This document shows positions 1-64,000 of a stretch of DNA of 64,000 nucleotides, piece after piece; position 1 is the first letter of the stretch, and each line of letters starts with the position of its first letter. This DNA comes from Tetrahymena thermophila SB210 (taxonomy: Eukaryota; Ciliophora; Oligohymenophorea; Hymenostomatida; Tetrahymenidae). The stretch spans positions 434,001 through 498,000 of the forward strand of contig NW_002476535.1 of NCBI RefSeq assembly GCF_000189635.1, read 5' to 3'. The notes beneath the pieces were generated by a model, which saw only the letters and a program-made list of their open reading frames with translations, was not told the DNA's origin and did no database searches. The position numbers and the translations under genes are program-made.

Positions 1-3000
1 TTATATATATATGCTTACTTTATTAAGTTTTTTATATTTAAAGAGGGGAAAGACTATCCAGCCAATTTAGTTTTATTTGTTATCGTATACAGTGTAATAC
101 ATTTACATTGATTCTAATTATTTAATATCATAGTCATCTTATAATTTATTAGGATTCAAGTTGTAAATGCACTCTTATTAAAGCTGCAAACTATTTCTTT
201 CTGCTCCAGCTTACGCATTAAATGATTTATTATATGTGCAACTATTACCTAAATCATCCATCATTACTTCTTCGCCAAAAATCATTGATCCTCTAATCGT
301 CAATTAATTTCCTTTTGAAGGATCATGGTTTTTCAAATTTAGAAATCTAATCAAAATGCTTTTATCAGACGGTTTAATGTTTGGAATAGGCACTTTCTTA
401 GGTAAATTTGAATTTTTAAGACTCGAATTGTTGAGGTTATTTTTTTAATTATTTGGATTATTATTACTATTTAAATTATTACTTCTTACGCTACTGGGAT
501 TATTATTATTATTATTTTAATCATTTTTTTTAGATAAATTATTGTTCAAATCATTAATTTAATTATTTGAATTTAAACTATTATTTAGACTGCTATTTAG
601 AATATTGTTATTTTTTGGGCTCACCAGATTATTTCTCATAACTCCAGCATTTCTTGGACTATCTCCCCTTTTATTTTACTACGGAGCTCTTTTGATACTT
701 GATAAATTTAAGGATTGAACTTAATCTACTGAGATATCGATGTCTTTGTCAATTGGAAAAGGAATCATTTCCTAAAATTCAAATTAATAGTTATTTTTAT
801 TAACAAAATAACAATAAATAAAGGTCTTACTGATTCTATCTTAAATTTGGAGTTTGTCTTCTATCCCTCAAAAGGTGGAGGAAGAGCTGGTGGCTCATAA
901 AGATAATCTACCTTTTTACCTTTGTTGAATTTTCTATATTTGAATAACGGAATGGTAATCCAACCAACTTGGTTACCAGCTTCATCGAAGAAATTTGCAA
1001 TTAAACAAAATTTCTCAAGTTCATTATAGTCATACTACTAAACAAGATCGTATAGATCTACATCAAAATCTCTTATAAAGTTAATATCAACAGCCGTAAT
1101 ATCTTGTTTAGATTGCTTAGCAACCATATCCTTAGAATCAGCGCATTGCAGGCCGTTTAAATCTTTGATAACCTATTATTTTTGAAAAAATTTAAGTTCT
1201 TTCAAAATAAAATAATTTGATAACTTACTGTTTATCCATACACAATAGCTAATCTTACAGTTACTTTTTTCCCCTTTTTGATGTCATAATTTTTGAGTGT
1301 ATTGAATTTCAATCTAAACCCATGAATATTGTCATAATCTGATAAATTTAGCTTATTATTCTTTGCTCTTTCTTATTTATTCTTTCTGTACTCGTCATCA
1401 TCATCATCACCTTCACCTTCACCTCTTTTTTTCTAATTTCTATTACTATCTAATTAATTTTTTTTGGTTTACATTTTATATTTATCAAGATTATCTTGGT
1501 CGTCTTCAAACATTCCATCTCCTTTTTTCCTCTTTATATTTATTATTTTTTTATTAAAACACATAAAATTTTCTAATAAAGTAATTTATACCAGCAAAGC
1601 TAACTTATATTTCCTTAATCTATCTATTTCATTGATATTATCATCTTCTAATTTAATTCTTTATGCAGGATCATCAAATCCATCTAAAATTTAAGAAGTT
1701 GTGGAATTAATGAACCTTTTGTTTCTACCATAAACATGCATATATTCATCATCTGAATCATCATCACTGTCAGGACAAGGAAGTGGAATAATTTCCTTTA
1801 ATTTTATTTTAATAAAAAACATGTACTTTTTAGCATTTATATTTTACAACATTATAGAGAATAAGAAACAATAAATAATAATTAATAAATAAAAATGAAT
1901 TTAATAGTTTAATAATTATATTTTACATGTTGCATTTCTATATCAAGAGGAATTTTAGGGTCAGAAAAAGGAGGTTTTTAAGATGGAGGAGCATAAAGAC
2001 AGCAAGTATAGCGACCCTTATTAAATCTTAAATTAGTATACATAGGAAATACTTCCCAACCAATTAGTTTACCATCTTTATCGAATACATTTAAAAGTAG
2101 TTTGAATTTTTCTAAATCTTCAATAGTATGGAATTCACTTAAAACTGGCCTCATATCAATGTCAAAATCTCTTTTAGCTTTTCCTAATACTTTGCTAGGG
2201 TCTGTTTCGGATCTTACACCATTAATAATTGCAGAGAAGGAACAATTATCACCATTTTTATCAATATAAACATCATCTCCATAAAGTAAAGCTCCTCTAA
2301 CAGTAAAAGAATTTCCATGCTTTTCAGCTAATTTTTCTAACTTGTGGAACTTAAATCTAAATCCACTTATACCTTCTATATCATTTACATTAATCTTCAT
2401 TCTATATTTTTAAGTAATTTTTTAAGTGTGGTTTCCTGGAGGAAACTATTATCCAGGTATGATCTAAGTATTAGTGAGGTTTTAGGCTTTGTTAGGAGTA
2501 CCAGATCTTTCAATAGTTATATTAGGGGAAGAACCAACCCTCTTTTATCCTAAAGATGCATTATTAATTGAAGTTGATAAATTGTTAACAGCACCAGATG
2601 GGTCTTCAAAAGGAACTTAATAATGAATCAATTTAGTTGGCTTGATTGTTGTACCAGGAAGATTGACAATTTCATGAGAATAATCTAGCCAGTGATATTT
2701 CTTTTTAAATTTTATTTAGAATTTTTAAATAAATAACATAAAAAATATTGTAAAATGTAAAGTTTACTTTCTTGTCATAATTTCCAATTAATTGGCGAAT
2801 TAAATTTAAATGAGATGCAAGAATTCCATATTCAGGGCTAAATGGAGGAGTTTTTCTTAAATTCAAGAGAAGATCAGCTTCCATAGCTTTTAAATATTCG
2901 AGTTATTCGACTTCAGTATTAGCACCTCTTGGAAAACGATGGCTTAGTCCTGTTACATAAGGCCACTCCATTTTTAAATTAAACGGTGCTTAGAAAGGAG

Positions 3001-4386
3001 GCATAGCTCCTCCCATGTAAATATTGGTAGGACCCTTTTGAATAAATTTTATAAGAGTTTGCTTTTAAGAATTTTATTTTATAATTTTACTGGTTAATTC
3101 AAAGGTGGTAGTACTTAAATGGAAGGCTATTATCTTTATCCTAGTAAAAGCAATAACTATTCAATAGTAAAAGTATGGTAAGGAAATTGAGGTCCAAGGA
3201 AATTAGCTCTCCAGTCTCTTAATGCTGTATTAAATAATTTATTAATGAAAATGATACAAATAAAAAAATTACATGGATGCTCAAAATTCCAAAGGTTGCA
3301 TTAAGGCCTCTATTTAATAAAAAATAAACATTTTATTATAAAATGTAAAATTTTATGCATAGTAAATTTATTTATAAATATTTCTTCATTATATTAATTA
3401 ATTAAAACATTATTTTAAGGCTACCATTTATCACTTTTATAAATGCATTTAAATAACTTTTATGAAAATCTTAATTACTTCTGGCTCTCTCTTTGGTGGT
3501 GGAGGAGGAGGAGTTACTACTTTTTCAACTACTGGTTCATATTCAATAGGTATAGGTGTTGGAGGTTTAGCTGGTTATTGCAAAAAACTATTTAAATCAA
3601 AGTGAAATTTTTTTCTGTCATTTATAAGTTTTTATTTTAGTGCCATTAGCTTATGAAGTTATTCCAATTCTTTCTATAAAAATGCATCTCTAATAATACC
3701 TTTTTGTAATAGTTCAAAGTCACCTCTTGCATAAAAATCGATAAATACTGATAGACTATTCAAAAACGCATCTTCTCTTTCTTTTAATTATTTTCTTTAA
3801 TTAACTAAAATGCTAAGTAAATCTTTTAGCTCTTTTAAATTTTTATTATCTCTAGCCATTTGTGTTATCTTTTATAAAGCTTTTTCTAGCATAACTTAAT
3901 CTTCATAGTGATTAGCCTGTAACCCGTTTTCTACATCTAAAGTCATTAGCACTTCTAAACACTCTTTTTCGACTTCATCCCTATCATAAATTTATTGAGT
4001 TAATTTCAGTAATGTATAAAGTTGCAAACTAATAAACTTTTTCAAAATTAACTCTTTTACAACATATATTTTGCTTCAGCAATAATGCCTATAAGCTTAT
4101 ATATAAAGATTACCTTTCAACTCCTGATCTTTCTCTCTTTTTCAAAATTTCGAGAGTTCTCTCACCAAGTATAGAGTACTGATCTGCATTAAATTTAATT
4201 TCATGTAAACTCTTTTCTTTACCCTTTTATCCAGTTTTATGATAATACTGTGCTATATTCAATTTTAATAAAAGATATTAAATAATGACATTCATAAGCA
4301 TTGCAAATGTTTCATAAAATATCAATAACTATACGCGTTTTAATAGTATATGCTGTATTTGGTGTACTTATAGTACGATAATTCAT
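1..4386 (-). CDS. Triple-domain ciliate protein with proline-rich linker and coiled coil (3' end off window)
   Basis: Read with TAA/TAG as Gln, the gene starts at the ATG at 4386 (MNYRTISTPNTAY) and runs leftward through about nine short GT...AG introns. The N-terminal part is charged and coiled-coil-like (about 4200-3600), followed by a proline run (VVTPPPPPPKREPE, near 3500), a conserved-looking segment (MEWPYVTGLSHRFPRGAN, near 2950) and then three copies of one domain of about 140 residues: about 2400-1930, 1370-850 and 420-1. Each copy has a GFRxKF-type start (ILIRFLNLK in the third), a G-x-x-x-YG or FG turn, and a D/NxxGxxIGWxxxPLF motif followed by FNKG. The linker before the third copy is asparagine-rich. 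The domain looks like a beta-sandwich of C2 type, and the whole architecture faintly recalls CCDC17-like ciliary proteins, but this is a guess. The last exon ends at an intron donor at the window edge, so the C-terminus is missing. Confidence 0.8.
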
Positions 4387-5269
4387 AATTTTAAATAAAC
4401 TATTTGATTAACTTCTACTTAATAACCCTAAAGCTCAATCTATTATTTATAATCCAGTCTTTCTTTTTGCTTAAAATCTATCTAACTATTTCAGTATTAA
4501 TTCAATTAGCTTACTTTTATAAAAATCTAAGCAAAAAAAATCTTAACCTTTAATTTTTTTCTGTCAAATAATAAATATAAAAATTAAAAAACAAATGAAA
4601 TCATTAAAATACTAATGAACTAAATAATAGCTGGTCTTAAAGAAATATACTAAACAGCAGAGTTTACAATTGATTTAATGAATGGTAAGATTATCATTAT
4701 AAAATAGGTTATTTTCACATTTTGCTTGTATGCGTTTCAATAAATTTTCAATGAGTCAATCATATTCACACAAATATATTTAAATGTACATCTTGATTAC
4801 TTTGAATATTGAAGAGAAAGAAATTTGTTTACATATTTTTAATATTGCTTAAAAGATTAAGTAAAAAAATTTAAATTATTAGAAAAACAATTTAATTTTA
4901 CTCTTAATTAATAAATTTTACAAATAAAATTGAATTTTTTGCTCTATGATATTAGAAATCTGATTAGAAGAAAAAATAAAAATCTCCTAATTTCTAAAAA
5001 AGCTACATACTTAATTGAAATTTTTTAAATACATCATCTGAATACAAATCTAGTAACATCTGATTAATAAAAATTAAATTTTGTAATTAGGTATAATTGA
5101 AAATTAGACCTTCAAAATTTAATTAATTAATAAATTACATACAAATTTGTAAATTTGTTTGTTTGCTTGCTTTTCTTGTCATTTTATAAATTAATTTTAT
5201 TTTACAAAAATAATTTTTAATAAATTTTAAATTGTAAGGTTAACAAATAGATAGATAAATTATCAGATT
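4387..5269. other. AT-rich intergenic
   Basis: This stretch lies between the start of the triple-domain gene and the stop of phosphomevalonate kinase. It holds only A/T-rich low-complexity sequence, including a short TTTG/CTTG run near 5157-5175. No gene, RNA or clear regulatory motif is seen. Confidence 0.6.
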
Positions 5270-6538
5270 TCAAAAAATATTTTTGAGGAACTAACTTGTA
5301 GAAATTTCATCTAATAAATGAAATCCTTGCTAAGAAATTTCCATTTCCTATACTACCATTTCTTTAATTGAAGAATTCAAAATTTTCAACGAATCTACTT
5401 TTGCTTACAATTATTCAACTGTTAACGAATTATCAGTTAAAAGGCATAATGCATCATACCCACCAGCTCCAGGGCAAACCCCATAGTAAACGGAAGGGAT
5501 TTCAATGATAATTTAATCCAAAATATCAGATAATATATCAGGTTCTGTCTCCACTTTAGCCTTAATTCCAATAGTCTTGAATACATCTCTGTATTATTTA
5601 TTTAATTCAATAATTGATTCCCTTTTTTCTTTTAAGTTTTCTATGCTTTGTATACCGCTGAAGATTTCTTATAATTTCGAAGCCTTTTGATTACACTATT
5701 CGTAGAAGATTTGAGCTTATTCAGGATTATTATCAAGATATTTTTTGACCTCACCTGCTAATAGACGTGTGTCACTTCCTATTTACAAATCTATCATCAT
5801 TATTTTTAACTATTTAGGTATATTAAAGCGATTGAGTGTATTCCATTTATATTATTGTTGATTATTTGAAGAAAATATATCAGGAGGAAATCTTTTATAA
5901 ACTTAAGACCCAAAAACGCTAGTAGCTATATCAAATCCACTTCCTATTTTTTTTTGTGCTATAAAATTAGCTTTTTGAGAAAGGTAGTGAAGTTTCTCAT
6001 CTGCGTAATCTTAAAAATATTAAAGAAGAGACCCTAAAGTAGCTACTAAAACGCATGCACTTGAACCTAAACCAGTCTTATGCAAATTATCTTTATCAAA
6101 AATACTGAAATAGTTTGATTTTTGCTCATTTTTTTTAGAAGCTGAAGAATAGAATCTATTATCATGAAAAATATTAACATTAATATTCTTTGTTAGTTTA
6201 GAAAGATCTTCTACTCCTTCTTCAATAACAACTTTAGTGACAGCTTCTAAAAAGGGATTTTTTGCTTATGTTTCCGATTAGCTTACTTGCTTTGATATCA
6301 AATCAATTTCATAAATCCACTCAGATTCAATTTATTTTGAAATAAACTTAATTATTATTTTTTGATTGGATTATTATTAATTTTAAACATCTTAAGTAGT
6401 AATGAATGCATAAAACTTTTCATTTAACCCTACAGAGAGTCCGACACATTATTCAGATAGAATCGCATATCCGCCCATAATCAAAACCTTTGAGGGACAG
6501 CAGTAAACTTTAGTTTAATTCAACAAACTATCTTGCAT
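5270..6538 (-). CDS. Phosphomevalonate kinase
   Basis: One uninterrupted frame of 423 codons with TAA/TAG as Gln, from ATG at 6538 to TGA at 5270, no intron. It phosphorylates mevalonate-5-phosphate to the diphosphate in the cytosolic mevalonate route to isoprenoids. GHMP-kinase features are visible in order: an N-terminal beta-strand motif ([13 protein letters not shown], about residues 17-30), the ATP-binding loop [13 protein letters not shown] (about 150), the PMK-type [19 protein letters not shown] (about 198) and the C-terminal glycine-rich [12 protein letters not shown] (about 355). The length fits eukaryotic ERG8-type enzymes (about 450 residues). The first Met directly precedes the conserved N-terminus, which supports this start. 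Assignment to PMK rather than mevalonate kinase rests on the KTGLGSSA and GSGFD motifs. Confidence 0.92.
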
Positions 6539-7188
6539 AGTAATATATTTGAAAATAAAATTTAAGTATTGTGAGTTGATATTTAATAATATTATTATCA
6601 AAATAAAATTTATCAGATTTAATTTTTTATCATCTAATTTTAAACATTTTTAAAAATATTTATTAAATTAAAATTAAGATATAAAATTTATTCTATATAT
6701 AATTATATAACAAAGTAAAATTTTATTATCAATATTTAAATAATATAAATTGTAATATTTCCAATCATTGTGACCTTTCAAAAAAATTTTATTGCACTTA
6801 TATTTAATTTTTAATCTTATCACCATTAAGAAAAAAATCAAAGTTTTTTTATCACAAAAAATGAAAAATCACATTTGATATCATGATTTTTGACCACAAT
6901 ATAGCAATTTAGCCCATACTTCATTAATTATAAGTACAGAAAACTGTCTTCTTTAACAATAAATAAATTAGCTACTAATTACTAAATAAATTTTTTATAT
7001 TAGTTTTTTGCTATTTGCATTAATTTTTGATGCTTAAATTGAACAATAGAAATATTTTGTTAATGAACTTTCAAAGATATTTTAGTAAGGAAGTTAATAT
7101 TTAGTATAAATTGATAATGTTTATAATAATAAATGATGTTATAATTTTATTAAACAATAACTCACATAAAATAAAGATTTAAAATAAA
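6539..7188. other. AT-rich intergenic
   Basis: A/T-rich sequence between two minus-strand genes; it includes the 5' flank of phosphomevalonate kinase. A short imperfect palindromic stretch near 6868-6890 (TGATATCATGATTTTTG) is visible, without known meaning. No gene was found. Confidence 0.55.
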
Positions 7189-10100
7189 TCAACTATGGTT
7201 TAACAAAGAATGTTCAAATAATTTTTACTCTTTGCTTTAAAGCAATTTATAGGGCTTTTTAAGTGCAATAGAGTCATTATTTTATTCTTTATTTTTTGTA
7301 CTTACTGGAGTGTTCGGTTTATTGGAAGTGTAGCTCTCTTAAAATTATGAATAAGTTAAACTATCTATCTAATTTTTGCTTACACTAAGCAAAATACTTT
7401 AATTACGAGCAGAATGTCTATCCTAATTATTTGTTTCATTATTACTTGAAAAGTATTTTACTAAATTTTAAATATATTTTTTGCTACTTCTTTGGCCCTT
7501 TTAATTATTGAAACTAACTTTTTAATTCTTGTTTGTTTTACTAATTTAGTTTTCTGTTTTTTATAATAATTCAAAAGAAAAGTTCACTACTTTTGTTTGT
7601 TGGAAACTTTGCTAAATGTTAATTTAACTTAAATCTTTGGGAATATCGATTATATATACAGTTAGTCCAATCTCAGAAAGGTTTTACTAGCTATTTTAGT
7701 GATGACTTAATCTACTTCTTTCTTCATATTATTCAATTACAATTTCTTTTTTACCTTAAATAGCTTAAGCAACTTCTTAAATAACATTTTTCTCAATAAA
7801 ATTATATTAATTAACATTATTTAGGCTCCCAAACAGTTATTCACCAGTTAGCTTTATAGGCGAGCCTATTTTTATTTTGCTACCTTCATCGCTTGTAAAA
7901 TATGAAATAGTAATTCTTTATTAACTCTAAATAGTTTACTAGGAGCAACTTAATTTACTTTCATATTATTTTTATTATATATTATTGTGTACATTCAACA
8001 CTAAAGAATAAAGTAAATATTTTAGAAGTTAAGGATCTGTGTTGATAAAATAATCTTCAATTTAACTCACACTATTTAAAACAATAACGAAGGATTTCAT
8101 GCAGAAAAATATACTTTTTAAATATTCTATAAGATTAATTTATGTCTTTTTCAAATTTTAGATAGCTGAATTTTATGATTAAAAAATTAAAATAGATTGT
8201 AATTGATTATTATGCTCTGCTAACTCTTATAAAATATACTGATAGTTTATATCATTATGTATCAAATCATTATTTTCAAATTAACTGCTAATTAATTTAT
8301 TTATAAGATCATCTAATTTTTAAATCAAATAATTTATGTAATTAGTTTAAGTAAGTTTGTGATTGTTTAGTGAGTTATTAATATTTGAAATCAAAAAGCT
8401 AGCTTATTTACTTTTGTTAATTAATTGTGAGCCATCATTATCGATTTCATATTTCTATTTTATTTAATAATTTAATTTATATTTTTAAATGCTTATAATC
8501 TGATAAAAATTAATAAAATAAAAATGGTCAAAAATACATCAGATGAAATAAAACTTTAAAATAAATAAAGAATGCTTCTTACTTGTAATTAAGTTTATTA
8601 AAAGTCTTCTACTATAGATATGGCTATATATGGTTTATCAATTATCATATAGTAGACTTAAACTTTAAAAATACTACTGTCTTCTAAACCTTCGTTAATT
8701 CTTTTTGCATAAACAGTTTCAAAATTATATTTGTTGAACGAACCTATATTACTTTACTGATTAGCTTCTTAATAGAATTTTTATTTTGGGAAGAAATCAT
8801 GAGTTAAATACTCCTTAAGAGTCTAAGGAAGCTATATTCCTTTGCTGAAGTTAATATTGTTTTAAATTTCTTATATAGTTTTATCTACTCTTAAGTTTTA
8901 AATAAAGTTGTCAAAGTCTTTTAAATCATTGATTTTGTTTTTTATAGTTGCTTCGTTGTTACATTCTTTTAAAATTTTACAAAAAATTAAATAATAAATT
9001 GGAAATATTTCTAATAAAAAAATTGCTATCAATTTTTCATCAAATATTTTTAATGTGTAGGGATTTAATCATTTGAATAATATTTAATCATTTTTTGAAG
9101 CTATTTAAATTATTTTTTATTTTATAAATTTCTTTGAAATGTATAATTTTGTTATCTTACTTATAATTAAAAAATATAAATTGAGTAAAATAATATTTGA
9201 AATTTTTGATTGACTGGTAATTAATTGCTTCATAAAAATTATAAAAAATTTTTAGGTTGATATTAATAAATAAATATTAGCTTGTTTAAATAAATGAGGA
9301 ATTTAGATTAGATAATTATACCTTCAAATATGAGACTGTTATTTTGGATGGATGTAATAATTAGTGAGTTTTGCTATGTAATTCCAAGCAAAAAGCATTT
9401 TTATTAGTAAATTAGTTTATTTTTTATAAATTCAGCTAAAGAGTTTTAGTAATATTTATATCTAATTAATATAACATAGCAATACATTACAAGCATTAAA
9501 AAAATTAAATAGGCATTTATTTCATTGATAAAAAATTAGGTAATAAAATTTAGACTAATCCGAGCTGCTTCTAAAACAAAAAAATCAGCCTAAATACTTA
9601 AAATAAGAATTGTCTCAATCTTTTTGATTAATTTTAAAAGAATCTAATGATTAAAATAGTATTTTTTAAAATTTTAATTACAAATCCAAATAGAATTTCT
9701 ACAGATATTTGATCAGATAAGGGTGTTAAACTAGAATTTGTAGGTTAATTTTTTATTAGATTTTCATTTTAACTGTAAAAATAAATAAAAACTGCATTTG
9801 AAGAGAGTTAAAGAATACAAAGCATATAAGGTTTTGTTATTAGTATCCTCCACTAAATTAAGGTTATTAGGAACAAAAAGCAGTAATAAAATGTATATTC
9901 TATAAAGAAGGTACCCATGTAGACGTTATGGAGTATACTGAGAATAACGATGAGTAACAATGTAATTCTAAATTACATGCTATTCTAATTAATATTTTAT
10001 AAATATTTATCATAAAATTTTGAAGTATTTAGAATAAATTAAATATAAATTTGGTTATTTGATTAATTAAACATAAAAACTTTATTTAAACGTCTAAAGT

Positions 10101-10427
10101 AGAAGTTTGTTAAAAAGATTATGATTTAAATAACATTTTTTTAGTAAAATACAAAATTTAGAAGGTTGTCATTAAATAAAACTAAAAATTTTAATATAAT
10201 TTTACTTTTTAGCTTTAATACTGCAGGTATTAATACTCAAGTTGTTTACACCTAAATTTTAGAGTATAGATATTTGCATATTTTTTTATCTCTATTTTAG
10301 ATTCATTCATAAAGTTTTAAGAAATGGATTTTATGAAACTTTGATTCAACCCCAAGCCAGTTGTTTTGAAATCATTATTATTGTTAGTAGCATTATTAGA
10401 TTGATCTTTATTGTCACTAATAAACAT
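7189..10427 (-). CDS. Putative multi-pass membrane protein, Gln/Asn-rich, possible broken frame
   Basis: The likely start is the ATG at 10427 (MFISDNKDQSNN) and the stop is TGA at 7189. The N-terminal half has several hydrophobic stretches that look like membrane spans (for example ILFGFVIKILKNTILIIRFF and AYLIFLMLVMYCYVILIRY); the C-terminal half (about 8975-7189) is soluble, polar and rich in Gln, Asn and Ser, with one intron at about 8465-8582. Layout and the QNQSKRLRQFLF segment resemble the membrane-sensor part of large ciliate PAS/histidine-kinase-like proteins, but no kinase motifs are present and I do not assign a function. Between about 9750 and 9000 the coding sense moves between frames in places where no good GT...AG intron fits (for example around 9590), so the gene may be decaying, or exon limits are misjudged. 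The C-terminal exon is well supported. Confidence 0.55.
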
Positions 10428-11132
10428 TTAATATTTTTATAACTCTTTACTTTAATTTATTTATCTTTCCCTACTTAAAGTTTTTTATATTTTATTTCCT
10501 AGTTTAGTTTTGTTTAGAGGCAATTTCTAATTATTAGCAGTAATTTAGAAGCTTATTAATTACACAAAAATTGATAATAATTGTTATCAATGATTACCAT
10601 TTACTTTAATTTAATAACTTTAAATATTAAAATAGAAATTTTTTAAAAATCGCATTGCAGATTCTTAAATCAAACAAAATTGATTTCATTAAATTTCATT
10701 TAAATAAATAATTATTTTAAATAATATCAAGCAAAATTAACCAATAAAAAACAAACATAATTTCTAGCTTAAAAACAAATATTTGCAAATTTAATACAAA
10801 GAAAATTTCATTTTTTAAATAAACTTTATTGAGCTATTAAAATAATTTTTTTACTCATTAAAAGCTTTAACAAAATGTTCTCAATCAAATCTGTGATACC
10901 TTATAAAATCAACTAATAAGTCATTACTAACTGATTAGCTTATAAAAAGTACATTTACTTGCTAAAAATTAATTAATTAGAACGATCACAAATTAATAAA
11001 TTGCTATTTGATTTGAAAGTAATGAATGAATAAAATTATTAATGAATTTATGAATGAGTGAGTGAATGACATTTAAAAACTAATAATAATTAATAATTAA
11101 TATATATAAATATGTAGAAGTACAAAAATTAT
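10428..11132. other. AT-rich intergenic
   Basis: A/T-rich sequence with a short GAATGAATGA-type repeat near 11024-11070. No open frame of interest was seen on either strand. Confidence 0.55.
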
Positions 11133-11828
11133 TCAAATTAGCTTCATTTTACGCATTACTCTCATGAACTCATCTTTAGATACTCTCTAATCATCATCCA
11201 AATCAGCAGCAAAAATCATTTCTTTTAAAATTTTATCGTCAACTTCTTCACCTAAATCAGCAGCTACCTTCTTTAATTTATCTAAATCTATAAAACCCTC
11301 GTTGTTGTCATCAAAAAAGTTAAAGGCTTTTTCGATTTCTTCTTCTACATTTTTATCTTCCAACTATTTATTTTATGTATCAAATTATTAAAGCCTTTAC
11401 AAAGATTTAAATATAATTTCATATTTAATTGTATTCTAAATTTAAAATTTAGCTAATCTTTCATAAATATTTTTCTTGAATAAAAATAGTTAATTAATAA
11501 AATTATTTACCATTTTCTTTTTCATCATAACCAAAAATTCTTCAAATTCTATCATACCAGAACCATCTTTATCAACCTACTCAATAAGGGCTTTTACTTC
11601 TTCTTTTTTTGATTCAAAACCTAAAGCTTTCATTGCATCTTTTAATTCTTTCTCATCAATAGCTCCTGAACCATCTGTATCGAATAGATCAAAAGCTTGC
11701 TTTAATACATCTATTTATTCTTATGTTAACTTTGTTCTTTTTTTCTTTTGCTTTATTTTAGGTTTAGGTACTACTTTACCATTTTAGTCATCTTCTTAAT
11801 GACTCTTAACAGATTAATTATCAGTCAT
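11133..11828 (-). CDS. Centrin (EF-hand calcium-binding protein)
   Basis: Two exons, 11828-11511 and 11363-11133, joined across a 147-bp GT...AG intron, give 182 residues ending KMKLI. Centrins are calcium-binding proteins of basal bodies, centrioles and contractile fibres. A basic N-terminal tail ([17 protein letters not shown]) precedes four EF-hands. Loop 1 ([12 protein letters not shown]) and loop 2 ([12 protein letters not shown]) carry canonical ligands. Loop 3 ([12 protein letters not shown]) ends in Lys instead of Glu, and loop 4 (DLDDDQRVSKDE) is intermediate. The segment [17 protein letters not shown] and the ending [10 protein letters not shown] are diagnostic for centrin rather than calmodulin, as is the N-terminal tail. 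The intron falls exactly between the two EF-hand pairs. A partial copy of loop 2 lies just upstream. Confidence 0.93.
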
Positions 11829-11994
11829 TTAAATACTTGCTTAAAAAGTTAGCTATCAGCAACTTTTAATTTTATAAATTTCTAAGAATAATAATAATTA
11901 CTTATAATATAATTGATAAAAAACTAAATCAATTTAAGAAATTGAGTGTAATACCTACCTACCTACTGTTTCTAAAAAGAGAACTATTTTAAAA

Positions 11995-12115
11995 ATTCAT
12001 TTTTATTATAGCTAGGAGTTCTTCAAATTCTATCACGCCATAACCATCTTTAACAAATTACCCAAAATGCTATTTTTCTTTTTAAAATCTAAAAATTTCT
12101 TTCATATTATCTATT
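11995..12115 (-). pseudogene. Centrin fragment (second EF-hand)
   Basis: Read on the minus strand this stretch matches the end of exon 1 of the neighbouring centrin: MKEIF, then QFVKDGYGVIEFEELLAI, against MKALGF and [19 protein letters not shown]. The frame is open but about eight residues shorter, and calcium ligand 1 (Asp) is replaced by Val. No other EF-hand is found beside it, so it looks like the leftover of a tandem centrin duplication. Confidence 0.7.
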
Positions 12116-12734
12116 CATATTTCCTGGATGGTTATAATCGTTTGTGAAAATATTACTTAAATAAATGTATTCACTGATAAACTCCATATTTATTTTAATT
12201 TTATTAAGCTTAATTACAACATACAACAGCGAAGTTTATTTACCATCCTTCTTTTATATTTCTGTATGCTAAATTGATTTTAAATGGTAATGTAAAAATA
12301 ATTTTTAGGTAATTAACTTTCAATAAAAATAATGTATCTGATATATATAAATAAATAAAACTAATATGATAATGGATTATATTAAGTTTTAAGTTTAGTC
12401 AATTATTTATCTATTAATTGTTGCCAGCAATTTCAAATTAACTAAAATAAAATAAAAAACAGTTTATTTTAATGAAATGTTATTTTAGTACATTAAGTTA
12501 AATAAAAGGATAAAGATGAATGAAAATAAAATTTAATGTAAAAAAAACTGAGTTGTTATTTCAATTCAAAAATCAATTCATCAAAAATACTCATCATACA
12601 GATATCAATCTATTTTTTATCCGAAAATTATTATTGAATTTTCTACAAGATTTTTATGAACTCAATCAATTAATATACACGAATTATTTATTTAGCTTTA
12701 TTCAACTTTATAAATGCAATTACAAAATATTTTT
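12116..12734. other. AT-rich intergenic
   Basis: A/T-rich spacer between the centrin fragment and the stop of the Nudix gene. A plus-strand frame at 12520-12759 is open but has no recognisable content and overlaps the Nudix 3' end, so I treat it as chance. Confidence 0.5.
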
Positions 12735-13175
12735 TCAAACTTATTTTAGTATTTCTTAAATAAGATCATGATGATCAAAAGCAAATCTTTCAGGCCCAAA
12801 ACTTTTTACTTCATCAACATCATAAAAAGTAGCTGTAGCAGCATCATCTCCAGCTTTTGGTTCTGCATCATCAGAAATATCCACCCAGTACACAATAGTT
12901 ACAACATGATATCTAGGGTCTCTATTAGGTTTACCTCTAACTGTAAATAATCTAGCATTTTTCCCTTAAATACTAGTTTCTTCTTCTAACTCTCTAACTA
13001 CACATTCTTAAGGATCTTCTCCATATTCTACATGACCTCCAGGTAATGCAAAACAGCCTATTGAAGGATTTTTTTTTCTTGTGATCAATAAGATTTGTTT
13101 CTTATTGGTCTATTTGTTTGTCTTAATGCATATAGCATCAGCAGCTAATTTAGGACAGTTTCTTTACTCAGCCAT
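12735..13175 (-). CDS. Nudix hydrolase
   Basis: A single-exon gene of 147 codons from ATG 13175 (MAEQRNCPKLAADAICI) to TGA 12735. Nudix enzymes cleave nucleoside diphosphates linked to another group, using Mg2+ bound by the Nudix box. The box is seen at about residues 46-68: GGHVEYGEDPQECVVREL, then EEET and SI. The metal-binding Glu residues of REx2EE are present; the usual Gly before the last hydrophobic residue is Ser. The preceding strand (ILLITRKKNPSIGCFALP) and later HVVTIVYWVDI fit the small MutT/ADP-ribose pyrophosphatase-like fold. Its length is typical of one-domain members. The substrate cannot be told from sequence; nucleotide-sugar or oxidised nucleotide substrates are possible. 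Confidence 0.9.
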
Positions 13176-14175
13176 TTAAAAATTTTCCTATTGAACCTAC
13201 TTTTATGAATCTAATCTGTTTTTATGTAAACAAAATATCTATTTAATAATTATTCTTAGTAAATATATAAACTATAAACAATAAATTTATAATTAAGGAT
13301 TTTAATTATCGAAAGATTTTTTCGTTTAGATGCGCTCACCCACTCAATCTCAATCAGTTTTAATCATAATTTGTTTCTATTATTTGATTTTTTGTGAATG
13401 TTAATTACTAAATCCATTTAAATTGTGAAGAACTACTACAACAATAAAATAGACATAATATTTATTTCTCTCAATTTACTTTGTTTATAAAAATATCTTA
13501 AATATTTTTTGATATATAATTAAATATTAGTATATATCATCATATCTCATAAATTAGGTTATGATTGATCTTCAAATTGTAATATGTAGTTTTTTAAATT
13601 GGTTTTTTTTTATACTCAAAATTACATTTAAATTATATTTTAAAAAGTTTTTATTTTTATTTTATGAACTAACAAAAAATTAAATTTGGTTATTAAAAAA
13701 TTAATAAAGTTTTTGAAATAAAATTAATTTTATTTGAGAAAAATAGTTTTTAGAAATACAAGTTAGAAAATTAGGTAAAATGAATGAATAATAAATATTT
13801 TATGAATATAAATAAATTAAAGTTTTAATTAATTTTAAACATAAAAGAACGGAATTATAAATATTTAAAATTCTTAAATTAAGATTAAGGTAGGTTAGAT
13901 TTTGATAGTTAATAGTTAGTATTTATTACTTATATTTGTGTTCTTGCTTTTAAATATTATTTATTTATATTTATTTATTTTTATATTATTTTAGTAAGAT
14001 TTAATTCAGTTTTCTTTCAAAAAAGCCTTAAAAATTAATATTATTTGTATTTATTTTAATTCTAAAACGATTGTTTTTACTGTTGTAAAAAATAATATTA
14101 TATTTGATTAGATGTAATGATCATTATTAATAAATTAATAGCAAAATTTTATTTAATTTTGTTTATTTTTATTGT
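13176..14175. other. AT-rich intergenic
   Basis: One kilobase of A/T-rich sequence between the Nudix start and the next minus-strand stop. Only homopolymer-like and ATTT-type runs are seen (for example 13955-13985). Confidence 0.6.
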
Positions 14176-15720
14176 TCAAAGGAATATATTTTATTTTATT
14201 ATTTCTACAGAACCAAGCCTCTCATATCTGGATTTTGATATAGTTTCAATCACATTAAGCTTGAGCAAGTCAGCTGTTCCAAAAACTCTTGTATTTCTAG
14301 GCTACTTTGGAATTATTGGCTAGAAAATATTCATTATTTAGTCTTCTTATGGTGGGTTAGTTGTCATGTAAAATTAATTTAGAACTTATAAAATGCTTGC
14401 TTAAATAAAATCGTTCTTGCATTAATTATTGATCACCACACTTTATGATTTAAAGCAGCTAATAGCAAACTCATGGTCTAGACTTTCTAAAAAGTCTTGG
14501 ATATCCTTTTGAATTGAGTCTCCTTTTTTTGACATTACTGAGTTGCCACTGGCAGCTAAGGCTTGAGACTACCCTTAAAGCAATATGCTGTTATTTTATT
14601 AAGTAGGGATAACTTAAAAATGATTTAATTATCCTTAACTCATTACAAAATCAGTCTCGTTTTTCACATAAAAGCTTGTATTAGGTTAAGCAAATATTAT
14701 ACGAAATTTAGAATCCAACGAAGAACCTTAATTGACAGGTAGACAAAAAATATATCCTGATTCAAGTATATCAAATACTATCCCGTTTTTTTTATTTACA
14801 AATTTAAGTATAGGCACTCCTGAAGAACAAATAGAGAATCGTGCTACTTTGAGCTACTCAAATACAAATTTCAAAAGCATCTCAGCAATGGCGTTAAGCT
14901 AACTTGCTTAACGAGCAAATCTTAAAAAGTTATTGATGATGACTAAATTGCAATTTTGCTGTATGCCAGCTAATTTAAAAACTCTTTTCAAAATTTCTTT
15001 CCATGTTTCAATAATTGTGAATTGCATATCATCAAGTGTTTAAAAGTCGTTTATTCTTTCAACTTTTGTCTCTTATTTTTCAAAATGAATTTGGTAAAAC
15101 TGACTTATCTGTCTCTCAAATGGATAACAGTGATATTTCTTGTTCGCTATAAATTTTAGTTGCTCTTACGAAACATGCTAAGTATTGTTATTATTTTATG
15201 CGTTACTTGGTGAATTTGCGTTTAATGTGATAGAATTTAGTTCTTTTAAATTTGCTCCTGCAGTATTTCCCATCTGCTACCCCTTCAAGTTTAAACTAGT
15301 TAGACTGCTATTCGTGCTGTTAGATCCTATACAAGCTATTTCTTCGAAAAGGCAAAACTCCTCTGTTTATTCATTAAAAGAAACCTAAATCTTCATGTGA
15401 AGATTTGGTTCGTTTACATTGCTTACAATTACCAATCTCTCTTAAATATCTAAAATCCAAAAATTAGTTAAGTTTGAATTGTTTTGGGCAACACCTGTGT
15501 TAATAGAATTCAATGTATTCGACTAGACCTACATTGAAATACCTAAATGGCTATTTTGCTGAGAAAGCTAAGACTCATAAGCGTCTTCCACAATCATTGA
15601 AAGATTATTATGAGCAAGAGTTTGGCGATTATTTGTAATTTTCAACTCAACCTCATCTTCACTCATTTATTTTAGCTTCTTTTCAATGTTATTGCAGCAA
15701 TTAGTGCAGTTATTACCCAT
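14176..15720 (-). CDS. Putative N-myristoylated protein of unknown function
   Basis: One uninterrupted frame of 515 codons from ATG 15720 to TGA 14176. The protein begins MGNNCTNCCNNIEKK: Gly at position 2 with nearby cysteines fits N-myristoylation plus palmitoylation, hence attachment to a membrane face. No membrane span is visible. The middle (about residues 190-360) is well structured in appearance (YHCYPFERQISQFYQIHFE, then WKEILKRVFKLAG and AEMLLKFVFEQLKVARFSI) and is flanked by Ser/Asn/Gln-rich linkers. I do not recognise the family. The lack of introns and good codon periodicity over 1.5 kb support a real gene. Confidence 0.8.
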
Positions 15721-18369
15721 TACTAACTATTTTTACCTATTTTAATCCTATTTTAATGAAGGCTTTGTTTGAATTTATCTTTTTATTGTTCTTTTTGCTT
15801 GAGTTTTTTTTTTTTTTTCTAACTCACCCAAAAATATATGAATTTAGTTACTTTCTTAGTTAATTTATGCTGTAAATTTATAAGTCTCTTTAAAATTTTT
15901 GCTTTTTTTAATTTTTACTTAATCTACTTATGAATTTAGCTATTTAAAACTAATAACTCAAACTTATATGTTTATGATGATTAACATTCCAGTAAATGTT
16001 AATAACTTTACTATGAAGAATATATATAATATTTTTTACCAATCCATACAAAAAAAAGAAGTAATTTCACATCCAATTTAATTTTTAGAAATTATACTAA
16101 TCATGTGATACAAAATTTTATTTAAAAGCAAATTCTATCCAAATATAAACAAAAATCCTCATCAATATTAGTGCACATTTAAGAATAAATCAAGTTGCTA
16201 AAATTTAACTTACTTACTTACTTGAACATCAAGTTAACTTATGGCAATAGTAATGAGAAATAAAACAATAATTATAAAGCAAATTTAACAAATTATTATT
16301 ACAAATCTAGTATTTTTTAAGTTTTTTAACTTAAAAAATAAGTAGATCAGGTGGATTTAGAACCATAAAAATAAATTAAAACGGATTAAAAATATTCATA
16401 AATGTTTTAATTATGTTCGATTATTAATTTACACATATATTTAAATAGAGATTTTCTATTTATTTTTTCAACGTTATAAATTTTTTGGAAATTAAATAAT
16501 AAAATAAAATAAATAATGATAAAATGATAAAAATAAACACTATTAATCTTATAAATTCTATTTTTTTAGGATATTAATTATTTCTAAAAAGTAGTTTAAT
16601 AACTAATATTTGAATTGTAAAGTATCTGAGTAAATATTTTTTAGAAATATATTCTTTCATCAAGTTAATTATGCTCTAAAGTAACCTTCATTATAATTAA
16701 AGAAAAAAGAAAATGCAATAGCCAAATTGAATCCTTTTATAAAAAATTGCTAAAAGTTAAAACATTTCAATTTTTTTATTAATAAAATATTATTTTAGTT
16801 AAATCTTTTTATACATTGTAAACATTTATTTAAATTAATATTCACATTTACATAATTAGCATTTCAATAATCCAATTATTTTCTTAGGTAAATAATAATT
16901 TTTTTTCCTCTCTATTTTAATTTATAAATATTATTTAAAATAAATTGAATCAAATACTGTAAATATTCTAAAAATCTATTTTTCTTTCATATTTATTACC
17001 ATAATATTATTTAATTTTTAATTTATTTTTATTATTTAAATTAAAAATATTAATTAGTATTTGTGTTATGTTTATGTTAGTCTATTTAAGTATTTTATAT
17101 AAAATTATATTTTCATTTATAATCTTTTTATTATTCAACTATTAAATTTAAATATTTATAAAGTCTTAGTTTTTACATAGTAGATAAAGAATTTATCTTA
17201 TATTTAATTATTTTAAATACTTAAGATAAATATTAAAACATAATGTATTTTTAAAATATTTATGTGTGTCTTCTTAGTTCTTTTGGAACAGTTTACATCT
17301 TAAAATAATATCAATAACAAAATCAATAAAAACTCTTCACAAAATAAAAAATTATTCCTAAAAATACTAATCAAATTGATAATTTTTAACATAAAAAAAT
17401 TAAGGAAATTTAATGTTTTAAATTCTGTACTTCTTTATCCAGCAATTACTTCATAAAAAGAAAAATTAAAGAATAAAAATCAATAATAAAGGAAATATAT
17501 GTAAATTTAAAATTAATTTTTAAGAAAAGCAATAATTTTTTTTGAAACAACAAAATAAATTTTAAAAGCTTTCATTTATTTCATCTAAATTTAAATTCAA
17601 TAGATTTAAATACATTAAATATTAGAAAAAACAACTAATTTAGAAGGAATCTTATCTATTACTATTATAGTTTTGATTATTTCACATGCATCCATCCTAG
17701 CTTAATTGTATATGAATTAATTTATTAATCCTAAATAATCTATGATAAAGGAGCTGCAATTAACTTTAAATTATTCACCTCTGAAAACAATATGTCATAA
17801 TAAAAAACTGGAACTTAAAATAGGAATAAATATCTAAATATATAAGGATTAATTCATAAAACTTAATTTATGTTTTAATCAAATAATGGTAATAAGTGGA
17901 AACTACTTATAATGAATTATTTAAGTAAATAAATGTGTCTATAATCTTTTATTGTTTCTTTAAAATTTTGATCAACAACTTTTTATTAGATCTATTTTTA
18001 ATTAGAATTTTTAATGGAGTACATCTATAAAACTTCTATAATCCTATTAAAGTTAGAAAAAATGAAATTTAATGTTGACTGCTTATTTTAAATATTAATA
18101 TCATAATTTTTTTTATCGAAAAAAATTTAATGAGGTTAATTTCAAAAGTATTCAATAATCAAATGTTAATATTAGAATTAGAAAATGTTACTAAAGTTTG
18201 TATAATCCTAAGAATCCCTCCTCCAAATTTTACAGAAAATTTTTAAATTGAAAATCAAATTGAAACAAAATTATAAAATTTTAATGAAATTAATAATAAC
18301 TACCATTTATAAAAAAAAATATTAGTTTAGAGCATCAAATTTCTTTTTATTATTTACATACTTAATTAT
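15721..18369. other. Long AT-rich intergenic region
   Basis: About 2.6 kb of A/T-rich DNA between the myristoylated-protein gene and the left end of the tandem array. There is a poly-T tract near 15808-15820 and a CTTA repeat near 16211-16222. I see no coding content. Confidence 0.6.
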
Positions 18370-18606
18370 TTTTGTAAGACTATTTTTTATTAAATTTTAG
18401 GGTAAGATTTACCTTTATTGATAAGATATTAGGATATATAATAGATTATATTGCAATCTATTTTTCAAATAAAATAAAAATTGTTAGTTGCTTTTGGTCT
18501 TGATTTCATTAGAAAATCCTATCAAATCTTTAAAACATCTTTTTTATATATTAAACTAAAGATTGACAAAAATTTTTAAAGAAAGTCAATATTAAATAAA
18601 AAAACT

Positions 18607-20920
18607 TCAGTCTAATAATTTTTTTCCACAAAATAAAATAATCAAACAAACAAAAAAACATACTTCAACCTTAATAAATTAGTAGATATAAGCTATTATA
18701 TTAATGATTAATTTTGATTCAATTTTAACTTAATGAAGATAAAATTCTTAAATCAACCTTACTTAAATTTTAATTGCTTGAGCATCTTTTTAAGAATTTT
18801 TAGATATAAAATTCTTGTAAATCTTATGATTATTCGATTGTATATTACTTCTAAAAATGATTTTATCTTTCTATTTAAAAATTTTTTTCTAAAATATTGA
18901 ATATTATTAAAATTATTTACTTTAATCCAATTGTGGTGAGTTTTATTTCATCTATTCAGTATTTTAAAGGTTAGCTGAACAACCTACCAGTTATAAAGCA
19001 GCTAGTTATTCTTTACTGAATAAAACCATCACAGCTTTCTTGAGTTATATCAAATCTCTAAATAGTTATAAAACATCCATCATTTGATGCATTTAATTTG
19101 CAATTACTTTGATCTCTGATGACTTCATTCCTTTGATTTAATGTATATTTTATCTGCTACAAATAGTGAAATAGTACCTATGAAAAATGCAAGTAAATAT
19201 AAATTAAAATAAAAAATGACTTTACCTAAAATTAAATATACTCTTCTAAGCCTTTCTTTACAGGATATTATCTTTTAACTAAATAAGTTTTTTAGAATAA
19301 TGCTCTATTTTTTCTTTAAATTTAAGTTTCAATTTTCCTTCATTATCTTTATTTTCTTTATCTACTGAAATTTAAATCAAATTTTGCTAATTTACTATAT
19401 TTTCCTAAAAACTATTAAGTGTTAAATTGTTTGTTTAGTTGATTTGTGAACTATTATTTGGGGAATTTACTGTAAGTTTTTAAGGATTTCTAAGTTTATA
19501 TGAAGTAGGACTATTATAAAATAGTAATTTTTTTTCACCAAAAGAAAATTTTTCAAGTCCATCATTCAAAGATATGAGCTATGTTTCAGATTTTTTCAAA
19601 TTTTCTGAATGAGAATTATTCTGAACTAATTGGTTTTCTAGCTGCTATTCTTTTACTTCATCTTGTTGCTAATAATTTTAATATATTTCACTTGAAAAAG
19701 TTGAGTTTTACTGCATATTAATTGATTCTTTCAACTTAGTATTAAATGTAGGTACAACAATAGATTTTGTATTTTCAACTTCTTCCTTCAACATTTCCTT
19801 TTTCATTTGAATTAGTTAATCAATCAATGGATTTTCTTCTTAGTTACAAATATTATTTGTTTTTAAAATTGTTTGATAGTTGTTTGAGAAAATATTTTAT
19901 AAAATAAGCATGAATATATCTTATTCTAAAATTTTTTATGAAATATACCTACCAATAATTCCAAAGCACATTAATGCAGTTATAACAGTGTTACCTTAAG
20001 CAAAAATTTAAGTTATTGTTGGGAATTATATTTGGGTAAATTCTACAATTTCATCAAGCTATAAAGTAATTTGCATGATTAATGTTAATCCTGTTTTTTC
20101 AAAAATAATCTTTCTATCATAACTTTGTATGAGTGGATTATATTAAATTGGAGAGGAAAAAGTAGAATCAGATTAAAAAATTATCCCTTGTTTTATAATA
20201 GTTTATTACTTGATTATATTGAAAGTTGTAAAAATAAACTCCTCCTTATATGTTAATATATTGATTTCTAAATTTTGATTCCATTTGCTGAGAGGTTATA
20301 TTATATTGTGAAGTATATAATTTAACTTAAAAAGCAGCTGAAAGATTATTAATTATATTATCAATATCACTAGGATCAGCGCAATTATCTGGGATTGTAG
20401 TTTTGTAAACATCTACATCCTAACACCTGTAGCCTAAAAATATAATGCTAGATCTTAAGTTACCCTTTAATCCCAAGGTAAGAGTATTATTTTTAGAAAT
20501 TGTAGAAAAATCTATACATCTATAGTTAGATAGCTCACTATTTGAACATTTAGTTATATTGAGCTAAATCAACTTCATATCAGAGCTATAAAAAAATGGT
20601 AAAAATACTAAATAAGTTTTATTTGTTTATGCCTCTAAATCTCTCAAAGAACTGGTACCATCTGTTTAGTAATCAAAGGCAAATAAATCATTATTTAGAT
20701 CCAAATCGATTCTTTCATTGACGATTACGCTTTAAGACCTATAAGTTGGGTCAATTAGATTATTTAAATACAGATATAGGAGATAAATAAAATAGCCTAT
20801 GATGATGGTTAATACAGAAATAGACAAAATACCTCCGAAAATGGTTCTTTTCCTCAATTTATTCTTTCCAATATTAAATTAAAATTGTTTCGAAAAGAGA
20901 TCGATGTTCTATATTTGCAT
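18607..20920 (-). pseudogene. Array copy 1: two-span membrane protein, frameshifted
   Basis: ATG at 20920 (MQIQNIDLFSKQF). A cytosolic N-terminus is followed by membrane span 1 (ILSISVLTIIIGYFIYLLYL), an outer domain with four cysteines (TKCSN, YRCID, YRCQD, DNCAD), span 2 (QGNTVITALMCFGIIG) and a long Gln/Asn-rich tail with one intron near 19202-19250. The tail carries the family motif LFSKEQLAALQLVGCSANL. At about 20240 the sequence reads actcctcc where four other copies have actcatctcc or the like: a 2-bp loss that shifts the frame in the outer domain. Downstream the original frame is still open to TGA at 18607, so the damage is recent, or an assembly error, or the gene is silent. Function of the family is unknown. 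Confidence 0.75.
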
Positions 20921-21289
20921 TTTTTTCTTTTTCTGTTATTTATTTTCTTGATTATTAAATCATTTAATTTTTTTTTAATTTTTGGATAGCACTTTTTTCA
21001 GTACTGAAGCACATTAAAAAGGAAATATTAAATTAATATGTGGCTGTTGTTGTTGATAATAATCAAAATGAAATTTTATTTACCATGAGTCGAAATTTAA
21101 TAATTAGTTTTTATTTTTTATTTCTACATACGTTAAGTTATAAATTAGAAGGTGGATTTTAAGGTTGACCTTATTTACAATTAAAAATTACTTTTTATAA
21201 AGTTTAGAAAAATATTAATAATAAATTTTTTGATATAAATTGAGCTAAAGTATTAATACCTATTAAATAATAAAAATTATTTTAAAATA

Positions 21290-21805
21290 GAGAAATTTCC
21301 CTACAGTAACACATTTGCTATTTAAAATAGAATGTCCGCATGGAGTTTTTGCAAATACTGGGATTATAGAAATGTGGTCTTTAGATTAATTCCAATTAGA
21401 TAATCTATACTTCTATATTTATGAGGTTTCATATTTTTAACCTGTACTTGAATTGGTTGAAGATGTAATTGTTTTTACTTTTTCAATTATATTATCGAAA
21501 AAGGAATAAATTAATAATTTATAATAATACATGCCTTTATTCTAAATTGATTCAGCTTATTACTCTTAATAATAAAGTAATTTGTTCTTCAATCATTATT
21601 GGATTATCACTCATATGGTTTTCTATTTATAGCATAGCTCATCAATTAAATTTTTGTAAAAGAAACAATATTTGCACCAAATACCACCTGAAATACTCTC
21701 AGATAGTACTAGAAAATTTAAGATAAATATATTTTTACGTATAAACCTTTATTTATAGCTTGTAAAATAATCTATTTTATTTTAATTTAAAGAACGAAGT
21801 ATTAA
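21290..21805 (-). pseudogene. RPC34 (POLR3F) 3' relic, unit 1
   Basis: Aligns with 46135-46755 of the intact RPC34 gene: the CxxCP cysteine region (acacatttgc...tgtccgcatggagtttttgc), the Ser/Thr-rich linker and the end of the intron (aataatctattttattttaattt) are all recognisable. About 120 bp covering the winged-helix code are missing near 21735, and many substitutions and small indels destroy the frame. Confidence 0.8.
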
Positions 21806-22079
21806 CAACATTTCCAAAAAAAATTTATACTGTATTACAAAAATTTATCAATTAAGAATATGACACACTAATAGAGATTGGATATTAATATTAAGAATAA
21901 TAAACGAATAAATTGGATAAAGTTTTCATAATAAATATAAGAAATTATATATGGATAATTGATACTAATAAATTTAATCAGATTTTTAATTTAAGACTTT
22001 TTAACTTTTATTAAAAATAAAAATTATTAATAAATTATTTTCAATAAATAATTTTATCATTTTTTTTTTTCGATTACTT
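21806..22079. other. AT-rich spacer
   Basis: A/T-rich sequence between the RPC34 relic and the transposase fragment; nothing recognised. Confidence 0.4.
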
Positions 22080-22290
22080 AAACGATTCGTCTTTACAAGC
22101 TTAAATAGCTATTTTTGATAATTTTTAGAATTCTCTTGTCATTAAAAAAATATTCATAAACAAAATCATATAAATCCTCTTAGTTGTTGAATACTTATTT
22201 AGAGTTTTCTTACCAAACTTGATCTTACATTAGGCTTCAAACGTTTTCAATATAGTTTGGGTCAGGTTTTTGTCCACCCCCTTTTAGTCT
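22080..22290 (-). mobile_element. Tc1/mariner transposase C-terminal fragment (decayed)
   Basis: Minus-strand translation gives PDPNYIENV, a TGA, then SLMQDQVWQENSKQ, NNQEDLYDFVYEYF and SYLSLQRRIV. This follows the C-terminal pattern of Tc1/mariner DDE transposases: PDLNPIEN-W, a helical region, and a final S-x-x-x-R-R motif. The conserved Trp after IEN is a TGA stop here. Upstream the frame is lost and a GGTGGACAAA direct repeat is seen at 22270-22300. No terminal inverted repeats were found, so only a fragment remains. Confidence 0.7.
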
Positions 22291-22751
22291 TTGTCCACCT
22301 CACTCAAACTTTATAAATTAGTGTATCTACTGCGTCTAGTATTGTTTCTTGAGCTTCAAATGTTTCTTATGTGAAAACATTATATATTTTTTAAAAGTGT
22401 TTTTTACATTTACGTGTATTACTTTTTATTTTACAAAACATCAAATTAAATTGTGTTGTTTTCGAGTCAACATTTTCTGAATGATTTAAGGTTAAAAAAT
22501 AGGTGGCTATTAGTAAATACATATATTTTAATAGTAAAATGATGAAATTTTATAAATTATTTTATATTTTGTCTATGTTAGTGCATGTGTTAGAAAAATG
22601 TAAATAAATGGTTTGATTTAATAAACTTGAAACATAAAATAATTTTTTTTCTTGAATTTAATTTAATTCTATTTGTGTTGGTATTTTAATTAAATAATAT
22701 TAATTGTTAGCGCATGCGTTTGTTTATTTATTTATTTATTATTTATTTATT

Positions 22752-23205
22752 AAAATTAGTTATTTTTTTTTATAGTTTTCTGTAATTATTTTTTTCATTA
22801 CAAACTAAAAAAAAAGACAAAACATTTAAGTAGAAAAAATAGTGAAAAAAAAAAATATTTTCATAACAATGCTAAGAAATTCATTTAATTCAGTAAGATT
22901 AATTTTATAATTAGTGCGATACATGTAATTTTAAAATAACTTTTGATTTTTTTTAATTTATTTATTTATTAAAATTAGTTATTTATTTATTTATTTATTA
23001 AAATTAGTTATTTTTTTTTTATAGTTTTCTGCAATTATTTTTTTCATTACAAGCTAAAAAAAAAAGGCAAAACATTTAAGTAGAAAAAATAGTGAAAAAA
23101 AAAAACATTTTCATAACAATACTAAGAAATTCATTTAATTCAGTAAGATTAATAATATAATTAGTGCGATACATATAATTTTATAATAACTTTTGATTTT
23201 TTTAA
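22752..23205. repeat. Two direct copies of a ~248-bp noncoding repeat
   Basis: The block beginning AAAATTAGTTATTTTTTTT and continuing through atagttttctgtaattattttttt, gcgatacatgtaattttaaaataac occurs at 22752 and again at 23000, with few differences. It begins with ATTT microsatellite sequence, the probable slippage or recombination point. No coding sense is seen. Confidence 0.85.
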
Positions 23206-23864
23206 TATATAGTTTAATTATTTTGCAATTTATATTTTATTTATAAGGCATTTTAGTATAGTAAATTATAATTTTAGTAGCAATTTATTTTTGTGTTGTT
23301 CAACATTTTGTACTATTAAATTTTAATTTTTAGTTATTCTTTTTTAGTAGGTAAATTTTAATTGATAAAGAATCACCAGTATATTAAATTTTTTTATATA
23401 ATATCTTATTCTCATTTTCTAAGACTAGAGTTAATTTAAGTCTCAAATTTTTTTTGTTACTTTTTTAATAAATGCCAAATCTTTAATAAAATATAATTTC
23501 ATTCTTAGTTAATAAATAACTTTCATTAAATTTAATTTATAAAAAATAAAATTATTTTCTGGCAAGTCTTATGGTAATATTATTTGATTTATTTAACATT
23601 TTTAAATATAAGACAGCTTATAAAAATTATTTATTTCCTCTTTAATTTTATTTAAATTGCTTGTCTTTTATACATTGAATGACAATAACCTAAAAGCCTG
23701 GTAAAATACTAAACAAATATAAAAGTGATTGATGTTTAAGAAAATACTTTTTTTATTAGTTTTTTTATATCTTAATAGCTATTGTTTGTTAACTAAAAGT
23801 ATAACAATGACTAATCTCTATGAAATAATTTAAATTCTTTTTTATTTTTGCCATATTTCATTGT
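23206..23864. other. AT-rich spacer
   Basis: A/T-rich DNA between the 248-bp repeat pair and the left end of array unit 2; no features recognised. Confidence 0.5.
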
Positions 23865-24310
23865 TTTTCTAAGACTATTTTTTTTTAAATTGCAAGGGAA
23901 GATTGGTCTTAATTAATAAAAAAGTATGGTAAAGAGTAGATAATATTGTAACCTATTTTTCTAAAAAATAAAACATTTTTGCTTTTGATTTGATTTAATT
24001 AGAAAACCATTTTAAATATTCAAAACATCTTTTTTATATATTTTAACTAAAAATTGACAAAAATTTTTAAACAAAGTTAATATTTAATAAAAAAATTTTT
24101 GTCTATTAATTTTTTTCACCAAATAAAGTAACAAACAAACAAAAACAGATATCATAATATATTAATTATTATTAAAGATTCAATTTTAACTTATTGAAGA
24201 TAAAATTCTTAAATCAACCTTACTTAAATTTTAATTGCTTGAACATCTTCTAAAGAATTTTTAGATATAAAATGCTTGTAAATCTTCTGATTGCTGGATT
24301 GTATATTACT

Positions 24311-26401
24311 TCAAAAATGATTTTATATTTCTGTTTTTAAAAATTTTTTCTAAAATGTTGAAACTTATTTAAATTTTTTACTTTAATCAAATTGTAGTGA
24401 ATTTTATTTAATATGTTAAGCGTTTAAAAGGTTAGCTGAACAACCTACCAGTTACAAAGCAGCTAGTTATTCTTTACTCAATAAAACCATCACAGCTTTC
24501 TTGAGTTATATCAAATCTCTAAATAGTTATAAAACATCCATAGTTTGATGAACTTAATTTGCAACCACTTTAGTCTCTTATGAATTCATTCCTTAGTTTT
24601 AATGAATATCTTTTCTGTTCCGAATAGTGAAATAATACCTATGAAAAATGCTAATAAATATATGTTAAAATAAAAAATAATTCTACCTAAAATTAAACAA
24701 ACTCATCTATGCCTTTCTTTACAGGAAATTATCTTTTAACTAAAAAAACTTTTTGGCATAATGTTCTATTTTTTCTTTAAATTTAAGTTTCTATATTCCT
24801 TCATTATCTTTATTATCCTTTTCGACTGAAATTTATATCAAATTTTGTTAATTTACTCTATTTTCCAAGCAACTATTAGATCTTAAATTGTTTTTAAATT
24901 TGATTTGTTAACTATTTTTAGGGGAAATTCTCGTAAATTATTATGGAATTCTAAGTTTATAAGAATTAAGACTCTTTTAAGATAGTAATTTTTTTTTACA
25001 ACAAGAAATATTTTCTAATACATCATTTTCTGTATATCTAGTATTCGTACTTGTGAGATAAGTTTCAGATATTTTGAAATTTTCTGAATGTGAATTATTC
25101 TGAACTATTTGATTTACTAACTGCTATTTTTTTACTTCATCTTGTTACTAATAATTTTGATATAATTTACTTGAGCAAGGTGAGATTTGCTGCATATCAA
25201 TTGATTCTTTCAATTTAATATTAAATTTAGGTAGAACAATAGATTCTGTATTTTCAATTTCTTCATCCAGCTTATTTTTTTTCATTTAAATCAATTAATC
25301 AATCAAAGGATCTTCTTCTTAGACACAAATATTATTAGTTTTTAATATTTTTAGATAATTGTTTGAGAAAATATTTTATAAAATAAGCATGAATATATCT
25401 TATTCTAAAAGAGTTTATGAAATATACCTACCAATAATTCCAATGCACATTAATACAGTTATTACAGTGTTACATTAAGCAAAAACTTAAGTTATCGTTG
25501 GGAATTGTATTTGGGTAAATTCTACAATTTCATCAAGCTATATAGTAATTTGCATGATTAAATTTAATCCTGTTTTTTGAAAAGTGGTATTTCTATCAAA
25601 ACTTTGTATGAGTGGATTATATTGAATTGGAGAGGAAAAAGTAGAATCAGATTAAAAAACTGCTCCTTGTTTTACAATTGTTTATTACTTAATTACATTG
25701 AAAGTTGTAAAAATAAACTCATTTCCTTATAAGTTGATATATTGATTTCTAAATTTTACATCCATTTGCTGAGAGGTTATATTATATTGTGAAGTATATA
25801 ATTTAACTTAAAAAGCAGCTGAAAGGTTATTAATTATCTCATCAATATCACTTGGATCAGCACAATTGTCTGGGATCGTAGTTTTGTAAAAGTCCACATC
25901 CTAGCATCTGTAGCCTAAAAATATAATGCTAGATCTTAAATTACCCTTTAATCCCAAAGTTAGAGTATTATTTTTAGATACCGTAGATAAATCTAAACAT
26001 CTATAATCTGTTAACTCACTATTTGAACATTTAGTTATATTGAGCTAAATCAGATTCATATCAGAGCTATAAAAAAATGGTAAAAATACCAAATAAGTTT
26101 TATTTGTTTATGCCTCTAAATCTCTAAGAGAATTGTTGCCTTATGTTTGGTAATCAAAGGCAAATAAATCATTATTTAGATCCAAATCAATTCTTTCGTT
26201 GACTATTACACTTTAAGACCTATAAGTAGGGTCAATTAGATTATTTAAATACTGATATAGGAGATAAATAAAGTAACCTATGATGATAATTATTACTTAA
26301 ATTGACAAAATAGCTCCGAAAATGGTTCTTTTCCTCATTTTATTCTTTCCAATATTAAATTAAAATGGTTAAGAAAAGAGATCAATGTTCTAAAGTTGCA
26401 T
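24311..26401 (-). CDS. Array copy 2: two-span membrane protein, early stop near C-terminus
   Basis: ATG at 26401 (MQLQNIDLFSQPFQF). The frame is open through span 1, the cysteine-bearing outer domain (NITKCSN, DNCADPSDIDEI), span 2 (CNTVITVLMCIGIIGRYIS) and the polar tail; one GT...AG intron lies near 24641-24689. The FRDLIQLKKAVM and LLSKEQLAALQLVGCSANLL motifs are intact. Two small indels just after this region bring a TGA at 24311 where other copies continue for about 40 more residues (SNIQSNNHKNYKNF region). The protein may still work, because the lost part is the least defined. A 523-bp part is identical to copy 3. Confidence 0.75.
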
Positions 26402-26799
26402 TTTTTTTAATTATAGGATGGTTTGTTTTTCTATTATTTGTTTTTGAGCGTTCAGCTATTTAATTTTTTTCAAATAAAAGGATAGAAGAATTTAGCATAC
26501 TGAAAAGTAAATATTGAATTAAAATGTGTCTGTAGTTTTTGGTAATAAAGCTTAAAAATTTTTATGTTTTAATTTAGTCTAAATTGAAAATAATTTACCA
26601 CAAGTTGAAATTTAATAAGTAATCTTTATTTACGTTTCCACATGTGTTAAGTTATAAATTAGAAGGTGGATTTCAAATTCAACCATATTTTAAATTTAAA
26701 ATATTTCTTTTTATAAAGTATATATAAATATTAATGGTTAATTTTTTGATATAAAGTGAGCTAAAAGATTAATATCTAAATCAGAAATCATTAAAATAA

Positions 26800-27055
26800 A
26801 TATTATTTTCTTGTTAAATTTTTCCTCCAGTAACACATTGATAAATTAAATGCAATGTTCTCATAGAATTCTTGTCAAAGCTGGGATAGAAATGAGGTCT
26901 TTAGATTTATTCCAATTTGTTAATCTATACTTTTATATTTATGAGGTTCCTTATTTTAAGCTGTACTTGAATTGGTTTAAGATGTAATTATTTTTACCTT
27001 TTCAATTTAATCATCGAAAAATAATAAATTAATAATTTATAGTAGATGCATTAAA
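26800..27055 (-). pseudogene. RPC34 3' relic, unit 2
   Basis: Matches the last ~250 bp of the intact RPC34 coding region (46135-46385): cctccagtaacacattg, caaagctgggatag, ggtctttagatttattccaat and gctgtacttgaattggtt are shared. It stops at about 27055, before the winged-helix part, and contains indels. Confidence 0.78.
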
Positions 27056-27288
27056 AATAAATTTTGGATGTATTCATGAGTACTTATTTTATAACCTTTA
27101 ATTTCATATGTTTTAAAAAACTTACGTATTTGATCGATTAGCGCAAATTTTTTAAAATTTTTCTAAGACTATTTTAAAATAATTGGAGTGAAAGATTGGC
27201 CTTAATAAATAAGAAATTAAGGTATATAGTATATTATATTGCAACTTATTTTTCTAAAAAATTAAAAATTTTTGCTTTTGATCTGATT

Positions 27289-29721
27289 TCATTAGAAAAT
27301 CTTTTTATATATTTAAAACATCTTTTTTTTTATTTTATTTAACTAAAGATTGACTAAATTTTTTTTAAATGTTAAAATTTAATAAAAAAAATTCAATCTA
27401 TTAATTTTTTCCACAAAATAAAATAACAAACAAACAAAAAAACAGACTACAACCATAATAAATTATTTGACATAAGCTGATATATTAATTATTATTATAG
27501 ATTCAATTTTAACTTAATGAAGATAAAATTCTTAAATCTAGCTTGCTTAGATTTTAATTGCTTGAGCATCTTTTTAAGAATTTTTAGATATAAAATGCTT
27601 GTAAATCTTCTGATTACTGGATTGAATATTACTTCTAAAAATGATTTTATATTTCTGTTTTAAAAAATTTTTATAAAATGTTGAATATTATTTAAATTTT
27701 TTACTTTAATCAAATTATAGCGAATTTTATTTAATCTGTTAAACATTTAAAAGGTTAGCTGAACAACCTACCAGTTACAAAGCAGCTAGTTATTCTTTAC
27801 TGAATAAAACCATCACAGCTTTCTTGAGTTATATCAAATCTCTAAATAGTTATAAAACATCCATCGTTTGATGAACTTAATTTGCTACCACTTTAGTCTC
27901 TTATGAATCCATTCCTTTGCTTTAATGTATATCTTTTCTGTTCCGAATATTGAAATAATACCTATGAAAAATGCAAATAAATATATGTCAAAATAAAAAA
28001 TAACTCTACTTATAATTAAATAAACTCATTTAAGCCTTTCTTTACAGGATTTCATCTTTTAACTAAAAAAACTTTTTCGAATAATTCTCTATTTTTTCTT
28101 TAAGTTTAAGTTTAAATTTTCCTTCATTATCTTTATTATCCTTTTCTACTGAAACTGATATCAAATTTTGTTAATTTACACTATTTTCCTAACAACTATT
28201 AGATCTTAAATTGTTTTGAAAGTTGATTTGTTAACTATTTTTAGGGGAAATTTTTGTAAATTATTATGGATTTCTAAGATTAGGAGTAGTACTCTTTTAA
28301 AATAGTAATTTTTTTTCACCATAAGAAACATTTTCTAATCCATCATTTTCTGTATATCTAGTATTCAAAGTTGTTAACTATATTTCAGAAGTTTTCAAAT
28401 TTTCTGAATATGGATTATTCTGAACTAATTGGTTTTCTAGCTGCTATTCTTTTACTTCGTCTTGTTGCTAATAATTTTAATATAACTAACTCGAGCAAGG
28501 TGAGCTTTGATGCATATCAATTGATTCTTTCAATTTAGCATTAAATGTAGGTACAGCAATAGATTCTGTATTTTCAATTTCTTCATTCAGCTTATTTTTT
28601 TTCATTTGAATCAGTTAATTAATCAAAGAATCTTCTTCTTAGAAACAAATATTATTAGTTTTTAATACTTTTTGATAATTGTTTGAGAAAATATTTTATA
28701 AAATAAGCATGAATATATCTTATTCTAAAAGAGTTTATGAAATATACCTACCAATAATTCCAATGCACATTAATACAGTTATTACAGTGTTACATTAAGC
28801 AAAAACTTAAGTTATCGTTGGGAATTGTATTTGGGTAAATTCTACAATTTCATCAAGCTATATAGTAATTTGCATGATTAAATTTAATCCTGTTTTTTGA
28901 AAAGTGGTATTTCTATCAAAACTTTGTATGAGTGGATTATATTGAATTGGAGAGGAAAAAGTAGAATCAGATTAAAAAACTGCTCCTTGTTTTACAATTG
29001 TTTATTACTTAATTACATTGAAAGTTGTAAAAATAAACTCATTTCCTTATAAGTTGATATATTGATTTCTAAATTTTACATCCATTTGCTGAGAGGTTAT
29101 ATTATATTGTGAAGTATATAATTTAACTTAAAAAGCAGCTGAAAGGTTATTAATTATCTCATCAATATCACTTGGATCAGCACAATTGTCTGGGATAGTA
29201 GTTTTGTAAAAGTCCACATCCTAGCATCTGTAGCCTAAAAATATAATGCTAGATCTTAAGTTACCTTTTAACCCCAAGGTTAAAGTATTATTTTTAGATA
29301 CCGTAGATAAATCTAAACATCTATAATCAGTTAACTCACTATTTGAACATTTAGTTATATTGAGCTAAATCAGATTCAAATCAGAACTATAAAAAAATGG
29401 TAAAAATACCAAATAAGTTTTATTTGTTTATGCCTCTAAATCTCTAAGTGAACTGTTGCCTTATGTTTGGTAATCAAAGGCAAATAAATCATTATTTAGA
29501 TCCAAATCAATTCTTTCGTTGACTATTACACTTTAAGACCTATAAGTAGGGTCAATTAGATTATTTAAATACTGATATAGGAGATAAATAAAGTAGCCTA
29601 TGATGATGAATATTACGGAAATAGACAAAATAGCTCCGAAAATGGTTCTTTTTCTCATTTTATTCTTACCAATATTAAATTAAAACGGTTAAGAAAAGAG
29701 ATCAATGTTCTAGATTTGCAT
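27289..29721 (-). CDS. Array copy 3: two-span membrane protein, frame intact
   Basis: ATG at 29721 (MQIQNIDLFSQPFQF), TGA at 27289. Span 1 is ILSISVIFIIIGYFIYLLYQ; the outer domain of about 280 residues carries the four conserved Cys and several NxT/S sequons (NNT, NIT); span 2 is followed by GRYISQ and a polar cytosolic tail, with one intron near 27970-28020. The frame stays open to a hydrophobic, probably non-native end, because A/T-rich 3' flanks rarely contain TGA; the last conserved part is IQEFYLHQVKIES near 27500. The function is unknown; topology alone recalls two-span channels or receptors, but no homology is claimed. Confidence 0.78.
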
Positions 29722-30299
29722 TTTTTTAAATCAGAGGATAGTTTTTTTTTCTATTATTTGTTTTTTGATTGCTCAGTGGTTTAATTTTTTTTTTTAATTA
29801 TAGGATTTACCTTTTTTCAAGGCATAAGCATACTAAAAAGTAAAAATTGAATAATATGTGGATGTGGTTTTTGATATTAAAGCTCAATAATTTTTTAATT
29901 TTTAAGTTTTAATTTACTCTAAATTGACAATAATTTACCACAAATTGAAATTTAATAATTAATCTTTATTTTTATATCCACATACGTTAAGTTATTAATT
30001 AGAAGGCGGATTTCAAAGTTGACCTTATTTTCAATTTAAAAAATTTTCTTTTTATAAAGATAAGAAAAATATTAATGTTTAAATTTTAATATAAAATGAG
30101 CAAAGGATTAATAATATATCTATTTTATAATAAAAATTATTTTAAAATAAAAAATACTAAAATTATAGAATGCTCCTATTTTAATATGTATTTTAAGAAT
30201 GTAATATTTATTGAATCTAAAAAAATTACATTCATTAATGAATGAAAAAAATTAGTCATTTATATATTAATATCTTTAAAACCAGGAACAGCTATATAT

Positions 30300-31800
30300 T
30301 AAAATTATTTACTCTAATAAAATTGTGGTGAGTTTTAATTCATCTATTAAACATTTTAAAGCTAGCTAAACAACCTACCAGTTACAAAGCAGCTAGTTAT
30401 TCTTTACTGAATAAAACCATCAATGCTTTCTTGAGTAATATCAAATCTCTAAATAGTTATAAAACATCCATTGTTTGATACACTTAATTTGCAATTACTT
30501 TAATATGTGATGACTCCATTCCTTTGTTTTAATATATATATTTTCTGTTTCGAATAGTGAAATAATACCTATGAAAAATAAAAATAAATATAAATTAAAA
30601 TAAAAATGACTCTACCTAAAATTAAATAAACTCATTTAAGTCTTTCTTTAAATGATATAATCTTTTAACTAAAAAAATTTTTTCGAATAATGCTCTATTT
30701 TTTATTTAAATTTAAGTTTCGATATTCCATAATTATCTTTATTATCCTTTTTAAATGAAATTTATATCAAATTTTGTTAATTTACACTATTTTTCTAACA
30801 ACTATTAGATGTTAAATTGTTTTAGAAGTTGAATTGTTAACTATTTTTTGGGGAAGTTCTTGTAAGTTATTATGGAGAGAAGTAGGACTGTTTTAAAATA
30901 GCAATTTTTTTCACATAATAAAAATTTTCTAAATCCATCATATTCTATAATTTTCAAATTCATACTTGTGAACTATATTTCAGAAGTTTAAATTTGCTGA
31001 ATGTGTAATATTCTGAACTAATTTGTTATCTCTTCTTGCTACTAATAATTTTAATATAATTTACTTGAGAAAGGTGAGTTTTGCTGTATACCAATTGATT
31101 GTTTTAACTTAGCATTAAATGTAAGTACAGCAATATATTTTGTATTTTCAACTAGCATGTTTTTTTCATTTGAACTAGTTAATCAATCTAAGGGTCTTCT
31201 ACTTTGTTACAAATATTTTTTTTTTAATACTTTTTGATAATTGTTTGAGAAAATATTTTATAAAAAAAACATGAATATAACTTGTTCTAAAAAATTTTAT
31301 GAAATATGACAACCAATAAATATTTCCAATGCAATTCAACGCAGCTAATAAAGCGTTACAATAAGCAAAAACTGAAGTTATAGTTGGGAATTGTATTTGG
31401 TTAAATCCTACAATTTCATGCTATAAAGTAACTTGCATGATTAATGTTAATCCTGATTTTCGAAAGTAGTCTTTCTGTCATAACTTCGAATGAGTGTTAA
31501 ATTGGAGAGGAAAAAGTAGAATCATATTTAAAAATTGACCCTTACTTTATAATAGCTTATTAATTAGTTACATTTAAAGTTATCTCCTAATAGGTTAATA
31601 TTGTGATTTCTAAAGTTTGCTTCCATTTGCTGGGAGGCATATTATATTGTGAAGTTTATAATTTAACTTAAAAAGCAGCAGAAGGATTATTAATTATCTT
31701 ATCAATATTATTAGGTTCAGCACAATTGTCTGGGATAGTAGTTTTGTAAACATCCACACCCTAGCACCTATAACCTAAATATATAACACTATTACTCATT
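30300..31800 (-). pseudogene. Array copy 4: truncated membrane-protein pseudogene
   Basis: Homology to the other copies begins at about 31795, inside the outer domain (ACCTATAACCTAAATATATAAC), so the start codon, span 1 and about 150 residues are missing. A block of about 15 bp is lost near 31580 where other copies have ttgtaaaaataaactc, and the tail has many indels (near 31020, 31150 and 30870). The right junction at 31800 passes into unrelated sequence. No RPC34 relic accompanies it. Confidence 0.85.
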
Positions 31801-31932
31801 CAACAATTATGGAAATCACATCAATAAATATTAAATGTAATGACTCTCTTTCAAAATTTTATATATTATTAAAAAACTCATTTAAATGGTTAAATTTTCA
31901 CTTTTTTTTATTAATGGGTTTTATATATAAAT

Positions 31933-34312
31933 TCAAGGTAAAATAGGAGAACTTACAGTATTTATTAAAAAAATTTCAATCTTTTAATTTTTTCCACTTA
32001 ACAAAATAAATAAATAAATAAATAAACAAACAAACAAACAAACAAAAAAAAAAGCATACTTCAACAATAACAAATTATTAGATATCTTCTAATATTTTAA
32101 TTATTATTATAGTTTCAATTTTAACTTAATGAAGATAAAATTCTTAAATCAAGTTTGCTTAGATTTTAATTGCTTGAGCATCTTTTTAAGAATTTTTAGA
32201 TATAAAATTCTTGTAATTCTTATGATTATTCGATAGTATATTACTTCTAAAAATGATTTTATTTTTCTATTTAAAAAATTTTTTCTAAAATATTGAATAT
32301 TATTTAAATTATTTACTCTAATCAAATTGTGGTGATTTTTATTTCATCTATTAAACATTTTAAAGGTTAGCTGAACAACCTACAAGTTACAAAGCAGCTA
32401 GTTATTCTTTACTAAATAAAACCATCACAGCTTTCTTGAGTAATATCAAATCTCTAAATAGTTATAAAACATCCATCGTTTGATGAACTTAATTTTCAAC
32501 TACTTTAGTCTCTGATGAATCAATTCCTTTATTTTAATGTATCTCTTTTTTGTTCCGTATAGAGAAATAATACCTATTAAAAATGCAAATAAATATATGT
32601 TAAAATAAAAAATGACTCTACCTAAAATTAAATAAACTTATTTAAGCCTTTCGTTACAGAATATAATCTTTTAACTAAAAAAGCTTTTTCGAATAATTCT
32701 CTATTTTTTCTTTAAATTTAAGTTTCAATATTTCTTGATTATATTGATTATCCTTTTCGACTGAAATTGACTTCAAGTTTTGTTAATTTATGTTATTTTA
32801 CTAACAACTATTTGATTTAAAGTTGATTTGTTAACTATTTTTAGGAGGAATTCTTGTAAGTTTTTATGAATTTCTAAATTTCTAAGAAGTAAGACTATTT
32901 TAAAATAGTAATTTTTTTTCTCCATAAGTAAAATTTTCAAGTCCATCATTTTCTGTATAATTGGAATTCATACTTGTGAGCTATATTTCTGAAGTTTTCA
33001 AATTTTCTGAATGTGAACTATTTTGAACTGATTGCTATTCTTTTACTTCATCATTTTACTAATAATTTTAATATAATTTATTTGAGCAAAGTGAACTCTG
33101 CTGCATATCGATTGATTCTTTCAACTTAGCATTAAATGTAGGTATAGCAATAGATTCTGTATTTTCAACTACTTCCTTCAGCATGTTATTTTTCATTTGA
33201 ACTAGTTAATCAATCAAAGGATTTTCTTCTTAGTTACAAATATTGTTAGTTTTTAATATTTTTTGATAATTGTTTGAGAAAATATTTTATAAAATTAACA
33301 TGAATATATCTTATTCTAAAAGTTTTTATGATATATACCTACCAATAATTCCAAAGCACATTAATACTGTTATTACAGTGTTACATTAAGCAAAAACTTA
33401 AGTTATAGTAGGGAATTGTATTTGGTTAAATTCTACAATTTCATCAAGCTCTATAGTTATTTGCATAATTGGATTAAATCCTGTTTTTTGAAAAAAAAGC
33501 TTTCTATCATAACTTTGAATCAATGGATTATATTAAATTGGAGAGGAAAAAGTAGAATCAGATTAAAAAATTGGCCCTTGCTTTATAATAGTTTATTACT
33601 TAATTACATTGAAAGTTGTAAAAATAAACTCATCTCCTTATAAGTTAATATATTGATTTCTAAATTTTGCTTCCATTTGCTGAGAGGTTATATTATATTG
33701 TGAAGTATATAATTTAGCTTAAAAAGCACCCGTAGCGCTATTAATTATCTCATCAATATCACTTGGATCAGCGCAGTTATCTGGGATAGTAGGTTTGTAA
33801 ACATCCACATCCTAGCACCTGTAACCTAAAAATATAATGCTAGATCTCAAGCTATGTTTTAATCCCAAGGTCAGAGTATTATTTTTAGATATTGTAGAGA
33901 AATCTAAGCATCTAAAATTAGATAACTCACTATTTGAACATTAAGTAAAATTGAGCGGAATCAGCTTAGCATCAGAGCTAAAAAAATATGGCAAAAACAC
34001 CAAATAAGTTTTATTTTATGATGCCTCTAAATCTCTCACTGAATAGGTGGAATTTATTTGGTAACTAAAGGCAAATAAATCATTAAGTAGATCCAAATCA
34101 ATTCTTTCATTGACTATTACACTTTAAGACCTATAAGTAGGATCAATTAGATTATTTAAATACTGATATAGGAGATAAATAAAATAGCCTAAGATCATGG
34201 TTATTACGGAAATAGACAAAATAGCTCCGAAAATGGTTCTTTTCCTCATTTAATTCTTTCCAATATTAAATTAAAATGGTTAAGAAAAGAGATCGATGCT
34301 CTAAAGTTGCAT
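31933..34312 (-). CDS. Array copy 5: two-span membrane protein, frame intact
   Basis: ATG at 34312 (MQLQSIDLFSQPFQF). I followed the frame without a stop through span 1, the outer domain (YRCQD, DNCADPSDIDEI), span 2 (MCFGIIGRYISQKLLEQ), the Gln/Asn tail and one intron near 32585-32635. The outer domain differs from copies 1-3 in a cluster near the N-terminus (YQINSTYSVRDLEAS), shared with copies 6 and 7, so copies 5-7 form a subgroup. The open frame ends in a TTTG/TTTA microsatellite (32005-32050) and TGA at 31933; the true C-terminus is probably earlier, near 32110. Confidence 0.8.
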
Positions 34313-34814
34313 TTTTTTAATGATATGATGATTTCTTTTTCTGTTATTTGTTTTTTGATTATTCAGTTGTTTAATTTTGTTTAAAATAATTATAGGATTG
34401 AATTTTTTTCAGTACTTAAGCGCACCAAAAATTAAATTTTGTATTAATATATGACTATTGTTGTTGTTAGTAAAATTCATTCATTATAAAGTTTTTATGT
34501 TTTAATTTACTCTAAAATTGAAGATAATTTACCATGAGTTGAAATTTAATTATTAAGCTTAATTTTTATTTCCACATACGTTTAGTAATAAATTCGAAAG
34601 TGGGAATCAAAACTTACCTTAATTTCAATTAAAAAATTTTTTTCTTTATAAAGTATATATAAGTATTAATGATTATATTTTTGAATTAAAGGGAACTAAA
34701 GGATTAATATCTATCTATCTACTTAATAATATATAAAGTATTTAAAATAAAAAATACTAAAATTGTATTGAAATTTATATTTATATTTATATTTTTATAT
34801 CTATTATTTTATAT

Positions 34815-35431
34815 TTCTATTGAAAATCACCAATCATTAAAATAAATACATTTTCAGGTGAAAATTTTCCACCAGTAAAACAATCGTTAAATAAAGGAAA
34901 GCTTCCATATCGAGTTTTTATCTAAGTTGGGAATGAAGAAATATGGTCTTTAGATTTTTAATTTAGATGATAATCAACACTTCTAGATTTGTGAAGTTCC
35001 TTATTTTTAAGCTGTACTTGATTTGGTTGATGATGTAATTGTTTTTACTTTTTCAATATTATCATCAAAATTTAATAAATTAATAATTTATAATACATGC
35101 CTTTATTTTAAATTGATTGAGCTATAGTAGCTAAAGAATTTGTTAGCCATTATTGGGATTATGAATCATATGGATTTTTATTTTTGAGCTAAGCTTATTA
35201 ATGAAATCTTTGTTAAGGAAAGTATTTTATACCAAACACAACCTGAAATACTTTCAGACAGTTCAAGATTGTTTAAAATAAATATATATTTGCCCTTACT
35301 GTGCTATTTACACCTTTAACTGATTTAATAATAAAAAAAAATTTTCAAAAACTTTAAAAAATTTTGCCCAATATATTCAAGTTCCCTTCATATAAAGGTG
35401 CCCACTTATACAGGTTTTACTGTATTTAGAA
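34815..35431 (-). pseudogene. RPC34 3' relic, unit 5
   Basis: The longest relic. It spans the Cys-rich C-terminus code (near 34865), the linker, the region atactttcagacagttcaag and reaches the winged-helix code (cacctttaactgatttaat; then caatatattcaagttccc and caggttttactg near 35370-35430). Frameshifts and substitutions are frequent. Confidence 0.8.
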
Positions 35432-36619
35432 AAATTAAATTTATTCTAATTTATTTTCTAATTGTTTTTTTCATTTAAAATAGAACTTAAAAACCCAACA
35501 GTTTTTATAATTTACCTAAAGAAAAAATAGATTTTAAATTGAGCTTTTTAAACAGGAAATTTCTTAATAGCAATGTTAGTAAAGCAATAATTAAAAAGAT
35601 ATTACTTTAATTAAAAAATATTTTGTGTAAAAATGTTATTGAATAATAACTATATACTCAAATTTCAAACAATATATAAATATTAGTTGAATTATAATAA
35701 TTATTAAATTTTTTACTCTATTTTTTAAAGTTTTGAATCAATGCTTTTTTCTGTAATCAAAAACTTTTTGACAATAGCGTTTACAACAAAGCATCAATAA
35801 TTAATTAATTACCTAAATCTATTTACTGTTTACACTAATTTTTTGACTTAAATCATTAAATATAATTATCGTAATGAAATAATCAGATAAAATTTTTCTA
35901 AATTTTTAGTTATTTATAAATTATATTTACCATTTTCTTTGTATATTAATTTATCTAATAAATAGATATTTCTTAATTTTTTAAATCCAAAAAAGCTTGA
36001 AATAAATAATTTGCTCTACTTTTCTGTTATATTAAAATGAAAAATGCTTACAACTTTGCCTAATAATTAATTAAATAATTATGAATAAACGAATAAATAT
36101 AATAGTGAATGAGTTTTAATGACGTATTTTTTTTTAATTTATTTAAATTAATCTTTCATCTATTAATAAATAAATCATCTCAAATAAAAAAAGTAATAAA
36201 CTATTTCTTAAATTCAAATGCACAAAATTAAATAAAAAAATCAGTGCTTTTTGAGGGAAAAGTGAAAATATTATAATTATATTTTGAGAGTGCTATGAAA
36301 ATTACTTTCAAAAAAATAAAATACTTGGAAATTCCACTTAAAATTAATAAATAGAAAATTTGAAAAGAATGTTATTGTTATTTATTAACTTGACTCATAA
36401 ATTATTTAAATATTATATATAATTTTTATTTACCAATTTTTAGCGAGATTTAAATTTTAGTATTGAAAATATATTCTTCGTTATTTATTAGATAAAAAAA
36501 TTTTCTTATATTGAATTTTACATTTTTATTTAAAATATGCAATTTTTACTTTTTAAATTTTTGTTTTAAAAGTTTTTAGTGCATGTTGCTACTTAATTGT
36601 GATTATATTTTAGCAAAAA
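35432..36619. other. AT-rich spacer between array units
   Basis: About 1.2 kb of A/T-rich sequence, not shared with other units. No gene seen. Confidence 0.55.
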
Positions 36620-36779
36620 GACTGTAATGACTAATCTCTATCAAATAAAATCGATTGATATTATAATGCTCATTATAAACTTTAACATATTTTATATGAT
36701 CCAATTAGAAAATCCTAAACTATCTTTTAAGTATATTTTAACTAAAGGTTGACAAAAATATTTTGAAAAAGTTTATATT

Positions 36780-39120
36780 TCATAAAAAAATTTCAATCTA
36801 TTAATATTTCCATAAAATAAAACAAACTAACAAAAAAAATACTTCAACCATAATAAATTATTAGAAATATGCTAACATATTAATTATTATTTTTGTTTCA
36901 ATTTTAACTTAATGAAGATAAAATTCTTAAATCAAGCTTGCTTAGATTTTAATTACTTGAGCATCTTTTTAAGAATTTTTTGATATAAAATTCTTGTAAT
37001 TCTTATGATTATTCGATTGTATATTACTTCTAAAAATGATTTTATTTTTCTGTTAAAAATTTTTTTTATAAAATATTGAATATTATTTAAATTATTTACT
37101 CTATTCAAATTGTGGTGAATTTTATTTCATCTATTAAACATTTTAAAGGTTAGCTGAGCAACCCACCAGTTACAAAGCAGCTAGTTATTCTTTACTGAAT
37201 AAAACCATCACAGCTTTCTTGAGTTATATCAAATCTCTAAATAGTTATAAAATATCCATCGTTTGTTGAACTTAATTTTCAACTACTTTAGCCTCTTATG
37301 AATCCATTCCCTTGTTTTAATGTATATCTTATCTGTTCCGAATAGTGAAATAATACCTATCAAAAATGCAAAATAAATATATGTTAAAATAAAAAATGAC
37401 TCTACCTAAAATTAAATAAACTCATTTAAGCCTTTCTTTACAAAATATCATCTTTTAACTAAAAAACCTTTTTCGAATAATGCTCTATTTTATCTTAAAA
37501 TTTAAGTTTCAAATTTCTTTCATTATCTTTATTAGCCTTTTAGACTGAAATTGATATCAAATTTTGTTAATTTACGCTATTTTCCTAACAATTATTAGAT
37601 GTTAATTTGTTTGTCAAGTTTCTTTGTTAACTATATTTAGTGGAAATTTTTGTAAGTTATTATGGATTTCTAATTTTTAAAATATTAGGACTGTTTTAAA
37701 ATAGCAATTTTTTTTGATCATAAGAAACATTTTCTAATACATCATTTTCTGTATATCTGGTATTCAATGTTGTGAGCTCTTTTTCAGAAGCTTTCAATTT
37801 TTCTGAATGTGGTGTATTCTGAATTTATTGGTTTTCTAACTGCTATTCTTTTACTTCATCATTTTACTAATAATTTTAATATAATTAACTTGAGCAAAGT
37901 GAGCTTTGCTGCATATCGATTGATTCTTTCAATTTAGTATTAAATGAGGGAACAGCAATAGATTCTGTATTTTCAAATACTTCCTTCATCATGTTCTTTT
38001 TCTTTTGAACAAGTTAATCAATTAAAGGATCCTCTTCTTTGTTACAAATATTATTAGTTTTTAATACTTTTTGATAATTGTTTGAGAAAATATTTTATAA
38101 AATTAACATGAATATATCTTATTCTAAAAGTTTTTATGAAATATACCTACCAATAATTCCAAAGCACATTAATGCAGTTATTACAGTATTACCTTAAGCA
38201 AAAACTTAAGTTATAGTTGGGAATTGTATTTGGGTAAATTCTACAATTTCATCAAGCTATAAAGTAATTTGCATGATTGGATTAAATCCTGTTTTTTGAA
38301 AAAAAGTCTTTCTATCAAAAATTTGAACTAATGGATTATATTAAATTGGAGAGGAAAAAGTAGAATCAGATTAAAAAACGGGTCCTTGTTTAATAATAGT
38401 TTATTACTTAATTATATTGAAAGTTGTAAAAACAAACTCATCTCCTTATAAGTTAATATATTGATTCCTATATTTTGCTTCCATTTGCTGAGATGTTATA
38501 TTATATTGCGAAGTATATAATTTAGCTTAAAAAGCAGCTGAAGGGCTATTAATTATGTAATCAATATCACTAGGATTAGCGCAATTATCTGGGATAGTAG
38601 TTTTTTAAATATCCACATCCTAGCACCTGTAAGCTAAAAATGTAATGCAAGATCTTAAGCTATGCTATAATCCCAAGGTCAGAGTATTATTTTTAGATAT
38701 TGTAGAAAAATCTATGCATTAAAAGTCAGATAGTTCACTATTTGAACATTAAGTAAAATTGAGCTAAATCAGCTTAGCATCTGAGCTAAAAAAATATGGC
38801 AAAAACACCAAATAAGTTTTATTTTATTAGGTCTCTAAATCTCTCACTGAATAGGTGCCATTTATTTGGTATCTAAAGGCAAATAAATCATTATTTAGAT
38901 CCAAATCAATTCTTTCATTGACTATTACACTTTAAGACCTATAAGTAGGATCATATAGATTATTTAAATACTGATATAGGAGATAAATATAATAGCCTGT
39001 GATGATGGTTATTACGGAAATAGACAAAATAGCTCCGAAAATGGTTCTTTTCCTAGTTTAATTCTTTCCTATTTTAAATTAAAACGGTTAAGAAAACAGA
39101 TCGATCTTCTAAATTTTCAT
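36780..39120 (-). CDS. Array copy 6: two-span membrane protein, frame intact
   Basis: ATG at 39120 (MKIQKIDLFSQPFQF), TGA at 36780. The N-terminus, span 1 (ILSISVITIITGYYIYLLYQ), outer domain and span 2 are open. In the outer domain, one Arg before the second conserved Cys is a TAA (Gln) codon and the fourth Cys sits in DNCANPSDID. The tail after the intron (near 37399-37447) reads QLFRDLIQLKKAVM and LFSKEQLAALQLVGCSANLQ and then a conserved basic stretch (IIFRSNIQSNNHKNYKNF). Confidence 0.8.
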
Positions 39121-39554
39121 TTATTTAATAACAGGATGATTTCTTTTTTTGTTATTTGTTTTTTAATTATTAAGCTTTTGGGCTTTTTTAGAAAAATTAT
39201 ATTATATCAATTATTTTAGTACTAAATCCCACTAAAAAGTAAATATTGAATTAATATGTGGATGAGGTTTTTTGTAATAAAGATTAATAATTTTTAAGTT
39301 TTAATTTACTCTGAATTGAAAATAATTTATCATGAATTATGAATTGAAATTTAATTATTTTACTTAATTTTTATTTCCACATACACTTAGTTCTTAATTA
39401 GACTCTGGGAATCAAAATTTGCCTTAATTTCAATTATTTTAAGTAAACTAAAGGATTAATATCTATTTACTTTATAATAAAAATAAAAGTATTTTAAAAT
39501 AAAAATACTAAAATTATTTGAAATTTATACAAACATTAAAAAAATACAACTTTC

Positions 39555-39950
39555 TAACAAAATTTTTCCTCCTGTAACACATTCGTTAATTGTGTCCACA
39601 TGGAGTTTTTGTCAAAGCTGGAATAGTTGAAATGTGTCCTTTAGATATATTCCAATTAGATAATCTATACTTCTATATTTATGAGGTTTCTTATTTTTAA
39701 GTTATACTTGGATTTGTAGAAGGAAGATGTATTTATTTTTGCCTTTTTAATTTTAGAAAAGAAATAAATTAATAATTTTTAATACATGCCTTTATTATTA
39801 ATTGATTAAGCTATTTACTCTTTATAGCTAAATAATTTTGTTCTCCATTTATTATTGGATTATGATTGATATTGTTTTCTAATTTTGTGAATAGCTAATC
39901 AATAAAATCTTTGTTAAGGATACCACATCTTTATACCAAATACCATCATC
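39555..39950 (-). pseudogene. RPC34 3' relic, unit 6
   Basis: Homologous to 46140-46540 of the intact gene: cctcctgtaacacattcgttaatt, cacatggagtttttgtcaaagctgg and ctttataccaaatacca are shared. A deletion next to the Cys code and several indels break the frame. Confidence 0.8.
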
Positions 39951-42559
39951 TATGTTTTTTTTAAAAGCATAAATACTTAAGAGTTATAATTATTCCTCTT
40001 TAAAAATAATAAATTGCAGGTAGGAGTAACTTAAAATTATATTAAAAATTTTTAAACATAAAGCATTTCTAAACATTTGTCTAAATTTCTTTTAATTAAA
40101 TATTCATTAGTATACCCTATCCAAAATAAAAAAGGCATTTAACTCTATATATAGGATTTATGAACGACCTTATACATTTGAGAGATAAAATATTTGTTAT
40201 GTTTTTTTTCTAAAATCTTTTCTATTTCTATTTTATCTATGCGAAGAAAGATTAGACTCTTATTTATTTTTGATTAGAGAGGAAAAAATCAAATAAAAAA
40301 AATTCACTACAAATTTATAAATTTAAAAAAAATTAGTTAATTTCAAAGTTTAACAAGTAAAAAACTCAAAAACTAAAGAAAATGTTTCCTATAAATAATA
40401 ATACCTTAAACCTTTGTATTAAATCGATCTAATTGATACGAAATATGAAATTTAGTGAACATAGTTAAAATGCCCGAAATTTGAACCTCTTTACAGTAAA
40501 AATTCTTCATTTAGTCAATATTTTAAAGAAAAGAAGAATTGAATAATCCTATTATTGTTGAAAACTTTTTACTGTAATCAAGAGAGAACCAAAGTAAGTT
40601 ATATGTTAAAATATCAATGAAACTATATATTTTGCAGTAGTAAGAAAAAAAATTAAATGAAATTGGCTTATGAGAGATCACTCAAATGAAGAAACAAAAT
40701 GAATTTAAGCTTAAGTTCATTTAAAAAGGAACTGTTAAAGAAGATCAAATAATATGAGATAAAAGAAAACCAAGATAGCAAGCAAATAAAGAAAAGGAGA
40801 TGTCCATTTCAAGAACTTATCTAATGGTTTTAAAACATTCAGGAGAGTTAGAGGCTGAGAGTAATAAGAGTATTGTCAGAAGTGGCATGCAGGAGGTTTC
40901 GCAAGTGATCAAGAGGAAGCTTGAGGGCTAGGTAAATTAAATTTTTTGTAGTTTTACTTTATTTTGGGAAATTTTTATTTGAAAAAGAATCTTTTGAAAT
41001 TATATATGTAAAGTTTTATTGGATTTTTCTCTTATGAGAATACTTGCTACCTTTATAATTATTTATATTATTATTTAAAAATATAAGAAATTCAGTTTTG
41101 AATATATTTTAGATAACTTTTATCAATTAAGAATTAAGAGAATATTATCCATTTTCTATCTATGAAAATGTGTTACAATAAAATATTATTTTAACGTATT
41201 TTAATTAAAAAAATGATGAAATCTAAATTTAAAAAAGTAATAAGAATTTATAAACACAAAAACCAAAATGGTTCTATCATTATAAAGGAATCAAATCAAA
41301 ATATTTTATCAATTTTCAATTAAATTAGAATAAATTACTTACTAAAATTATAAGTTATTTCTTTTCTATTTGATAATACAATTAAATTTAATAAAATCAC
41401 AAAATCATATAGATAATTTGATAACATTGATATTAATTAGTATTATTTATTAATTTAAAAGGAGGTTATTTATTGATACAAATGATGATGAAAAAAATTT
41501 GCTAAAAGATAAATAAAATTACTATTTATTTTTTTATCTATTTATTAGAAGATATGAATGAAATATTCCTTTAAAAGACTAAATAAATATCAAAAGTCTT
41601 TTATATGGTTTCATAAAAAATTGATTCAATGCTCTTGTTTAAAAACAATTTCTAAATATCAAAAATTGATATAATTTGTAAAATTATGAATTAACCTACT
41701 TTAATTAAAAATAATAATAAATTTGATTATATTTTTAAGGATTTAGCCTATTTTAATTATAGAATTGTTGAAAATATTTTCTTTTTTTCTAATAAATATT
41801 AAATAAAGATTATAAAATGAAATAATTTTTGTAATTTTCTTTGTTTACTACTTCTAATTTATGATAAATAAATTTAAAATAAATATATTATAATTCATTT
41901 TATAATTTTAGTGAGTTATTTTGATTGCATTAAATATTTATTATTTAGATAATTTAATTTTTTATCATGTTTTTTATAGATGTTATAAGCATTTAATAAA
42001 ACCTAATAATTTGTTCATCTAATTTAAAGAAATATCAAATAAGCTAAAATTAGTTATTTAAAGATCTAAAATAAAAAATTACACATTAAATAACTATTTT
42101 CTTGAATTTTTTATTGTATTTGAAATATAATAAGACTTTTCTCACAGTTACGCAAGAAAAATATAATAATTAAAAAGTAATTATTATAAATATAAAATAA
42201 ATTTTTTAGAAGTTAAAAGTATTAATGAACAAAGAAAAGATGCTCGAAATTAATAAAGATATAAAATAAATTTTAGCAGAAATACGATTATGTTTACATT
42301 TTTTACTTTATATTTCAAAGTTATTTTATTAAAAAGAATTTATATTCTATCAAAAAATTTTTTATCAACTTCAAAAAATCTATTTACTGTTTACAATTAA
42401 AAGAAAATAGTAAATTTTTTATGATAATAAGAATGAAAATATCAAATTGTATTTCAAAATAAAGTAGGAATATTTTGTATATTTAATTATTTTTATTAGA
42501 ATATATAATCTAATCTATTATATAAATAGTGCTTTCAATTATTTAAAAATTTTAGCAAC
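39951..42559. other. AT-rich spacer with one GC-richer island
   Basis: About 2.6 kb of mostly A/T-rich DNA between units 6 and 7. The exception is the stretch 40640-40931, listed separately as a possible exon. Confidence 0.5.
40800..40931 (+). CDS. Possible short orphan exon
   Basis: A GC-richer stretch reads from ATG 40800 for 44 codons (MSISRTYLMVLKHSGELEAE, then SNKSIVRSGMQEVSQVIKR) and ends at a good intron donor (TAG|GTAAATTAAA). Base composition is clearly unlike the surroundings. No convincing following exon was found within 1.5 kb, so it may be a relic, part of a small gene, or noncoding. Not recognised. Confidence 0.3.
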   Translation: MSISRTYLMVLKHSGELEAESNKSIVRSGMQEVSQVIKRKLEG

Positions 42560-42899
42560 CAATTAACTTCTAAGACTTTTTTTTTAATTAGAGGGGAAGA
42601 TTAACCTTAATTGATAAGAAATTAGGGTATAATGTAGTTTATATTGAAACCTATTTTTCAAAAAAATAAAAAGTTTTTGCCTTTAATCTGACTTCATAAG
42701 AAAATCGTACACTGTCTTTAAAATATATTTTTATATATTTTAACTAAAGATCGGCAAAAATTTTTAAAAATGTTAATTTTTAATAAAAAAACTTCAATCT
42801 ATTAATTTTACCACAAAATAAAACAAATAAACAACTAACAAACAAATAAACAAAAAAAAACACTTCAACCATAACAAATTATTAGATATATGCTAACAT

Positions 42900-45128
42900 A
42901 TTAATTATTATTATAGATTCAATTTTAACTTAATGAAGATAAAATTCTTAAATCTAACTTGCTTAGATTTTAATTGCTTGAGCATCTTTTTAAGAATTTT
43001 TAGATATAAAATGCTTGTAATTCTTATGATTGTTGGATTGTATATTACTTCTAAAAATGATTTTATATTTCTGTTAAAAAAATTTTTTCTAAAATATTGA
43101 ATATTATATAAATTATTTACTCTAATCAAATTGTGGTGAGTTTTATTTCATCTATTAAACATTTTAAAGGTTAGCTGAACAGCCTACAAGCTACAAAGCA
43201 GCTAGTTATTCTTTACTGAATAAAACCATCACAGCTTTCTTGAGTTATATAAAATCTTTAAATAGTTATAAAACATCCATCGTTTGATGAATTTAATTTT
43301 CAACTACTTTAGTCTCAAACGAATTCATTCCTTTGTTTTAATGTATATCTTTTCTGTTACGAATAGTGAAATAATACCTATCAAAAATGAAAATAAATAT
43401 AAGTTATTATAAAAAATGACTCTACCTAAAATTGAATAAAATCTTTTAAGCCTTTCTTTTAAGGATTTCATCTTTTAACTAAAAAAGTTTCTTCGAATAA
43501 TGCTCTATTTTTTCTTTAAATTTAAGTTTAAATTCTCCTTCATTATCTTTATTTTCCTTTTCGACTGAAATTGATATTAAATTTTGTTAATTTATGCTAT
43601 TTTCCTAACAATTTTTAGATGCTAACTTGTTTGTAAAGTTGATTTTTTAATTATTTTTCGGGGAATTTCTTGTAAGCTATTATGGATTTATAAGTTTAAA
43701 AGGATTAGGACTTAACAATTTTTTTTCACAGTAAGAAAAATTTTCTAATCCATCATTTTCAGTTTATCTGGTATTCAAAGTTGTGATCTATATTTCAGAA
43801 ATTTTCAAATTTTCTGAATGTGGAGTATTCTGAACTAATTTGTTTTCTAAATGCTATTCTTTGATTTCATCTTGTTACTAATAATTTTCATATAATTAAC
43901 TTGAGCAAGGTGAGCTTTGCTGCATTTCGATTGATTCTTTCAACTTAGTATTAAATGAAGGAATAGCAATAGATTCTGTATTTTCAACTACTTCCTTCAG
44001 CATGTTCTTTTTCGTTTGAACCAGTTAATCAATCAAAGGATCTTCTTCTTTGCTACAAATATTATTTGTTTTTAATACTTTTTGATAATTGTTTGAGAAA
44101 ATATTTTATAAAATTAACATGAAAATATCCTATTCTAAAAGTTTTTATGAAATATACCTACCAATAATTCCAATGCACATTAATGCAGTTATTACAGTGT
44201 TACATTAAGCAAAAACTGAAGTTATAGTTGGGAATTGTATTTGGGTAAATTCTACAATTTCATCAAGCTCTATAGTAACTTACATGATTAAAGTTAATCC
44301 TGTATTTTCAAAAGCAGTCTATCTATCATAACTTTGTACGAAGGGATTATATTAAATTGGAGATGAAAAAGTAGAATCAGTTTAAAAAACTGGCCCTTGT
44401 TTAATAATAGTTTATTACTTAATTACATTGAAAGTTGTAAAAACAAACTGGCCTCCTTATAGATTGATATATTGATTTCTAAATTTTACTTCCATTTGCT
44501 AAGATGTTATATTATATTGTGAAGTATATAATTTTACTTAAAAAGCAGCCGAAGGGTTATTAAGGATCATATCAATATCACTAGGAGCAGCGCAGTTGTC
44601 TGGGATAGTAGTTTTGTAAATGTCCACATCTTAGCATCTATAACCTAAAAATATAATGCTAGATCTTAAGTTATTCTTTCCCAAGGCCAGAGTATTATTT
44701 TGAGATATTGTAGAGAAATCTATGCATTAAAAGTCAGATAGTTCACTATTTGAGCATTATGTAAAATTGAGCTTAATCAGGTTTCCATCAGTGCTTAAAA
44801 AATATGGCAAAAACACCAAATAAGTTTTGTTTTATTGTACCTCTAAATCTCTCACTGAATAGGTGCCATTTATTTGGTATTAAAAGGCAAATAAATCATT
44901 ATTTAGATCCAAATCTATTCTATCGTTGACGATTACACTTTAAGATCTGTAAGTAGGGTCAATTAGATTATTTAAATACTGGTACAGGAGATAAATAAAA
45001 TAGCCTAAGATGATGGATATTACGGAAATAGACAAAATAGCTCCCAAAATGGTTCTTTTCCTCATTTTATTCTTACCAATATTAAATTAAAATGGTTAAG
45101 AAAAGAGATCGATGTTCTAAAGTTGCAT
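42900..45128 (-). CDS. Array copy 7: two-span membrane protein, next to intact RPC34
   Basis: ATG at 45128 (MQLQNIDLFSQPFQF). This is the copy lying directly downstream of the full RPC34 gene and probably closest to the founder position. Span 1, outer domain, span 2 and the polar tail with one intron (near 43385-43433) are open. A 3-bp loss in the outer domain (near 44680, TLALGKNNLRSS) keeps the frame. The C-terminal end is uncertain: the frame remains open far beyond the conserved EFYLHQVKIES code at about 42920 because TGA is absent from the A/T-rich flank. Confidence 0.78.
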
Positions 45129-45329
45129 TTTTTAATGACAGGATGATTTCTTTTTCAATTATTTGATTTTTGATTATTCAGTTGTTTAATTTTTTTTAAT
45201 TATAGGATAGAATATTTTTTTTAGTTCTTAAACACACTAAAAATTAAATATTAAATTAGTTTGTGGTTGTGTTAGTTTTTAATAAAATTTAGTAATTTTT
45301 AACTTTTTAGTTTTAATTTACAATAAATT

Positions 45330-46283
45330 GAAGCTAATAAATATCATTAGTTGAAAATTTTAATTATTAAATTTAATTTTTATTACTACATACATTAAGA
45401 ATTTAGTTAGAAAGTGGGAATAAAATAAATTTAACTTATTTTTCAAGTAAATAAAATTTCTTTTTATGAAATATAGTATTAAAAATATTAATGATTATAT
45501 TTTTGATATAAAACGAGCTTAAAGACTAATATCTATCTTATTGATAATAAAAGTATTTTAAAATAAAAAATACTAGAATTTTATTCAAATATATGCTAAT
45601 ACTATTATAACTATCGCTTTATATTTCTATTGAAAAATCACCAGTCATTAAAATAAATACATTTTTCTGGTAAAATTTTCCAAATAACACATTCGCTAAT
45701 TAAACAGCAATGTTCGCATAGAGTTTTTGTCAAATCTGGGATATTAAAAATATTTTGTTTAGGTTGATTGCAATTAAAGAATCTATACTTCTCTATTTAT
45801 GAGGTTGAAGCTAATTTACCATGAATCGAACATTTTAATTATTAAATTAAATTTTTATTTCCACATGCGTTTAGTTATAAATTGAAAAGTGGGAATAAAA
45901 TTTAACTTTTTTTCAAGAAAATAAAATTTATTTTTATAAAATATAGAAAAACGTTAATGATTATATTTTAGATATAGAGTGAGCTTAAGGATTAATATCT
46001 ATCTACTTTATAATAAAAAGTATTTTAAAATATATAAAATACTAGAATTATATCCAAATATATATTTATACTTTTATAACTATCATTTTATATTTCTATT
46101 GAAAAATCACCAATCATTAAAATAAATACAATTTTCTGGTGAAATTTTCCCTCCAGGAACACATTCGTTAATTAAAGGACAATGTCCGCACGGAGTTTTT
46201 GTCAAAGCTGGGATAGTAGAAATGTGGTCTTTAGATTTATTCCAATTTGATAATCTATACTTCTATATTTATGAGGTTCCTTA
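45330..46283. repeat. Local direct duplication of the RPC34 3' end and flank (~477 bp x 2)
   Basis: The block starting GAAGCTAAT at 45330 recurs at 45807. Each copy contains the A/T-rich flank (acatacgttt...aagtgggaataaaat, tattttaaaataaaa) and the RPC34 C-terminal code (ccaatcattaaaataaatac, ttttctgg). The right copy is part of the functional gene; the left one is decayed and also serves as the unit 7 relic. Confidence 0.85.
45640..45806 (-). pseudogene. RPC34 3' relic, unit 7
   Basis: A 165-bp copy of the RPC34 C-terminus code with losses around the Cys codons (tggtaaaattttccaaataacac) and changed linker, inside the local direct duplication. Confidence 0.75.
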
Positions 46284-47412
46284 TTTTTAAGCTGTACTTG
46301 AATTGGTTGATGTTGTAATTGTTTTTACTTTTTCAATTTTATCATCGAAAAGTAATAAATTAATAATTTATAGTACATGTCTTTATTCTAAATTGATTGA
46401 GCTATTAACTCTTAATAACTAAATAATTTATTCTTCAGTCATTATAGGATTATGATTCATATGGTTTTCTATTTTTGAGCATAACTCATCAATTAAATCT
46501 TTGTTAAGGACACCATCTTTATACCAAATACCACCTGAAATACTTTCAGACAGTTCTAGATTGTTTAAAATAAATATATTTTTACCCTTTCCTGTACTAT
46601 TTGCACCTTTAACTGATTTAATCCAATTTTTTTTCTTAAGTTAATTCAATATTTTAGTTAAAGTTCCCGTTGCAATACCAGTTTTATTGCCTATATCCTT
46701 TCTATCGATACCTTTATTTTTAGCTTGGAAAATAATCTATTTTATTTTAATTTAAAAAATAAAGTTTTAACAGTGTATCCAAACAAGAATTTATTATTTA
46801 AGTAATTTATTAAATAACAATTTCTTTTGCTATAAATAATAATTAATTTGAAGTTAGCCTAAAAATCATCTTTTTAAAGATAAACTATGATAGGATAAGA
46901 TCTATTATGTAGAAAATCAAGTATAATTTTATATTATTAATACATTTACTATCTTTTTAAGGTAATCTTAGATATTTATTTTTATTCAATATACCATATT
47001 CACAAATTTCCTAAATTATTTGCTTCAGTTTTTTTAATGTGTCTATCAAAAAATATTTGAAATGTCAATAAAATTATTGTTATTTCATAAATTTGAAAGA
47101 GAATTTAGTATTAAATATCAGTTTTATTGCATTTTTAAACTTTATTATTACCTTATAAACTTAAAATTCTTGCTGAGGTAGATCGCTTGCTGCCACATTT
47201 AGTTATTTCTAATCTTGAGGATCATGGTACTCTACTATTTATTCATTACCTACATTAGTGCAAGTTAAATAGCCTTCTTTTAATAAATTCTATAATTCTG
47301 GCTTAATGGCATTTTAATCAACTTCTAATATCTTTAATAGTTCAGTTAAAGTTATACCCTCTTGGTATGATTTCACTATCCCAATTATCTTTTCTGAATA
47401 TTCTTCTTCCAT
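46107..47412 (-). CDS. POLR3F: RNA polymerase III subunit RPC6/RPC34
   Basis: Two exons (47412-47152 and 46736-46107) with a 415-bp intron give 296 residues, close to the human 316. The subunit belongs to the RPC3-RPC6-RPC7 subcomplex that opens the promoter and contacts TFIIIB. Winged helix 1 is in exon 1 (ITLTELLKILEVDQNAI). Winged helix 2 starts at the exon junction (QVYK|IIFQAKNKGIDRKDIG, then TGTLTKILNQLKKKNWIKSV). The C-terminus has the Fe-S cluster motif TPCGHCPLINEC, then ENCIYFNDW and TGA, with all four cysteines. The segment SGGIWYKDG is typical of the family. The ATG at 47412 starts right before helix 1. Partial copies of its 3' end are scattered through the array to the left. Confidence 0.95.
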
Positions 47413-48798
47413 CTATATATTTTTTATTCCTACTTATTTATTTATATTATCAAACTTAAGATAGTTTTCTTATCTAATTTTATTTAAGGATATTACTCAG
47501 ATTTTTTGCAAATTTACAATGCAGCTGCTTATCTATCCAAATAAATGATTGTCAAGATATTTTTCTACTTTTTTATGAGCTAGTTAATATAAATTCATCT
47601 ATTTTATCAATAAAAAAATTAATGGGTAAACTCCTCCAAGCAAGGTCTCGCAACACGCTTATGCAAATAAGCAAAATCTACTAATGCAAAAATATTCTTA
47701 CAACAAAATTTAAAATAATATTTTTATAGACTTCCATAATTGCATCTTAAAAAAGAAAAAAAATAATATAATTTTTTAAAAAATAATTATTTTTTATATA
47801 CTTTAAATAGTTTTTATTATTGAAACTAAATTATATTTAAATCAGAAAAAAAAAAATTATAATAATTAGAAACAAAAAGCTATATTTTAAAATGTTTTTA
47901 TTTATTTTTAATAAAATGTTCATTTTATTCTAGCTAGTCAAGTTAAAAGTGCTGATCTAAAATTTTTTATATTTTAAAATGAAAAAAATTTTTTCATACT
48001 TGAAATATTTAAACATAATTAAATATAAGAAGTTTCCATAACTGACTGTGAAATATAGTTTATTTATTTATTTGTATTTATTAAATCAGCATTAATTAAA
48101 TCTTTTTATTAATTTATTTAAAAATTTCTGTTAAAAATATTTGAATAATTTATATTGATTTTTATAATATTTTATCTAAAAATATATTACTAATATAAAT
48201 CATATTGATTGATTAATCAATTTCTTATTGATATAAAATCAAATTTTTTATAAACAAAAAAAAAGATTTTCTATTAATTTAAGATTTAATTATTTTATCA
48301 ATTTGTTTAATTAATAAAATTCTCATAAATTTGTTATTTCTTCAATAACTTTAAGATAAAGTTTTTAATATTTAATTTAAGTATTAGATTAAAAATATTA
48401 TTATTTTAACCTAAAACTTGTTTTTAAATTCATCTAAGAAATTATAATTTATTTATAAAATTAAATATATTTTCATTAATTTTAATATAGTCATTTGAAT
48501 AATCAGTGTTTTTTTCTACTATAATTTATTCTATTTTGTATTTAGATATTTTTTTAAAATTTAGATTGTTATTTACAAATTTAAATCATTATAATAATAA
48601 TAAATTAATTAGCTTAGTTAGTATTTGAATTTTAGATATTACCTATTTGCTTAGTTGATCAAAAAGAAATTTCAATTATTTATTTTAAAAATATTAAAAT
48701 TAAATTATCAAAAAATTAGTAATAACTAAAAAATTTTACCATAACTTAATTAGATTTGATTACTTAAATTTATAAAGGGATTAATTAGATAGTGAAAA
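47413..48798. other. AT-rich divergent intergenic region
   Basis: Lies between the divergent starts of RPC34 and the ARL2-binding protein and should contain both promoters, though no motif is recognisable. A slightly GC-richer blip at 47637-47690 includes a small perfect hairpin, GCTTAT-gcaa-ATAAGC (47658-47673). Confidence 0.55.
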
Positions 48799-49874
48799 AT
48801 GGCAAGTAAAATTACTTTTTTATGCAGAATACATTTTACAAATTTTCTATTTGAACCAAAATTATTTTAAATTCGAATATAGATAAAGAAGAGCAAAAAA
48901 ATTTTGATTTAGTTGATGATCTTGACTAAGATGACGAAGAATTCGAAATAAATGATTATGGTATATTAAATAATAAATCATTAAAATAAATAATTGTCTA
49001 TGGTTAAATTAGGTGAGTATAGTAAGGATGATGAGGAATTTGATATTATTGTAGGTGAATTATAAGAAATTGTCATAAGTGATGAATTTGAAAAGCTCTA
49101 TAAAAAGTTTTTGATTGATAACTGCGAAGTATTTGAAGATGAAGAAGAAAATAAAATGGAATATATGATCATCTTTAAGAATTATGAAAAAGTTATAGAT
49201 GGATTTATTCAATAAGTAAGAATAATATCAATTTAGTATTTAGTGAAACAAAAAGTGATAATATTAAAAAATATTTTAAAGGAATTGGAAAAAAAAATAG
49301 AGGGATTTTAAATGAACAGATTTTTAGAATTACTAAAGGAAAGACACAATTAAATTGATGAATAAATTTTGGATACCTTATTGAGTTTTACAGACTTCAA
49401 TAATTTTAAGTAGCTCATGCTCGATTATAAAAAGCAATATTTGGAAGAATAAAGAATAGAAAAGCTTAAAACAATTAAGTCGTCAAGAAAAACCTTAGAT
49501 AAGGCAAATAAAATATAACCTACAAATATTTTTTCTACTTCCAGCAATAAAAATGACCCTTTGGCAGGTAATTTCATATAATAATTAGAATATGATAAAA
49601 TGATAATTAAAAATAAAGGATTGAAGAATTTTGCATAAAAAGAGCTTCCTAAAACTAAGAAATAGCCAACCTAAGATATAGATCCTGACCAAATAGTATA
49701 TCATTATTTTTTTAGATATATAAAAATGTTAAAAATAAGAAAGATTCTACTTAAAAAATTAGCTATTTACTAACTTTAATTTTTATACTACAGAACGATG
49801 AAGATTTGAGACCAAGTTTCTTTATTGATTGCAAATAATTACAAACACCTAAAGTTAACAATAAAAAGAAGTGA
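48799..49874 (+). CDS. ARL2BP: ARL2-binding protein (BART domain)
   Basis: Five exons (48799-48805, 48883-48960, 49013-49215, 49282-49695, 49794-49874) sum to exactly 261 codons. The first coding exon is only 7 nt (ATGGCAA). After an acidic N-terminus (DLVDDLDQDDEEFEINDYG) comes the all-helical BART domain, about residues 32-150: EFDIIVGELQEIVISDEFEK, FEDEEENKMEYMIIFKNYEK, then ILDTLLSFTDFNNFKQLMLD. These match ARL2BP, an effector of the small GTPase ARL2 (and ARL3) linked to cilia and centrosomes. A basic, Lys/Gln-rich tail of about 110 residues follows, longer than in animal ARL2BP, so CFAP36 (BART plus coiled coil) is an alternative. Confidence 0.87.
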
Positions 49875-51016
49875 ACATTTATTTAAATTTTTTAGATTTG
49901 TTTTATATGTTGCTGAAATTAAAATGCATTAAAAATATCTTATAACTAATAAAAAAATTAAACAATTCTCAAGTTTTTTTTTCTTTCTAAAAATTAAAAT
50001 CATTTTGACTTTGATTTAGATTTAAAAAGAATAAATGCATAAAATTTTAATTAGCTTCTTATCATAAAAATCTCAAAGTAAATTTATAAAAGCATAAATA
50101 CTAACTGATCATTAAAAACATAAAGCTGCTGTTAATGAAATTTTAAAAAAATCCTTTTTCATAGGTTTCTCTAAAACTTCTGATTTTAATAATTTCGATT
50201 ATTTTGGGAAAAGTTTCCAAGCTTAACTAAAAAATGCATAATAATAAATTCACTATTAAAATAACTATAATTTATAATTAAAATTAAAAAATTATAAAAA
50301 TGAAGTCATAAATTTAAGAATTTATATAAATTGTGCAATTTAAAAATTTTTATTTTACTTAAAATAACAAATATTTATTAATGAAATAAGTAAGTTATAA
50401 AAAAATTAAAAATTTGGCAAAAGATAATCTAAAATGCTATTAAAAGATTGTTCAATTAAAAAATTTCTAAAATTTTCCATCTTAATATAGCGAATACTTA
50501 TAATTTAAATAAATAAATTATTAAAATGAATCAAAAAATTTATAATTGATTTTGTAATTAAATAGTTTTTTTAGTCAAGTATTAATAATAATAATATAAA
50601 TTAAATTTAATTAGTGCAATTTAAATTGATTTTATTTATCTGTTTTAGAATTATAATTAAATAAAGTAAGAAAGAGAAAGAAAATAGATGTGTATCTAAT
50701 TGAATTTGATAAAAGTGAAATAAAGAATTTTCTAATAGAATTGAAAATATTTGAGTATTCCTACTTTTGGTTTGCTTTGAAAACTAAGATGCCTTAAACA
50801 AATATTATTAATATTATGCTCATCTTTTTTATAGAGAATTTTCAATTTATTTACTAAATTTGTATCTTAATTAAAAATTTTTAAAGCAAGCTGATTATTT
50901 ATTTGGTTGTATTTTATATACATTTAATAAATTACAAAATATATAAATATTTTATACGAGTAGAAGTTTACAAATTTATTATTTATTATAAAGCTATTCA
51001 ATACATTTTTGAAAGA
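49875..51016. other. AT-rich intergenic
   Basis: Between the ARL2BP stop and the IleRS start. A frame in phase with the IleRS start is open from about 50660, but its content is hydrophobic and low in complexity, so I take it as flank rather than coding. Confidence 0.5.
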
Positions 51017-54000
51017 ATGATTAGGTTTTGCCTTAGAACTGGCATTTAGCAGTATTTGTATAATTAGAATTAGTTATTTAGGTTTGCAAGAAAACAAACT
51101 CCCCAACAGTAAAAGAGAAAGAATCTAATTGCTGATGATGTTGAATAAGATGGAAAAAATGATTAAGTTTTTAGTGAAAGTGATAACGAAGAAATAGAAT
51201 ACCAAGAATAAAGAGGAAATAATCAAACTTATAAATCTAAGAATAATGAATTAGTTATTCAGAAAAATGATCTGATGCTTCATATTCCAAAAACTGAATT
51301 TAATCCTCGTTTCAAGCCAACTCTTAATGAAGAAAGATATCATAATAAAATAGCTCAAAATTTATACTTATGGTAATAAGCTAACAAAAATAATCCTGAA
51401 AAACAGTATGTTATTCATGATTTACCATTCTTAACTTATGGCGAACCTCATTTAGGACATTTCTACAATAAAACTCAGTAAGATATTGCAGCAAGATTTG
51501 CAATGCTAAACGGATATAAAGTAACTCATCAAATAGGCTTTAATCTCCATGGTTAAACTATATAAAACTAAGCAGTTATTGCAGAGTAGCTGAAAACTAA
51601 AGAATTAAAGAGATTCAGCTCCTAAGAAATCAGAGATATATCAAACAATTTTGCCTATGAGAGCTTAAAAAATATTATCATAAAAATGTCTCGTTGGGGT
51701 TTAATGACTGATTTTTCTCAAGCTTATACTACTAACCGTAAAAATATATATTCAAATATTTTAAATAAGATTTACAATTTTTCATATATTGTTTTTATTC
51801 AATATGTTAAAATAGTTTTCAATCAATATTATTACAAAATAAATATTTTAATTATTATTCAAATTTTATTTATTTTTTTAGATCCTTTTTACGAAAGTGG
51901 TGTACTCAAAGCATTTTACGAGCTAGTTTAAGAAAGTAAAACTTTTTCAAGGTTGAAATTATATTTAGTGAGTTTTAATATTATCAGAAAGCATTTTCTT
52001 AGATGAAAAGCCAACTTTGTGGTCAGTCAAAAACAGAACTGCCTTAGACGATGATGAAGCTAACATGGAAATTATTCCTAAACCCGGAACATTTATTAAA
52101 TTTGAAGTGAAAAACTTTGGAAACAATATTTTCCTGTAAAATTTAGCTTAAGAACATCAAGTTAAAGTTTATGTTATTGGTTTCACTACTGAATTGTGGA
52201 CCTTAAATTCTTTAAGAGCGCTTTCAGTCAATGAAAATGTTTAATATGGTATATATAAATCAGGAGATGCACTTTATGTTATTTCTAGAAACAGATTTAA
52301 GCATCACCGTCTTTTTTTTAAGGAAGAAAATAAGGGAACACTTGTTTCTACATAAACAGGAAAATAAATATCATAACTTACAGTAATTTTAGTTTATTTA
52401 GATTATAAAAATATATTCATTCATTCATTCATTCATTCATTTTTTAAGGTATTTGATCAAGCTTTTGAAAGGGATATTCCAGTTTTAAGCTGTGATACTT
52501 ATGCTAAAAATGAAAGATTTGGATTAGGTATTGCTTGTGTATGCCCTGGTCATTATTCTAAAGACTTTTAAGTTTCTGAGTAGTATGATTTGAGCAAAAA
52601 AGCGCATGTTAATAAATTTGGTAGATTAGATTAAACAGTTCCTAATGATTTATAAAATCTTAGTGTAGTTAATGGTGAAGCAGATGAGCATATACTATAA
52701 AAGTAAAAAGATTTATATTCTCTTTATTTTATTCAAATAGACTTTATTAAATTAGAATTAATAACTTTCAACAACATTAATAAATAAATGAGAATAAATA
52801 AGTTATTTTAAAACTCTGAAATTTATTTAATAAATTAATTAAATTCATAGATACTTAGATCAGAATTTGGTTCTAGACATTGATGAAAACTATGAAACAG
52901 AGTAGTATTTTGATAAAAAAACTAATGAAAAATTAATAGTAAGAACTTAAATGACTGTTTACTCGAGGTTACCAGATTTTGAAAGAGAATATTTTGTTGA
53001 GCAACTTAAAGAGAAAATTAAAATTAAGATTAGCGGATAGCTATCAAATAAAGAAAGTTAATCAGAAAGCTAAGAGGGTGCTTTTGGTTCTCTAGAAAAA
53101 TAAATCTTAGAAAAGTCTGACAACTGGACTATTTCTTCAAATCAAGAATGGGGCATTCCAATTCCTATCTTCTTTTACATAAATACCAATCAGTAAAAGT
53201 ATCTATTAGAACCTGCAGTTGTGAAACATATTATTGGGCTCTATGAATAATTTGGAAGCTAAATTTGGCATCAATATTCAATAGAAGAGCTTTTACCATA
53301 GAAATATAAGTAAAAAACAATTAAATTTTATCAATGATAAATATATTTTTATTAATTAAAGGAATTTAGCAGCTCAATTAGAGAAAGGGTAATTTACATT
53401 TGATTAATGGTTTGAAAGTGGATGCAGTTGGTATGTAATGCTTAAAAGTAAACCTAATGGTTAAGATATTAGACAAAAGTTTTTGATTTAATAAAATGAT
53501 TTAATTAAATAAAAGCAGAAATAATTATCTATTGAGAATAAAGATTAAGATTAATCAAAATAAATTGTTTCTTCATCAAGCTAATCAAGTTAAGCAAGCT
53601 CTGGAGAATTTAACATAGTTCAAAAATATCCATGTGACTTAGCTATTTAGGGTAAAGATCAAATTGATAGTTGGTTATTGTCAACTTCTTTACTGTCAAG
53701 TAATATTAAATTTAAATATAATTATTTTATAGCTAAATTTTTAAATAGTTGGATTAAAAGAGCATGCCTTTTTTAATAATTTGAAGCTTCATAGAGTTAT
53801 CCCTGCAACTAATGATGAAAAATTATCTAAATTATCATAATTTAAGAGCAGTATAGATGATTATATTGAAGGAACAGTTAAATTAAATGGGGAAAGATAG
53901 TACGGATACGGAGTTGATATCCTTAGAATGTGGGTTGCTCTTTCAGATAAAGTTAGAGAATAAGTTAATGATAAAAAAAAGAAAAAAGAAAAAAATGAAA

Positions 54001-55165
54001 ATGCTATTTAAGTAGCTGAAAATATGGACTACATATTTATGAGACCAAACGAATTCGATGTACCAAATAATTATATTAACATTTTCAGAAAATGTATGTG
54101 GAATATGTTAGGTAGTTTGAAAGGATATAATTAAAATCTTGAATAAATAAAAATATTCAATAATGGAAAACTTTCATTCTTAAGCGATTACATGATGACA
54201 TAATTAGTTCTTTATATGATAAACATGCATAGAGCTTATTAGCAACTCGATTACGCTACTAATGTAGATTTAACTATGGACTTCATTAAAAATTGGGTTT
54301 ATGATTTCTTCTTGGATTCTACTAAAAACTTTATAATTTCTAATCCAGTTGATCCTAAAACTTAAGAATATCTTTTTGTTTACTCTAAGGTAAATTTTAA
54401 TTAACTAATCGAAGCTCATTTTGTTTTATATATTCAAATAGATAGTAGAAAACCTTTTAATAGCAGTTTCCCCTATGATCCCTCATAACGCAGAAGATAT
54501 TTTTAGTAATGTGCACTTTAAATTAAATAAAAAAGAATCAATTTTCCATTACGATTGGCCTGATATGGTAAATAATTATTTTAAAAATTAATTTATTATT
54601 GAATGATATATATTATTTAAAGAGTAAAGAAGATGTCCATTCATTGTAGAGCAAAATCCCAAAATAAAATTTGCTCTGGTAATTAAGAGAGTGTATTTGG
54701 GAATAATTGACATTTTAAATGGAAAGATATCAAAACATTCGTTCAAAAGAAAGATATGATATAGTGATTATAGTTGATGAATTATTTAGTAAAGAGTACT
54801 CTATTTTAGAAGAAACATGTATAGATGAATTAGATTCCTTTATTGGAGCAGGTTAAGTAAAAGTGCATACTTTGAAAGAAAATTAGGAATATCCTCACAA
54901 CTCTATTAGTACATTTAAATTTAAAACAAATTATCTAAGTAATGAAAAGCTAAGCTACACTATAAAAATATATTTATCTGAAAACTTTAAGTGTATCAGA
55001 TGCCATAAATATACAGCTATATATGAAAATACTATATGTCCTCACTGCATTACTTATTTATCTACCAACCATAAGAAGTAATGCAATCATCTACTTAATT
55101 AAATAAAAAGAAATCCATAATTACCTATTAAAGTTATAGATCCTAAACAAAAAATTCTAGAATGA
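51017..55165 (+). CDS. Isoleucyl-tRNA synthetase, probably mitochondrial, divergent
   Basis: About nine exons (introns near 51740-51880, 51931-51990, 52383-52449, 52703-52852, 53305-53361, 53700-53748, 54390-54442 and 54569-54621) encode about 1,170 residues. The enzyme charges tRNA-Ile. The start MIRFCLRTGIQQYLYNQNQ is Arg-rich with no acidic residue, fitting a mitochondrial targeting sequence. Class I features: HLGH (about residue 145), GFNLHG in place of GWDCHG, RWGLMTDFSQAYTT, KPTLWSVKNRTALDDDEA, an editing domain, DNWTISSNQEWGIPIPIFF, DQWFESGCSWYVML, YGYGVDILRMWVALSDKVRE, an anticodon-binding helical part and a C-terminal C-x2-C...C-x2-C zinc motif (near 54990) typical of bacterial/mitochondrial IleRS. 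The KMSKS loop is degenerate (EKLSKL, near 53822). An Asn/Gln/Ser-rich insert lies after the WFESG part. Confidence 0.85.
52404..52445 (+). repeat. CATT microsatellite in an IleRS intron
   Basis: ATTCATTCATTCATTC-type repeat of about seven units inside the third IleRS intron, just before its AG acceptor. It is a likely length-polymorphic site. Confidence 0.85.
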
Positions 55166-55828
55166 AGATGTAATTTTTAAATAAAAGTTGTTAATATAAT
55201 AAATACAAATTTTAATATTTTGTACAATAGATTTAAAAAGTTCATATAAAAATGTTGTGCTTTATTATATATTTTTAAGTAATTTAAAAATTAAAATTTT
55301 GCTATAAATATAAATTATCATTTAAATTTAGCTTTTTTTAATTTCATACAAATAATTTTTAATCAATTAAGGATTTTCTAAAAATTTTCTTTAATAAAAA
55401 TTAGTTTAGTTATAATTTTTTATTACTACCTAAAAAATTATTTTTTTTATTTATTCAAATTTATTATTATGAAAAAAATTAAATTTTTAAAATATTTAAA
55501 AATATCATATTGTTTTTTTATAACTAAAACAATAATCATATATAGTTTAAAATATTAAATTAAAAAATTGAAAAGCTATATTTTAAGGTTTTTATAACGT
55601 GATTTGAAATATATTTAATAGTTTTTATTTTAAAAGTAATTTAATATAAAAATTTAGATAAATTTGTAATAATATTAGAATGGGATTCCAATCATAAAAT
55701 TTTATTATTTTATTTTTTATTCATTAAATTTAAATATATTTAAAATATAAGTTTACTTAAAAAATAAAATATTTTATTGTTTTAATTCAGAATTTTATTA
55801 ATTTTTATTCTGATACTTAAAAATAAAC
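55166..55828. other. AT-rich convergent intergenic region
   Basis: Lies between the convergent 3' ends of the IleRS and TPR genes. Only A/T-rich sequence; no terminator-type hairpin is evident. Confidence 0.6.
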
Positions 55829-58800
55829 TCAATTCTCATTTCCATTTTAGATTTTTGGAATTAATATTAGCTGTTTTAATTCTTAACTTTTTTAGAAATC
55901 CCCAATTTATTCATAACAAGAAATTAACAAATTTAGTGAAAACTAAACTTCTTGTTTACTTACTTAAATCATTCTCTATTTCATTTGAAAGGCTTATTCT
56001 GCATAGAAAACAGCTTATTGTGTGTCCCCAAGTTTATTGTAGCATATGCAAATTCTAGTTAAAGTTTATGCCTTTTCATTAGAATCTTCTTCAAAAATAT
56101 TTAGCTATTCTAACCAATATTTTATAGCTTCTCCAAAATTTCCTAATCTGTTGCTTGCTAGAGCTGAACTATTTAAAGAACTTGAAATTAATGGGTCATT
56201 TTCTAATAATAATTTTTTTCTAATCTCTAAAGCTTGCTAGTAATTTTCGAAAGACATTTAATTCTCTCCTATTTTTTAATAAAGAGCTCCAAGCATAGTT
56301 AAAGATTAAGCTGTCTCAAGGTTTTCAAGACCATATATATTTTTTCTTATGTCGAGTGCCTTTTAATTATAGATAATAGATTATTAGAAATCTCCTAATT
56401 TACTGTAGGAAATAGCTAAAGTGCTCATTGCGTTGGCAATATCTGGATGATCCTTTTGATAAAATTTTTCATAAGCACTCAGTGCTTACTGATCACATTA
56501 CAAAGCTAATTCGAAATTTCCCTACTTATCGTATAATAATGCTAATTTAGAGTAAAGCTTAGCATATTCAAAGTCATCAACAATTTAAAGAATTTAATTA
56601 GATTCAATAACCTTTAATTGATAAGCAATAGCTTCATCTAATAAAGATAAACTTTCATAAGAGTAAGCTAATATTGTAAATGTTGATAAAAAATCATATT
56701 TTATTTCTTTGTATAATTTAAATTTCATTTCAAGAGTTTTAAGTCCATATAAAATAGCATTTTCATGATCATTTTGTTTTTAGTAAAATAAAGCTAAATT
56801 TTATAGAGATTCTGCAATATTCTGATGATTATTTTTATAAAATCGCTCTCTCGTTTCCAAAGCTTTTAATTCAAATTCAAGCTCTTTTTCAAAATTGTTT
56901 TATATACCATAAAGTTTTGCAATATTAACAAGTAATTAAGAAATATCAGGGTGGTCATCTGATAATAACTTAGTTTTTATTTCTAAACCTTTCAAGTTAT
57001 ATTCAATTGCTTTTTCAATATTACCATAACTCTGGTATTAAAATGCTAAACTAGTAATATTTACAAGTATTTCAGGGTGCTCCACTTTATAAATTCTTTC
57101 TTTCATTTCCAGAGATTTAATTTTGTTTTCTAATGACTTTTCTTTTTATTCTAAGCGTTCATAAGATGTTCCTAAAACGAACAAAGACTAAGCTAAATCT
57201 ATATGGTCTCTTTTATATAATTTACATAGAATTTCATATGCTTTTAAGCCATTTTCAAGAGATTTTTCGAATTACTATGTTTAATCATAAAGTGAAGCTA
57301 AACTATTATACGATTATGCTATTTCATAGTGATCTCTTTTATAAATCCTTTATCTCATCTCTAAAGCTTAAATTCCTATCTCAATACCTTTTTAAGGCTC
57401 TTAGCGTCTACCATATGCAATAGAAACACTAATCAAAGACTAAGCAGTTTCAAGATGATCAGTATTATATAATTTTTATCTTATTTGAAGTGATTCATTA
57501 AATAAATCAAACGCTTTTTAATCTTATCCAATCCTCTCATATGTAATTCCTAAACTTCTCATTGCACTAGCAATCTCAGGTGTATTAATTTACAATAATC
57601 TTTTCCTCATTTCTAAAGACATTTCTTTATATTTCAAAGCATTTTAATCCTATCCTAATTTACCATATGAAATACCTAAATTTAATAAACAAAGCGCAAG
57701 CTCAGGACTATCTTTATCCTAATCAATTTACTATCTGATATTATATGCGCTCAAGCTATATTATAACTCTTTATCGAATTCGCCTAATTTATCATAAAAT
57801 TACGAAAGGTTTGACATCCCAGAAGCAACTTGCTCGCTATTTTCAGGAAATAGAATTTATTTCATTTCAAGTGATTTTAATCCATATTATACAGATTTTT
57901 CATCTTCATCTATTTAACTGTAGAGGTATGCTAAATGAGCTAATGAGTTAGAAATTTCGACATGATTCTCTTCATACATTTACTGTTTAACTTCAAGAAT
58001 TATCAATTAATATTCTATAGCTTTTTAGTATTCCTTAATCTTTTCATATAAATAAGCTAACTGATTAAGTATTCTAAGTCCTTAATCATCGTTTATTTAA
58101 TTTTTATTGATATCTTTTTTAAGCTCCAAAGCTTGTAAACCGTAATTTATTGCATTTGTTTGCTCATCCATTTTTTCATACTATGTACTTATTTTTATTA
58201 GAAATTCCAAAATATTAGTTTTGTTTTCCTAGCCATTTTTAATTTTAATGTTGTGTATTTTAATGTTAGATTCTACAGCTTTTTGATAATTTTATAGCTT
58301 CTCATAAGCAAATGCTAAAATAGATAATATTTAATCGGCATCATTTGATTCTTCCTCATTTATATTTTTTAAAATGTTAAAAGCTTATTCTCCATATTAA
58401 ACTATTTTTTCAAAATCTTCAAGCTTACCACAATAGGATATAACATTCTTAAGACATTAAATATTTTCTATCGAATCCACTTTTTGAATTTTTTATTTAA
58501 TTTAAAGACCTGAAATGCTTTAATCTAGTGCTGATTTAATATCACCTTTCTATTCAAAAAGAAAAGATAAAAATGAAAAAGATTGAGCTAATTCAGCTAA
58601 ATTTTCTGGAAAAAATGTCTAAATAATTTCTATTGATTTTTAGGAATATTCAATTGCTTAGTCGTATTACTCACTTTAAGAATATGAAAAAGCTAGAATA
58701 TTTATAGCTTGAATAATTTAAATATCACTTTCTTCAAATAATCGCTTTTTCATATCAAGAGCCATCAATTAATATTATATTGCTTTTTATGTATCTTTAA

Positions 58801-60835
58801 TTTTGCTATATATCGCACCAATGCTGCTCAAAAAATCTGCTATTAATGGAATATCTTGGTTTTTAAACAAATTTTAAGATATTTCAAGAGCTTTTAAATA
58901 GTATTAAAGAGAATTTTATATGTCTTATATTTTTTCATAAGTTTATGCAATACTACTTAGTGATTAAATTATATCAAAGTGATCTCCTTAAAATAATTAT
59001 TGTCTCATTTGAAGGCAAAATAGATCATATTTTAGCGAGTTTTAATAGTCACATTATTTGTAAAATAGTAAGGCGATACTTTTCAACGATTAAGCTATTT
59101 CAGTGTGTTGGCATTTATACAACCTTTATCTCATTTCTAATGCTTTTTGACAGTAAATAAAAGCATTTTAAAAATCTTATAATTTATCATAAGATACTGA
59201 CAAACTACTTAAAGATACAGCAACATCTGGGTGATCTTTGCTGAAGATTCTTTCTCTCATTTTGTAAGCCATAATGTCATATTCTAGAGCTTTTTAGTAA
59301 TCTCCTAATCTTTCATAAATCATCGCTATACAGGTTAAAGATTATGCAATATCAACATCATCTTAATGAAAAGAGCAGCCAGCAAAAAAATCCAAACATT
59401 TAATTATATCTTGAGTTGTAGCATTTCTTGAGTTTAGTCGAGCCTCAACATATAAATATTTAAATAAAAATTAATCAGCCAATTTTATATCTTTTGTTTA
59501 TTCTGATATCTAAATACTCTTCAAGAAAGTATCTAGATAACAAATACCCACCTACCCTGCTAAACAGTATGCATAAGCTAATTACTTTTTTGAAATTTAA
59601 TCTTTAAATTTTCTTAAAAAGTAAGTAATTCTTTTCTTTTGTGTTTCAAATTCAGTAAATTTAGAGATCATATTAAAAAAATAAATATTTAACTAAATAG
59701 CTCTTTTTCTCAAACTAGCTAGCTAATCCAACATATAATATCTCACGAAATAATATAAATGCTAGTATTCTTCCTTAACTTATAAATTCTAAAAATCTCC
59801 ATTTTTAATTTATTCTGCAATCTCATTTGAAATTTTTACACCAATTAAATTTAAAAAAATCAAACCTAAGCTAAATATATCTGATTTTTCATCGATTATT
59901 TAGTATTATTCTTATTTTGATTGTTCGAAAGATTTTAGTTGCTCTTAAGAAAAATATTTTTTATCTTCTTGAGATGGGTTTTTTTAAACTAAAAGCTAAT
60001 TCAGCTGGGATATTTTGTAATCAGACAACTTCACTTGGCAATCACGAGTGAGAAAGATATTTGATGGTTTAAGGTTTAAGTGCTATATATCATGAATATG
60101 TAATTCAACCATTGCACAGATTAGTTAAGATATAATAAGATAAATTTATTTTGTTGATAAACTTTCCATTACTTTTTCTTCCAAAATAGAACTTAAGCTG
60201 TAAGGAAAGTAGTCCATTATTTAAATTATAAATTTGCCACACAAAAATTATTCATAAATTTTAACAATATGTTATGGTTATTAAATTTAATTTATAATCT
60301 GTTCGTTCTAAATTAATTTTTCAAAAATAAAATTATTATCATTTGAATTGACATCATTGTTAATCTAAATTATTTTTATAACAATTTATGAAGGAAATTT
60401 ATTATTCTCAGCAATAAATATATAATTTTTAGTAGACTCATAATGCAATTAAAAATTTTTATAATTATTCTATTTTAAAAAATCTAGACATTCACTAAGT
60501 TACTTACTTTATAAAATAGAATTTTTTTATTATATTTATGAGAGTTTTTAGATTTTTTATTTTTAATTTTTAATTTTGCTTGATTATTTATCAATAATTT
60601 TAGTATCTAAATCTTGATTTGATTTTTTATTTTAGTTTTTCATAATTTACTTATTTTTAATGACAACATTTTCATTTTATTTTTTGGCTAACAGTTTTTA
60701 AATAACAGAATCTCTTTTTTTCTTTAACTTTTTTATAGCTTATTTTATTAAAATAAATTTATTATAAAAGTCATTGCTATATTAAGCAGAGCTACTTAAT
60801 TTGTCTTCAGGACCGATACTTATGTTTATTTTCAT
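55829..60835 (-). CDS. Pseudokinase with long TPR array
   Basis: One intronless frame of 1669 codons, ATG 60835 to TGA 55829. The first ~120 residues are Lys/Gln-rich. A protein-kinase domain follows (about residues 125-400) but its catalytic residues are lost: the HRDLKPxN loop reads HLNLKPSNI (about residue 250; catalytic Asp is Asn) and the DFG position reads SDYKIS (about 270). From about residue 470 to 1650 there is a near-continuous array of tetratricopeptide repeats of about 42 residues, roughly 25-28 copies, of the kinesin-light-chain type (for example MIYERLGDYQKALEYDIMAY, HPDVAVSLSSLSVSYDKL, LGNFGEAIKYW). Such arrays bind peptide ligands and scaffold complexes. Partner and pathway are unknown; ciliates have many kinase-TPR proteins. 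Confidence 0.88.
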
Positions 60836-62508
60836 ATTAACTAATTTGGTTTAAGTATGTATATATGTGGGTCTATTTTTATTTTTAAAATTGAAGAGTG
60901 AAATTAGATAGGGTAAAATTTATGTTTAAGCTTATTTTAATTGTTATTAGTATCAATTTTAAAAATATTTCTAATATTTTAATCTGTTTATTAACAAATT
61001 TTTTGCTGGAATTATTTTTTTTTCTTTTTTTTGGTTTTTATGATATAAAAAAATCATAATTTTTATAAGAATTAAAAGAATAAATATTAAAATGAAAGTA
61101 TTTATTTTTTTTAACTCTTTAAATGATTAAAATACTTTTTAATTTATGATTTAGTCATTGTTATAAAAATTTATAAATAAATTTACTAAAAATTTTAAGC
61201 AAATAAATCACGATCTTTTAATAAATAAAATGCTTAGTTTGAGTAAAAATTAAAAGTAATAGAAAATTTTTCTTAGACGAAATTATTATTTTGCATAAGA
61301 TACACATACTTAATCAAAATTATATTTAATTTCTTTAAATTTACCAAGTAATTTTAGTAATCAAAAATTTAGTATTCTCTTAAATTTATCTTGGTTATAT
61401 AAAATTTAGTATGAATTTGTTCTATGCTCAAAGAAATTTATAAATAAACAAACCTTAATTGATATTCAAAAAACGATATTAATAATATATATATGTATGT
61501 ATGCATGTATAATTATGTTTACTGATTAATAATTCTTACAAGATGGTTTAATTTTAATTATTCAATTAAATTATTGGAATTTATATTAAGTTATAAGGTT
61601 AATTAAATGATCATTTCATTCAATTTATTAGAAATAATTTATAACTAAAAAATAGCAGCCTTCAAATAAAAAAATGGTTTTTTAAGCAAAATATTTATAA
61701 ATTTTTAATTATTTTTATGAGCTTTTAGATTTTTTTTATGTAATTTTTTTTTATACTGAGATGAATAATGAAATAAAGTAGAAGATTAAATAACACGAGG
61801 CTTTCTGTGAGGTTATTATTTTATAAAAAATAATGATTTTCAAAAGTGTTAAATTTTTATGAAAAATAGAGAAAATTTATGTCATTAAAATAGGATTATT
61901 TTTTACTATTATTAATATTATCATGATTTTAATTACTATTAATAATAAGGAAATCAATACATTTCTTATTCTACTAAGAGTGAAATAAGAGAGGGAAGAG
62001 TTAGATGATAATTAAATATGCTTATGATTGAAAAGGGCAAGCTTATAAAAAACAAAAAGTTAATTTATTGCTATTTCATTAGCAACAATCTTATTAATTA
62101 CCAGAGAAGGGGAGGTAAATGAGAGGTAATTATTAATTATTAAAATAAATTAAAATTTCAATAGAAATAATCAATCAGAAATAATTAAAAGAAGTAAAAC
62201 AAAAAAGCAAGCTCGCAAACAAATAAAAAACAAAAAAAAAAGCAGCAAAAAAACAAGAAAGAAATAATTAAACAAAGAAAGTAAGAAAAAAAAGCGTCAA
62301 AATAAATTTAGTGTGATTAAATCTTCTTCTTAGCCATCGTAATTTTTTATAATAATCAATACTTTGTTTGTAATTAATTCAAAAGAAAACATTAAAAATA
62401 TTAAATTAATCAATCAAATTACTTTAAAATCTTTGCTAAATTATTAATAAACAAATTAAACATAAATAGAAATCAATTATAAGTATTGAGCGAAACCTGT
62501 AACATAAA
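60836..62508. other. AT-rich divergent intergenic region
   Basis: Between the divergent starts of the TPR gene and the coiled-coil gene. It contains AT/TATG microsatellite sequence near 61482-61512 and an A-rich purine stretch at 62190-62300. No gene was recognised. Confidence 0.55.
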
Positions 62509-64000
62509 ATGAGTTAAACTAATTTCGTTAGTATTAGCGGGACAGGATTAAATCCGATGAGCCCTCCTACCATAAAATAATAGGTAAAGGATTTTGATGC
62601 AAAATTCTCACTGGTAAAGTTATTAATTTATTTATAATAGAGTTAGGTAGATTAATTTGCAAAAACGATAAAAGGGGGAATTAAAACCTTAAGTTAACTT
62701 TTTTAGCTAAATTATTTTATTAATAAACAACTAGCAGTAGAGTTAAAGCGAAGATATTGAAGAGTTGAAGAAGCAGTTATAAAGTCTTCAGCTTGAAGTT
62801 AAGATAAAGAATGATCAGATCAAAAATTAGGACAGAAATTAGCTGGAATTGACTCAGTAGAATTAGAAACTCTACCAACACACTAAAGAGCTATAGTAAA
62901 TGCTTTACTACAAGCAATAATAAATTGATAAATACAAGGTAAATCCACATTTATTTGGTTGAAATTTCATCAAATTAAAAAAAATAACCCTGAAATCATC
63001 GATTGATCAAAGCACTATGGTCCTCTAATTTGTTCTAAGTTAGCTTTTCTTACTATAAAATTAAAAATATAGTAAAAATAAGTCTATTTTTCATAAGAAA
63101 ACTGAAATCAACTCAAAAAGAATAGCAATATTGAGCATCATTTGAGAAGTTATTCATAAAAATAAAATTTAATCTTTGAAAATATCAAAACGAATATTTT
63201 TTTAATACATGTTTATCCAACATGATACTTTAATTGCTTTAAAAGACTTTAGTCTTTTATAATTACTTCATATTTTTAGAGAGCTGCTCAATTTGTAACT
63301 AACGCAATAGAATTAAAGGAAATATAAAAATAATAAAGACATAGAATGACATCTTGATAAATAAGTGCTTTCATAATAGTTATTTTATTGAGAATAGAAA
63401 AGCAGCAGAATTAATTATGAAAGTTATAGATAAAAATATTACTTTTAAAGTTCGTATTACAATATATTTATCTATTAAATAATTTTAACAGTGCTAATTA
63501 GAGTTAGATAGAATAAGGGGAGTTTTCTATTCTAAATAAAAGAAAAGACTTTTTTAATTTAGAATATTATTTTTATTTATATTGATTACATTCCTTATTA
63601 TCTATTTTATATTTCATAAAATTATAATAAAAAAACAAGACTCAGAATGGGATTTACAAAACAAATGTTGGATGCTTGGAAAAGACTTTATAAATTTTGT
63701 GTGAAGATATCTCCAAACAAGAAGGAAAGAAAAAAATTCTACTTGATTTGAATTAAATGAAATCTGAGCTGATTGAGTTGAGGGAAGCTCTCATGCGCGC
63801 TGAAGAAGCAAATAATTACACTTCTCCCTCTCTAACTAACTTAGATATTAAGATCCAAGAAAGCATTTAGGATTACTAGAATTCAATTTCTCCTATTAGA
63901 TCTAATAAGGCCCTACAAAACAATTCAAATTAATAAATGGGCTCATAACAATAATAGTAGTTCATTCAATAATTGCAAAATTAATAGTAGACTAGTCTCC
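62509..64000 (+). CDS. Coiled-coil, Gln-rich protein (5' part; continues beyond window)
   Basis: Exon 1 (62509-62613) encodes MSQTNFVSISGTGLNPMSPP and following residues; exon 2 (62735-62938) is in frame and strongly coiled-coil (SEDIEELKKQLQSLQLEVKI, KLYQHTKELQQMLYYKQQQ). Exons between 63280 and 63540 are unclear: RAAQFVTNAIELKEIQK near 63281 fits, but the next junctions do not resolve. From about 63646 a further exon reads CLEKTLQILCEDISKQEGKK and MKSELIELREALMRAEEANN, then a Gln-rich tail (MGSQQQQQFIQQLQNQQQ) that runs off the right edge. It is probably a structural, perhaps cytoskeletal, protein. The family is not recognised. Confidence 0.7.

What the first reader, a model, noticed from the sequence alone, without database searches (positions are those of the whole stretch)
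18370..46300. Tandem array of seven ciliate-specific two-span membrane proteins
Seven same-strand copies share a conserved plan: short N-terminus, one span, an outer domain with four cysteines and N-glycosylation sequons, a second span, and a Gln/Asn-rich inner tail with the motif LFSKEQLAALQLVGCSANL. The most conserved parts are the outer domain and the tail motif, which suggests a recognition or surface role. Seeing intact, frameshifted and truncated copies together marks an active birth-and-death family. Function is undescribed to my knowledge.
Basis: partly seen in the sequence, partly recalled or inferred. Interest (0 to 1): 0.75.

Follow-up and report, generated by a model that had tools for sequence, protein, structure and literature searches.

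The report
Expanded ERGIC-like ciliate membrane protein family
A row of seven related two-span membrane protein genes in a ciliate belongs to a very large gene family that seems to share its front end with ER-to-Golgi cargo receptors, but carries a different outer domain and a long inner tail of unknown job.

Summary
The array is real: seven minus-strand copies (18.7-45.1 kb), of which four are intact (699-707 aa), one is frameshifted in the last exon, one is frameshifted mid-gene and one is 5'-truncated. A decayed eighth lies on the plus strand near 17.3-17.9 kb. The family is far larger: at least 152 ectodomain exons on 50 contigs of the same 101 Mb genome (union of two capped searches); all 88 neighbouring pairs within 15 kb there are same-strand. 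Across 25 aligned members (5 from the window) the outer domain keeps four Cys (25/25) and three N-glycosylation sequons (25, 24 and 23 of 25), which supports a luminal or outer face.

The N-terminus and first span resemble ERGIC_N (Pfam PF13850). It matches 20 of 25 members, passes the curated cut-off in a sister cluster (E about 2e-6), and none of ten reversed controls. The window copies themselves stay below the cut-off. The second ERGIC domain (PF07970) was not found, and the tail is about 350 aa. So this is not filed as an ERGIC protein, but as an ERGIC_N-headed offshoot.

Pairwise dN/dS is below 1 in every region (0.26-0.59). Function is inferred: a receptor or adaptor of the secretory system or surface. 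Other ciliates and expression could not be tested.

The parts
18722..20920 (-). copy 1: starts like the others, frame broken mid-ectodomain (stop after aa 250); the rest of the gene, including the tail motif and last exon, lies in other frames
24183..26401 (-). copy 2: complete exon 1 and tail motif; frameshift in the last exon (model stops at 24311, 663 aa)
27503..29721 (-). copy 3: intact, 706 aa, two introns
30157..31799 (-). copy 4: lacks the first ~150 codons, frameshifted; its end no longer aligns well with the last exon of the others
32115..34312 (-). copy 5: intact, 699 aa, two introns
36898..39120 (-). copy 6: intact, 707 aa, two introns
42919..45128 (-). copy 7: intact, 703 aa, two introns (reference copy)
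44973..45059 (-). copy 7 transmembrane span 1 (within aa 24-52), inside the ERGIC_N-like segment (aa 19-74)
44217..44960 (-). copy 7 outer domain (aa 57-304): Cys 125, 135, 165, 179; sequons at Asn 100, 144, 206
44142..44219 (-). copy 7 transmembrane span 2 (about aa 304-329, ends approximate)
   Evidence: hydropathy windows 304-323; the low-confidence model gives a helix at 312-332
43378..43425 (-). copy 7 intron 1 (48 nt, GT-AG; one-base length differences among copies)
43121..43377 (-). copy 7 exon 2 with the conserved tail module ..VLQLFKDFIQLKKAVMVLFSKEQLAALQLVGCSANL
43071..43120 (-). copy 7 intron 2 (50 nt, GT-AG)
42919..43070 (-). copy 7 exon 3, C-terminal module NHFQKQYTI..LKRC..LRILSSLSQN
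17291..17911 (+). decayed, inverted eighth relative of the family
   Evidence: tblastn E 7.65e-7; profile E 0.0018

Best explanation
The array is one cluster of a very large ciliate family of two-span proteins that descends from, or borrowed the N-terminal module of, the ERGIC/Erv41-Erv46 family. Shown by sequence: a short basic N-terminus with a D-x-F ... T-x-x-G motif and a first span like ERGIC_N; a four-Cys outer domain with conserved N-glycosylation sequons; a second span; and a ~350-residue inner tail ending in two conserved modules on separate exons. Inferred: both ends face the cytosol and the outer domain faces the lumen or the outside; the protein is made in the ER and works as a receptor or adaptor, the outer domain binding a secretory or surface partner and the tail module docking cytosolic machinery. 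Tandem duplication supplies many similar receptors, with frequent loss of copies.
For: ERGIC_N is the only Pfam family matched by more than 3 of 25 members (20 of 25, best E 2.1e-5). Four C116-cluster members exceed the curated cut-off in the genome search, and two C116 proteins give E 2.4e-6 and 1.6e-6. Of 44 ERGIC_N places in the genome at E<=1, 24 coincide with the 152 family exons (my comparison by eye). hhalign of the family against N-termini of true ERGIC genes of the same genome: probability 89.6%, E 1.9e-6, in register with span 1; reversed template 0.2%. One of those genes (L069) is confirmed as ERGIC-type by a PDB match to yeast Erv41, E 1.1e-8. Column shuffles: 299 of 300 scored at most 27.1 against 44.4. 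A D-x-F..T-x-x-G pattern, written after seeing the sequences, is in 24 of 25 members and in 4 of 4 true ERGIC N-termini. Invariant Cys and sequons. Purifying selection in all regions.
Against: COPIIcoated_ERV (PF07970) is matched by 0 of 25 members at E<=1, and the 5 PF07970 places in the genome are none of the family's. hhalign finds no similarity in the C-terminal half, and against the single L069 protein it gives only 16% and E 0.0016. The window's own copies score below the ERGIC_N cut-off (16.1 against 27 bits; 17.4 and 20.2 bits). A reversed control N-terminus reached E 3.1e-4 with an unrelated family, so span-rich matches can be inflated; one of 300 shuffles scored 135 with 8% identity, which I take for a gap artefact. 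The AlphaFold model is poor (pLDDT 36.9) and its fold search meaningless. No localisation, ligand or expression data.
Confidence: 0.45

Rival explanations
1. Cell-surface or ciliary-membrane receptors/adhesins: the ERGIC_N-like head is only an ancient membrane-insertion module, and the proteins act at the plasma membrane, sensing or binding environmental or partner molecules, with the tail signalling inside.
For: Four-Cys outer domain with conserved sequons, a long conserved inner tail unlike ERGIC proteins, a huge clustered family, and short N-terminal exons of the ERGIC_N type at C17 and C162 that are followed by no significant family outer domain in the 1.4-1.6 kb pieces read.
Against: No sign of diversifying selection on the outer domain (pooled dN/dS 0.36). 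No localisation data in hand. The N-terminal similarity is to endomembrane cargo receptors.
Confidence: 0.33
2. Unrelated two-span proteins, for example a channel-like or structural family, whose span 1 only resembles ERGIC_N by composition.
For: Only the N-terminal ~60-75 residues match; the rest matches nothing convincing in Pfam, NCBIfam or the PDB sequence searches. Reversed sequences can reach E 3.1e-4 with an unrelated family.
Against: Matches are specific to ERGIC_N, in the right place and register, in 20 of 25 members, with the curated cut-off exceeded in a sister cluster. Reversed sequences give 0 of 10 ERGIC_N matches. No P2X, ASC/ENaC or CD36 family is among the 17 families listed for A1 members at E<=1.
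Confidence: 0.15
3. Largely redundant, weakly constrained paralogues kept by tandem duplication and drift with no copy-specific role.
For: Broken copies are common locally (3 of 7 plus a relic). The middle tail evolves fast (dN/dS 0.59).
Against: Four of seven copies are intact, dN/dS is 0.26-0.36 outside the middle tail, and the Cys and sequons persist in members only 41-49% identical to copy 7.
Confidence: 0.07

Closest known systems
ERGIC / Erv41-Erv46 cargo receptor family (ERGIC_N PF13850 + COPIIcoated_ERV PF07970)
   Same: Short N-terminus with D-x-F..T-x-x-G, first span, large loop, second span; ERGIC_N matched, over the cut-off in a sister cluster.
   Different: No PF07970 match, ~350-residue inner tail with its own modules, no KKxx end, at least 152 exons against five PF07970 places on three contigs in the same genome.
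Tetrahymena tandem-expanded, rapidly evolving gene families (e.g. the LRR genes of PMC6564038; passages seen)
   Same: Tandem clusters and rapid turnover.
   Different: No LRR match in the Pfam scan of the exons; the passages seen do not mention this family.
Ciliate surface (immobilisation) antigens (features recalled, not from a call)
   Same: Cys-bearing outer domain, multigene family.
   Different: Those are recalled as GPI-anchored with periodic Cys; these have two spans and a long inner tail.

Membership tests
ERGIC / Erv41-Erv46 | N-proximal ERGIC_N domain (PF13850) | tested here: met
   20 of 25 members at E<=1, best 2.1e-5; 4 family members over the curated cut-off in the genome search; two C116 proteins over it in a full Pfam scan. 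The window copies themselves are below the cut-off, so it is met for the family, not for these copies alone
ERGIC / Erv41-Erv46 | C-proximal COPIIcoated_ERV domain (PF07970) | tested here: not met
   0 of 25 members at E<=1; 5 places in the genome, none in the family; no hhalign similarity
ERGIC / Erv41-Erv46 | two spans separated by a large loop | tested here: met
   hydropathy of copy 7
ERGIC / Erv41-Erv46 | short tails at both ends (PMC4729789, passages seen) | tested here: not met
   inner tail of ~350 residues
ERGIC / Erv41-Erv46 | dilysine-type COPI signal at the C-terminus (KKxx in Erv46; PMC4729789, passages seen) | tested here: not met
   the four intact copies end ..LSSLSQN
ERGIC / Erv41-Erv46 | luminal beta-sandwich as in Erv41 (PMC4729789 passages; PDB 3zlc) | tested here: inconclusive
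   AlphaFold model pLDDT 36.9, fold search uninformative
ERGIC / Erv41-Erv46 | cycling between ER and Golgi, cargo binding | not testable with these tools
   needs localisation and pull-down
P2X / ASC-ENaC / CD36 (two-span proteins, topology recalled) | family domain in Pfam | tested here: not met
   none among the 17 families matched by A1 members at E<=1

The most novel reading that the evidence does not exclude
A ciliate lineage turned an ERGIC-type cargo receptor head into a private superfamily of more than 150 two-span receptors with new outer domains and a new cytosolic docking tail, and the same head may also be joined to other outer domains (the C17 and C162 exons). If true, it would be the largest radiation of an ERGIC-type protein that I know of (recalled; no survey was run), and a candidate sorting or sensing repertoire of the ciliate secretory system.
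Probability: 0.4. Interest if true: 0.65.

Novelty: new variant of a known kind. Interest (0 to 1): 0.45.

Why it matters
Ciliates have elaborate secretion and surfaces, but the receptors that sort their many paralogous cargoes are poorly known (recalled). A family of this size with an ERGIC-type head gives a concrete candidate set, with testable landmarks: three conserved glycosylation sites, four cysteines, and a tail module with invariant K-K-A, Q-x-A and G-x-S. It also suggests that generic 'transmembrane protein' labels may hide very large, old families.

Tried and rejected
AlphaFold with an alignment of five window copies (84-85% identical to the first) gave pLDDT 36.9. Its Foldseek search had no hit at E<=0.001 and is meaningless.

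PDB sequence searches with copy 7 exon 1, the family profile and the tail profile gave no credible relative. NCBIfam gave nothing shared by more than 2 of 25 members. The tail module matched nothing shared by more than 3 of 19 members in Pfam, best E 0.026 with DUF835.

A homologous C-terminal half was looked for and not found. Relatives in viral contigs and prokaryote genomes (family alignment) and plasmids (paralogue L046): none. Literature searches for ERGIC/Erv with Tetrahymena or ciliates, and for large tandem Tetrahymena families, showed no description of this family in the listings or in the passages seen of PMC6564038, PMC10868616, PMC4729789 and PMC3341644. Most subscription papers and all ciliate databases are outside these tools.

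An alternative reading of intron 1 as a coding hydrophobic stretch was considered. I prefer an intron: one-base length differences among the copies and consistent GT-AG ends argue for it. It is not proven without transcripts. A first translation of the fetched loci read minus-strand places on the wrong strand and was redone.
Full report
What is in the window. The window is part of contig 39 of a 101 Mb, 445-contig genome. Family frames hold many TAA and TAG (for example 4 TAG and 18 TAA in copy 7 exon 1) and are open when these are read as Gln, as in ciliates; G+C is 16-28% in 2 kb steps. The seven repeats found without any model have start-to-start spacings of 5.5, 3.3, 2.6, 2.0, 4.8 and 6.0 kb.

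Gene models. All seven genes are on the minus strand. Exon 1 carries the N-terminus, both spans, the outer domain and most of the inner tail. A 48-49 nt intron, exon 2 with the conserved tail motif, a 50-51 nt intron and a last exon ending LSSLSQN follow. Copies 3, 5, 6 and 7 are intact (706, 699, 707, 703 aa). Copy 2 is frameshifted in the last exon, copy 1 is frameshifted in the outer domain, and copy 4 is truncated and frameshifted. Sequencing or assembly error cannot be excluded for single frameshifts. A decayed relative lies on the plus strand at 17291-17911.

Family size. With the 357-residue exon of copy 7, the own-genome search returned 114 scored places; with a C116 member it returned 111. 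Both searches score only the best candidates. Their union is 152 places on 50 contigs, the window contributing six (copy 4 and the relic are not in it); 121 of 152 have another within 15 kb, and of the neighbouring pairs within 15 kb, 88 are same-strand and 0 opposite. The plus-strand relic in the window is an exception outside that count. Two tail-motif searches each scored 150 places. So the array is one cluster of a very large family; the largest cluster in the union has 15.

Anatomy across the family. In an alignment of 25 exons (25 of the 30 fetched; the truncated copy 1 piece and four close duplicates were left out; five rows are window copies), four Cys are present in 25 of 25, and sequons at copy 7 Asn 100, 144 and 206 in 25, 24 and 23 of 25. 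Basic residues precede span 1 (5 K/R against 1 D/E in residues 1-27). Together these favour cytosolic ends and a luminal or outer central domain (inference). The tail module is shared by the 19 tails aligned (19 of 30 fetched, two from the window), with invariant D, K, K, A, Q, A, G and S. A loose pattern for the third-exon module hit 18 of the 30 loci, at least two of them spuriously.

Selection. Pooled dN/dS among copies 2, 3, 5, 6 and 7 is 0.32 (N-terminus and span 1), 0.36 (outer domain), 0.27 (span 2 and helix), 0.59 (middle tail), 0.35 (exon 2), 0.26 (exon 3, without copy 2) and 0.43 overall; pairwise dS is 0.11-0.30. Region ends were set by residue number, and the 'exon 2' region takes in about nine residues of exon 3. 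This is purifying selection in every region by a pairwise counting method, which cannot see a few positively selected sites.

Relation to ERGIC proteins. Copy 7 matched ERGIC_N weakly (E 0.013, below the cut-off). Scanning 25 members gave ERGIC_N in 20, best E 2.1e-5; the next family had 3 members, and fifteen others one each. Searching the genome with ERGIC_N at E<=1 gave 44 places, many of them weak. By my comparison are family exons of the union, 5 belong to true ERGIC genes, 2 (C5 and C122:1298064) proved to be further relatives (profile E about 1e-50), and 13 others are outside the union. Of those 13 I fetched three (C17:265331, C17:298508, C162:270020): the first shows no significant profile match (E 0.26), the other two match only the first ~50 profile positions. 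Four C116 members pass the curated cut-off, and the two C116 proteins scanned give E 2.4e-6 and 1.6e-6 against all of Pfam; L074 carries the family tail motif. hhalign of the family (25 members plus three C116 pieces) against N-termini of true ERGIC genes gave 89.6% and E 1.9e-6, in register with span 1; the reversed template gave 0.2%. An earlier comparison with the single L069 protein gave only 16%, E 0.0016, in the same register. L069 itself matches yeast Erv41 in the PDB (E 1.1e-8). Of 300 column shuffles that kept the span, 299 scored at most 27.1 (real 44.4) and one scored 135 with 8% identity, which I read as a gap artefact.

Against it: a reversed family N-terminus reached E 3.1e-4 with an unrelated family, although none of ten reversed sequences matched ERGIC_N. 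The second ERGIC domain was not found in any of the 25 members or at any family place, and the C-terminal halves do not align.

Interpretation. The head is probably homologous to ERGIC_N (my estimate 0.75). Whether the whole protein descends from an ERGIC gene, with a diverged outer half, or only the head was borrowed, is open. The long tail and the missing PF07970 fail two defining features of ERGIC/Erv41-Erv46 proteins as listed in PMC4729789 (passages seen), so I do not file it as a member. By analogy I think a receptor/adaptor role most likely, in the secretory system or at the surface. That step is inference.

Neighbourhood. The array lies among unrelated genes, with an RNA polymerase III Rpc34-like gene next to copy 7 (E 8.1e-38). 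No tRNA was found in the window (bacterial code).

Literature. No description of the family was seen in the listings of searches or in the passages seen of PMC6564038, PMC10868616, PMC4729789 and PMC3341644. The library lacks most subscription papers and all genome databases, so the genes may well be annotated there under generic names.

Noticed in passing
window 46107-46820 (-) and about 45300-46100 (-): The Rpc34-like RNA polymerase III subunit gene upstream of copy 7 (E 8.1e-38) seems to have a decayed partial repeat of its Cys-rich C-terminal end between it and copy 7 (similar peptides in the frames), perhaps a trace of unequal crossing-over.
   Followed up: partly
L077 (C81:703300-707500): Neighbouring true ERGIC-type gene pieces (PF07970 and ERGIC_N), apparently a tandem pair, on the same contig as clusters of the array family.
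   Followed up: partly
L078-L080 (C17:265200-266800, C17:298400-299800, C162:268900-270300): Short exons of the type D-I-F-G..N-Y....T/S..GG plus one span match ERGIC_N, while the family profile matches at most about their first 50 positions significantly: possibly the same head on other outer domains.
   Followed up: partly
window 55829-60835 (-): 1668-codon frame with a protein kinase domain followed by many TPR repeats.
   Followed up: no
window 48799-49809 (+), 50690-52006 (+), 5270-6841 (-): BART-type ARL2-binding domain, class I aminoacyl-tRNA synthetase piece and GHMP kinase piece: ordinary flanking genes.
   Followed up: no
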